Shown: positions 1 through 64,000 of the stretch, in pieces
Layout of the letters: the number at the start of each line of letters is the position of its first letter
How positions within the stretch are numbered: position 1 is the stretch's first letter
Assembly: GCF_024713975.1 (NCBI RefSeq)
Contig: NC_091114.1
Span: 5,676,001-5,740,000, forward strand
DNA from: Paralichthys olivaceus
Lineage: Eukaryota; Chordata; Actinopteri; Pleuronectiformes; Paralichthyidae
Reading direction: 5' to 3'
Length of the DNA stretch: 64,000 nt
Notes under the pieces: model-generated
Database searches by the model: none
The model's input: only the letters and a program-made list of their open reading frames with translations
What the model was told of the DNA's origin: nothing
Translations under genes and position numbers: made by a program

Positions 1-960
1 AGCTTCACGGCACGCCAATCAACGTGGAAGCCAGCCACGGGAAGAACCATGCCGCGGTCAAGCTGCACGTAGCGAACGTAGAGAAGGGAGCTGATGACGA
101 GCTCCGCGCTCTCTTCGAAGAGTATGGCACGGTCACAGAGTGTGCTGTTGTCAAGAATTTTGCTTTTGTACACATGTCAAACTCCGATGAGGCCATGGAT
201 GCCATCAAGGGGCTGGACAACACTGAATTTCAAGGTTTGCTAATGACATTGTATGATACAAGTCAATGTCATTGTGTTTATTTTACTCCTGATGATTTAT
301 TTTCTTTATTAATTGTCGTTATTTTTAGGCAAACGCATCCATGTCCAGATTTCCAAGAGCCGTCCCAGACACGACGAACGGGAGGACTACCCCCCTCCTC
401 CCCCAGACAGAGGTGGCTACTGGCCCCCACGCTATCCAGGAGAGAGGCACGAGCCTCCCCCACCTGGCTACATGAGAGGTCGCCTTGGCCATATGCCCCC
501 AGGTTACCCAGCCCCTCCTCTGCCGCCCCCTCCCCCTAGACGAGCTGTTTATCCCGACCGTCCGTACGATGGCGAGAGGGACAGATATGGCGTGGTAGAT
601 TACTATGAGAAGTACCGAGCCCGCCCGTATGGCATCGCCTCCTATGAGGATCAGCGTGGCGGCGTCCCTCCTCCTCCCCCTCCCCCCTCAGCCGTCGTCC
701 GAGACCGTCTTATGACCCCGTCGCTTGACCCGTACGAGCGTCGGCCTCTCCCGCCTCCTCCATCCTCGTACTACGCCCGAGATCGCAGCCCCCTGAGGAG
801 AGCGCCTAACACGCCAATGCCTCCTGCCAGTAATGGCTACTCCTACGAGCGCTCCCGGCTCTCTCCGGTTTCCCGCGTCCCGGCATACGGAGTTCCACGT
901 GCCAGGGATCCCTACGCAGAGCGACTGCCCCCGCCACCTCCTGCACGCTACGCTTATTAA
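1..960 (+). CDS. rbm4.3: RBM4-family RNA-binding protein, 3' part (5' end lies outside the window)
   Basis: Two coding exons are visible. The first runs from the window edge to 234 and the second from 329 to the stop at 958-960, joined in phase 1 across a 94 bp intron with a gt start and a tttttag end. The first exon encodes the end of one RRM linker and a complete second RRM, with the RNP-type segments KLHVANV and KNFAFVHM and the ending LDNTEFQG. The last exon encodes a proline- and tyrosine-rich tail with many PPPPP runs, the RBM4-like segment [13 protein letters not shown] and the C-terminus ARYAY. RBM4 proteins regulate alternative splicing and translation in nucleus and cytoplasm. The CCHC zinc knuckle that follows RRM2 in mammalian RBM4 is absent, which fits my memory of the zebrafish rbm4.3 paralogue. 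The family is secure; the paralogue number is less so. Confidence 0.88.
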
Positions 961-1915
961 GCAAGGCCCCGACATGTGAAGGTGAGAATAGGTCTGAGGT
1001 AGATTGGTGTTCATTTCTTTCCTGAAAATGCACTTCGTCTCTGTACAGGCAGGGGCAGCCTGACCTGTCCGACACGCTCCAGATCTTGTGGAAAAAGCAA
1101 GCGTACGAAGTATCCGTTGATAATGCGCATCTGTGCGCTAACTTTCAGTTAATACCTGTTTTAATGTGTGGCTCCGTCCGACAAAGGCAGACGCCCCACT
1201 TTGGAATCTGGGTGGCTGAAGAAAGGGTCACGAGACAGATCTTGAGAAAAGACAGCACGCAGGCCATTACGATGGAACAGGCTTTACATCCACATTTGCA
1301 GACAGTTCATTTTGTGTCATTTGCTCTTTTTCCAGGATCGTCGTTCGCCTGCGTCGCCGCTCGCCGCCTCCTGATGCACGTGACACTATCCACTTCCTGT
1401 CTGCGGCTGAGCGCGTTACGTTCCCCTGAGATGCTCACAGGAGGAACCAAATTGTCGACGCCCACGTCTGTTTTTGTTTTAATTAATTTGGGACAACTTT
1501 TACAGTCGTATTTTCCCCCCTGATTGTTTTAGTTTGTCATTGTGCTGTAGTATTTTTAATGCTTGACGTCTGAGTTAGGCGTAAATATTTTTTTTATTGT
1601 ATTTTTACGTTTGAATAATTAGTGTTCTGATGTGGTTTGTAACCTTAGACAGCTGAACCATTTCAGCAGCAGTTTCTAGGCGATACATGTGACTGTAAAC
1701 TCAACTGAATCATATTTGGTATTAAATCTACGTTTATTCCATCATTCTAAACCTTTCCATCGAAAAAACTAAATCTCCATGTGGCGATCCTGTGAAAACC
1801 TAAACTGCTAAGACACGTGAAAAGAAAGAGCTAACGGTGTAGTTAACAAAAAAAAGCGTTCATATGTACCTGTCCACTGTCGACCTTTTTTAATAAAACG
1901 GATTTGTGCAGTAAT
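961..1915 (+). other. 3' UTR of the RBM4-family gene
   Basis: The non-coding tail follows the stop codon. A likely 3' UTR intron has a donor near 981 (gaag then gtgaga) and an acceptor near 1048 (ctgtacag). A polyadenylation signal AATAAA lies at 1892-1897. The 145-codon open frame at 1086-1523 has no recognisable domain and low-complexity composition, so I do not call it a gene. Confidence 0.6.
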
Positions 1916-3262
1916 GTGGTTCACAGATGTGCTCAAAATCATGCTCTGCGCTAAAACACCTCAGTGTGACCGCTTGAAATGAGTCAAATCCTCAGCAAGG
2001 ATCTTTCGAAAAATACGAATTCTATGATCATCCGTTCATTTCTGACGTATAATAAAATCGTCACGTAGAGTGAAGGAATATCTTTTCTGGTCATCTGATC
2101 ATTCAGCAGCGCACCTTTTTACCTTCGCCCCGCCCCCCCCTCCCACCTCAGTGCCCTAAACTGAAACATTTTAGCTTAAGTGCATAACAGTGGTAACACA
2201 CTCCAGCCACAGGCGAGACTAGTTCCCCCTGAATGTGGGGCGAGATGTCCTCAAAGGCTGCTGGAGACCTTCACAGTCAACAGGTAAGTCCAGGGTTTTA
2301 AGGACTACTTGATAGTCAGTACATGCTCACATATGACTGTTTTATAGGTAGACATTGCTGTATATATATACTGCAGAGTTTGCAACTCCAGGAAGACAGT
2401 GTCACCTGGTGTTTAGCCATTGCCTGCACCCAAACATCCATTCAGTCGTAAGTCGGCTGTGTATTGACAGTGTTAGCCAGGAGTGAATAATTCTGAGCTA
2501 CATTTGTAGTTAATTGACAGCCCTTCTTCCAGATTTGAAGATCAGTAATTTTTTGGGCAAATGTTTTCAACATGATAATTAGAGAAGCTTTTAGAACAGC
2601 TAGGGTTTGGCTAAACAGGACTAGAGATGAGATTTGGACTTGACAGCATAAGGATTTCTACATTTTGTTTTACAGACATAATCAGATTGATTGATAAAGC
2701 CTTTGTAAATCAGGAAAGAAATCAAATGCAATGGAATTAGTATCTGAACTGATTTCACAGTTGGGACAAAGGTGAGAAGTTGATATTTCTGCTTTGTATT
2801 GCCTTTTTGGACTCTGACCTGCATGAATAAAACATTTACAACAATAACATGGAGTCTGTCTGAACTAATATTCTGCCATTTAAACTGTGAGTAGTTACTG
2901 TTATCAATGCCCTGCATTATATACAGATTAAGGTGTCTCAAATCCTGAGTCTTCAACACCAGTTCAAAAGTTGATTTATTTCTACCCCAGGGCCAGGATG
3001 GTGTATTCATTTATAAAAAATCATATCTAGACTTGATGGTTCTCTGTACTGTTGAAATTATACCAGATACAACTTTTATTTCCCCTCCCAAAATTGTCTA
3101 ATAATAGCAGATGCATAAGAACTTTCCTGAATACATTGATAAACCTTATTTTACTCAAATATAACCAATATCTTTTTTAATTGTACACTAACATTTCCTA
3201 AGTTTTTTGCTTGGAAATGTGTAATATATGATGCCACAGTAAAGGGACATTTTGTTGTTATA
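1916..3262. other. intergenic spacer between the RBM4-family gene and array 1
   Basis: This is AT-rich sequence without a gene I can support. A minus-strand open frame at 2621-3010 shows no conserved motif, signal peptide or splice context. No RNA gene or recognisable transposon end was seen. The array 1 repeat starts abruptly at 3263 with the text aaaccaaagatcccactg. Confidence 0.6.
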
Positions 3263-4690
3263 AAACCAAAGATCCCACTGATGGCCGGCAGGAGGTGCCA
3301 ACTCATAATAATTCCCCAGCAGTTTGGAGTGGACCAGTCAAATGTGTACTTAAGGTGGGGTCTCTTCTTGTGATGTAATTCTATGGAAGCATGTTGCATC
3401 AACTTGAGAGAAATATCAAAGAGTTTTTTTCATTTTTGTTTGCAAATGCTACATGCTTTTGTACAATTCAACCACAAATGAGTATTTTCCGCTGCGTAAT
3501 GCCAGTATTCAGACTTGAGGTGTAAGCTGGACCTTATAGAAAAACACCACTAGACATGTGAAATACATTTCTGATACAGTAGACTTGGGCTGCTGGCCCG
3601 TCTTCCTGTGGTTGGAACTTGTTAAATTGAAGATGTTATCTCCAGCTCTGTTTAAGAATAACAAGCAGGGTGTCAGTGCTTGTGCATGCTCACACATCTC
3701 AGCTGTGACCACACAGTGCTGTCTCTTTCTCACTCACTCTGATAGATATAAGATGATGAGAAGTTGAGTTAAGTTACTTCAAGCTAATTGAAGTTGTGAT
3801 AAGAAAATAAGATATGTTAAGATTACCTAACTGAAGTCAAGATAAGTTCAATTAAGTCAATTCAAGATCTTAAGATAAGATAGAATGAGATAAGTGTTAG
3901 GGACAGAAGACGTATTGTTGACACATTTTAACATCCGGTGTGAAGAGACAAACTTAACACTGACCACTTCTGATTGGATCTCAGGACAGGACGTCTGAAC
4001 AGAGCCTGTGTCTCTGGTCGGTGTCAAAGGAGTCAAGTTCAGAGGAGGCAGGATCAGTGTTTTTCAGGACATACATTTGTAATTTTGCAGCTCACTGATG
4101 TGTCACTGCTGTGGAGGTGCCGGTGGTGTCGCTGCATGGAAACAACAAAACATTGTTGCTTGTGGTTGTGGTGCATTGAGTTGAAGGCCAGTCTTCCTGT
4201 GGTTGAGCCGTCACAGCACATGTGCATTGTTTTAGACACACAGTTGATTAAACCAAGTTCAGTCAGACAACTCATGTTCAAATGTTTATTGCAACAGTGG
4301 AACAGTTATTGTTTGAAGTCCAACTTAATCACTCCCCCAGATGTCATTACATAGATATGATGGGAGATTGGAGCAGACTCTGTAGTAGTGAACGAGTCAG
4401 AGTCAGACTGTACGTGATGAGCCAGCTTCCTTTGACCTTTGACCTACTGTCGCTTCCTGTCAAACAAGTGATGCACTGCAGACCTCCATCTGCCCCAAAC
4501 TATAAGTTGACCTGTGGATTGTGATGGTGGTTGTGGGTCATGACGATGGATTGAGCTTATATGCAAAGTGCCTTGAGATAATGAATATTCATATATATAT
4601 ATATATATATATGAATATTCTATGAACATCCCCCCGGAGGCCATGACTAAAACAAGACTCTGGACAATCATCAAGACCTTTTCCTTCCTT
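3263..4690. other. non-coding block downstream of V1 (repeated in every unit)
   Basis: No gene is supported here. The block holds an A/G-rich run of loosely repeated aagttaag and aagataag words at about 3765-3900, then a palindromic AT repeat near 4583-4621. Homologous blocks lie at 8312-9740, 15342-16775 and 22302-23730. The open frames in it are the same in all four copies only because the copies are recent. Confidence 0.6.
4583..4621. repeat. palindromic AT repeat downstream of V1
   Basis: An (AT)n tract is framed by inverted arms gaatattcatat and atatgaatattc, so the whole element can fold into a hairpin. Copies with different AT lengths lie at about 9635-9669, 16667-16705 and 23627-23661. 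Confidence 0.75.
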
Positions 4691-4827
4691 TGCCTTTATT
4701 TCTTTTGCACCAAGATACACATGTACAATGAGAAGATAAAGACTTCACTTTAAGTAAGATTTTAAATTGTGGCAGCACAAAATCCCAAAAGCAGACTGAC
4801 GACAGAGCCTCAGTTCCTCTCTGAGTT

Positions 4828-6669
4828 TCAGTTCCAGTGGTTTCTTGAGTCCATGGTGGTGGCGTACACAACATTAGGCTCCAGCTCTCCTCTTCCAGCA
4901 GGCCTTCTGCTCTGCTCTGCTCTTGAAGGGAAACTCAGTGCTGCATAATTCAGGTCACCAAAGCCCATATTCTGTAAATGGAAGTATTCAGTTACTCATC
5001 TCACACTGAGCTGTCTGTGTGACATTTCATAAAACCACTACTTGATGACTGAAAGACTGGACTTGGATCAATGTTAATCTATGGTTCAAGTTTGATTACC
5101 GTATTGTGAGGTGGATCCTGCGCCTCATTATGTCCTGAATGACAGAAACAATACATGTGGTCAGTTCATTGTTCAGGAATCAGGAAGCGTTGTATCAGCA
5201 AAGTTGGAGTAAAAACACATAAATACCTGGATGAAGTTTCCAGATTTTAAGAACCAGAACGATGATGATTATAATGAGGAGGACAATCAAACTGCCCATG
5301 AGGGTCTTGATGGTCAGATTTGCTTGTGCATCAGACTCTTCTACAAGAAAGATACATTATTGTGCGATGAGATTAAAGACTGTATATAAAGATGGACGAC
5401 GTGAAGCCAAAACATCCTACGTTTCACCTCTATTTTATAGCATCAAATAACAAAAACCTTGAGCATCAGTGTGATAAGAACAACCTCAAATGACCAAATC
5501 CATCTATCTTATTTTGGTCCATGTCCCATTTGCTAACATGGAGTGGGCAGGGTTTATGACTTGTATTGCAGCCAGCTTTTTATACAGTCTATGGTGCAGA
5601 GAAATGCTGACACCATCACAAAGCCTTCAGCAGAGGATACATTTCTTTAGATCTAAACATAATTTGCTTATCAACTACTAACGTTGTATAAAAGAAGCAG
5701 GCAAATATAATTTGATGTGTATTTTAAAATTTTAAAGTTTGATCCATGTCCCATCCACTAACACAGAGGACACGACCTATATGGCAGTCCACCACCAGGT
5801 GGCAATCGAGACGCTTTGGCTCCCTTTTTGGGGAACTGTCATGAATTTAGCTCAGACCAGCTCTTATTTCAAGACGGCTTAAAAATCTATTTCCCTTAAA
5901 ACAAAATACAAACAAAACTCTGCAGCGATCTTACCTTTAACCTTCAAATATATTGCACTGTAAACTGCTGGGACCTTTTTGGAGTCACTGTCCTTGGTAA
6001 ATCCACATATATAGAGTCCAGAGTCAGATAAATCCACTTGTTTGATTTGGAGAAAGAGGGTACTGACGTTGGACGTCATGCTGAACTTTTCTTTTTCAAA
6101 TCCATTGCTGAGCTGTGCATCTGTGTCAGGGTTTAACATGGAGGAGATTTGGCTGGTGTTGGATCTGTTGTCCAGTCTGAACCAGGATATGTGAGAAAGG
6201 ACACTGCTGTAGTTGGTACACAACAGCGTGACCTCTTCACCAGTCTGAACCTCCACAAAGTGAAAATTGCAACGTGAGACAGAGATCCAGCCTGAAACAA
6301 ACAACATTGTGACATTTTTCTGTTTGGGTAGAGACATTGTTGCAAGGGAAATCTTGCAGGGTGAAGTTTTTTCTGGTCACAGATAATGTCAGATGTATTT
6401 ATTGTCAATTTACCTGATGCATCAGGGGAGAAAGGAGTATTATACACTTTCAAAGTAAAGGTGGCTACATACCATTAGTCAATTTGTGGAGCGTCTCTCT
6501 ATCTTTCTTAGGCTAACCACTGTTTTGTCTAAACACTGGGTCCTAAAGGAGAATAAAGCTACAAAATAGATCTAAACCATTCAAAAACATAAAGGTTGGC
6601 TGTTGTTATACTGAGAAAAAAATAGATCTACTTACTTAGGATACAGAGTAAAGCTGATAGAAGGTTCAT
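4828..6669 (-). CDS. V1: single V-domain Ig receptor with ITIM, array 1 copy 1
   Basis: Five exons on the minus strand: 6636-6669 (leader, starts MNLLSALLC), 5935-6291 (V domain), 5227-5340 (membrane), 5100-5134 (35 bp cytoplasmic) and 4828-4971 (last). All have GT-AG borders, and the joined frame gives 227 aa. The V domain has the two core cysteines (TLLC and LYIC), the core tryptophan (ISWFRL) and the DSGLYIC signature, with several N-x-S/T glycosylation sites. The membrane exon encodes a long Ile/Val/Leu run after TLMGS, with no charged residue inside it. The tail carries DLNYAALSF, a canonical ITIM expected to recruit SHP-type phosphatases, and a second tyrosine in NVVYATT. A polyadenylation signal lies at 4695-4700. 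Predicted as an inhibitory surface receptor on leukocytes; the ligand is unknown. The exon plan matches the NITRs of array 2 but without an I domain. It could alternatively be named a generic teleost V-set receptor. Confidence 0.85.
5377..5590. mobile_element. short interspersed element in intron 2 of V1
   Basis: It starts agactgtatataaagatgg and ends with the inverted form tatacagtct, a pattern I recognise as a very common percomorph interspersed repeat, probably a non-autonomous DNA element. Copies occur at 10426-10703 (V2), 17461-17734 (V3) and 24417-24630 (V4). Copies 2 and 3 are longer and retain the inner part with gtcgtccatctttttgtacagtct. Copies 1 and 4 carry the same internal shortening. 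The family name cannot be fixed without a repeat library. Confidence 0.55.
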
Positions 6670-6777
6670 CGTCGTGTGCACGGTAGAGCAGCACTTGTGT
6701 AATGTTCGTCACTGAACTGTGTTCCCTTTGAGTGGTCTCAGAGTAAAGAGGCGGGTTCAGGCTGACACTTTTTCATG

Positions 6778-7030
6778 AGCTTTCTGGAATTTCAAGACAA
6801 ATAATACAAATATAAAAATACAGAAATGTACAAGTATATATATCAAAGACAAAAACAATTGTGCTATGGATCAGGGAAGAATCCTTTAAAATTTGGTGTG
6901 GATCAGAATCAGGGGCGGATCCATGGAATTTTTTTTTATCACTTTGATAAATTGTTGGTTTCCAACATTTTTACCATCTCCACAGAGAATAATTCACAGC
7001 TTTTAATGACAAAAATCAGATATATTTAAG
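6778..7030. mobile_element. dispersed repeat upstream of V1
   Basis: It carries aggggcggatccatggaatt and ccacagagaataattcacag, which I recognise as parts of a widespread teleost repeat. Copies lie at 13737-14034, 20767-21022 and 25821-26129. Copies 2 and 4 keep a stretch (gactgatatcagttagtgtg) that copies 1 and 3 lack. Confidence 0.5.
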
Positions 7031-8311
7031 GGGACAGTTGGGGTTTTCTAGTTTCGCTTCTTTTTTGTACAACTGTCACAAGCAGAGATGTGTCGTCCAT
7101 CTTTATGTACAGTCTGTGATCTGTACACAAACTCAAGTAAAGTCAGTGTTTGTGCTGAGACGGGACCACAAAGGGCTGACACATCAAAAAGCTTTTGACA
7201 AGGTGTGCATGTCAGAGAGATCCTGCAAACTAGATGGAAATTGTTAAAAGAAGTTAAGAAACAAGATTAAACATGAGGTTTAAGGCTTAGTGTCATCAGA
7301 GAGATGCATAAAGAAACCTGCTGTGTCGGGGGAACATGAGCAAGTTTCTAAACTATGTTTGTAGTCTGATCACAAAAAGAACCTGCACTGATCTGCTGAA
7401 AGAAAAAGGGACATCCTGCTTCACACCACCATCACACAAACACAAAGCAGTAGTGATGTGCGATGCCTCTGACTGTCTATAGCAAGTTGAACCAATGGGA
7501 GTATTGGTCATATCAACTTGATACCGGGACTTTTTGCAATAGCTCAGTGTGTTAAGAAAAGGGAAATAGGCTATTTCAAACTATAGCTACATGATCACAT
7601 ATCAATAATTATCAACAGGCCAACAAGGTAGTCTTGCATTAGCTTTTTCCCATTTTCTTTAGTCCGCTTTTTACCAAAGTACCTCAACATTGCGGTTTTC
7701 AGATATGAGAAGAGCTCCAGGTGTGACTGTGTTTCCGCTCAGCCATCATGGCATCAACCTGCCTGGTGGTGCAAGTGTATGGAGCATTTAATAAAGTTGT
7801 AGATCGCATTACTATGACAGCAGGGAGGTAACAGCAAGTATATCATAGAAAGAAATTCATAAGTACAATGGTAAAATTGTCAAGGTGGTTCAGTGAGAAA
7901 AGTAAACACTGACTTTTAAGAATTTGTTTTATTTAGTCACATCTGTGAATATTGGGGACCTGGAAACACTGTGTACCACACTACATGAGCACATGTAAAG
8001 GTGTTCAATTGTAATTGTAATCAAAAACAACCAAAATAGGCAAGAGCTGATTGAAAGACACAAATGTATCATCTGAAATCCAGAAATCCATCGCTGGATC
8101 TGGATGCTGCAGGAAACCAGAACACATCACTCTGCTTTTGCTGTACATAAGCACAGATAGCCCATATGATTGAGTGTTGCCATACCAAGAAGCAGCACTC
8201 ATCAGAGACAAGTGAGTGGGTGAAGGCAACATCTCCTTTAGAGGAGAATGAACAAACGGTTTCATTTAGACTTTATAAACACTTTTTTTTCAGCCACGTG
8301 ACACTGGTGAA
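7031..8311. other. upstream spacer of unit 1 without a recognised gene
   Basis: It includes a remnant of the agactgtatataaagatgg-type repeat near 7086-7120 and otherwise unassigned sequence. Homologous blocks are at 14035-15341, 21023-22301 and 26130-27365. Copy 3 has lost a segment that copy 2 keeps around 14693-14720. Small open frames here are not supported by any motif. Confidence 0.5.
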
Positions 8312-9858
8312 ACCAAAGATCCCACTGATGGCCGGCAGGAGGTGCCAACTCATAATAATAATTCCCCAGCAGTTTGGAGTGGACCAGTCAAATGTGTACT
8401 TAAGGTGGGGTCTCTTCTTGTGATGTAATTCTATGGAAGCATGTTGCATCAACTTAAGAGAAATATACAAAGAGTTTTTTTCATTTTTGGTTGCAAATGC
8501 TACATGCTTTTGTACAATTCAACCACAAATGAGTGTTTTCCGCTGCGTAATGCCAGTATTCAGACTTGAGGTGTAAGCTGGACCTTATAGAAAAACACAA
8601 CCAGACATGTGAAATACATTTCTGATACAGTAGACTTGGGCTGCTGGCCCGTCTTCCTGTGGTTGGAACTTGTTAAATTGAAGATGTTATCTCCAGCTCT
8701 GTTTAAGAATAACAAGCAGGGTGTCAGTGCTTGTGCATGCTCACACATCTCAGCTGTGACCACACAGTGCTGTCTCTTTCTCACTCACTCTGATAGATAT
8801 AAGACGATGAGAAGTTGAGTTAAGTTACTTCAAGCTAATTGAAGTTGTGATAAGAAAATAAGATATGTTAAGATTACCTAACTGAAGTCAAGATAAGTTC
8901 AATTAAGTCAATTCAAGATCTTAAGATAAGATAGAATGAGATAAGTGTTAGGGACAGAAGACATATTGTTGACACATTTTAACATCCGGTGTGAAGAGAC
9001 AAACTTAACACTGACCACTTCTGATTGGATCTCAGGACAGGACGTCTGAACAGAGCCTGTGTCTCTGTGGTCGGTGTCAAAGGAGTCAAGTTCAGAGGAG
9101 GCAGGATCAGTGTTTTTCACGACATACATTTGTAATTTTGCAGCTCACTGATGTGTCACTGCTGTGGAGGTGCCGGTGGTGTCACTGCATGGAAACAACA
9201 AAACCTTGTTGTTTGTGGTTGTGGTGCATTGAGTTGAAGGCCAGTCTTCCTGTGGTTGAGCCGTCACAGCACATGTGCGTTGTTTTAGACACACAGTTGA
9301 TTAAACCAAGTTCAGTCAGACAACTCATGTTCAAATGTTTATTGCAACAGTGGAACAGTTATTGTTTGAAGTCCAACTTAATCACTCCCCCAGATGTCAT
9401 TACATAGATATGATGGGAGATTGGAGCAGACTCTGTAGTAGTGAACGAGTCAGAGTCAGACTGTACGTGATGAGCCAGCTTCCTTTGACCTTTGACCTAC
9501 TGTCGCTTCCTGTCAAACAAGTGATGCACTGCAGACCTCCACCTGCCCCAAACTATAAGTTGACCTGTGGATTGTGATGGTGGTTGTGGGTCATGACGAT
9601 GGATTGACCTTATATGCAAAGTGCCTTGAGATAATGAATATTCATATATATATATATATATGAATATTCTATGAACATCCCCCCGGAGGTCATGACTAAA
9701 ACAAGACTCTGGACAATCATCAAGACCTTTTCCTTCCTTTGCCTTTATTTCTTTTGCACCAAGATACACATGTACAATGAGAAGATAAAGACTTCACTTT
9801 AAGTAAGATTTTAAATTGTGGCAGCACAAAATCCCAAAAGCAGACTGACGACAGAGCC

Positions 9859-11835
9859 TCAGTTCCTCTCTAAGTTGCAGGTACAGAGGTTTCTTGAGTC
9901 CATGGTGGTGGCGTACACAACATTAGGCTCCAGCTCTCCTCTTCCAGCAGGCCTTCTGCTCTGCTCTGCTCTTGAAGAGAAACTCAGTGCCGCATAATTC
10001 AGGTCACCAGAGCCCATATTCTGTAAATGGAAGTATTCAGTTACTCATCTCACACTGAGCTGTCTGTGTGACATTTGATAAAACCACTACTTGATGACTG
10101 AAAGACTAGACTTGGATCAATGTTAATCTATGGTTCAAGTTTGATTACCGTATTGTGAGGTGGATCCTGTGCCTCATTATGTCCTGAATGACAGAAACAA
10201 TACATGTGGTCAGTTCATTGTTCAGGAATCAGGAAGCGTTGTATCAGCAAAGTTGGAGTAAAAACACATAAATACCTGGATGAAGTTTCCAGATTTTAAG
10301 AACCAGGACGATGATGATTATAATGAGGAGGACAATCAAACTGCCCATGAGGGTCTTGATGGTCAGATTTGCTTGTGCATCAGACTCTTCTACAAGAAAG
10401 ATACATTATTGTGCGATGAGATTAAAGACTGTATATAAAGATGGACGACGTGAAGCCAAAACATCCCACGTTTCACCTCCATTTTATAGCATCAAATAAC
10501 AAAAACCTTGAGCATACATCAGTGTGATAAGAACAACCTCAAATGACCAAATCCATCTATCTTATTTTGGTCCATGTCCCATTTGCTAACATGGAGTGGG
10601 CAGGGTTTATGACTTATATTGCAGCCAGCCACCAGATAGTGACTGAGACGCTTTGGCTTCACTTTTGAGGTGCTGTCATGTCGTCCATCTTTTTGTACAG
10701 TCTATGGTGTTGTATGTTCGTATGATTAGCACTTCAATCATAGCACTCATGCACTTAAAGTATCTTTCACAAATGGCAGTTATGATCCTCAGATGAGGGC
10801 TTTACAATTGTTTCTATATTTCGTTTTACCCCATCGACGGTGATATGTTGTGGTTTCTCTCTTTTGATAAATGTACTTATTGTAAGTCGCTTTGGACAAA
10901 AGCGTCTGCTAAATTTCCTAACTGTAAATGTAAGATTTAGGACCTATATGGCAGTCCACCACCAGGTGGCGATCGAGACCCTTTGGCTTCCTTTTTGGGG
11001 AACTGTCATGAATTTAGCTCAGACCAGATCTTATTTCAAGACGGCTTAAAAATCTATTTCCCTTAAAACAAAATACAAACAAAACTCTGCAGCGATCTTA
11101 CCTTGAACCTTCAAATATGTTGCACTGTAAACTGCTGGGACCTTTCTGGAGTCTCTGTTCGTGGTAAATCCACAAATATAGAGTCCAGAGTCAGATAAAT
11201 CCACTTGTTTGATTTGGAGAAAGAGGGTACTGACGTTGGACGTCATGCTGAACTTTTCTTTTTCAAATCTATTGCTGAGCTGTGCATCTGTGTCAGGGTT
11301 CAACATGGAGGAGATTTGGCTGGTGTTGGATCTGTTGTCCAGTCTGAACCAGAATATGTGAGAGGGGACAATGCTGTAGTTGGTACACAACAGCGTGACC
11401 TCTTCACCGGTCTGAACCTCCACAACGTGAAAATTGCAACGTGAGACAGAGATCCAGCCTGAAACAAACAACATTGTGACATTTTTCTGTTTGGGTAGAG
11501 ACATTGTTGCAAGGGAAATCTTGCAGGGTGAAGTTTTATCTGGAGACAGATGATGTCAGATGTATTTATTGTCAATTTACCTGATGCATCAGGGGAGAAA
11601 GGAATATTATACCCTTCAAAGTAAAGGTGGCTACATACCATTAGTCAATTTGTGGAGCGTCTCTCTATCTTTCTTAGGCTAACCGCTGTTTTGTCTAAAC
11701 ACTGGGTCCTAAAGGAGAATAAAGCTACAAAATAGATCTAAACCATTCAAAAACATAAAGGTTGGCTGTTGTTATATTGAGAAAAAAATAGATCTACTTA
11801 CTTAGGATACAGAGTAAAGCTGATAGAAGGTTCAT
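9859..11835 (-). CDS. V2: single V-domain Ig receptor with ITIM, array 1 copy 2
   Basis: Exons on the minus strand are 11802-11835, 11102-11458, 10276-10389, 10149-10183 and 9859-10020, all GT-AG and in frame, giving 233 aa. The layout is as in V1: short leader MNLLSALLC, V domain with TLLC, IFWFRL and LYIC, an uncharged membrane segment, and the ITIM DLNYAALSF. The end differs from V1. After TTMDSRN the frame continues as LCTCNLERN, so the protein is six residues longer and gains two cysteines. V4 shares this ending. Relative to V1 the V domain has substitutions such as NYSIVPSHIFW and SNRFEKEK. A polyadenylation signal lies at 9744-9749. No lesion was found. Confidence 0.85.
10800..10950. 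mobile_element. dispersed repeat fragment in intron 2 of V2
   Basis: It contains the phrase gtcgctttggacaaaagcgtctgctaa in two abutting halves, a tail shared by many teleost interspersed repeats. The matching copy in V3 is at about 17840-17980. V1 and V4 have different sequence here. Confidence 0.5.
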
Positions 11836-12410
11836 CGTCGTGTGCACGGTAGAGCAGCACTTGTGTAATGTTCGTCACTGAACTGTGTTCCCTTTGAGTG
11901 GTCTCAGAGTAAAGAGGCGGGTACAGGCTGACAATACACAGGACTGTCATCATGTATTTGATGCATGTGACAGAGGATTTTATTAGATATTATCCACTCT
12001 CCTAAAGTGAGTGTTTCATTCCTTCCTCCTCACACTGTTTTTCAAGAATGTGTTTCTATTTGCCAAACAGATTTTATAGTGATGTGTCAGTTTAAGAGGA
12101 ACTTGGTCGATGGTTGATGAGAATATAGTTGTAATATTATGAGAATAGAGGTGTGATTTTATGAGAGAAAAAGTCTTTATGAGAATAAAGTTGTAATGTT
12201 TTGAGACAATTTTTTTACAAATCATCCGTAATAAAAAAGAAATATTCCTAATATACATATGACTGAACTGTTACTGGATGCAAAAGTTAAGAAGTTACCT
12301 CACAACATTCCTACCATATGATCATAAATGATTTTCCATCTATATAAGTTTTAGGTCGTGTCTTTAGTCCAGGAAGCAGAGATGCCTCAATTCATTTTGT
12401 ATTTGTATGG

Positions 12411-12590
12411 ATATGAATATTCATTATCTCAAGGCACTTTGCATATAAGGTCAATCCATCGTCAGGACCCACCACCACCATCACAATCCACAGGTCAACT
12501 TATAGTTTGGGGCAGATGGAGGTCTGCAGTGCATCACTTGTTTGACAGGAAGCGACAGTAGGTCAAAGGTCAAAGGAAGCTGGCTCATCA
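12411..12590. repeat. inverted copy of the block downstream of the V genes
   Basis: Read on the opposite strand this matches 9468-9655, from gatgagccagcttcctttga to the gaatattcat arm of the AT palindrome. A second inverted copy is in unit 3 at about 19450-19630, with a small deletion. Confidence 0.8.
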
Positions 12591-12751
12591 TTATGTTGCT
12601 TGAAATTATAAAAAGCTCATTAAAGAAGAATGTATAAAACAAGTGTGGAAATACGTTTGAAAACAGTACACAGTTTTATAAAGTAGAAATATGTATAAAT
12701 CTTACATTACACATTTTGTCTTTGTGATATTTTTAAACTGTGACAGGAGCA

Positions 12752-13595
12752 TTAAAGGTTCAGTGTGTAGAATCTATTGACATCTAGTGGTGAAGTTGCA
12801 TGTTGCAGCTGAATACCCCTCACCTCACCCTCTAGCACGTAACAAAGTGATGTTTTCACTTGTGTGTTTCATCTTAATTGTACAAATTGTTGTTTCCTTT
12901 ACTTTAGAATCTGCCCTTTACATTAAATACTTTTGTTACGTGCTATGTTGTGTTTTCTCTCTGCTCTCTCTCTGCAGTGTCCATTCGGGTGCCTCCCACT
13001 TCCCAGTACCTGCAGTGTGAGTGTGCGAGGCTGGGCACAATCACCGATCAAGGCCACGGTGGTTAAAAGGCAGAGAGGAGCAGACACCCGGCCCCAGTGG
13101 GCCGAGTGGCAGCATTGAAGCTGTGTGTGCTGTGTATGAAGTGATCTCCTCTGCTTAATTTGTGTGTGCTTGTGTTGGTAGTGTGACTGTTTAGTTTAGT
13201 TTGTGGTTTTCAGTTCAGTTGTTACTGCTGCTGTCAGTGTCGCTTGTAGAAAGTTATTTTTCAGTTGTTTATTAATTAATGACTCCTTTGTTCATTTATA
13301 TGTTGCCATGATTCTTTTTCCCTGGGTTATTTGTATTCTTACTCCTCTCATCCCCTGGACTATAAACTGGGGAACGTAACAACTTTATATTTGCATCATC
13401 AGGTTTTCTCTACGAAGGCTGCCATATTTTTAACATAGCCCAGACTGGACAAACTAAACCTTTTGAGTTTTTACAAAGAAAGGCTACCACAGTTTCTCTG
13501 TCAAGTTCTAAGGAGAGGGTGAGGTGAGGGGTATTCAGCTGCAACATGCAACTTCACCACTAGATGTCAATAGATTCTACACACTGAACCTTTAA
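12752..13595. mobile_element. non-autonomous element with AGGTTCAG termini and TTAA flanks (unit 2)
   Basis: Inside the inverted-repeat arms, TTAA at 12752-12755 is followed by aggttcagtgtgtagaatc. The inverted form ends at TTAA, 13592-13595. TTAA target duplications are typical of piggyBac- and Kolobok-type DNA transposons. The inverted homology continues beyond the TTAA on both sides, so the TTAA may instead lie inside a longer terminal repeat. No transposase frame is present. Confidence 0.55.
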
Positions 13596-16500
13596 TGCTT
13601 CTGTCACAGTTTAAAAATATCACAAAGACAAAATGTGTAATGTAAGATTTATACATATTTCTACTTTATAAAACTGTGTGCAGTTTGCAAAGGTATGTCC
13701 ACACATGTTTTATACATTCTTTTAAATGAGCTTTCGGGAATTTCAAGCAAAGTAATACAAATATAAAAATACAGACATGTACAAGTATTTATATCAAAGA
13801 CAAAAACAATTGCGCTATGGATCAGGGAAAATCCTTTAAAATTTGGTGTGGATCAGAATCAGGGGCGGATCCATGGAATTTGTTTTCATCACTTTGATAA
13901 ATTGTTGGTTTCCAACATTTTTACCATCTCCACAGAGAATAATTCACAGCTTTTAATGACAAAAATCAGGTATATTTAAGGGACTGATATCAGTTAGTGT
14001 GTGCAATTGGTGCTGTTTGATTGAATTTAAGGGGACAGTTGGGGTTTTCTAGTTTAGCTTCTTTTTTGTACAACTGTCACAAGCAGAGATGTGTCGTCCA
14101 TCTTTATGTACAGTCTATGATCTGTACACAAACTCAAGTAAAGTCAGTGTTTGTGCTGAGACGGGACCACAAAGGGCTGACACATCAAAAAGCTTTTGAC
14201 AAGGTGTGCATGTCAGAGAGATCCTGCAAACTAGATGGAAATTGTTAAAAGAAGTTAAGAAACAAGATTAAACATGAGGTTTAAGGCTTAGTGTCATCAG
14301 AGAGAGATGCATAAAGAAACCTGCTGTGTTGGGGGAACATGAGCAAGTTTCTAAACTATGTTTGTAGTCTGATCACAAAAAGAACCTGCTATGATCTGCT
14401 GAAAATAAAAGGGACATCCTGCTTCACACCACCATCACACAAACACAAAGCAGTAGTGATGTGCGATGCCTCTGACTGTCTATAGCAAGTTGAACCAATG
14501 GGAGTATTGGTCATATCAACTTGATACCGGGACTTTTTGCAATAGCTCAGTGTGTTAAGAAAAGGGAAATAGGCTATTTCAAACTATAGCTACATGATCA
14601 CATATGAATAATTATCAACAGGCCAACAAGGTAGTCTTGCATTAGCTTTTTCCCATCTTCTTTAGTTTGCTTTTTGCCAAAGTACCTCAACATCTCTCCG
14701 TACACGTCATGCACATGGTAGTTGCGGTTTTCAGATATGAGAAGAGCTCCAGATGTGACTGTGTTTCCGCTCAGCCATCATGGCATCAACCTGCCTGGTG
14801 GTGCGAGTGTATGGAGCATTTAATAAAGTTGTAGATCGCATTACTATGACAGCAGGGAGGTAACAGCAAGTATATCATAGAAAGAAATTCATAAGTATAA
14901 TGGTAAAATTGTCAAGGTGGTTCAGTGAGAAAAGTAAACACTGACTTTTAAGAATTTGTTTTATTTAGTCACATCTGTGAATATTGGGGACCTGGAAACA
15001 CTGTGTACCACACTACATGAGCACATGTAAAGGTGTTCAATTGTAATTGTAATCAAAAACAACCAAAATAGGCAAGAGCTGATTGAAAGACACAAATGTA
15101 TCATCTGAAATCCAGAAATCCATCGCTGGATCTGGATGCTGCAGGAAACCAGAACACATCACTCTGCTTTTGCTGTACATAAGCACAGATAGCCAATATG
15201 ATTGAGTGTTGCCATACCAAGAAGCAGCACTCATCAGAGACAAGTGAGTGGGTGAAGGCAACATCTCCTTTAGAAGAGAATGAACAAACGGTTTCATTTA
15301 GACTTTATAAACACTTTTTTTTCAGCCACGTGACACTGGTGAAACCAAAGATCCCACTGATGGCCGGCAGGAGGTGCCGACTCATAATAATAATTCCCCA
15401 GCAGTTTGGAGTGGACCAGTCAAATGTGTACTTAAGGTGGGGTCTCTTCTTGTGATGTAATTCTATGGAAGCATGTTGCATCAACTTGAGAGAAATATCA
15501 AGGACTTTTTTTCATTTTTGGTTGCAAATGCTACATGCTTTTGTACAATTCAACCACAAATGAGTGTTTTCCGCTGCGTAATGCCAGTATTCAGACTTGA
15601 GGTGTAAGCTGGACCTTATAGAAAAACACAACCAGACATGTGAAATACATTTCTGATACAGTAGACTTGGGCTGCTGGCCCGTCTTCCTGTGGTTGGAAC
15701 TTGTTAAATTGAAGATGTTATCTCCAGCTCTGTTTAAGAATAACAAGCAGGGTGTCAGTGCTTGTGCATGCTCACACATCTCAGCTGTGACCACACAGTG
15801 CTGTCTCTTTCTCGCTCACTCTGATAGATATAAGACGATGAGAAGTTGAGTTAAGTTACTTCAAGCTAATTGAAGTTATGATAAGAAAATAAGATATGTT
15901 AAGATTACCTAACTGAAGTCAAGATAAGTTCAATTAAGTCAATTCAAGATCTTAAGATAAGATAGAATGAGATAAGTGTTAGGGACAGAAGACATATTGT
16001 TGACACATTTTAACATCCGGTGTGAAGAGACAAACTTAACACTGACCACTTCTGATTGGATCTCAGGACAGGACGTCTGAACAGAGCCTGTGTCTCTGTG
16101 GTCGGTGTCAAAGGAGTCAAGTTCAGAGGAGGCAGGATCAGTGTTTTTCAGGACATACATTTGTAATTTTGCAGCTCACTGATGTGTCACTGCTGTGGAG
16201 GTGCCGGTGGTGTCGCTGCATGGAAACAACAAAACATTGTTGTTTGTGGTTGTGGTGCATTGAGTTGAAGGCCAGTCTTCCTGTGGTTGAGCCGTCACAG
16301 CACATGTGCGTTGTTTTAGACACACAGTTGATTAAACCAAGTTCAGTCAGACAACTCATGTTCAAATGTTTATTGCAACAGTGGAACAGTTATTGTTTGA
16401 AGTGCAACTTAATCACTCCCCCAGATGTCATTACATAGATATGATGGGAGATTGGAGCAGACTCTGTAGTAGTGAATGAGTCAGAGTCAGACTGTACGTG

Positions 16501-16911
16501 ATGAGCCAGCTTCCTTTGACCTTTGACCTACTGTCGCTTCCTGTCAAACAAGTGATGCACTGCAGACCTCCATCTGCCCCAAACTATAAGTTGACCTGTG
16601 GATTGTGATGGTGGTTGTGGGTCATGACGATGGATTGACCTTATATGCAAAGTGCCTTGAGATAATGAATATTCATATATATATATATATATATATGAAT
16701 ATTCTACGAACATCCCCCCGGAGGTCATGACTAAAACAAGACTCTGGACAATCATCAAGACCTTTTCCTTCCTTTGCCTTTATTTCTTTTGCACCAAGAT
16801 ACACATGTACAATGAGAAGATAAAGACTTCACTTTAAGTAAGATTTTAAATTGTGGCAGCACAAAATCCCAAAAGCAGACTGACGACAGAGCCTCAGTTC
16901 CTCTCTAAGTT

Positions 16912-18873
16912 TCAGTTCCAGTGGTTTCTTGAGTCCATGGTGGTGGCGTACACAACATTAGGCTCCAGCTCTCCTCTTCCAGCAGGCCTTCTGCTCTGCT
17001 CTGCTCTTGAAGAGAAACTCAGTGCCGCATAATTCAGGTCACCAGAGCCCATATTCTGTAAATGGAAGTCTTCAGTTACTCATCTCACACTGAGCTGTCT
17101 GTGTGACATTTCATAAAACCACTACTTGATGACTGAAAGACTGGACTTGGATCAATGTTAATCTATGGTTCAAGTTTGATTACCGTATTGTGAGGTGGAT
17201 CCTGTGCCTCATTATGTCCTGAATGACAGAAACAATACATGTGGTCAGTTCATTGTTCAGGAATCAGGAAGCGTTGTATCAGCAAAGTTGGAGTAAAAAC
17301 ACATAAATACCTGGATGGAGTTTCCAGATTTTAAGAACCAGAACGATGATGATTATAATGAGGAGGACAATCAAACCGCCCATGAGGGTCTTGATGGTCA
17401 GATTTGCTTGTGCATCAGACTCTTCTACAAGAAAGATACATTATTGTGCGATGAGATTAAAGACTGTATATAAAGATGGACGACGTGAAGCCAAAACATC
17501 CCACGTTTCACCTCCATTTTATTGCATCAAATAACAAAAACCTTGAGCATCAGTGTGATAAGAACAACCTCAAATGACCAAATCCATCTATCTTATTTTG
17601 GTCCATGTCCCATTTGCTAACATGGAGTGGGCAGGGTTTATGACTTATATTGCAGCCAGCCACCAGATAGTGACTGAGAGGCTTTGGCTTCACTTTTGAG
17701 GTGCTGTCATGTCGTCCATCTTTTTGTACAGTCTATGGTGTTGTATGTTCGTATGATTAGCACTTCAATCATAGCACTCATGCACTTAAAGTATCCTTCA
17801 CAAATGGCAGTTATGATGCTCAGATGAGGGCTTTACAATTGTTTCTATATTTCGTTTTACCCCATCGACGGTGATATGTTGTGGTTTCTCTCTTTTGACA
17901 AATGTACTTATTGTAAGTCGCTTTGGACAAAAGTGTCTGCTAAATTTCCTAACTGTTAATGTAAGATTTAGGACCTATATGGCAGTCCACCACCAGGTGG
18001 CGATCGAGACTCTTTGGCTTCCTTTTTGGGGAACTGTCATGTATTTTGCTCAGACCAGCTCTTATTTCAAGATGGCTTAAAAATGTATTGACCTTAAAAC
18101 AAAATACAAAGAAAACTCTGCAGCGATCTTACCTTTAACTTTCAAATATGTTGCACTGTAAATTGTTGGGACCTTTTTGGAGTCTCTGTTCATGGTAAAT
18201 CCACAAATATAGAGTCCAGAGTCAGATAAATCCACTTGTTTGATTTGGAGAAAGAGGGTACTGACGTTGGACGTCATGCTGAACTTTTCTTTTTCAAATC
18301 CATTGCTGAGCTGTGCATCTGTGTCAGGGTTTAACATGGAGGAGATTTGGCTGGTGTTGGATCTGTTGTCCAGTCTGAACCAGGATATGTGAGAAAGGAC
18401 ACTGCTGTAGTTGGTACACAACAGCGTGACCTCTTCACCGGTCTGAACCTCCACAACGTGAAAATTGCAACGTGAGACAGAGATCCAGCCTGAAACAAAC
18501 AACATTGTGACATTTTTCTGTTTGGGTAGAGACATTGTTGCAAGGGAAATCTTGCAGGGTGAAGTTTTATCTGGTCACAGATGATGTCAGATGTATTTAT
18601 TGTCAATTTACCTGATGCATCAGGGGAGAAAGGAATATTATACACCTTCAAAGTAAAGGTGGCTACATACCATTAGTCAATTTGTGGAGCGTCTCTCTAT
18701 CTTTCTTAGGCTAACCACTGTTTTGTCTAAACACTGGGTCCTAAAGGAGAATAAAGCTACAAAAAAGATCTAAACCATTCAAAAACATAAAGGTTGGCTG
18801 TTGTTATATTGAGAAAAAAATAGATCTACTTACTTAGGACACAGAGTAAAGCTGATAGAAGGGTAAGGTTCAT
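16912..18873 (-). CDS. V3: single V-domain Ig receptor with ITIM, array 1 copy 3
   Basis: Exons on the minus strand are 18834-18873, 18133-18489, 17311-17424, 17184-17218 and 16912-17055, in frame, giving 229 aa. The leader is two codons longer than in V1 and V2 (MNLTLLSALLC), a form shared with V4. The V domain keeps TLLC, ISWFRL and DSGLYIC, and the tail keeps DLNYAALSF and VVYATT. The C-terminus is the V1 form, ending NHWN. A polyadenylation signal lies at 16779-16784. No lesion was found. Confidence 0.85.
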
Positions 18874-19791
18874 CGTCGTGTGCACGGTAGAGCAGCACTT
18901 GTGTAATGTTCGTCACTGAACTGTGTTCCCTTTGAGTGGTCTCAGAGTAAAGAGGCGGGGTACAGGCTGACAATACACAGGACTGTCATCATGTATTTGA
19001 TGCATGTGACAGAGGATTTTATTAGATATTATCCACTCTCTTAAAGTGAGTGTTTCATTCCTTCCTCCTCACACTGTTTTTCAAGAATGTGTTTCTATTT
19101 GCCAAACAGATTTTATAGTGATGTGTCAGTTTAAGAGGAACTTAAACTTGGTCGATGGTTGATGAGAATATAGTTGTAATATTATGAGAATAGAGGTGTG
19201 ATTTTATGAGAGAAAAAGTCTTTATGAGAATAAAGTTGGAATGTTTTGAGACAATTTTTTTACAAATCATCCGTAATAAAAAAGAAATATTCCTAATATA
19301 CATATGACTGAACTGTTACTGGATGCAAAAGTTAAGAAGTTACCTCACAACATTCCTACCATATGATCATAAATGATTTTCCATCTATATAAGTTTTAGG
19401 TCGTGTCTTTAGTCCAGGAAGCAGAGATGCCTCAATTCATTTTGTATTTGTATGGATATGAATATTCATTATCTCAAGGCACTTTGCATATAAATCCATC
19501 GTCAGGACCCACCACCACCATCACAATCCACAGGTCAACTTATAGTTTGGGGCAGATGGAGGTCTGCAGTGCATCACTTGTTTGACAGGAAGCGACAGTA
19601 GGTCAGAGGTCAAAGGAAGCTGGCTCATCATTATTTTGCTTGAAATTCTAAAAAGCTCATTAAAGAAGCATGTATAAAACAAGTGTGGAAATACGTTTGA
19701 AAACAGTACACAGTTTTATAAAGTAGAAATATGTATAAATCTTACATTACACATTTTGTCTTTGTGATATTTTTAAACTGTGACAGGAGCA

Positions 19792-20635
19792 TTAAAGGTT
19801 CAGTGTGTAGAATCTATTGACATCTAGTGGTGAAGTTGCATGTTGCAGCTGAATACCCCTCACCTCACCCTCTAGCACGTAACAAAGTGATGTTTTCACT
19901 TGTGTGTTTCATCTTAATTGTACAAATTGTTGTTTCCTTTACTTTAGAATCTGCCCTTTACATTAAATACTTTTGTTACGTGCTATGTTGTGTTTTCTCT
20001 CTGCTCTCTCTCTGCAGTGTCCATTCGGGTGCCTCCCACTTCCCAGTACCTGCAGTGTGAGTGTGCGAGGCTGGGCACAATCACCGATCAAGGCCACGGT
20101 GGTTAAAAGGCAGAGAGGAGCAGACACCCGGCCCCAGTGGGCCAAGAGGCAGCATTGAAGCTGTGTGTGCTGTGTATGAAGTGATCTCCTCTGCTTAATT
20201 TGTGTGTGCTTGTGTTGGTAGTGTGACTGTTTAGTTTAGTTTGTGGTTTTCAGTTCAGTTGTTACTGCTGCTGTCAGTGTCGCTTGTAGAAAGTTATTTT
20301 TCAGTTGTTTATTAATTAATGACTCCTTTGTTCATTTATATGTTGCCATGATTCTTTTTCCCTGGGTTATTTGTATTCTTACTCCTCTCATCCCCTGGAC
20401 TATAAACTGGGGAACGTAACAACTTTATATTTGCATCATCAGGTTTTCTCTACAAAGGCTGCCATATTTTTAACATAGCCCAGACTGGACAAACTAAACC
20501 TTTTGAGTTTTTACAAAGAAAGGCTACCACAGTTTCTCTGTCAAGTTCTAAGGAGAGGGTGAGGTGAGGGGTATTCAGCTGCAACATGCAACTTCACCAC
20601 TAGATGTCAATAGATTCTACACACTGAACCTTTAA
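19792..20635. mobile_element. second copy of the AGGTTCAG/TTAA element (unit 3)
   Basis: Nearly identical to the copy in unit 2, with the same TTAA-flanked ends and the same extended inverted flanks. It was copied with the unit rather than by a new insertion, since the surrounding sequence is the same. Confidence 0.6.
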
Positions 20636-22301
20636 TGCTTCTGTCACAGTTTAAAAATATCACAAAGACAAAATGTGTAATGTAAGATTTATACATATTT
20701 CTACTTTATAAAACTGTGTGCAGTTTGCAAAGGTATGTCCACACATGTTTTATACATTCTTTTAAATGAGCTTTCGGGAATTTCAAGCAAAGTAATACAA
20801 ATATAAAAATACAGACATGTACAAGTATTTATATCAAAGACAAAAACAATTGCGCTATGGATCAGGGAAAATCCTTTAAAATTTGGTGTGGATCAGAATC
20901 AGGGGCGGATCCATGGAATTTGTTTTCATCACTTTGATAAATTGTTGGTTTCCAACATTTTTACCATCTCCACAGAGAATAATTCACAGCTTTTAATGAC
21001 AAAAATCAGGTATATTTAAGGGGACAGTTGGGGTTTTCTAGTTTAGCTTCTTTTTTGTACAACTGTCACAAGCAGAGATGTGTCGTCCATCTTTATGTAC
21101 AGTCTATGATCTGTACACAAACTCAAGTAAAGTCAGTGTTTGTGCTGAGACGGGACCACAAAGGGCTGACACATCAAAAAGCTTTTGACAAGGTGTGCAT
21201 GTCAGAGAGATCCTGCGAACTAGATGGAAATTGTTAAAAGAAGTTAAGAAACAAGATTAAACATGAAGTTTAAGGCTTAGTGTCATCAGAGAGAGATGCA
21301 TAAAGAAACCTGCTGTGTTGGGGGAACATGAGCAAGTTTCTAAACTATGTTTGTAGTCTGATCACAAAAAGAACCTGCTATGATCTGCTGAAAATAAAAG
21401 GGACATCCTGCTTCACACCACCATCACATAAACACAAAGCAGTAGTGATGTGCGATGCCTCTGACTGTCTATAGCAAGTTGAACCAATGGGAGTATTGGT
21501 CATATCAACTTGATACCGGGACTTTTTGCAATAGCTCAGTGCGTTAAGAAAAGGGAAATAGGCTATTTCAAACTATAGCTACATGATCACATATCAATAA
21601 TTATCAACAGGCCAACAAGGTAGTCTTGCATTAGCTTTTTCCCATTTTCTTTAGTCCGCTTTTTACCAAAGTACCTCAACGTTGCGGTTTTCAGATATGA
21701 GAAGAGCTCCAGATGTGACTGTGTTTCCGCTCAGCCATCATGGCATCAACCTGCCTGGTGGTGCAAGTGTATGGAGCATTTAATAAAGTTGTAGATCGCA
21801 TTGCTATGACAGCAGGGAGGTAACAGCAAGTATATCATAGAAAGAAATTCATAAGTACAATGGTAAAATTGTCAAGGTGGTTCAGTGAGAAAAGTAAACA
21901 CTGACTTTTAAGAATTTGTTTTATTTAGTCACATCTGTGAATATTGGGGACCTGGAAACACTGTGTACCACACTACATGAGCACATGTAAAGGTGTTCAA
22001 TTGTAATTGAAATCAAAAACAACCAAAATAGGCAAGAGCTGATTGAAAGACACAAATGTATCATCTGAAATCCAGAAATCCATCGTTGGATCTGGATGCT
22101 GCAGGAAACCAGAACACATCACTCTGCTTTTGCTGTACATAAGCACAGATAGCCCATATGATTGAGTGTTGCCATACCAAGAAGCAGCACTCATCAGAGA
22201 CAAGTGAGTGGGTGAAGGCAACATCTCCTTTAGAAGAGAATGAACAAACGGTTTCATTTAGACTTTATAAACACTTTTTTTTCAGCCACGTGACACTGGT
22301 G

Positions 22302-25300
22302 AAACCAAAGATCCCACTGATGGCCAGCAGGAGGTGCCGACTCATAATAATAATTCCCCAGCAGTTTGGAGTGGACCAGTCAAATGTGTACTTAAGGTGG
22401 GGTCTCTTCTTGTGATGTAATTCTATGGAAGCATGTTGCATCAACTTGAGAGAAATATCAAAGAGTTTTTTTTATTTTTGGTTGCAAATGCTACATGCTT
22501 TTGTACAATTCAACCACAAATGAGTATTTTCCGCTGCGTAATGCCAGTTTTCAGACTTGAGGTGTAAGCTGGACCTTATAGAAAAACACCACCAGACATG
22601 TGAAATACATTTCTGATACAGTAGACTTGGGCTGCTGGCCCGTCTTCCTGTGGTTGGAACTTGTTAAATTGAAGATGTTATCTACAGCTCTGTTTAAGAA
22701 TAACAAGCAGGGTGTCAGTGCTTGTGCATGCTCACACATCTCAGCTGTGACCACACAGTGCTGTCTCTTTCTCACTCACTCTGATAGATATAAGACGATG
22801 AGAAGTTGAGTTAAGTTACTTCAAGCTAATTGAAGTTATGATAAGAAAATAAGATATGTTAAGATTACCTAACTGAAGTCAAGATAAGTTCAATTAAGTC
22901 AATTCAAGATCTTAAGATAAGATACAATGAGATAAGTGTTAGGGACAGAAGACATATTGTTGACACATTTTAACATCCGGTGTGAAGAGACAAACTTAAC
23001 ACTGACCACTTCTGATTGGATCTCAGGACAGGACGTCTGAACAGAGCCTGTGTCTCTGTGGTCGGTGTCAAAGGAGTCAAGTTCAGAGGAGGCAGGATCA
23101 GTGTTTTTCACGACATACATTTGTAATTTTGCAGCTCACTGATGTGTCACTGCTGTGGAGGTGCCGGTGGTGTCACTGCATGGAAACAACAAAACATTGT
23201 TGTTTGTGGTTGTGGTGCATTGAGTTGAAGGCCAGTCTTCCTGTGGTTGAGCCGTCACAGCACATGTGCGTTGTTTTAGACACACAGTTGATTAAACCAA
23301 GTTCAGTCAGACAACTCATGTTCAAATGTTTATTGCAACAGTGGAACAGTTATTGTTTGAAGTCCAACTTAATCACTCCCCCAGATGTCATTACATAGAT
23401 ATGATGGGAGATTGGAGCAGACTCTGTAGTAGTGAACGAGTCAGAGTCAGACTGTACGTGATGAGCCAGCTTCCTTTGACCTTTGACCTACTGTCGCTTC
23501 CTGTCAAACAAGTGATGCACTGCAGACCTCCACCTGCCCCAAACTATAAGTTGACCTGTGGATTGTGATGGTGGTTGTGGGTCATGACGATGGATTGACC
23601 TTATATGCAAAGTGCCTTGAGATAATGAATATTCATATATATATATATATATGAATATTCTATGAACATCCCCCCGGAGGTCATGACTAAAACAAGACTC
23701 TGGACAATCATCAAGACCTTTTCCTTCCTTTGCCTTTATTTCTTTTGCACCAAGATACACATGTACAATGAGAAGATAAAGACTTCACTTTAAGTAAGAT
23801 TTTAAATTGTGGCAGCACAAAATCCCAAAAGCAGACTGACGACAGAGCCTCAGTTCCTCTCTAAGTTGCAGGTACAGAGGTTTCTTGAGTCCATGGTGGT
23901 GGCGTACACAACATTAGTCTCCAGCTCTCCTCTTCCAGCAGGCCTTCTGCTCTGCTCTGCTCTTGAAGAGAAACTCAGTGCTGCATAATTCAGGTCACCA
24001 AAGCCCATATTCTGTAAATGGAAGTATTCAGTTACTCATCTCACACTGAGCTGTCTGTGTGACATTTCATAAAACCACTACTTGATGACTGAAAGACTAG
24101 ACTTGGATCAATGTTAATCTATGGTTCAAGTTTGATTACCGTATTGTGAGGTGGATCCTGTGCCTCATTATGTCCTGAATGACAGAAACAATACATGTGG
24201 TCAGTTCATTGTTCAGGAATCAGGAAGCGTTGTATCAGCAAAGTTGGAGTAAAAACACATAAATACCTGGATGAAGTTTCCAGATTTTAAGAACCAGGAC
24301 GATGATGATTATAATGAGGAGGACAATCAAACTGCCCATGAGGGTCTTGATGGTCAGATTTGCTTGTGCATCAGACTCTTCTACAAGAAAGATACATTAT
24401 TGTGCGATGAGATTAAAGACTGTATATAAAGATGGCGACGTGAAGCCAAAACATCCCACGTTTCACCTCCATTTTATAGCATCAAATAACAAAAACCTTG
24501 AGCATCAGTGTGATAAGAACAACCTCAAATGACCAAATCCATCTATCTTATTTGGTCCATGTCCCATTTGCTAACATGGAGTGGGCAGGGTTTATGACTT
24601 GTATTGCAGCCAGCTTTTTATACAGTATATGGTGCAGAGAAATGCTGACACCATCACAAAGCCTTCAGCAGAGGTTACATTTCTTTAGATCTAAACATAA
24701 TTTGCTTATCAACTACTAACGTTGTATAAAAGAAGCAGGAAAATATAATTTGATGTGTATTTTAAAATTTTAAAGTTTGATCCATGTCCCATCCACTAAC
24801 ACAGAGGACACGACCTATATGGCAGTCCACCACCAGGTGGCGATCGAGACTCTTTGGCTTCCTTTTTGGGGAACTGTCATGTATTTTGCTCAGACCAGCT
24901 CTTATTTCAAGACGGCTTAAAAATCTATTTCCCTTAAAACAAAATACAAACAAAACTCTGCAGCGATCTTACCTTTAACCTTCAAATATGTTGCACTGTA
25001 AATTGTTGGGACCTTTTTGGAGTCTCTGTTCATGGTAAGTCCACATATATAGAGTCCAGAGTCAGATAAATCCACTTGTTTGATTTGGAGAAAGAGGGTA
25101 CTGACGTTGGACGTCATGCTGAACTTTTCTTTTTCAAATCCATTGCTGAGCTGTGCATCTGTGTCAGGGTTCAACATGGAGGAGATTTGGCTGGTGTTGG
25201 ATCTGTTGTCCAGTCTGAACCAGGATATGTTAGAGGGGACACTGCTGTAGTTGGTACACAACAGCGTGACCTCTTCACCGGTCTGAACCTCCACAACGTG

Positions 25301-27365
25301 AAAATTGCAACGTGAGACAGAGATCCAGCCTGAAACAAACAACATTGTGACATTTTTCTGTTTGGGTAGAGACATTGTTGCAAGGGAAATCTTGCAGGGT
25401 GAAGTTTTATCTGGAGACAGATGATGTCAGATGTATTTATTGTCAATTTACCTGATGCATCAGGGGAGAAAGGAATATTATACACCTTCAAAGTAAAGGT
25501 GGCTACATACCATTAGTCAATTTGTGGAGCGTCTCTCTATCTTTCTTAGGCTAACCACTGTTTTGTCTAAACACTGGGTCCTAAAGGAGAATAAAGCTAC
25601 AAAATAGATCTAAACCATTCAAAAACATAAAGGTTGGCTGTTGTTATATTGAGAAAAAAATAGATCTACTTACTTAGGATACAGAGTAAAGCTGATAGAA
25701 GGGTAAGGTTCATCGTCGTGTGCACGGTAGAGCAGCACTTGTGTAATGTTCGTCACTGAACTGTGTTCCCTTTGAGTGGTCTCAGAGTAAAGAGGCGGGT
25801 TCAGGCTGACACTTTTTCATGAGCTTTCTGGAATTTTCGAGACAGATAATACAAATATAAAAATACAGACATGTACAAGTATTTATATCAAAGACAAAAA
25901 CAATTGCGCTATGGATCAGGGAAGAATCCTTTAAAATATGGTGTGGATCAGAATCAGGGGCGGATCCATGGAATTTTTTTTCATCACTTTGATAAATTGT
26001 TGGTTTCCAACATTTTTACCATCTCCACAGAGAATAATTCACAGCTTTTAATGACAAAAATCAGGTATATTTAAGGGACTGATATCAGTTAGTGTGTGCA
26101 ATTGGTGCTGTTTGATTGAATTTAAGGGGACAGTTGGGGTTTTCTAGTTTAGCTTCTTTTTTGTACAACTGTCACAAGCAGAGATGTGTCGTCCATCTTT
26201 ATGTACAGTCTATGATCTGTACACAAACTCAAGTAAAGTCAGTGTTTGTGCTGAGACGGGACCACAAAGGGCTGACACATCAAAAAGCTTTTGACAAGGT
26301 GTGCATGTCAGAGAGATCCTGCGAACTAGGTGGAAATTGTTAAAAGAAGTTAAGAAACAAGATTAAACATGAAGTTTAAGGCTTAGTGTCATCAGAGAGA
26401 GATGCATAAAGAAACCTGCTGTGTCGGGGGAACATGAGCAAGCTTCTAAACTATGTTTGTAGTCTGATCACAAAAAGAACCTCCTGTGATCTGCTGATAA
26501 AAAATAGGGACATCCTGCTTCACACCACCATCACATAAACACAAAGCAGTAGTGATGTGCGATGCCTCTGACTGTCTATAGCAAGTTGAACCAATGGGAG
26601 TATTGGTCATATCAACTTGATACCGGGACTTTTTGCAATAGCTCAGTGTGTTAAGAAAAGGGAAATAGGCTATTTCAAACTATAGCTACATGATCACATA
26701 TCAATAATTATCAACAGGCCAACAAGGTAGTCTTGCATTAGCTTTTTCCCATTTTCTTTAGTCCGCTTTTTACCAAAGTACCCCAACGTTGCGGTTTTCA
26801 GATATGAGAAGAGCTCCAGATGTGACTGTGTTTCCGCTCAGCCATCATGGCATCAACCTGCCTGGTGGTGCGAGTGTATGGAGCATTTGATAAAGTTGTA
26901 GATTGCATTGCTATGACAGCAGGGAGGTAACAGCAAGTATATGATAGAAAGAAATTCATAAGTACAATGGTAAAATTGTCAAGGTGGTTCAGTGAGAAAA
27001 GTAAACACTGACTTTTAAGAATTTGATTTATTTAGTCACATCTGTGAATATTGGGGACCTGGGAACACTGTGTACCACACTACATGAGCACATGTAAAGG
27101 TGTTCAATTGTAATTGTAATCAAAAACTACCAAAAGACACAAATGTATCATCCGAAATCCAGAAAATGCATCGTTGGATCTGGATGCTGCAGGAAACCAG
27201 ACCACATCACTTTGCTTTTACTGTACATAAGAACAGATAGCCCATATGATTGAGTGTTGCCATACCAAGAAGCAGCACTCATCAGAGACAAGTAATTGGG
27301 TGAAGGCAACATCTCCTTTAGAAGAGAATGAACAAACGGTTTCTTTCAGCCACGTGACACTGGTG
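22302..27365. repeat. array 1, tandem unit 4 (5.06 kb), last unit
   Basis: This unit lacks the 1.8 kb extra segment, like unit 1. It ends at cacgtgacactggtg (27365), where units 1-3 run into the next copy but this one runs into unique sequence. That marks the right edge of the array. It contains receptor gene V4. Confidence 0.9.
23850..25713 (-). CDS. V4: single V-domain Ig receptor with ITIM, array 1 copy 4
   Basis: Exons on the minus strand are 25674-25713, 24973-25329, 24267-24380, 24140-24174 and 23850-24011, in frame, giving 235 aa. It has the long leader (MNLTLLSALLC, as in V3) and the cysteine-bearing C-terminus (LCTCNLERN, as in V2). The V domain has TLLC, ISWFRL and LYIC. The change to VPSNISW adds a possible N-glycosylation site just before the core tryptophan. 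The ITIM DLNYAALSF is intact. A polyadenylation signal lies at 23735-23740. Confidence 0.85.
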
Positions 27366-28600
27366 CGTTCTGCTTCAGAGCGACCGATGTGAGCTGATCA
27401 CTTCTTCAGTACTAACCAAACATGAGAAAACCCAGGTGACAGCATCAGGGTGGAGAAGACATTCTTCAACCGTGCTTCATTGGCTGAGTCGTGATGCACG
27501 CGTACAACTGACCTTTGATTTGACTAGATTTGTGAAATTGGTGGAATTTGCCTTTAAATGGATTACAGAGAAGTTAACCCTCCCTGAAGTAGCAGTGAAC
27601 AAACCAACCTCAAGCTACTGATCTGGGGACATCCTGTTTCAAACCGCAGAGACAAAAACTAATGAGAGGGTCTGAGATCTTCTCTTTTCACTGCAGTAAA
27701 AGCCTCTCACATCTCTGGGTTTGTGGCAGACTGTTGATTGATCCACCTACATATAATTGTCTTTGGCCTTTCATATGCACACACACTAGTGCAATGCCTT
27801 TTCTAAACAGGCTCGTTTGGAGTGAGCGGTTCGCTGAAGATTGCAATGAAGCTATTGTGCATCCATGATGAAGCAGATTGGTTTTTTTGCACCAATCTTA
27901 CAGTCAGTGTGAATAGTAGTGTGACTTTGCTATAATACTGTTTACCTGTGTGATTATAAGTTTGAATTATTTACTCTACTGTTTTGAAAATGTAAGGAGA
28001 AGAAAGTTTAGATATTTGTGTCAAAATATAGCAAATTCAAGCCCCCCCCCCAAAAATGCTCAATTTAAGTAACAATACCTAAAAAAATCTTAACTTAAAT
28101 AACTAAATATTTGTACTTCTAAACTTCCCACCTATGATTATTACATTTCATTGCAAAACCTTTCAGTTTGCTCTTTTAGGGCCTTGTGTTTTCCTTCTTT
28201 GTACACAGCATGCGAGCTGTGACTGAGTTTCATTTCACACAAGAGCTGACTCTTGTATAAATGACTTGTCTTTTTTTTTCACTTCAGTCTTCCTGTGTTT
28301 GAGCAGCAGGACTTTATTTTCCACCAGCGGAAACCTGCTCACAGTCAGGTCTCACACCTTATCCACCACAGGGAGTCAGAGCAAAAGCCAAACAGTAAGA
28401 AGTCGCCAGTTTAAAGGCTGCACCCTCCATATATATTTTCGATCAGAGGGGACTTTTGAGCACTATCTGTTTTTTTTTTCTTTTTGTGGTAGCTTTTAGC
28501 ACCGCAGGTTTGCCACCAAAGTTTTGTACAGCAATATTTTTTTTTAATAATCTAATAATAAACTTTATTTTTGTCACTGCACTTTAGTCACACAAACCTA
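27366..28600. other. unique junction between array 1 and array 2
   Basis: Single-copy sequence without a gene I can support. It includes a run of ten C near 28044 and AT-rich stretches. A phrase near 27625-27690 (acatcctgtttcaaa, then gagagggtctgaga) loosely resembles the conserved block upstream of class a NITRs (acttcctgtttgaaag, then agagggtcttta), so it may be a very diverged copy of that flank. Confidence 0.5.
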
Positions 28601-28961
28601 ACTAAAGCACTACTAGGGCCCACAAAGAAATTATAAAAAGATGCTTGCATGTGGTCACCATGTTTTCAACAGATAGGTGTGGTCTAATGAAACTCGGCTT
28701 CACAAGAAAGCTCATGCTGCGGCAGGATGCACGTCGTCCACTGTTACCTTCATTACTTTGCATGAACAGACACAGTAGAAAAGAGTCATGCACACAATGG
28801 AAAACTAGTTTTATTGAGATGACAGCAAACAGAAGCTTTACATGTTTCACACGGAGGTAAACATCTTATACACAGAACTGTTCTGATGTCAGTAAAGACA
28901 TAGTTACACCTACACTAATGTGGTGATTAAACACAGAGACAAATACAGAAGGTGTCCAGCT

Positions 28962-30136
28962 CTACTGCTTCACACTCAAGTACACACACTCACTCCAGGT
29001 ATCATCCCTCTGTCCTCTGGATCTGTTCATCTTTATCTCCCTGTGAGCAATGTAGCAGGGGTCGTCTTCACTCTGCTCATCCTGGGCATGAGAAACACTC
29101 AGTCAAGTTGTTGACCATGACAGACAATGTGCACAAGTGTTTGAAGAGTAACACAACAGCTCATCTTTACCTTTGCATTTAATTTGGAGGATGGAGCACG
29201 AGGATCTGAAAAGACAGAAAGACTTTTTAATAATGTCATATAATGATCACTGGGATCATGAAGAACAGATAGTAGCATTTACCTGGAACCCTCATCATGC
29301 ATATCGAGAAAGCCAGTAAAATACTCAGCAGGGTCGTGAATGCCGAAGTTGCACTCAAGAAAACCACCAGCCTGTCCAGCTCATCTGCAAAGAGACAGAG
29401 GACAGGAGACGTCACACACTTTTAACCTAAAGTAATGATCACTATTCATCACATGAGACTCACCATCAACGTCCAGCTTGGTCCTGTGTCCAAACAGTAT
29501 GTGTCCACATGCAGCGACAGCACAGTAGTAGGTCCCAGCATGAGAACGGTTCAGTGTCATTGACAAGTTGTAGACACAGGTGTGTGTCTGTGTGTCAGGT
29601 TTCCTCTCACACTGATCCTTCCTGTCTCCGTGGGTGTAAATGAGTCCTGACTGAGGTTCTTCAGAGATCTTGAACCAGTAAACACTGTGTTCTCCACCAC
29701 AGGTCCCAGTGTGAACTGTACAGCTGAGAGTCACAGAGCCTCCTGGCTGGATGTTCTCAGACTGATGCACCAGAGCCTGGATGTTCAACCCTGAACCTTT
29801 CACACTGACAGTGACGCCCTCCGTGAACTCAAACTCATATGAATTACTCTTTAAACAGTAGTAAGTAGCTGAGTCTGAAAGTTGCATATCTGAGATATTT
29901 AGGTGACTCACAACATCAGTAGATTCCAGAGTGAAGCGTGGATTGTTCTTGAATTCATTAAATAATGAAAAATCTTTAGAGAATTTGTAAGTCATTGAGA
30001 TAATTCAAGGCTTCTGTCCTGGTGTTTGCTTGTACCAATAAATCCTAATGTCCTCCCTCTTGTTGAAACACTGGAAAGTCAAGTTGTCTCCAACATCAAC
30101 TGATCTAAATCCTCTGTCTTGTTGAGACGAGATGAA
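28962..30136 (-). pseudogene. NITR-1: class b NITR-like pseudogene, 5' truncated
   Basis: Exons on the minus strand: V plus I domains in one exon, 29464 to about 30136, then membrane exon 29283-29384, 35 bp exon 29171-29205 and last exon 28962-29081. The I domain is intact, with TVHTGTCGGEHSVYWFK, DAGTYYC-type ending and a J-like FGHRTKLD. FGNGTKLD is the form in other copies. The V domain has an in-frame stop at 30005-30007, in place of the arginine found after GQKP in intact copies. The V exon loses homology near 30136, so splice acceptor and leader exon are gone. The tail has PCYIAHREI and CVYLSV, neither a canonical ITIM. A polyadenylation signal is at 28810-28815. NITR-5 shares the stop and the truncation. 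Confidence 0.85.
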
Positions 30137-30146
30137 TAGTGAATAG

Positions 30147-30582
30147 TGTGTCGTAGCCTTTGGCTCAGTAGGTGTTATCATAGTCCAGTTTACATGCTCA
30201 TGTCGTACCCATGCTAATTAGATCCATGTTGTCCAAAACAGCTGAAATCTCATGGTTTATATAGAAAACCTTTTACTGCTGGTGCAGCAGTACAGCAGAG
30301 AGAGACTTCAGTGTGAATGTGTGTTTAATTAATAACGTCAGTCATAGGTCACAGCAAAAAAGACAGTGAAAATACTTTTACCACAGTTTCCATGTCTGTT
30401 GAATATGTCACACATATAAATATTTGCAACACTTCCTGTTTCAAAGTAAAAGCACTCTATCTCTCTGTCGACTGAATCCATTCATTTGTTTTAACAAGGT
30501 TTATATTGTTATTATTGTAGCACAGGAAGATGCACAGCTTCATATCATAGTGTTCTGGCATTTAGTTGAGAACGAACCTTCT
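30147..30582. repeat. junction block between NITR-1 and NITR-2
   Basis: It starts gtgtcgtagcctttggctca and runs to the class a polyadenylation region. Near-identical blocks lie at about 43132-43567 and 53611-54055, so it marks the same ancestral junction three times. No gene is visible in it. Confidence 0.75.
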
Positions 30583-30805
30583 TTTATTCAAGGAAATACA
30601 GACGTCATCACCTCACGTAGCAGCTTCTCAGCAGACACACTCCCTACGTGAACACACAGCAGATCAATGACGCAGCCGTCACTCGCTGCACACACACACA
30701 CACGGAGCCACAAACTTTCATTACATGAAGTTTAATCATTGTTTTCCAACTGTCATCGTCAAAGTGTCAAACCAACAAAGACCAACAGCAACTGTCCAAA
30801 CATTG

Positions 30806-30816
30806 CCCCCCCCCCC
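30806..30816 (-). repeat. poly-G (mRNA sense) tract in the 3' UTR of NITR-2
   Basis: Eleven C on the plus strand lie between the stop codon and the likely polyadenylation signal. The same site has 9 in NITR-4 (37360-37368), 18 in NITR-6 (43791-43808), 15 in NITR-9 (54279-54293) and 10 in NITR-11 (61141-61150). Confidence 0.85.
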
Positions 30817-30975
30817 ACACGTTGTTGTTGTATTTGATCATTAATCACAAAAAAAGCAACATTTATAATTGGAAAAAGGATAAAAAAGCATAATAGAGCA
30901 GAATCATGCTCCACCACTAAAGAAAGACTGAGAAATCCCACATCTCAAACAAAGACGGTTCTAAAACACACAATT

Positions 30976-33029
30976 CTACAGTTTAACACCTGAGTACACA
31001 CATTCATCCCTGGTGTTGTCCCTCTGTCGTCTTGATCTGCTGGCCACTTTCACATTTAACGCAGCGTAATGGAGGCCATCTGCATCTTGGTTGCCCTAGA
31101 AACGACATATAAGTACATCAAGATGGCTCCTGATGAAAAACGTATTTGTTGTGGAATGTAAATTTCACACTTAAAAAGATTATATTTACCTCTGCATTTG
31201 TTGTGGAGGGAGATGATGGTTGTGTACAAGACTCTGGGTATGAAACACATATAAAAACTTTGAGTCACTCTTTTGTCCACACATGTACTGTTAGGTGCCT
31301 TTACCTCTTAACCTGATTTGAACCTTGGTTTCTAATTTAATGTGAAACATGAAACTTTAATTCATGTTTTATGATTCATGCATTTGTTTATGAAATGTTT
31401 TAAGGTGTCCTTATCTAGAAAGGTGCCGTGAAATAAAATGTATTATTATCATTTTGCTCAAAAGCTAAACTGAACTCTATCTAGAGATGAGTGGTTACCT
31501 GAACATCTCCAGCATGTTCTCTTGTTTATCTTGTACAGTAACACAGCCAGCAAAACACTGATGGTGAATGTCAAAGCTCCACTCAGGAAAAACACCGTCC
31601 AGTTCACCTCATCTGCAACAGGAGAAATTCTAGTAATTCTGTCTCTTCTTTTTAAAATTTCATTTAACTTTGCAAGAGACAACACAAGACATTTCTATAT
31701 TAGAAGAAAAAATTGTATGAATAATTATAATAACATAACTAATAATCATGTAATAATATTAACACTCATAATCGTATAATACTAATTATCAAATTATGAT
31801 ATGAACCATCTGACCACTATAACAACAATAATGTCCCCATCACAATAATAATAATAGTAATAATAATATGATCATTGAGGGAAAAAAAGAAAAGAAAAAA
31901 AGCTGCACTCATACTTAATAATTCACGTCTTGTCACCACTAATGTTATTTATAATAACAGTATATTATAACCATTACTATGATCATCGTTATCATCACCA
32001 ATAATAATCATAAATAAAACATTCTACTTAGTTGTGGTGCACACCACCACCGTCCACTGGTGGTGAAGCATTGTTGGGTCACCGTCAGGAGGGACATTCA
32101 GACAGGACAGGATTTTACCAATTGTTTGGTCCCAACTGTCACAATACATCAAGTGAGACAGTCTCTGGTAGTGACTCACCATCAACGTCCAGCTTGGTCC
32201 CGTTTCCAAACAGTATGTGTCCACATGCAGCGACAGCACAGTAGTAGGTCCCAGCATGAGAACGGTTCAGTCTCATTGACAAGTTGTAGACACAGGTGTG
32301 TGTCTGTGTGTCAGGTTTCCTCTCACACTGATCCTTCCTGTCTCCGTGGGTGTAAATGAGTCCTGACTGAGGTTCTTCAGAGTTCTTGAACCAGTAAACA
32401 CTGTGTTCTCCACCACAGGTCCCAGTGTGAACTGTACAGCTGAGAGTCACAGAGCCTCCTGGCTGGATGTTCTCAGACTGATGCACCAGAGCCTGGATGT
32501 TCAACCCTGAACCTTTCACAATGACAGTGACGCCCTCCATGAACTCAAACTCATATGAACGACTCTTGAAACAGTAGTAAGTAGCTGAGTCTGAAAGTTG
32601 CACTTCTGAGATTTTTAGTTGACTATCAACATCAGTAGATTCCAGAGTGAAGCGTGAATTGTTCTTGAATTCGTTTAATAATGAAAACGTTTTTGATAAC
32701 TTGTAAGCGATTGAGATAATTCGAGGCTTCTGTCCTGGTGTTTGCTTGAACCAATATATCTTACTGTCCCCCTCATAGAAACACTGGAAAGTCAAGTTGT
32801 CTCCAACATCAACTGATGTAAATCCACTCTCTTGTTGAGACAAGATAAAATGATGCATCTGAACTGAAGAGAAAAAGGAGAAAAGCAAAACAACAGTTAA
32901 TTTTATGTGACAGAAATGAAATCGTAATCAGCATCAGGACCGACTGAATATTTATAAAACACACAACTCACCCATTTTCCCGAAGAGGAAACATGTCAGG
33001 TAGAGAATGAACTGCGGAGATGTCATCAT
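30976..33029 (-). CDS. NITR-2: novel immune-type receptor, class a, with ITIM
   Basis: Five exons on the minus strand: 32972-33029 (leader MMTSPQFILYLTCFLF), 32180-32863 (V and I domains together), 31499-31612 (membrane), 31190-31233 and 30976-31095. All are GT-AG and in frame, giving 339 aa. The V domain has LTFQCFY, IYWFKQTPGQKP and DSATYYC. The I domain has six cysteines in the NITR pattern (TVHTGTC, DQC, HTCVYN, YYCAVAACG) and the J-like FGNGTKLDV. The membrane segment FFLSGALTFTISVLLAVLLY carries no charge. The tail has LHYAAL, a canonical ITIM, and CVYSGV near the end. NITRs are known from teleosts as V-type receptors of natural-killer-like cytotoxic cells. This one should be inhibitory. 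A likely polyadenylation signal is at 30583-30588, with an 11-base G tract (mRNA sense) between it and the stop. Confidence 0.92.
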
Positions 33030-33134
33030 GTTGAAATCGTCGTGTTGAATGACAAACAGCCCGACACTTTCTCCTCTCTTCAGAGTAAAGACTTGTGTTG
33101 ATTGGCCAGCAGGGCAACACTGATCACATGATCA
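33030..33134 (-). promoter_or_regulatory. proximal 5' flank of NITR-2 with CCAAT box and palindrome
   Basis: Upstream of the start codon, the plus strand shows atcgtcgtgt (33037-33046), tcagagtaaag (33080-33090), an inverted CCAAT box (attgg, 33101-33105) and the 14-base palindrome-like tgatcacatgatca (33121-33134), which contains a TCATGTGA E-box core. The same set is found before NITR-4, -6, -7, -9 and -11. Promoter function is inferred from position and conservation only. Confidence 0.5.
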
Positions 33135-33999
33135 CTGCTACCTATGATGTGAATCTTTGTTCTTTAAATAGAATCACATGGTGAGAGACATCTGAAGCAC
33201 TTAGAGTATATTATACTACTACTACTACAGGTCTCTACCTCTTCCCTGTTATGCAAGAGATTATGTGTCTTACAATGTTGAAGAAAGTGATGGAAAAATC
33301 TTGGATCAGCCCCTTTTGTCCAGATCTGAACCCAAATGTAACGAGTTATTTCTTGGCCCATGCTCTATCCCTCTCCCAACCAGCCAACCAGACAAGACAG
33401 GGGTGAAAACATAACCTTCTTAGTGGAGGAAACAGTTTTAAGAGTCACATTGTAGAGTAACTGCTCTTGAAACTTTCAGACGTGACATGTACATGACACA
33501 CATTCATAGTTTATTACGACGTGTGACTTGAAAACAAAAAGATATCAGCAAAGATGAGGGCAGTGGTTTGTGTACTACATCAGAAAATGTGATCATATTT
33601 TGTGAGATCTCTTTTTATTTGCTGTGGGCTGTGGGGAACTTGTTCTATTGCTTCATCTGCCCCTTTCAAGTCCCACAGACTGGATCATGGCTACCATGTG
33701 GTTGATAGAGTAATAAATATGATTTCATGAGTAATGATTTCACATTTTATTTGTGGATATGTGTGAGTTTAACACTTTGAATCCCTATTTCATGACACTG
33801 CTTGATGAGAGCAACTTCTGGTCATTTCATTACTGTTTACTTGAAATATTCTGCTGGGGTGAAGTGAAGACACTGCAGAGACTTCCTGTTTGAAAGTGCT
33901 CAGACAAAGAGAGCAGAGGGTCTTTAGACTGTCGACCACACAGAGGCTAAATAAAGATCCTCACATGTGAGGTGTACGAAATGTTTAAACAACATGTGG
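33135..33999. other. conserved upstream block of NITR-2
   Basis: About 865 bp of non-coding sequence nearly identical to the blocks upstream of NITR-4, -6, -7, -9 and, as far as the window goes, -11. It contains acttcctgtttgaaagtgct near 33880. A 65-codon minus-strand frame (33164-33361) recurs in all copies but has no signal peptide or domain, so I do not call it. Confidence 0.55.
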
Positions 34000-34007
34000 T
34001 TAAGTTC

Positions 34008-34328
34008 TCCCCTACTTCCCCCTCCCCACAATCACTCTCTCTTCTCTCCCCTCTTTTCCACCCATCTCTCCTCTCCTCCCCCCTTTTTCTGTGCTCACCC
34101 CAACCGGTCGAGGCAGACGACCGTCCACATTGAGCCTGGTTCTGCTCCAGGTTTCTCCCTGTTAATGAGGGAGTTTTTCCTCTCCACAGTCGCCAAAGTG
34201 CTGCTCATTGTGGGAACTGTTGGGTTTCTCTATATTCAATTCGATTTTAAGGTCTTGACCTTCTATGTAAAGTGCCTTGAGATAATGTATATTAGGATTT
34301 GGCGCTATACAAATAAAACTGAATTGAA
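34008..34328 (+). mobile_element. 321 bp interspersed element with target-site duplication (copy 1)
   Basis: A pyrimidine-rich start leads into ccggtcgaggcagacgaccg, tgagcctggttctgctccag and a tail ggcgctatacaaataaaact followed by gaattgaa. I recognise this as a common teleost repeat with a LINE/SINE-like 3' end. It is flanked by the direct repeat ttaagttc at 34000-34007 and 34329-34336. Homologous sites upstream of NITR-6 and NITR-7 have a single ttaagttc and no element. Confidence 0.8.
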
Positions 34329-34479
34329 TTAAGTTCAAGAAGTATATTCTGTATTTAGTGGGAGTGGAAAATATGGCAACTGACAACATCAAATTAGTTT
34401 GGCTGATTTAGTATCTTTAATTGGTTTTGCATTAAAAAGCTTTACATTCAGAATGTATGGAAGTGAAACATGTTCAGCT

Positions 34480-34596
34480 CTACTGCTTTACACTGGAGTA
34501 CACACATTCACTCCTGTCACCGTCTGTTTGTCTTCTTGCTCTGCTGAACCTGTGCTCCATTAAAGCAGAGTAATGTAGGTTGTCTGCATCTTCATC
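34480..34596 (-). pseudogene. relic last exon of a class d NITR (copy 1), with ITIM
   Basis: On the minus strand the sequence reads DADNLHYSALMEHRFSRARR and ends ECVYSSVKQ with a stop at 34480-34482. It matches the last exon of NITR-8. No splice acceptor, membrane exon or Ig exon precedes it, so it is an orphan left by deletion of a class d gene. Confidence 0.8.
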
Positions 34597-34599
34597 ATC

Positions 34600-35250
34600 A
34601 GCATTATCATCTTCATGGTTCAAGTTTTCAGCACCAATCATTTTTTTTCATAATCTGTCTTTTCTAATCGTGAAACTTCAGAGGATTTTGTTATTCACAA
34701 TGTCGAGCTACGTCACTTACTGCCCTTTAGTCTCCAACAACCTTTCTACCAACGATGAGCTTTCCACTTATTCTGTGAAGCTGTCACGATCATTTCCTTT
34801 AGTTTTCTTCTCCTGCTGCTGCTCACGCTACATTAAAGGCTCAGTTCACTCAAATTACTTGTCTTTCCCCTGAGCCTTGTGCAGTTTTTGCTTTAAACTA
34901 TATTGAGGTTTTGAGATCTGCATCTCTGAGATCAGTGCTGCCGCCAACGTCCTCACTTCATAGAGGTGAACATAGTCTTAAATCACTTTGTCTCATTAGC
35001 AGATAACATGTTTGGTTGGTACACACAATGATAATAAGTCATGCAAACCTAACTAAAGCACTACTAGGGCCAACAAGGAAATGATCAAAAGATGCTTGCA
35101 TGTGGTCACCATGTTTCTGACAGATAGGTGTGGTCTGTGAACGGTGAAACTCGGCTTCACAAGAAAGCTCATGCTGCGGCAGGATGCACGTCGTCCACTG
35201 TTACCTTCATTACTTTGCATGAACAGACACAGTAGAAAAGAGTCATGCAC
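34600..35250. other. spacer between the relic exon and NITR-3
   Basis: Non-coding sequence repeated at about 41130-41780, 47240-47890 and 58050-58700. A plus-strand frame of 85-97 codons (34580-34873 here) recurs but shows no recognisable domain. Confidence 0.5.
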
Positions 35251-35418
35251 ACAATGGAAAACTAGTTTTATTGAGATGATAGCAAACAGAAGCTTTACAT
35301 GTTTCACACGGAGGTAAACATCTTATACACAGAACTGTTCTGATGTCAGTAAAGACATAGTTACACCTACACTAATGTGGTGATTAGACACAGAGACAAA
35401 TACAGAAGGTGTCCAGCT

Positions 35419-36761
35419 CTACTGCCTGGACACTACATAATGGAGGTCGTCTGCGTCTCGTTAACCCTGGTTACAAAACATGTAGAGGCGGATTAGGATA
35501 TTATATAGATAGAAATAGAAATTGAAACGGTAAAAGGATGTTTGAATGGTCATTAACGTCACCTGTGGATTTGTTGTGGGGGGAGCTGATGATCTTGCTT
35601 GTGACTCTGGTTATAAAACACACAAAATGTTCCTTTATTCAGAAGTTATATTCAGTGAATGCAAGCTATTGGATGAAACTGTTTCCACGTACCTGTGCAC
35701 TAGCAGCTGTTTCTCTTGATTGTTTGATACATGGAGGAAGCCAGAGAAACTCACAGGAAGATGGTGGCTGTCAGAGCTCAGCTCAAGAAATAAACATGAG
35801 ATCTGGGAGATTTCAACTCATCTGCAGAGAACAAGAGCTTATTTCTGTCTTGTTACAACATTTGATTAGAAACTTATACAAAATATTATTTCATTAAACA
35901 AGATGAGCTCTGTTACTCACGTTTAAAGTCCAGCTTGGTCCCGTTTCCAAACAGTATGTGTCCACATGCAGCGACAGCACAGTAGTAGGTCCCAGCATGA
36001 GAACGGTTCAGTCTCATTGTCAAGTTGTAGACACAGGTGTGTGTCTGTGTGTCAGGTTTCCTCTCACACTGATCCTTCCTGTCTCCGTGGGTGTAAATGA
36101 GTCCTGACTGAGGTTCTTCAGAGATCTTGAACCAGTAAACACTGTGTTCTCCACCACAGGTCCCAGTGTGAACTGTACAGCTGAGAGTCACAGAGCCTCC
36201 TGGCTGGATGTTCTCAGACTGATGCACCAGAGCCTGGATGTTCAACCCTGAACCTTTCACACTGACAGTGACGCCTTGTGCAAACGTCAAGACGAACATG
36301 TAGCTGTGTGCAGTAGTAAGTACCAGAGTCTGAAACTTTCAGATTAGAAATCTTTAAGTGATGTGTGCCTTTTTCAGAACCCAGCTTCCTTGAATTCATT
36401 AAAAAAGTGGTCTTGGCATTAAACATGTAAAAGCTGGAGATGAACCTCCTGTGCTGGAGTTTGTTTGTACCAGAGGAGCCATGCTGAATCATCACTTTTA
36501 TAGAAACACGGCAAAGTCACATTGTCTCCAACTTTGTCTGATGATGACCGTTTGTCTTGATGCACGATGGAGGACAGATAAGATGAGCTGTGAGCTGAAG
36601 GGCAAGGAGAATAAGAACAGATGAAATGAAAATAGAAAGAAAATATGATGAGATATTGCATGAAGAGTTATTGTGAAGAAAAGGTCACAGAAACACAACT
36701 CACCCATGTTCCCTGGGAAGAGACATGTGAGATAGAAGACAAACTTGAGAGAAGTCATCAT
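35419..36761 (-). pseudogene. NITR-3: class c NITR-like pseudogene
   Basis: Exons on the minus strand: leader 36704-36761 (MMTSLKFVFYLTCLF), V plus I exon 35921-36594, membrane exon 35693-35821, 44 bp exon 35563-35606, and a shortened last exon 35419-35466. The V domain starts well (VGDNVTLPCFYK, LLWYKQTPAQE) and has the DSGTYYC signature. Its frame shifts inside the middle of the V domain and again between the YYC and the I domain. The I domain itself is intact. The membrane exon holds three in-frame stops. The last exon has an early stop and a deletion that removes most of the tail after DDLHY. NITR-10 is the sister copy with fewer lesions. A polyadenylation signal is at 35267-35272. Confidence 0.85.
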
Positions 36762-37136
36762 GTTTGAATTCCTGTGTTTTAAATGAGAAGAATCTTGACA
36801 CGTTCTCCAGTCTTCAGAGACAAGACTGTGATTGGCCAATCTGCAGTGACACTGTTCTGTGTGTCCTATTGTGGAAACGTGATGACATGTTCACTGCCAC
36901 CAATGTTTCAAGTTAGGGGCCTTCTCAGGAAATTCACACTGTGAGAGTCTCTTTATCTCACCAACATATTTTAAATCACGGAAAAAATGGATGAAAAGTC
37001 AAATAAAGGTAACTGAAGCACTTATTACAGTGACGAGTCATGATAATAAAGAAGAGGTTTATTATCTGTTCAAAGCATTTACCAATGTAGCAAATACTAG
37101 TTGACTTTGACCAACACGAGACAAAAGCAGCTTTCT
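36762..37136. other. spacer between NITR-3 and NITR-4
   Basis: It includes the NITR-3 5' flank with a self-complementary CCAAT-type box (attggccaat, about 36831-36840) and a blocks-type sequence agcacttattacagtgacga near 37018. That sequence recurs near 60797 and, diverged, near 52898. No gene is visible. Confidence 0.5.
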
Positions 37137-37527
37137 TTTATTCAAGGAAATACAGACGTCATCACCTCACGTAGCAGCTTCTCAGCAGACACACTCCCTA
37201 CGTGAACACACAGCAGATCAACAACGCAGCCGTCACTCGCTGCACACACACACAGATGGAGCCACAAACTTTCATTACATGAAGTTTAATCATTGTTTTC
37301 CAACTGTCATTGTCAAAGTGTCAAACCAACAAAGACCAACAGCAACTGTCCAAACATTGCCCCCCCCCACACGTTGTTGTTGTATTTCATCATTAATCAC
37401 AAAAAAAGCAACATTTATATTTGGAAAGAGGATAAAAAAGCACAATAGACCAGAAACATGCTCCACCACTAAAGAAAGACTGAGAAATCCCACATCTCAA
37501 ACAAAGACGGTTCTAAAACACACAATT

Positions 37528-39558
37528 CTACAGTTTAACACCTGAGTACACACATTCATCCCTGGTGTTGTCCCTCTGTCGTCTTGATCTGCTGGCCACT
37601 TTCACATTTAACGCAGCGTAATGGAGGCCATCTGCATCTTGGTTGCCCTAGAAACGACATATAAGTACATCAAGATGGCTCCTGATGAAAAACGTGTTTG
37701 TTGTGGAATGTAAATTTCACACTTAAAAAGATTATATTTACCTCTGCGTTTGTTGTGGAGGGAGATGATGGTTGTGTACAAGACTCTGGGTATGAAACAC
37801 ATATAAAAACTTTGAGTCACTCTTTTGTCCACACATGTACTGTTAGGTGCCTTTACCTCTTAACCTGATTTGAACCTTGGTTTTTAATTTAATGTGAAAC
37901 ATGAAACTATAATTCATGTTTTATGATTCATGCATTTATTTATGAAATGTTTTAAGGTGTCCTTATCTAGAAAGGTGCCGTGAAATAAAATGTAATATTA
38001 TCATTTTGCTCAAAAGCTAAACTGAACTCTATCTAGAGATGAGTGGTTACCTGAACATCTCCAGCATGTTCTCTTGTTTATCTTGTACAGTAACACAGCC
38101 AGCAAAACACTGATGGTGAATGTCAAAGCTCCACTCAGGAAAAACACCGTCCAGTTCACCTCATCTGCAACAGGAGAAATTCTAGTAATTCTGACTCTTC
38201 TTTTTAAAATTTCATTTAACTTTGCAAGAGACAACACAAGACATTTCTATATTAGAAGAAAAAATATTATTTATAATTATAATAACAAAACTAACAATCA
38301 TGTAATAATAATGATCATATAATGATATGAACCATCTGACCACTATAACAACAATAATGTCCCCATCACAATAATAATAATAGTAATAATAATATGATCA
38401 TTGAGGGAAAAAAAGAAAAGAAAAAAAGCTGCACTCATACTTAATAATTCACGTCTTGTCACCACTAGTGTTATTTATAATAACAGTATATTATAACCAT
38501 TACTATGATCATCGTTATCATCACCAATAATAATCATGAATAAAAAATTCTACTTAGTTGTGGTGCACACCACCACCGTCCACTGGTGGTGAAGCATTGT
38601 TGGGTCACCGTCAGGAGGGACATTCAGACAGGACAGGATTTTACCAATTGTTTGGTCCCAACTGTCACAATACATCAAGTGAGACAGTCTCTGGTAGTGA
38701 CTCACCATCAACGTCCAGCTTGGTCCCGTTTCCAAACAGTATGTGTCCACATGCAGCGACAGCACAGTAGTAGGTCCCAGCATGAGAACGGTTCAGTCTC
38801 ATTGACAAGTTGTAGACACAGGTGTCTGTCTGTGTGTCAGGTTTCCTCTCACACTGATCCTTCCTGTCTCCGTGGGTGTAAATGAGTCCTGACTGAGGTT
38901 CTTCAGAGATCTTGAACCAGTAAACACTGTGTTCTCCACCACAGGTCCCAGTGTGAACTGTACAGCTGAGAGTCACAGAGCCTCCTGGCTGGATGTTCTC
39001 AGACTGATGCACCAGAGCCTGGATGTTAAACCCTGAACCTTTCACACTGACAGTGACGCCCTCCGTGAACTCAAACTCAAATGAATTACTCTTTGAACAG
39101 TAGTAAGTAGCTGAGTCTGAAAGTTGCACATCTGAGATATTTAGGTGACTCACAACATCAGTAGATTCCAGAGTGAAGCGTGGATTGTTCTTGAATTCAT
39201 TCAATAATGAAAAATCTTTTGAGAATTTGTAAGCGATTGAGATAAATCGAGGCTTCTGTCCTGGTGTTTGCTTGAACCAATATATCTTATTGTCCTCCCT
39301 CTCATAGAAACACTTGAAAGTCAAGTTGTCTCCAACATCAACTGATTTAAATCCACTGTGTTGATGAGACAAGATAAAATGATGCATCTGAACTGAAGAG
39401 AAAAAGGAGAAAAGCCAAACAACAGTTAATTTTATGTGACAGAAATGAAATCGTAATCAGCATCAGGACCGACTGAATATTTATAAAACACACAACTCAC
39501 CCATTTTCCCGAAGAGGAAACATGTCAGGTAGAGAATGAACTGCGGAGATGTCATCAT
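37528..39558 (-). CDS. NITR-4: novel immune-type receptor, class a, with ITIM
   Basis: Exons on the minus strand are 39501-39558, 38706-39392, 38051-38164, 37742-37785 and 37528-37647, in frame, giving 340 aa. The layout is that of NITR-2. The V domain has LTFKCFYERED, IYWFKQTPGQKP and ATYYCSKSNSF. The I domain ends CAVAACGHILFGNGTKLDV. The tail carries LHYAAL (ITIM) and CVYSGV. The V domain is one residue longer than in NITR-2 (YEREDNK against YEGDSK). The likely polyadenylation signal is at 37137-37142, with a 9-base G tract (mRNA sense) at 37360-37368. No lesion was found. Confidence 0.92.
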
Positions 39559-39663
39559 GTTGAAATCGTCGTGTTGAATGACAAACAGCCCGACACTTTC
39601 TCCTCTCTTCAGAGTAAAGACTTGTGTTGATTGGCCAGCAGGGCAACACTGATCACATGATCA
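39559..39663 (-). promoter_or_regulatory. proximal 5' flank of NITR-4
   Basis: Same arrangement as before NITR-2: atcgtcgtgt close to the start, tcagagtaaag, an inverted CCAAT box, and tgatcacatgatca at 39650-39663. Function is inferred. Confidence 0.45.
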
Positions 39664-40536
39664 CTGCTACCTATGATGTGAATCTTTGTTCTTTAAATAG
39701 AATCACATGGTGAGAGACATCTGAAGCACTTAGAGTACATTATACTACTACTACTACAGGTCTCTACCTCTTCCCTGTTATGCAAGAGATTATGTGTCTT
39801 ACAATGTTGAAGAAAGTGATGGAAAAATCTTGGATCAGCCCCTTTTGTCCAGATCTGAACCCAAATGTAACGGGTTATTTCTTGGCCCATGCTCTATCCC
39901 TCTCCCAACCAGCCAACCAGACAAGACAGGGGTGAAAACATAACCTCCTTAGTGGAGGAAACAGTTTTAAGAGTCACATTGTAGAGTAACTGCTCTTGAA
40001 ACTTTCAGACGTGACATGTACATGACACACATTCATAGTTTATTACGACGTGTGACTTGAAAACAAAAAGATATCAGCAAAGATGAGGGCAGTGGTTTGT
40101 GTACTACATCAGAAAATGTGATCATATTTTGTGAGATCTCTTTTTATTTGCTGTGGGCTGTGGGGAACTTGTTCTATTGCTTCATCTGCCCCTTTCAAGT
40201 CCCACAGACTGGATCATGGCTACCATGTGGTTGATAGAGTAATAAATATGATTCCATGAGTAATGATTTCACATTTTATTTGTGGATATGTGTGAGTTTA
40301 ACACTTTGAATCCCTATTTTATGACACTGCTTGATGAGAGCAACTTCTGGTCATTTCATTACTGTTTACTTGAAATATTCTGCTGGGGTGAAGTGAAGAC
40401 ACTGCAGAGACTTCCTGTTTGAAAGTGCTCAGACAAAGAGAGCAGAGGGTCTTTAGACTGTCGACCACACAGAGGCTAAATAAAGATCCTCACATGTGAG
40501 GTGTACGAAATGTTTAAACAACATGTGGTTAAGTTC

Positions 40537-40857
40537 TCCCCTACTTCCCCCTCCCCACTATCACTCTCTCTTCTCTCCCCTCTTTTCCACCCATCTCTCC
40601 TCTCCTCCCCCCTTTTTCTTTGCTCACCCCAACCGGTCGAGGCAGACGACCGTCCACATTGAGCCTGGTTCTGCTCGAGGTTTCTCCCTGTTAATGAGGG
40701 AGTTTTTCCTCTCCACAGTCGCCAAAGTGCTGCTCATTGTGGGAACTGTTGGGTTTCTCTATATTTAATACGATTTTAAGGTCTTGACCTTCTATGTAAA
40801 GTGCCTTGAGATAATGTATATTAGGATTTGGCGCTATACAAATAAAACTGAATTGAA
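40537..40857 (+). mobile_element. 321 bp interspersed element (copy 2)
   Basis: Same element as at 34008, at the homologous site. Flanks are ttaagttc (40529-40536) and ttaagatc (40858-40865), the second with one changed base. It is best explained as one insertion later duplicated with the surrounding block. Confidence 0.8.
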
Positions 40858-41008
40858 TTAAGATCAAGAAGTATATTCTGTATTTAGTGGGAGTGGAAAA
40901 TATGGCAACTGACAACATCAAATTAGTTTGGTTGATTTAGTATCTTTAATTTGTTTTGCATTAAAAAGCTTTACATTCAGAATGTATGGAAGTGAAACAT
41001 GTTCAGCT

Positions 41009-41126
41009 CTACTACTTTACACTGGAGTACACACATTCACTCCCGTCACCGTCTGTTTGTCTTCTTGCTCTGCTGAACCTGTGCTCCATTAAAGCAGAGT
41101 AATGTAGGTTGTCTGCATCTTCATCA
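41009..41126 (-). pseudogene. relic last exon of a class d NITR (copy 2)
   Basis: Encodes NLHYSALMEH and ECVYSSVK, then two consecutive stop codons, where the other relics have a glutamine before the stop. It is an orphan exon without splice acceptor. Confidence 0.75.
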
Positions 41127-41946
41127 TCAGCATTATCATCTTCATGGTTCAAGTTTTCAGTGCCAATTATTTTTTTCATAATCTGTCTTTTCTAATCCTG
41201 AAACTTCAGAGGATTTTGTTATTCACAATGTCGAGCTACGTCACTTACTGCCCTTTAGTCTCCAACAACCTTTCTACCAACGATGAGCTTTCCACTTATT
41301 CTGTGAAGCTGTCACGATCATTTCCTTTAGTTTTCTTCTCCTGCTGCTGCTCACGCTACATTAAAGGCTCAGTTCACTCAAATAACTTGTCTTTCCCCTG
41401 AGCCTTGTGCAGTTTTTGCTTTAAACTATATTGAGGTTTTGAGATCTGCATCTCTGAGATCAGTGCTGCCGCCAACGTCCTCACTTCATAGAGGTGAACA
41501 TAGTCTTAAATCACTTTGTCTCATTAGCAGATAACATGTTTGGTTGGTACACACAATGATAATAAGTCATGCAAACCTAACTAAAGCACTACTAGGGCAA
41601 ACAAGGAAATGATCAAAAGATGCTTGCATGTGGTCACCATGTTTCCGACAGATAGGTGTGATCTGTGAACGGTGAAACTCGGCTTCACAAGAAAGCTCAT
41701 GCTGCGGCAGGATGCACGTCGTCCACTGTTACCTTCATTACTTTGCATGAACAGACACAGTAGAAAAGAGTCATGCACACAATGGAAAACTAGTTTTATT
41801 GAGATGATAGCAAACTGAAGCTTTACATGTTTCACACGGAGGTAAACATCTTATACACAGAACTGTTCTGATGTCAGTAAAGACATAGTTACACCTACAC
41901 TAATGTGGTGATTAGACACAGAGACAAATACAGAAGGTGTCCAGCT

Positions 41947-43120
41947 CTACTGCTTCACACTCAAGTACACACACTCACTCCAGGTATCATCCCTCTGTCC
42001 TCTGGATCTGTTCATCTTTATCTCCCTGTGAGCAATGTAGCAGGGGTCGTCTTCACTCTGCTCATCCTGGGCATGAGAAACACTCAGTCAAGTTGTTGAC
42101 CATGACAGACAATGTGCACAAGTGTTTGAAGAGTAACACAACAGCTCATCTTTACCTTTGCTTTTATTTTGGAGGATGGAGCACGAGGATCTGAAAAGAC
42201 AGAAAGACTTTTTAATAATGTCATATAATGATCACTGGGATCATGAAGAACAGATAGTAGCATTTACCTGGAACCCTCATCATGTATATTGAGAAAGCCA
42301 GTAAAACACTCAGCACAGTCGTGAATGCCGAAGTTGCACTGAAGAAAACCACCAGCCTGTCCAGCTCATCTGCAAAGAGACAGAGGACAGGAGACGTCAC
42401 ACACTTTTAACCTAAAGTAATGATCACTATTCATCACATGAGACTCACCATCAACGTCCAGCTTGGTCCCGTTTCCAAACAGTATGTGTCCACATGCAGC
42501 GACAGCACAGTAGTAGGTCCCAGCATGAGAACGGTTCAGTCTCATTGACAAGTTGTAGACACAGGTGTGTGTCTGTGTGTCAGGTTTCCTCTCACACTGA
42601 TCCTTCCTGTCTCCGTGGGTGTAAATGAGTCCTGACTGAGGTTCTTCAAAGTTCTTGAACCAGTAAACACTGTGTTCTCCACCACAGGTCCCAGTGTGAA
42701 CTGTACAGCTGAGAGTCACAGAGCCTCCTGGCTGGATGTTCTCAGACTGATGCACCAGAGCCTGGATGTTCAACCCTGAACCTTTCACTCTGACAGTGAT
42801 TCCCTCCATAAACTCAAACTCAAATGAACGACTCTTTGAACAGTAGTAAGTAGCTGAGTCTGAAAGTTGCATATCTGAGATATTTAGGTGACTCACAACA
42901 TCAGTAGATTCCAGAGTGAAGCGTGGATTGTTCTTGAATTCATTAAATAATGAAAAATCTTTAGAGAATTTGTAAGTCACTGAGATAATTCAAGGCTTCT
43001 GTCCCGGTGTTTGCTTGTACCAATAAATCCTAATGTCCTCCCTCTTGTTGAAACACTGGAAAGTCAAGTTGTCTCCAACATCAACTGATCTAAATCCTCC
43101 GTCTTGTTGAGACGAGATGA
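41947..43120 (-). pseudogene. NITR-5: class b NITR-like pseudogene, 5' truncated
   Basis: Exons on the minus strand: V plus I exon 42449 to about 43120, membrane 42268-42369, 35 bp exon 42156-42190 and last exon 41947-42066. The I domain is intact with FGNGTKLDV. The V domain has the same in-frame stop after GQKP as NITR-1 (42990-42992) and the same 5' truncation with loss of the leader, so both derive from one dead ancestor. The V-domain end reads SKSRSFEFEFMEGITV, unlike NITR-1. The tail has PCYIAH- and CVYLSV-type tyrosines but no canonical ITIM. A polyadenylation signal is at 41795-41800. Confidence 0.85.
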
Positions 43121-43967
43121 ATAGTGAATAGTGTGTCGTAGCCTTTGGCTCAGTAGGTGTTATCATAGTCCAGTTTACATGCTCATGTCTTACCCATGCT
43201 AATTAGATCCATGTTGTCCAAAACATCTGAAATCTCATGGTTTATATAGAAAACCTTTTACTGCTGGTGCAGCAGTACAGCAGAGAGAGACTTCAGTGTG
43301 ACTGTGTGTTTAATTAATAACGTCAGTCATAGGTCACAGCAAAAAAGACAGTGAAAATACTTTTACCACAGTTTCCATGTCTGTTGAATATGTCACACAT
43401 ATAAATATTTGCAACACTTCCTGTTTCAAAGTAAAAGCACTCTATCTCTCTGTCGACTGAATCCATTCATTTGTTTTAACAAGGTTTATATTGTTATTAT
43501 TGTAGGACAGGAAGATGCACAGCTTCATATCATAGTGTTCTGGCATTTAGTTGAGAACGAACCTTCTTTTATTCAAGGAAATACAGACGTCATCACCTCA
43601 CGTAGCAGCTTCTCAGCAGACACACTCCCTACGTGAACACACAGCAGATCAATGACGAAGCCGTCACTCGCTGCACACACACACACACGGAGCCACAAAC
43701 TTTCATTACATGAAGTTTAATCATTGTTTTCCAACTGTCATCGTCAAAGTGTCAAACCAACAAAGACCAACAGCAACTGTCCAAACATTGCCCCCCCCCC
43801 CCCCCCCCACACATTGTTGTTGTATTTGATCATTAATCACAAAAAAAGCAACATTTATAATTGGAAAAAGGATAAAAAAGCATAATAGAGCAGAATCATG
43901 TTCCACCACTAAAGAAAGACTGAGAAATCCCACATCTCAAACAAAGACGGTTCTAAAACACACAATT

Positions 43968-45999
43968 CTACAGTTTAACACCTGAGTACACACATTCATC
44001 CCTGGTGTTGTCCCTCTGTCGTCTTGATCTGCTGGCCACTTTCACATTTAACGCAGCGTAATGGAGGCCATCTGCATCTTGGTTGCCCTAGAAACGACAT
44101 ATAAGTACATCAAGATGGCTCCTGATGAAAAACGTATTTGTTGCGGAATGTAAATGTCACACTTAAAAAGATTATATTTACCTCTGCATTTGTTGTGGAG
44201 GGAGATGATGGTTGTGTACAAGACTCTGGGTATGAAACACATATAAAAACTTTGAGTCACTCTTTTGTCCACACATGTACTGTTAGGTGCCTTTACCTCT
44301 TAACCTGATTTGAACCTTGGTTTTTAATTTAATGTGAAACATGAAACTTTAATTCATGTTTTATGATTCATGCATTTATTTATGAAATGTTTTAAGGTGT
44401 CCTTATCTAGAAAGGTGCCGTGAAATAAAATGTATTATTATCATTTTGCTCAAAAGCTAAACTGAACTCTATCTAGAGATGAGTGGTTACCTGAACATCT
44501 CCAGCATGTTCTCTTGTTTATCTTGTACAGTAACACAGCCAGCAAAACACTGATGGTGAATGTCAAAGCTCCACTCAGGAAAAACACCGTCCAGTTCACC
44601 TCATCTGCAACAGGAGAAATTCTAGTAATTCTGTCTCCTCTTTTTAAAATTTCATTTAACTTTGCAAGAGACAACACAAGACATTTCTATATTAGAAGAA
44701 AAAATATTATTTATAATTATAATAACAAAACTAACAATCATGTAATAATAATGATCATATTATGATATGAACCATCTGACCACTATAACAACAATAATGT
44801 CCCCATCACAATAATAATAATAGTAATAATAATATGATCATTGAGGGAAAAAAAGAAAAGGAAAAAAAGCTGCACTCATACTTAATAATTCACGTCTTGT
44901 CACCACTAGTGTTATTTATAATAACAGTATATTATAACCATTACTATGATCATCGTTATCATCACCAATAATAATCATAAATAAAACATTCTACTTAGTT
45001 GTGGTGCACACCACCACCGTCCACTGGTGGTGAAGCATTGTTGGGTCACCGTCAGGAGGGACATTCAGACAGGACAGGATTTTACCAATTGTTTGGTCCC
45101 AACTGTCACAATACATCAAGTGAGACAGTCTCTGGTAGTGACTCACCATCAACGTCCAGCTTGGTCCCGTTTCCAAACAGTATGTGTCCACATGCAGCCA
45201 CAGCACAGTAGTAGGTCCCAGCATGAGAACGGTTCAGTCTCATTGACAAGTTGTAGACACAGGTGTGTGTCTGTGTGTCAGGTTTCCTCTCACACTGATC
45301 CATCCTGTCTCCGTGGGTGTAAATGAGTCCTGACTGAGGTTCTTCAGAGTTCTTGAACCAGTAAACACTGTGTTCTCCACCACAGGTCCCAGTGTGAACT
45401 GTACAGCTGAGAGTCACAGAGCCTCCTGGCTGGATGTTCTCAGACTGATGCTCCAGAGCCTGGATGTTCAACCCTGAACCTTTCACAATGACAGTGACGC
45501 CCTCCGTAAACTCAAACACATATGAACGACTCTTGAAACAGTAGTAAGTAGCTGAGTCTGAAAGTTGCACATCTGAGATATTTAGGTGACTCACAACATC
45601 AGTAGATTCCAGAGTGAAGCGTGGATTGCTCTTGAATTCATTCAATAATGAAAAAATTTTCGATAACTTGTAAGTCACTGAGATAATTCGAGGCTTCTGT
45701 CCTGGTGTTTGCTTGAACCAATAAATCATCTTGTCCTCCCTCTCATAGAAACATTTGAAAGTCAAGTTGTCTCCAACATCAACTGATTTAAATCCTCTGT
45801 GTTGATGAGACAAGATAAAATGATGCATCTGAACTGAAGAGAAAAAGGAGAAAAGCAAAACAACAGTTAATTTTATGTGACAGAAATGAAATCGTAATCA
45901 GCATCAGGACCGACTGAATATTTATAAAACACACAACTCACCCATTTTCCCAAAGAGGAAACATGTCAGGTAGAGAATGAACTGCGGAGATGTCATCAT
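43968..45999 (-). CDS. NITR-6: novel immune-type receptor, class a, with ITIM
   Basis: Exons on the minus strand are 45942-45999, 45147-45833, 44491-44604, 44182-44225 and 43968-44087, in frame, giving 340 aa. V domain: LTFKCFYERED, MIYWFKQTPGQKP, ATYYCFKSRSYVFEF. The I domain differs from its neighbours at only a few positions (ALEHQSENIQ for ALVHQSENIQ, and GDRMDQ for GDRKDQ). The tail holds the ITIM LHYAAL and CVYSGV. The 3' UTR G tract is the longest of the set at 18 bases. The likely polyadenylation signal is at 43568-43573. No lesion was found. Confidence 0.92.
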
Positions 46000-46104
46000 G
46001 TTGAAATCGTCGTGTTGAATGACAAACAGCCCGACACTTTCTCCTCTCTTCAGAGTAAAGACTTGTGTTGATTGGCCAGCAGGGCAACACTGGTCACATG
46101 ATCA
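46000..46104 (-). promoter_or_regulatory. proximal 5' flank of NITR-6
   Basis: Same blocks as before NITR-2, except that the palindrome has one changed base (tggtcacatgatca, 46091-46104), which breaks its symmetry. Function is inferred. Confidence 0.45.
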
Positions 46105-46947
46105 CTGCTACCTATGATGTGAATCTTTGTTCTTTAAATAGAATCACATGGTGAGAGACATCTGAAGCACTTAGAGTACATTATACTACTACTACTACAG
46201 GTCTCTACCTCTTCCCTGTTATGCAAGAGATTATGTGTCTTACAATGTTGAAGAAAGTGATGGAAAAATCTTGGATCAGCCCCTTTTGTCCAGATCTGAA
46301 CCCAAATGTAACGGGTTATTTCTTGGCCCATGCTCTATCCCTCTCCCAACCAGCCAACCAGACAAGACAGGGGTGAAAACATAACTTCTTAGTGGAGGAA
46401 ACAGTTTTAAGAGTCACATTGTAGAGTAACTGCTCTTGAAACTTTCAGACGTGACATGTACATGACACACATTCATAGTTTATTACGACGTGTGACTTGA
46501 AAACAAAAAGATATCAGCAAAGATGAGGGCAGTGGTTTGTGTACTACATCAGAAAATGTGATCATGTTTTGTGAGATCTCTTTTTATTTGCTGTGGGCTG
46601 TGGGGAACTTGTTCTATTGCTTCATCTGCCCCTTTCAAGTCCCACAGACTGGATCATGGCTACCATGTGGTTGATAGAGTAATAAATATGATTTCATGAG
46701 TAATGATTTCACATTTTATTTGTGGATATGTGTGAGTTTAACACTTTGAATCCCTATTTCATGACACTGCTTGATGAGAGCAACTTCTGGAAATATCATT
46801 ACTGTTTACTTGAAATATTCTGCTGGGGTGAAGTGAAGACACTGCAGAGACTTCCTGTTTGAAAGTGCTCAGACAAAGAGAGCAGAGGGTCTTTAGACTG
46901 TCGACCACACAGAGGCTAAATAAAGATCCTCACATGTGAGGTGTACG

Positions 46948-46980
46948 AAATTAATAAATAACGTGGTTAAGTTCAAGACG
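46948..46980. other. empty site for the 321 bp element upstream of NITR-6
   Basis: The sequence runs acgaaattaataaataacgt and then ggttaagttcaagacg, with a single copy of the ttaagttc target and no element. This is the pre-insertion state of the sites at 34008, 40537 and 57459. A second empty site lies at about 50352-50386. Confidence 0.75.
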
Positions 46981-47116
46981 TATATTCTGTATTTAGTGGG
47001 AGTGGAAAATATGGCAACTGACAACATTAAATTAGTTTGGCTGATTTAATATCTTTATTTGTTTTGCATTAAAAAGCTTTACATTCAGAATGTATGGAAG
47101 TGAAACATGTTCAGCT

Positions 47117-47234
47117 CTACTGCTTTACACTGGAGTACACACATTCACTCCCGTCACCGTCTGTTTGTCTTCTTGCTCTGCTGAACCTGTGCTCCATTAA
47201 AGCAGAGTAATGTAGGTTGTCTGCATCTTCATCA
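47117..47234 (-). pseudogene. relic last exon of a class d NITR (copy 3)
   Basis: Same orphan exon as at 34480, with LHYSAL and ECVYSSVKQ before the stop. No other class d exon lies beside it. Confidence 0.75.
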
Positions 47235-48054
47235 TCAGCATTATCATCTTCATGGTTCAAGTTTTCAGTACCAATTATATTTTTCATAATCTGTCTTTTC
47301 TAATCCTGAAACTTCAGAGGATTTTGTTATTCACAATGTCGAGCTACGTCACTTACTGCCCTTTAGTCTCCAACAACCTTTCTACCAAAGATGAGCTTTC
47401 CACTTATTCTGTGAAGCTGTCACGATCATTTCCTTTAGTTTCCTTCTCCTGCTGCTGCTCACGATACATTAAAGGCTCAGTTCACTCAAATTACTTGTCT
47501 TTCCCCTGAGCCTTGTGCAGTTTTTGCTTTAAACTATATTGAGGTTTTGAGATCTGCATCTCTGAGATCAGTGCTGCCGCCAACGTCCTCACTTCATAGA
47601 GGTGAACATAGTCTTAAATCACTTTGTCTCATTAGCAGATAACATGTTTGGTTGGTACACACAATGATAATAAGTCATGCAAACCTAACTAAAGCACTAC
47701 TAGGGCAAACAAGGAAATGATCAAAAGATGCTTGCATGTGGTCACCATGTTTCTGACAGATAGGTGTGGTCTGTGAATGCTGAAACTCGGCTTCACAAGA
47801 AAGCTCATGCTGCGGCAGGATGCACGTTGTCCACTGTTACCTCCACTACTTTGCATGAACAGACACAGTAGAAAAGAGTCATGCACACAATGGAAAACTA
47901 GTTTTATTGAGATGATAGCAAACTGAAGCTTTACATGTTTCACACGGAGGTAAACATCTTATACACAGAACTGTTCTGATGTCAGTAAAGACATAGTTAC
48001 ACCTACACTAATGTGGTGATTAGACACAGAGACAAATACAGAAGGTGTCCAGCT

Positions 48055-49406
48055 CTACTGCCTCACACTCAAGTACACACACTCACTCCAGGTATCATCC
48101 CTCTGTCCTCTGGATCTGTTCATCTTTATCTGCCTGTGAGCAATGTAGCAGGGGTCGTCTTCACTCTGCTCATCCTGGGCATGAGAAACACTCAGTCAAG
48201 TTGTTGACCATGACAGACAATGTGCACAAGTGTTTGAAGAGTAACACAACAGCTCATCTTTACCTTTGCATTTATTTTGGAGGATGGAGCACGAGGATCT
48301 GAAAAGAGAGAAAGACTTTTTAATAATGTCATATAATGATCACTGGGATCATGAAGAACAGATAGTAGCATTTACCTGGAACCCTCATCATGCATATTGA
48401 GAAAGACAGTAAAACACTCAGCACGGTCGTGAATGCCGAAGTTGCACTCAAGAAAACCACCAGCCTGTCCAGCTCATCTGCAAAGAGACAGAGGACAGGA
48501 GACGTCACACACTTTTAACCTAAAGTAATGATCACTATTCATCACATGAGACTCACCATCAACATCCAGCTTGGTCCCGTTTCCAAACAATATGTGTCCA
48601 CATGCAGCAACAGCACAGTAGTAGGTCCCAGCATGAGAACGGTTCAGTCTCATTGACAAGTTGTAGACACAGGTGTGTGTCTGTGTGTCAGGTTTCCTCT
48701 CACACTGATCCTTCCTGTCTCCGTGGGTGTAAATGAGTCCTGACTGAGGTTCTTCAGAGTTCTTGAACCAGTAAACACTGTGTTCTCCATCACAGGTCCC
48801 AGTGTGAACTGTACAGCTGAGAGTCACAGAGCCTCCTGGCTGGATGTTCTCAGACTGATGCACCAGAGCCTGGATGTTCAACCCTGAACCTTTCACACTG
48901 ACAGTGACGCCCTCCGTGAACTCAAACACATATGAACGACTCTTGAAACAGTAGTAAGTAGCTGAGTCTGAAAGTTGCACTTCTGAGATTTTTAGTTGAC
49001 TATCAACATCAGTAGATTCCAGAGTGAAGCGTGAATTGTTCTTGAATTCATTAAATAACAAAAATTCTTTCCTGACTTTGTAAGTCACTGAGATAGTTCG
49101 AGGCTTCTGTCCTGGTGTTTGCTTGAACCAATAAATCTTATAGTCCTCCTCATAGAAACACTGGAAAGTCAAGTTGTCTCCAACATCAACTGATCTAAAT
49201 CCTCTGTGTTGATGAGACAAGATAAAATGATGCATCTGAACTGAAGAGAAAAAGGAGAAAAGCAAAACAACAGTTAATTTTATGTGACAGAAATGAAATC
49301 GTAATCAGCATCAGGACCGACTGAATATTTATAAAACGCACAACTCACCCATTTTCCCGAAGAGGAAACATGTCAGGTAGAGAATGAACTGCGGAGATGT
49401 CATCAT
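48055..49406 (-). CDS. NITR-7: novel immune-type receptor, class b, no canonical ITIM
   Basis: Exons on the minus strand are 49349-49406 (leader as in class a), 48557-49240 (V plus I), 48376-48477 (membrane), 48264-48298 (35 bp) and 48055-48174, in frame, giving 332 aa. This is the only class b copy with an open V domain (LTFQCFYEED, IYWFKQTPGQKP, ATYYCFKSRSY) and a leader. The I domain has GTCDGEHSVYWFK and FGNGTKLDV. The membrane exon differs from class a: DELDRLVVFLSATSAF, then a hydrophobic run without charge. The tail has PCYIAHRQ and CVYLSV, so both tyrosines lack the hydrophobic -2 residue of an ITIM and the first also lacks the +3 one. Signalling output is therefore unclear. A polyadenylation signal is at 47903-47908. 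Confidence 0.88.
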
Positions 49407-49511
49407 GTTGAAATCGTCGTGTTGAATGACAAACAGCCCGACACTTTCTCCTCTCTTCAGAGTAAAGACTTGTGTTGATTGGCCAGCAGGGCAACACTGA
49501 TCACATGATCA
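49407..49511 (-). promoter_or_regulatory. proximal 5' flank of NITR-7
   Basis: Matches the class a flank, with tgatcacatgatca at 49498-49511 and an inverted CCAAT box. A class b body therefore sits behind a class a type upstream region. Function is inferred. Confidence 0.45.
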
Positions 49512-50523
49512 CTGCTACCTATGATGTGAATCTTTGTTCTTTAAATAGAATCACATGGTGAGAGACATCTGAAGCACTTAGAGTACATTATACTACTACT
49601 ACTACAGGTCTCTACCTCTTCCCTGTTATGCAAGAGATTATGTTTCTTACAATGTTGAAGAAAGTGATGGAAAAATCTTGGATCAGCCCCTTTTGTCCAG
49701 ATCTGAACCCAAATGTAACGGGTTATTTCTTGGCCCATGCTCTATCCCTCTCCCAACCAGCCAACCAGACAAGACAGGGGTGAAAACATAACTTCTTAGT
49801 GGAGGAAACAGTTTTAAGAGTCACATTGTAGAGTAACTGCTCTTGAAACTTTCAGACGTGACATGTACATGACACACATTCATAGTTTATTACGACGTGT
49901 GACTTGAAAACAAAAAGATATCAGCAAAGATGAGGGCAGTGGTTTGTGTACTACATCAGAAAATGTGATCATGTTTTGTGAGATCTCTTTTTATTTGCTG
50001 TGGGCTGTGGGGAACTTGTTCTATTGCTTCATCTGCCCCTTTCAAGTCCCGCAGACTGGATCATGGCTACCATGTGGTTGATAGAGTAATAAATATGATT
50101 TCATGAGTAATGATTTCACATTTTATTTGTGGATATGTGTGAGTTTAACACTTTGAATCCCTATTTCATGACACTGCTTGATGAGAGCAACTTCTGGTCA
50201 TTTCATGACTGTTTACTTGAAATATTCTGCTGGGGTGAAGTGAAGACACTGCAGAGACTTCCTGTTTGAAAGTGCTCAGACAAAGAGAGCAGAGGGTCTT
50301 TAGACTGTCGACCACACAGAGGCTAAATAAAGATCCTCACATGTGAGGTGTACGGAATTATTAAATAACGTGGTTAAGTTCAAGAAGTATATTCTGTATT
50401 TAGTGGGAGTGGAAAATATGGCAACTGACAACATCAAATTAGTTTGGCTGATTTAAAATCTTTATTTATTTTGCATTAAAAAGCTTTACATTCAGAATGT
50501 ATGGAAGTGAAACATGTTCAGCT

Positions 50524-52098
50524 CTAGATCTTTACACTGGAGTACACACATTCACTCCTGTCACCGTCTCTTTGTCTTCTTGCTCTGCTGAACCTGTGCT
50601 CCATTAAAGCAGCGTAATGTAGGTTGTCTGCATCTTGATGAACCTGCTAATAAAACATAAAAGTCATTTTCCATATTAGGAGGATATGTGTCTGAACATA
50701 GCTGATGTAGACAAGTGTTGAGAACAGAATTATTAAAGTCTAACTTCACCCAAAGTCCATGGAAATTTAAAAAATGCTGTTAGAATGCAGCGCTGGGAGG
50801 TGGGGCTAAGACACATGTACGACATACGAATTAGTTTGCTAAAGCTAAGTTATCTATATTGTCTATGGTCAACAACTCCCGTAGCAGCACACACACTTCT
50901 GCAAAATGTGATATTGAAACCAGCATTAATGTATTTCATCAAAGATCAGTCATAGGATTTAATTCTTAGTTCATTGGTCAAAAAATATAAAAAAGTGTGT
51001 GGTAGATATTCAAAGCTACTAAAGTAGTGCAACACTAACACTTACCTCCATATTCAGAGCTGCTGCAGCTGCTTGAGAGTCTAGTTGTGACAAAAGACAA
51101 CAACAAAAGTCTTATTCAAGATGCAATGAGCTGATGAACTGGATGTGGGGTGACTCTATTAGATGGATCAAAAGTCATGAAGTAAATTGGTCCATCACTT
51201 CATTGAGATTGAGTCATGGTGCAGTACTGCATAAACAAACACCAGCACTTTATTACCACTCTCAATCTGTGGCATGGACAATGTTTTCATGACGGTTATT
51301 TTCTTCAATGTACAAATAAGTATATTAAAATCTAAATGCATGATGATGTTATTAAAATCTGTTTTAGAGAACAACTAGAATGACGTTGTGAAGAGTGCAA
51401 ACTGGCACCAAGGTCCAACACTCGCTTCTAATTCAATCGAGCTGGACCAACTTGACGTCATTCATGTCTATAACTTGAGTTGAAATATTTCTACAACATT
51501 TGCGTGATGCAATATCATGAAAGCCAATCAGCACTGGCAGGTCCTGGCACCCGTCCGAGCTAGTGGGTGCTCAAACTGGCCACTGATCAGCTTCAGGTAG
51601 CACTGGGTTGTGTTTTAGTGTGAACGTGGATAAGACAAATCCTGCGACGTGTGAATGCACCATAAGAGATTTCCCTTTCTGTCTTTCAATGAATCTAGAT
51701 GTTCAAGTAACATGTTGCAACACTAACTCATGAATGTCTTTGCTGTTCTTCAGTATCATGCAAACTGAATTCACACCAACAAATATAAATGATGAGGATT
51801 ACCCCACCTGAGCACTGGCAGCAGTTTGTCTTGGACGCTCTTTGTGTTGTGTAAGCCAAAGAAACAACCAGGATTGTGGTGAACGCCAAAGCTCCACTCA
51901 AGAAATACACCAAGTGAAGATAGTCCACCACCTCTGCAGAGAGCCAGACATCAGGAGACATCACTGAGCTTTCCACCACTATTTAACAAATGTCACAATC
52001 TTTAAAAAAACTTTTTTTTACCTTTAAAGTTCACTTTGGTGCCGTTTCCAAACAGTATGTGTCCACATGCAGCGACAGCACAGTAGTAGGTCCCAGCA
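50524..52098 (-). pseudogene. NITR-8: class d NITR remnant with intact 3' exons and lost ectodomain
   Basis: From 3' to 5' on the minus strand: last exon 50524-50643 (NLHYAAL, a canonical ITIM, and ECVYSSVKI), 35 bp exon 51046-51080, membrane exon 51808-51933 (FLSGALAFTTILVVSLAY) and the end of an I domain 52022-52098 (AGTYYCAVAACGHILFGNGT, then KVNFK). All visible splice sites are good. Upstream of 52098 the Ig sequence stops and a retrotransposon gag fossil begins. No V domain or leader was found before NITR-9. The gene body sits where other blocks have only the relic last exon, so this is the best-preserved class d copy. The introns (50644-51045, 51081-51807) hold unassigned sequence. Confidence 0.82.
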
Positions 52099-52680
52099 AT
52101 CTTTGATTATGTTTGATAGTCCGTTTTGGAAGGTATCAACCAAGACTTTGTCATTCCAGCCACTATCACCTGCTAAGGTCTGAAACTCGATAGCATAATC
52201 CATAACAGTTTGTTTAATGGTGACCAAATTCTGGAAAGACTCCCAGCAATGGTTCGTGAGGTTGAAGATCTTGGAGAGGGCCTCTGTGAACAGGACTGAG
52301 GATTGGCACACCGGGGAGTTATGAGCAAATTCAGCTGTAGCCCATGCCTCTGCTCTGCCGGACAAGTGGGTGATGATTAAGGCTAGTTTGGCTCTCTCTG
52401 TGGGTAAGGAGGCAGCTTGCAGCTCAGAATGTAGTCCACACTGTCCCAGGATCGCTCAACAGTTTTCTGAATCCTCCCAGAAACACTCCGGTTCCGCCAG
52501 GTGAGGAGACGGGGGCTGCTGAAGTAGCTGGAACTACAGGGGATGTAGCAGACAAGGATCCTCCCATAAACCATGTTGAGCTGGGAATCTTGAAGGGAGA
52601 TACGCTCATCCTGCTGGTGGAGAGCAGCACAAACTGGAACCAGCTGGGTCCATTCTTGGCCAGTTTGTACTATCAGAACA
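52099..52680 (-). mobile_element. Ty3/Gypsy LTR-retrotransposon fossil, gag region only
   Basis: Minus-strand sequence resembles the gag (capsid-type) region of fish Ty3/Gypsy elements, for example the segments AEAWATAEF and ALSKIFN. It is a broken fragment with several disruptions. No pol region and no LTRs were recognised, so the element is far from whole and age cannot be estimated from LTR divergence. It abuts the I-domain exon of NITR-8. Confidence 0.75.
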
Positions 52681-53610
52681 GATCAGATCATTAAAAATCT
52701 CTTTTTTATTTCATACATTATTCTCTTGAGGGATAGAGGTTCAGTCATTTCTGGTATCCATTTGATGAAAGTTATGGATATGTGGCAGGGGCTAAAACCT
52801 GGAACAGTAATTGCTAGACCATGTGGGATCATAGACGATGCTTCCTGGAAACAGTGAAACCTATATCAATGAATTAATTTCACACTTTACTGTCCCAGCA
52901 CTTATTATAGGGACAAGTCATGAAAATAAAGATGAATGTATTATCTGTTAAAACCATCTACCAATGTAGTCAATAATAGTTGACCATGACCAACACAAGT
53001 CAAAAATAGACTTTATATGTGAGTGTCTGTGCACATGTGTAACAGAGAGGGAGCGAGAAGCATTGAGTGTGTTTTTGTGTGTTTGTGAGAGAGAGAGACA
53101 CTTAAGAGCATGAAGCGGGAGACTCAATTGTCTAACTGTTAAAGCCACAACAATGTCAATTTTGTTTATATTGGACACCACGCCAGAGTCACGATTAAAT
53201 AAAGACTTTATTCACAATACCAAATAATAAAGAAATGTTAAAGTAATCTGAGAGAGTTTGGAGGCCTGACCAAAAAAAGATAGCATGGGACGATCTGGAC
53301 CAACGAGGCAATGAGCCATCAAGTCCAGATACTTCCCCTCCTGTCGATAGTATCACTATCTAAATAAAACAAAAACCAAAAAGAGAGCACTACTAATACA
53401 AATTTAAAATGCAATGTTGAAGTGTTGGATGTGTTCTGCAACCTTTGTGTCTCCATGACCTTCCCCCACAAACGCACACACACACACACACTCACACACG
53501 CACACACACACACACACACACACAGGAGCTAAAACGTTTGATTCTTCCTTAGCTTCATTGTTTACATTCATTTCAGGGCAGATGGTGGATACACACCGGT
53601 GACATAAACT
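52681..53610. other. unassigned spacer upstream of NITR-8
   Basis: No gene is visible. A stretch at about 52895-53015 is a diverged copy of the spacer found near 37018 and 60797 (agcacttatta-, -ccaatgtag-, -gttgac-). The rest, including 53165-53460, is not recognised. Confidence 0.5.
53468..53523. repeat. CA microsatellite
   Basis: Interrupted (CA)n with ctcacacacgc interruptions. Confidence 0.9.
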
Positions 53611-54452
53611 TGTGTCGTAGCCTTTGGCTCAGTAGGTGTTCTCATAGTCCAGTTTACATGCTCATGTCGTACCCATGCTAATTAGATCCATGTTGTGTAA
53701 AAGAGCTGAAATCTCATGGTTTATATAGAAAACCTTTTACTGCTGGTGCAGCAGTACAGCAGAGAGAGACTTCCGTGTGACTGTGTGTTTAATTAATAAC
53801 GTCAGTCATAGGTCACAGCAAAAAAGACAGTGAAAATACTTTTACCACAGTTTCCATGTCTGTTGAATATGTCACAAATATAAATATTTGCAACACTTCC
53901 TGTTCCTGTTTCAAAGTAAAACGCACTCTATCTCTCTGTAGACTGAAACCATTTAATTTTTTTTTAACAAGGTTTATATTGTTATTATTGTAGGACAGGA
54001 AGATGCACAGCTTCATATCATAGTGTTCTGGCATTTAGTTGAGAAGGAACCTTCTTTTATTCAAGGAAATACAGACGTCATCACCTCACGTAGCAGCTTC
54101 TCAGCAGACACACTCCCTACGTGAACACACAGCAGATCAATGACGCAGCCGTCACTCGCTGCACACACACACAGACGGAGCCACAAACTTTCATTACATG
54201 AAGTTTAATCATTGTTTTCCACATGTCATCGTCAAAGTGTCAAACCAACAAAGACCAACAGCAACTGTCCAAACATTGCCCCCCCCCCCCCCCACACGTT
54301 GTTGTTGTATTTGATCATTAATCATAAAAAAAGCAACATTTATATTTGGAAAAAGGATAAAAAAGCATAACAGACCAGAATCATGCTCCACCACTAAAGA
54401 AAGACTGAGAAATCCCACATCTCAAACAAAGACGGTTCTAAAACACACAATT

Positions 54453-56481
54453 CTACAGTTTAACACCTGAGTACACACATTCATCCCTGGTGTTGTCCCT
54501 CTGTCGTCTTGATCTGCTGGCCACTTTCACATTTAACGCAGCGTAATGGAGGCCATCTGCATCTTGGTTGCCCTGGAAACGACATATAAGTACATCAAGA
54601 TGGCTCCTGATGAAAAACGTATTTGTTGCGGAATGTAAATTTCACACTAAAATGATTATATTTACCTCTGCATTTGTTGTGGAGGGAGATGATGGTTGTG
54701 TACAAGACTCTGGGTATGAAACACATAAAAACTTTGAGTCACTCTTTTGTCCACACATGTACTGTTAGGTGCCTTTACCTCTTAACCTGATTTGAACCTT
54801 GGTTTTTAATTTAATGTGAAACATGAAACTTTAATTCATGTTTTATGATTCATGCATTTATTTATGAAATGTTTTAAGGTGTCCTTATCTAGAAAGGTGC
54901 CGTGAAATAAAATGTATTATTATCATTTTGCTCAAAATCTAAACTGAACTCTATCTAGAGATGAGTGGTTACCTGAACATCTCCAGCATGTTCTCTTGTT
55001 TATCTTGTACAGTAACACAGCCAGCAAAACACTGATGGTGAATGTCAAAGCTCCACTCAGGAAAAACACCGTCCAGTTCACCTCATCTGCAACAGGAGAA
55101 ATTCTATTAATTCTGTTTCCTCTTTTTTAATTTTTAATTTAACTTTGCAAGACAAGTGACAAGACATTTCTATATAAAAAGAAAAAATAGTATTAATAAT
55201 TATAATAACAAAACTAATAATCATGTAATAATAATGATCATATAATGATATGAACCATCTGACCACTATAACAACAATAATGTCCCCATCACAATAATAA
55301 TAATAGTAATAATAATATGATCATTGAGGGAAAAAAAGAAAAGAAAAAAAGCTGCACTCATACTTAATAATTCACGTCTTGTCACCACTAGTGTTATTTA
55401 TAATAACAGTATATTATAACCATTACTATGATCATCGTTATCATCACCAATAATAATCATGAATAAAAAATTCTACTTAGTTGTGGTGCACACCACCACC
55501 GTCCACTGGTGGTGAAGCATTGTAGGGTCACCGTCAGGAGGGACATTCAGACAGGACAGGATTTTACCAATTGTTTGGTCCCAACTGTCACAATACATCA
55601 AGTGAGACAGTCTCTGGTAGTGACTCACCATCAATGTCCAGCTTGGTCCCGTTTCCAAACAGTATGTGTCCACATGCAGCCACAGCACAGTAGTAGGTCC
55701 CAGCATGAGAACGGTTCAGTCTCAGTGACAAGTTGTAGACACAGGTGTGTGTCTGTGTGTCAGGTTTCCTCTCACACTGATCCTTCCTGTCTCCGTGGGT
55801 GTAAATGAGTCCTGACTGAGGTTCTTCAGAGTTCTTGAACCAGTAAACACTGTGTTCTCCATCACAGGTCCCAGTGTGAACTGTACAGCTGAGAGTCACA
55901 GAGCCTCCTGGCTGGATGTTCTCAGACTGATGCACCAGAGCCTGGATGTTCAACCCTGAACCTTTCACACTGACAGTGATTCCCTCCGTGAACTCAAACT
56001 CAGATGAATTACTCTTGAAACAGTAGTAAGTAGCTGAGTCTGAAAGTTGCACTTCTGAGATTTTTAGTTGACTATCAACATCAGTAGATTCCAGAGTGAA
56101 GCGTGGATTGTTCTTGAATTCGTTTAATAATGAAAACGTTTTTGATAACTTGTAAGCGATTGAGATAAATCGAGGCTTCTGTCCTGGTGTTTGCTTGAAC
56201 CAATATATCTTATTGTCCTCCCCCTCATAGAAACACTGGAAAGTCAAGTTGTCTCCAACATCAACTGATGTAAATCCACTCTCTTGTTGAGACAAGATAA
56301 AATGATGCATCTGAACTGAAGAGAAAAAGGAGAAAAGCAAAACAACAGTTAATTTTATGTGACAGAAATGAAATCGTAATCAACATCAGGACCGACTGAA
56401 TATTTATAAAACACACAACTCACCCATTTTCCCGAAGAGGAAACATGTCAGGTAGAGAATGAACTGCGGAGATGTCATCAT
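54453..56481 (-). CDS. NITR-9: novel immune-type receptor, class a, with ITIM
   Basis: Exons on the minus strand are 56424-56481, 55629-56315, 54973-55086, 54666-54709 and 54453-54572, in frame, giving 340 aa. The V-domain start (SQQESGFTSVDV, LTFQCFYEGED) is like NITR-2, its middle (PGQKPRFISIAYK) like NITR-4, and its end is its own (FKSNSSEFEFTEGITV). The I domain has GTCDGEHSV, as in NITR-7 and -11, and FGNGTKLDI. The tail holds the ITIM LHYAAL and CVYSGV. The G tract is 15 bases, and the likely polyadenylation signal is at 54056-54061. No lesion was found. Confidence 0.92.
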
Positions 56482-56586
56482 GTTGAAATCGTCGTGTTGA
56501 ATGACAAACAGCCCGACACTTTCTCCTCTCTTCAGAGTAAAGACTTGTGTTGATTGGCCAGCAGGGCAACACTGATCACATGATCA
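56482..56586 (-). promoter_or_regulatory. proximal 5' flank of NITR-9
   Basis: Same conserved blocks as before NITR-2, with tgatcacatgatca at 56573-56586. Function is inferred. Confidence 0.45.
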
Positions 56587-57458
56587 CTGCTACCTATGAT
56601 GTGAATCTTTGTTCTTTAAATAGAATCACATGGTGAGAGACATCTGAAGCACTTAGAGTACATTATACTACTACTACTACAGGTCTCTACCTCTTCCCTG
56701 TTATGTAAGAGATTATGTGTCTTACAATGTTGAAGAAAGTGATGGAAAAATCTTGGATCAGCCCCTTTTGTCCAGATCTGAACCCAAATGTAACGGGTTA
56801 TTTCTTGGCCCATGCTCTATCCCTCACCCAACCAGCCAACCAGACAAGACAGGGGTGAAAACATAACCTCCTTAGTGGAGGAAACAGTTTTAAGAGTCAC
56901 ATTGTAGAGTAACTGCTCTTGAAACTTTCAGACGTGACATGTACATGACACACATTCATAGTTTATTACGACGTGTGACTTGAAAACAAAAAGATATCAG
57001 CAAAGATGAGGGCAGTGGTTTGTGTACTACATCAGAAAATGTGATCATATTTTGTGAGATCTCTTTTTATTTGCTGTGGGCTGTGGGGAACTTGTTCTAT
57101 TGCTTCATCTGCCCCTTTCAAGTCCCACAGACTGGATCATGGCTACCATGTGGTTGATGGAGTAATAAATATGATTCCATGAGTAATGATTTCACATTTT
57201 ATTTGTGGATATGTGTGAGTTTAACACTTTGAATCCCTATTTCATGACACTGCTTGATGAGAGCAACTTCTGGTCATTTCATTACTGTTTACTTAAATAT
57301 TCTGCTGGGGTGAAGTGAAGACACTGCAGAGACTTCCTGTTTGAAAGTGCTCAGACAAAGAGAGCAGAGGGTCTTTAGACTGTCGACCACACAGAGGCTA
57401 AATAAAGATCCTCACATGTGAGGTGTACGAAATGTTTAAACAACATGTGGTTAAGTTC

Positions 57459-57780
57459 TCCTCTACTTCCCCCTCCCCACTATCACTCTCTCTTCTCTCC
57501 TTTCTTTTCCACCCATCTCTCCTCTCCTCCCCCCTTTTTCTCTACTCACCCCAACCGGTCGAGGCAGATGACCGTCCACATTTGAGCCTGGTTCTGCTCC
57601 AGGTTTCTCCCTGTTAATGAGGGAGTTTTACCTCTCCACAGTCGCCAAAGTGCTGCTCATTGTGGGAACTGTTGGGTTTCTCTATATTTAATAAGATTTT
57701 AAGGTCTTGACCTTCTATGTAAAGTGCCTTGAGATAATGTATATTATGATTTGGCGCTATACAAATAAAACTGAATTGAA
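57459..57780 (+). mobile_element. 321 bp interspersed element (copy 3)
   Basis: Same element as at 34008, at the homologous site, with ttaagttc on both sides (57451-57458 and 57781-57788). Confidence 0.8.
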
Positions 57781-57930
57781 TTAAGTTCAAGAACTTTATT
57801 CTGTACTTAGTGGGAGTGGAAAATATGGCAACTGACAACATCAAATTAGTTTGGCTGATTTAATATCTTTATTTGTTTTGCATTAAAAAGCTTTACATTC
57901 AGAATGTATGGAAGTGAAACATGTTCAGCT

Positions 57931-58047
57931 CTACTGCTTTACACTGGAGTACACACATTCACTCCTGTCACCGTCTGTTTGTCTTCTTGCTCTGCTGAAC
58001 CTGTGCTCCATTAAAGCAGAGTAATGTAGGTTGTCTGCATCTTCATC
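57931..58047 (-). pseudogene. relic last exon of a class d NITR (copy 4)
   Basis: Orphan exon with LHYSAL and ECVYSSVKQ before the stop, placed as in the other three relics. Confidence 0.75.
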
Positions 58048-58951
58048 ATCAGTATTATCATCTTCATGGTTCAAGTTTTCAGCACCAATTATTTTTTTTC
58101 ATAATCTGTCTTTTCTAATCCTGAAACTTCAGAGGATTTTGTTATTCACAATGTCGAGCTACGTCACTTACTGCCCTTTAGTCTCCAACAACCTTTCTAC
58201 CAAAGATGAGCTTTCCACTTATTCTGTGAAGCTGTCACGATCATTTCCTTTAGTTTTCTTCTCCTGCTGCTGCTCACGCTACATTAAAGGCTCAGTTCAC
58301 TCAAATTACTTGTCTTTCCCCTGAGCCTTGTGCAGTTTTTGCTTTAAACTATATTGAGGTTTTGAGATCTGCATCTCTGAGATCAGTGCTGCCGCCAACG
58401 TCCTCACTTCATAGAGGTGAACATAGTCTTCAGTCACTTTGTCTCATCAGCAGATAACATGTTTGGTTGGTACACACAATGATAATAAGTCATGCAAACC
58501 TAACTAAAGCACTACTAGGGCAAACAAGGAAATGATCAAAAGATGCTTGCATGTGGTCACCATGTTTCCGACAGATAGGTGTGATCTGTGAACGGTGAAA
58601 CTCGGCTTCACAAGAAAGCTCATGCTGCGGCAGGATGCACGTCGTCCACTGTTACCTTCATTACTTTGCATGAACAGACACAGTAGAAAAGAGTCATGCA
58701 CACAATGGAAAACTAGTTTTATTGAGATGATAGCAAACTGAAGCTTTACATGTTTCACACGGAGGTAAACATCTTATACACAGAACTGTTCTGATGTCAG
58801 TAAAGACATAGTTACACCTACACTAATGTGGTGATTAAACACAGAGACAAATACAGGAGGTGTCCAGCTCTACTGCCTGGACACTACAGTATTAGTATAA
58901 AAAGCCCATAGGTGCAACAACATCATTTGTGGTTTCCTGCACTGCACACTT

Positions 58952-60367
58952 TCACTGCTTTATTCCTGAGTTCACACATTCAGCCTTTCTGTTGTCCCTC
59001 TGTGGTCTTGATCTGTTGGAGAAGTTTACATTCAAAGCAGCATAATGGAGGTCGTCTGCATCTCGGTAACCCTGGTTACAAAACATGTAGAGGCGGATTA
59101 GGATATTATATAGATAGAAATAGAAATTGAAACGGTAAAAGGATGTTTGAATGGTCATTAACGTCACCTGTGGATTTGTTGTGGGGGGAGCTGATGATCT
59201 TGCTTGTGACTCTGGTTATAAAACACACAAAATGTTCCTTTATTCAGAAGTTATATTCAGTGAATGCAAGCTATTGGATGAAACTGTTTCCACGTACCTG
59301 TGCACTGGCAGCTGTTTCTCTTGATTGTTTGATACATGGAGGAAGCCAGAGAAACTCACAGGAAGATGGTGGCTGTCAGAGCTCCGCTCAAGAAATAAAC
59401 ATGAGATCTGGGAGATTTCAACTCATCTGCAGAGAACAAGAGCTTATTTCTGTCTTGTTACAACATTTGATTAGAAACTTATACAAAATATTATTTCATT
59501 AAACAAGATGAGCTCTGTTACTCACGTTTAAAGTCCAGCTTGGTCCCGTTTCCAAACAGTATGTGTCCACATGCAGCGACAGCACAGTAGTAGGTCCCAG
59601 CATGAGAACGGTTCAGTCTCATTGACAAGTTGTAGACACAGGTGTGTGTCTGTGTGTCAGGTTTCCTCTCACACTGATCCTTCCTGTCTCCGTGGATGTA
59701 AATGAGTCCTGACTGAGGTTCTTCAGAGTTCTTGAACCAGTAAACACTGTGGTCTCCACCACAGGTCCCAGTGTGAACTGTACAGCTGAGAGTCACAGAG
59801 CCTCCTGGCTGGATGTTCTCAGACTGATGCACCAGAGCCTGGATGTTCAACCCTGAACCTTTCACACTGACAGTGACGCCCTGTGCAAACGTCAAGACGA
59901 ACATGTAGCTGTGTGCAGTAGTAAGTACCAGAGTCTGAAACTTTCAGATTAGAAATCTTCAAGTGATGTGTGCCTTTTTCAGAACCCAGCATCCTTGAAT
60001 TCATTAAAAAAAGTGGTCTTGGCATTAAACATGTAAAAGCTGGAGATGAACCTCCTGTGCTGGAGTTTGTTTGTACCAGAGGAGCCATGCTGAATCCTCA
60101 CTTTTATAGAAACACGGCAAAGTCACATTGTCTCCAACTTTGTCTGATAATGACCGTTTGTCTTGATGCACGATGGAGGGCAGATAAGATGAGCTGTGAG
60201 CTGAAGGGCAAGGAGAATAAGAACAGATGAAATGAAAATAGAAAGAAAATATGATGAGATATTGCATGAAGAGTTATTGTGAAGAAAAGGTCACAGAAAC
60301 ACAACTCACCCATGTTCCCTGGGAAGAGACATGTGAGATAGAAGACAAACTTGAGAGAAGTCATCAT
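58952..60367 (-). pseudogene. NITR-10: class c NITR-like pseudogene, less decayed sister of NITR-3
   Basis: Exons on the minus strand: leader 60310-60367, V plus I exon 59526-60200, membrane 59298-59426, 44 bp exon 59168-59211 and a full-length last exon 58952-59071. The last exon keeps the ITIM LHYAAL and ends ECVNSGIKQ, where the second tyrosine has become asparagine. The V domain shows the same two frame breaks as NITR-3. The membrane exon keeps one of the three stops seen in NITR-3. The I domain is open (GTCGGDHSVYWFK, FGNGTKLDF). A polyadenylation signal is at 58718-58723. Transcription is possible, but a full receptor is not. Confidence 0.83.
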
Positions 60368-60915
60368 GTTTGAATTCCTGTGTTTTAAATGAGAAGAATC
60401 TTGACACGTTCTCCAGTCTTCAGAGACAAGACTGTGATTGGCCAATCTGCAGTGACACTGTTCTGTGTGTCCTACTGAAGAAACGTGATGACATGTTCAC
60501 TGCCACCAATGTTTCAAGTTAGGGGCCTTCTCAGAAATTTCACACTGTGAGAGACTCTTTATCTCACCAACATATTTTAAATCACAGAATAAATAAATCA
60601 CAGGTACACACAGTAATGACATACATGGCATGAAGCTGATCACCATTATGCTGAACACATACAGTAACATGAATATGTGATCATTTTACTTTATTGTCAT
60701 TAACAATTAAAATTATCATAAATGTTACAATTAATAGAAATGATATAATTTAAGTTTAATTGCAAACGGATAGAATGTCAAATAAAGGTAACTGAAGCAC
60801 TTATTACAGTGACGAGTCATGATAATAAAGAAGAGGTTTATTTTCTGTTCAAAGCATTTACCAATGTCGCAAATACTAGTTGACTATGACCAACACGAGA
60901 CAAAAGCAGCTTTCT
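60368..60915. other. spacer between NITR-10 and NITR-11
   Basis: Contains the NITR-10 5' flank with a self-complementary CCAAT-type box (attggccaat near 60437). It has an AT-rich stretch at about 60600-60770 that is absent between NITR-3 and NITR-4. No gene is visible. Confidence 0.5.
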
Positions 60916-61309
60916 TTTATTCAAGGAAATACAGACGTCATCACCTCACGTAGCAGCTTCTCAGCAGACACACTCCCTATGTGAACACACAGCAGATCAA
61001 CGACGCAGCCGTCACTCGCTGCACACACACACACAGACGGAGCCACAAACTTTCATGACATGAAGTTTAATCATTGTTTTCCACATGTCATCGTCAAAGT
61101 GTCAAACCAACAAAGACCAACAGCAACTGTCCAAACATTGCCCCCCCCCCACACGTTGTTGTTGTATTTTATCATTAATCACAAAAAAAGCAACATTTAT
61201 ATTTGGAAAAAGGATAAAAAAGCATAATAGACCAGAATCATGCTCCACCACTAAAGAAAGACTGAGAAATCCCACATCTCAAACAAAGACGGTTCTAAAA
61301 CACACAATT

Positions 61310-63312
61310 CTACAGTTTAACACCTGAGTACACACATTCATCCCTGGTGTTGTCCCTCTGTCGTCTTGATCTGCTGGCCACTTTCACATTTAACGCAGCG
61401 TAATGGAGGCCATCTGCATCTTGGTTGCCCTAGAAGCGACATATAAGTACATCAAGATGGCTCCTGATGAAAAACGTGTTTGTTGCGGAATGTAAATTTC
61501 ACACTTAAAAAGATTATATTTACCTCTGCATTTGTTGTGGAGGGAGATGATGGTTGTGTACAAGACTCTGGGTATGAAACACATATAAAAACTTTGAGTC
61601 ACTCTTTTGTCCACACATGTACTGTTAGGTGCCTTTACCTCTTAACCTGATTTGAACCTTGGTTTTTAATTTAATGTGAAACATGAAACTTTAATTCATG
61701 CATTTATTTATGAAATGTTTTAAGGTGTCCTTATCTAGAAAGGTGCCGTGAAATAAATGTATTATTATCATTTTGCTCAAAAGCTAAACTGAACTCTATC
61801 TAGAGATGAGTGGTTACCTGAACATCTCCAGCATGTTCTCTTGTTTATCTTGTACAGTAACACAGCCAGCAAAACACTGATGGTGAATGTCAAAGCTCCA
61901 CTCAGGAAAAACACCGTCCAGTTCACCTCATCTGCAACAGGAGAAATTCTAGTAATTCTATTTCATCTTTTTTAATTTTTAATTTAACTTTGCAAGAGAC
62001 AACACAAGACATTTCTATATTAGAAGAAAAAAAATATTAATAATTATAATAACAAAACTAACAATCATGTAATAATAATGATCATATAATGATATGAACC
62101 ATCTGACCACTATAACAACAATAATGTCCCCATCACAATATTAATAATAATAATAATAATATGATCATGGAGGGAAAAAAAGCTGCACTCATACTTAATA
62201 ATTCACGTCTTGTCACCACTAGTGTTATTTATAATAACAGTATATTATAACCATTACTATGATCATCGTTATCATCACCAATAATAATCATAAATAAAAA
62301 ATTCTACTTAGTTGTGGTGCACACCACCACCGTCCACTGGTGGTGAAGCATTGTTGGGTCACCGTCAGGAGGGACATTCAGACAGGACAGGATTTTACCA
62401 ATTGTTTGGTCCCAACTGTCACAATACATCAAGTGAGACAGTCTCTGGTAGTGACTCACCATCAACGTCCAGCTTGGTCCCGTTTCCAAACAGTATGTGT
62501 CCACATGCAGCGACAGCACAGTAGTAGGTCCCAGCATGAGAACGGTTCAGTCTCATTGACAAGTTGTAGACACAGGTGTGTGTCTGTGTGTCAGGTTTCC
62601 TCTCACACTGATCCTTCCTGTCTCCGTGGGTGTAAATGAGTCCTGACTGAGGTTCTTCAGAGATCTTGAACCAGTAAACACTGTGTTCTCCATCACAGGT
62701 CCCAGTGTGAACTGTACAGCTGAGAGTCACAGAGCCTCCTGGCTGGATGTTCTCAGACTGATGCACCAGAGCCTGGATGTTCAACCCTGAACCTTTCACA
62801 CTGACAGTGACGCCCTCCATGAACTCAAACTCATATGAATTACTCTTGAAACAGTAGTAAGTAGCTGAGTCTGAAAGTTGCACATTTGAGATTTTTAGGT
62901 GACTCACAACATCAGTAGATTCCAGAGTGAAGCGTGGATTGTTCTTGAATTCGTTTAATGATGAAAAAGTTTTTGATAACTTGTAAGTCACTGAGATAAT
63001 TCGAGGCTTCTGTCCTGGTGTTTGCTTGAACCAATAAATCATCTTGTCCTCCCTCTCATAGAAATACTTGAAAGTCAAGTTGTCTCCAACATCAACTGAT
63101 CTAAATCCTCTGTGTTGATGAGACAAGATAAAATGATGCATCTGAACTGAAGAGAAAAAGGAGAAAAGCAACACAACAGTTAATTTTATGTGACAGAAAT
63201 GAAATCGTAATCAGCATCAGGACCGACTGAATATTTATAAAACACACAACTCACCCATTTTCCCGAAGAGGAAACATGTCAGGTAGAGAATGAACTGCGG
63301 AGATGTCATCAT
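61310..63312 (-). CDS. NITR-11: novel immune-type receptor, class a, V domain missing one core cysteine
   Basis: Exons on the minus strand are 63255-63312, 62460-63146, 61818-61931, 61524-61567 and 61310-61429, in frame, giving 340 aa. Splice sites, I domain (GTCDGEHSVYWFK, FGNGTKLDV), membrane segment and the ITIM LHYAAL are intact. The first core cysteine of the V domain is replaced by tyrosine: the segment reads LTFKYFYERED, where other copies have LTFKCFYERED. The partner cysteine in ATYYCFKSNSY is still present, so the canonical V-domain disulphide cannot form. The likely polyadenylation signal is at 60916-60921 and the G tract has 10 bases. Confidence 0.88.
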
Positions 63313-63417
63313 GTTGAAATCGTCGTGTTGAATGACAAACAGCCCGACACCTTCTCCTCTCTTCAGAGTAAAGACTTGTGTTGATTGGCCAGCAGGGCAA
63401 CACTGATCACATGATCA
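63313..63417 (-). promoter_or_regulatory. proximal 5' flank of NITR-11
   Basis: Same conserved blocks as before NITR-2, with tgatcacatgatca at 63404-63417. Function is inferred. Confidence 0.45.
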
Positions 63418-64000
63418 CTGCCACCTATGATGTGAATCTTTGTTCTTTAAATAGAATCACATGGTGAGAGACATCTGAAGCACTTAGAGTACATTATACT
63501 ACTACTACTACAGGTCTCTACCTCTTCCCTGTTATGCAAGAGATTATGTGTCTTACAATGTTGAAGAATGTGATGGAAAAATCTTGGATCAGCCCCTTTT
63601 GTCCAGATCTGAACCCAAATGTAACGGGTTATTTCTTGGCCCATGCTCTATCCCTCTCCCAACCAGCCAACCAGACAAGACAGGGGTGAAAACATAACTT
63701 CTTAGTGGAGGAAACAGTTTTAAGAGTCACATTGTAGAGTAACTGCTCTTGAAACTTTCAGACGTGACATGTACATGACACACATTCATAGTTTATTACG
63801 ACGTGTGACTTGAAAACAAAAAGATATCAGCAAAGATGAGGGCAGTGGTTTGTGTACTACATCAGAAAATGTGATCATATTTTGTGAGATCTCTTTTTAT
63901 TTGCTGTGGGCTGTGGGGAACTTGTTCTATTGCTTCATCTGCCCCTTTCAAGTCCCACAGACTGGATCATGGCTACCATGTGGTTGATGGAGTAATAAAT
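63418..64000. other. upstream block of NITR-11, cut by the window end
   Basis: Matches 33135-33720 upstream of NITR-2. The array evidently continues beyond the window. Confidence 0.6.

What the first reader, a model, noticed from the sequence alone, without database searches (positions are those of the whole stretch)
3263..64000. A V-only ITIM receptor array next to a NITR array, with the same exon grammar
Seen: V1-V4 and the NITRs share leader exons ending in phase 1, phase 1-1 Ig and membrane exons, a short cytoplasmic exon (35 bp in V1-V4 and in NITR classes b and d, 44 bp in classes a and c), and a phase 0 last exon. That last exon has an ITIM a few residues in (LNYAAL or LHYAAL, degraded in class b) and a second tyrosine near the end. 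Inference: V1-V4 are a single-domain branch of the NITR-like family that lacks the I domain, or its close sister, rather than an unrelated neighbour. I know of no named family for them.
Basis: partly seen in the sequence, partly recalled or inferred. Interest (0 to 1): 0.75.

Follow-up and report, generated by a model that had tools for sequence, protein, structure and literature searches.

The report
Single-domain NITR receptor array, flounder
Four tandem genes of the Japanese flounder encode proteins with one immunoglobulin domain and an inhibitory-type signalling motif; they likely belong to the already known single-domain branch of the fish NITR receptor family, and their sea bass relative is deposited as NITR13, so the find is mostly ordinary.

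Summary
Four intact minus-strand genes (V1-V4: leader, one V-set domain, membrane, 35-bp and ITIM exons; phases 1,1,1,0) lie beside a two-domain NITR array. The source is Paralichthys olivaceus: V2 equals a deposited flounder protein. That V1-V4 are a single-domain branch of the NITR complex is supported, but not by the exon plan, which salmon NILTs share. Better evidence: relatives in many spiny-rayed fishes, one deposited as sea bass 'Novel immune-type receptor 13'; catfish NITR10/11, which lack an I domain, are the only single-domain chains among the best solved matches of the family profile; the tail matches NITR tails well beyond the ITIM core; both families share a contig in 22 of 24 species. 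V1-V4 are not recent I-domain losers: they sit in a separate clade, with no DNA match to the local NITRs beyond a short repeat. Against: the V tree cannot place the clade, the J-like end is degraded, and V1 alone matches NITR10/11 no better than other V domains. NITRs without an I domain are already in print. Verdict: new members of a known kind. Some flatfish gene models join V1-type domains to NITR tails; whether these are real is open.

The parts
4828..6669 (-). V1 gene: leader 6669-6636, V-set 6291-5935, membrane 5340-5227, 35-bp cytoplasmic 5134-5100, ITIM exon 4971-4828; 227 aa
9859..11835 (-). V2 gene: leader 11835-11802, V-set 11458-11102, membrane 10389-10276, cytoplasmic 10183-10149, ITIM exon 10020-9859; 233 aa, identical to P0001 of P. 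olivaceus (compared by eye)
16912..18873 (-). V3 gene: leader 18873-18834, V-set 18489-18133, membrane 17424-17311, cytoplasmic 17218-17184, ITIM exon 17055-16912; 229 aa
23850..25713 (-). V4 gene: leader 25713-25674, V-set 25329-24973, membrane 24380-24267, cytoplasmic 24174-24140, ITIM exon 24011-23850; 235 aa
30976..33029 (-). class a two-domain NITR (Na1), open frame; V+I in one exon 32863-32180
37528..39558 (-). class a NITR (Na2), open frame
43968..45999 (-). class a NITR (Na3), open frame; sea bass Novel immune-type receptor 5 (P0170) is 63% identical over its full length
54453..56481 (-). class a NITR (Na4), open frame
61310..63312 (-). class a NITR (Na5), open frame but first V cysteine replaced by tyrosine
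48055..49406 (-). class b NITR (Nb3), open frame, degraded ITIM
28962..30100 (-). class b relic Nb1: stop in V exon, no leader found (upper edge approximate)
41947..43085 (-). class b relic Nb2: stop in V exon, no leader found (upper edge approximate)
35430..36761 (-). class c relic Nc1: V frame broken, last exon broken (lower edge approximate)
58952..60367 (-). class c relic Nc2: V frame broken
50524..52031 (-). class d relic: end of the I domain, membrane, 35-bp and ITIM exons only
3..957 (+). 3' part of an RBM4-family gene (RRM at 3-233), flank of the array

Best explanation
V1-V4 are four near-identical tandem copies of a gene that likely belongs to the known I-domain-less (single V) branch of the teleost NITR family and is predicted to act as an inhibitory receptor. 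Shown in the sequence: one V-set domain, a membrane segment without a charge in its middle, one canonical ITIM (LNYAAL) and a second tyrosine (VVYATT, off the ITIM consensus at +3). Inferred from established ITIM receptor biology: the V domain binds a surface ligand on other cells, a Src-family kinase phosphorylates the ITIM, and SHP-1/SHP-2 are recruited and damp activation of a cytotoxic or other lymphoid cell. Evolution, inferred: the family and the two-domain NITRs are old neighbours in one complex with separate V domains and homologous tails, and the flounder array grew by recent duplication of a 5-7 kb unit.
For: (1) V1 search: 499 proteins at E <= 0.001, best 120 listed; one is deposited as sea bass Novel immune-type receptor 13, 53% over 96%. 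110 of the 120 scan as one V1-type V plus V1-type tail (the models were built from part of the same proteins). (2) V1-family profile (42 sequences) against the PDB: the only chains of 140 aa or less among the best 60 are the six catfish NITR10/NITR11 ones, 51.8-54.6 bits. With a single consensus sequence the six score 36.0-41.6 bits, above every other chain that short in the list of 60 (best 35.5). With a 23-sequence subset they are again the only such chains among the 26 listed. (3) Mean BLOSUM62 scores: 30 of 34 V1-family V domains score higher against catfish I-less NITRs than against two-domain NITR V, and 34 of 34 higher than against antibody V (four sequences). Profile scores: catfish I-less 89.0, two-domain V 86.1, Ig V 70.3, I domain 49.2. 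(4) Tail: V1-family tails (103 of 120 proteins) against two-domain NITR tails (93 of 120) score 66.0 over 42 columns; with the ITIM core fixed and the other columns permuted, mean 24.0 and maximum 29.6 in 60 trials. (6) ITIM in 4 of 4; no mid-membrane charge in V1-V4. (7) PMC2442602 describes NITRs as having one or two Ig domains and reports that most I-less ones group together.
Confidence: 0.8

Rival explanations
1. V1-V4 are local NITRs that recently lost the I domain, by deletion or exon loss inside this array.
For: Same strand, adjacent, same phases, membrane exon of 114 bp as in class a.
Against: V1-family V domains form their own branch (97/92) apart from the two-domain V domains (100/99); V1 relatives are found in many other fishes; blastn at E <= 1e-4 finds no shared DNA between the arrays beyond a short repeat.
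Confidence: 0.04
2. V1-V4 belong to a separate V-set family that is only a neighbour of the NITRs and took over, or converged on, an NITR-like tail.
For: V tree unresolved and J motif degraded; V1 alone is no closer to NITR10/11 than to other V domains; exon plan shared with NILTs, so not diagnostic.
Against: Closest single-domain solved chains of the family profile are NITR10/11; tail homology; depositor name NITR13; linkage in 22 of 24 species.
Confidence: 0.14
3. V1-V4 are TIGIT-, CD28- or NILT/CD300-like receptors.
For: One darter relative is auto-named TIGIT-like (P0083); NILTs share the phases; a loose PVR-type [VI][ST]Q pattern is present in 7 of 120 relatives.
Against: PVR-type T[FY]PxG in 0 of 120, CD28-type PPP motif in 0 of 120, NILT/CD300-type paired cysteines in 1 of 120 (motifs recalled, and some members of those families lack them); no connecting-peptide exon, which salmon NILTs have.
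Confidence: 0.02

Closest known systems
Sea bass Novel immune-type receptor 13 (UniProt D2WL98, P0030)
   Same: 218 aa, one V domain, LNYAAL ITIM and second VYA tyrosine, 53% identity over 96% of V1
   Different: Tail ends at VYAATR, where V1-V4 run on for further residues
Catfish I-less NITRs (deposited as NITR5, 6, 8, 9, 11; NITR10 and 11 solved)
   Same: Single V domain, no I domain; an LNYA-type motif in the second half of 51 of 120 listed; SxTxLx[VF]-like end of V
   Different: Keep SGTxL in the J-like end (103 of 114); several have a Ser/Thr-rich stalk; own branch in V and tail trees
Two-domain NITRs of the same window and sea bass NITR5
   Same: Homologous tail, exon phases, linkage
   Different: V plus I domain in one exon; V branch separate
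Salmon NILTs
   Same: Intron phases and short Cyt1 exon (PMC3022915, passages)
   Different: CX3C or CX6C/CX7C Ig domains, connecting-peptide exon, several ITIMs

Membership tests
NITR (as described for medaka, PMC2442602) | Extracellular part is one V-type Ig domain, alone or followed by an I domain | tested here: met
   V1: Pfam V-set 44.6 bits (cut-off 26), single Ig domain; one-Ig forms are part of the description
NITR (as described for medaka, PMC2442602) | J or J-like sequence at the end of the V and/or I domain (nearly all medaka NITRs) | tested here: inconclusive
   Canonical FGxGTxL in 1 of 120 relatives; degenerate [AG]T, one or two residues, L, x, [VIF] in 93 of 120, against 104 of 114 catfish I-less and 1 of 116 two-domain V ends
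NITR (as described for medaka, PMC2442602) | Type I membrane protein, ITIM or itim tail and no charged mid-membrane residue (inhibitory class) | tested here: met
   4 of 4 window genes; canonical ITIM in the C-terminal part of 96 of 120 relatives; mid-membrane charge in 1 of 120
NITR (as described for medaka, PMC2442602) | Encoded in a NITR gene cluster | tested here: met
   Adjacent in the window; same contig in 22 of 24 species with both families listed
NITR (as described for medaka, PMC2442602) | V domain groups with named I-less NITRs | tested here: inconclusive
   Best family-profile and pairwise match, but V1 alone shows no preference and the tree is unresolved, p-AU 0.434 for that grouping
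NITR (as described for medaka, PMC2442602) | Cytoplasmic tail homologous to NITR tails | tested here: met
   hhalign 66.0 against permuted maximum 29.6 of 60; no tails of other ITIM families were available as a control
NILT | CX3C, CX6C or CX7C Ig domain and connecting-peptide exon | tested here: not met
   Pattern in 1 of 120 relatives; V exon followed directly by membrane exon; NILT features
TIGIT / PVR-like | T(F/Y)P motif of the V domain (recalled) | tested here: not met
   0 of 120; a second loose pattern, [VI][ST]Q, in 7 of 120
CD28 family | PPP motif of the CDR3-like loop (recalled; absent in some members) | tested here: inconclusive
   0 of 120
Inhibitory immune receptor (function) | Phosphorylated ITIM recruits SHP-1/SHP-2 and inhibits | not testable with these tools
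   Sequence motif only

The most novel reading that the evidence does not exclude
The two neighbouring families are one modular receptor system that swaps parts: flatfish genomes hold genes or transcripts in which a V1-type V domain is spliced to the class b NITR tail with its degraded ITIM (H. stenolepis, P. flesus), V1-type V and membrane parts to a class b last exon (P. platessa), and an NITR V-I ectodomain to a V1-type ITIM exon (L. limanda), so that the same ligand-binding domain can be set to an inhibitory or a non-inhibitory tail.
Probability: 0.2. Interest if true: 0.55.

Novelty: new member of a known kind. Interest (0 to 1): 0.3.

Why it matters
It ties a large set of fish proteins, mostly annotated as uncharacterized (120 of 499 hits seen), to the NITR complex, and it warns that shared exon phases and short cytoplasmic exons are not proof of kinship in fish Ig receptors. 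The flounder locus gives a clean place to ask whether the single-V and two-domain NITRs share ligands, cells or tails.
Full report
What is there. The window is from the Japanese flounder, Paralichthys olivaceus: the V2 protein read from the DNA is, by eye, letter for letter the deposited protein P0001. All receptor genes lie on the minus strand, so transcription runs from the NITR array towards V4, V3, V2, V1 and the end of the RBM4-family gene, which is on the plus strand. V1-V4 each have five exons with phases 1,1,1,0 and GT-AG borders. The proteins (227-235 aa) have a leader, one V-set domain (Pfam 44.6 bits for V1), a membrane segment without mid-membrane charge, LNYAAL and a second tyrosine. 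The four units are 97.8-98.6% identical. In the second array I modelled eleven NITR units, six with an open frame. Its NITR identity is backed by sea bass Novel immune-type receptor 5, 63% identical over 100% of Na3. V and I sit in one exon, the layout reported for pufferfish and for medaka chromosomes 18 and 21 (PMC2442602).

What V1-V4 are. A search with V1 gave 499 proteins at E <= 0.001, of which the best 120 are listed. They come from flatfishes, perches, sea basses, jacks, mackerels, cichlids, mullets, Centroberyx and others, and are mostly named uncharacterized, hypothetical or Ig-like protein; one is deposited as Novel immune-type receptor 13 of sea bass, and one H. stenolepis model as novel immune-type receptor 7b isoform X3. 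A scan finds the plain V1 layout in 110 of these 120, with models partly built from the same proteins. In the PDB the V1-family profile has catfish NITR10 and NITR11 as its only chains of 140 aa or less among the 60 best (same trend). With V1 alone as query this preference is not seen: 22.4-23.3 bits, below a VEGFR2 chain and several TCR or antibody chains. NITR10 and 11 belong to a set of single-V catfish proteins. The 176 relatives of the NITR10 V domain (best 120 listed) are from catfishes wherever a source name was given, and 51 of the 120 hold an LNYA-type motif in their second half (examples end in LNYAAVSF...VYAQV).

How firm this is. For the V tree I chose 32, 24 and 20 rows from the three lists of 120, added nine window rows, five I domains and four antibody V pieces; two chosen rows (P0017, P0061) were dropped because the V pattern was not found. 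The V1 branch itself is firm (34 rows, 97/92) and separate from two-domain NITR V (29 rows, 100/99), but its sister is not resolved. The best tree joins it to I domains with a long-branch warning, and tests of three other groupings give p-AU 0.25-0.43. The I-domain join stays without antibody rows (97/78) and is not listed without catfish rows. Profile scores favour catfish I-less NITRs (89.0) and two-domain V (86.1) over antibody V (70.3, four sequences) and I domains (49.2). Yet two-domain V and catfish V are themselves close to antibody V (105.9 and 91.0), so the V evidence alone is modest. A whole-length profile comparison of both families aligns the V domains only (E 1.4e-16, 23% identity). 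The tail, compared apart, gives the stronger signal: 66.0 over 42 columns against two-domain NITR tails, permuted maximum 29.6 in 60 trials with the ITIM core held fixed (103 and 93 of 120 proteins gave a tail). Against catfish tails (52 of 120) it is 38.0 over 22 columns, permuted maximum 35.3. Tails of unrelated ITIM families were not available as a control. The tail tree keeps V1-family (94/87), two-domain (99/89) and catfish (98/94) tails apart.

Linkage. Of the species with a contig length in both listings (best 120 of 499 and best 120 of 2,713), 22 of 24 have a V1-family and an NITR protein on a contig of the same length; the exceptions are Lates calcarifer and Micropterus dolomieu (lengths typed). 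For H. stenolepis the V1-family entry is a mixed model. Most contigs are chromosome-sized, but Seriola lalandi shares a 1.42-Mb contig, and Channa striata has locus tags Q5P01_002239 and Q5P01_002245. LOC numbers of both families are close or interleaved in Limanda, Pleuronectes, Platichthys, Siniperca and Dicentrarchus. LOC closeness is only a hint of distance.

Exon plan. NILTs differ by a connecting-peptide exon and by CX3C or CX6C/CX7C Ig domains.

J-like end. FGxGTxL is found at the V end in 1 of 120 V1-family proteins, by eye P0023, a model that has picked up an NITR-like stretch. A degenerate end ([AG]T, one or two residues, L, x, [VIF]) is found in 93 of 120, in 104 of 114 catfish I-less NITRs and in 1 of 116 two-domain V ends. 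I read this as a decayed J-like strand of the I-less type; that is inference.

Substitutions. Across V1-V4 the V exon has pN 0.030 and pS 0.040 (six pairs). Six NITR V parts have pN 0.075 and pS 0.077 (15 pairs), their I parts pN 0.012 and pS 0.019. Counts are small and the pairs not independent, so no claim about selection is made.

Function. Nothing here shows function. By the established logic of ITIM receptors the likely mechanism is ligand binding by the V domain, tyrosine phosphorylation and SHP recruitment. NITR genes were used as NK-cell markers in medaka (nitr2, nitr17; PMC11759298, passages), but expression of the V1 family was not looked at.

Mixed models. P0036 (H. stenolepis) and P0050 (P. 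flesus) join a V1-type V to the class b membrane and tail; P0010 (P. platessa) joins V and membrane parts to a class b last exon; P0195 (L. limanda) joins NITR V-I to a V1-type ITIM exon; P0018 and P0023 (L. limanda) are further mixtures. Junctions differ between species, so fused predictions or read-through are at least as likely as real exon swaps. They suggest that the genes lie next to each other and that the phases fit.

Known or new. NITRs are described as one- or two-Ig receptors, and most I-less ones of medaka, zebrafish, catfish and Tetraodon were reported to group together in 2008 (PMC2442602; I read parts 1-3 of 5 and search passages). V1-V4 are therefore best filed as new members of that known kind.

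Noticed in passing
window 58041-57931, 47227-47117, 41119-41012, 34590-34480 (minus strand): Four orphan copies of a class d type ITIM last exon (LHYSAL...CVYSSVK), each roughly 0.8-0.9 kb 3' of a class b or c gene. They could be relics or alternative 3' exons that would give class b an ITIM tail; by eye I saw no convincing splice acceptor.
   Followed up: partly
window 52027-52455 (minus strand): A retrotransposon gag piece (PF03732, E 1.5e-6) sits where the class d NITR should have its V and most of its I domain.
   Followed up: partly
window 63146-62460 (minus strand), Na5: The first V-domain cysteine is tyrosine (KYFYERED), so the usual V disulfide should not form in this otherwise open gene.
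   Followed up: no
window 30100-29464 and 43085-42449 (minus strand): Two class b NITRs share the same stop in the V exon (QKP*IIS) and have no leader found, so the broken state was probably duplicated.
   Followed up: partly
window 10869-10922 (plus strand): UnaL2 LINE 3' element in the V-to-membrane intron of V2 (Rfam RF00436, 55.8 bits).
   Followed up: no
P0001-P0120, V domain: 69 of 120 V1-family proteins match a rough pattern with two extra cysteines (C[IV]SxM...C); V1-V4 of the flounder lack the pair.
   Followed up: partly
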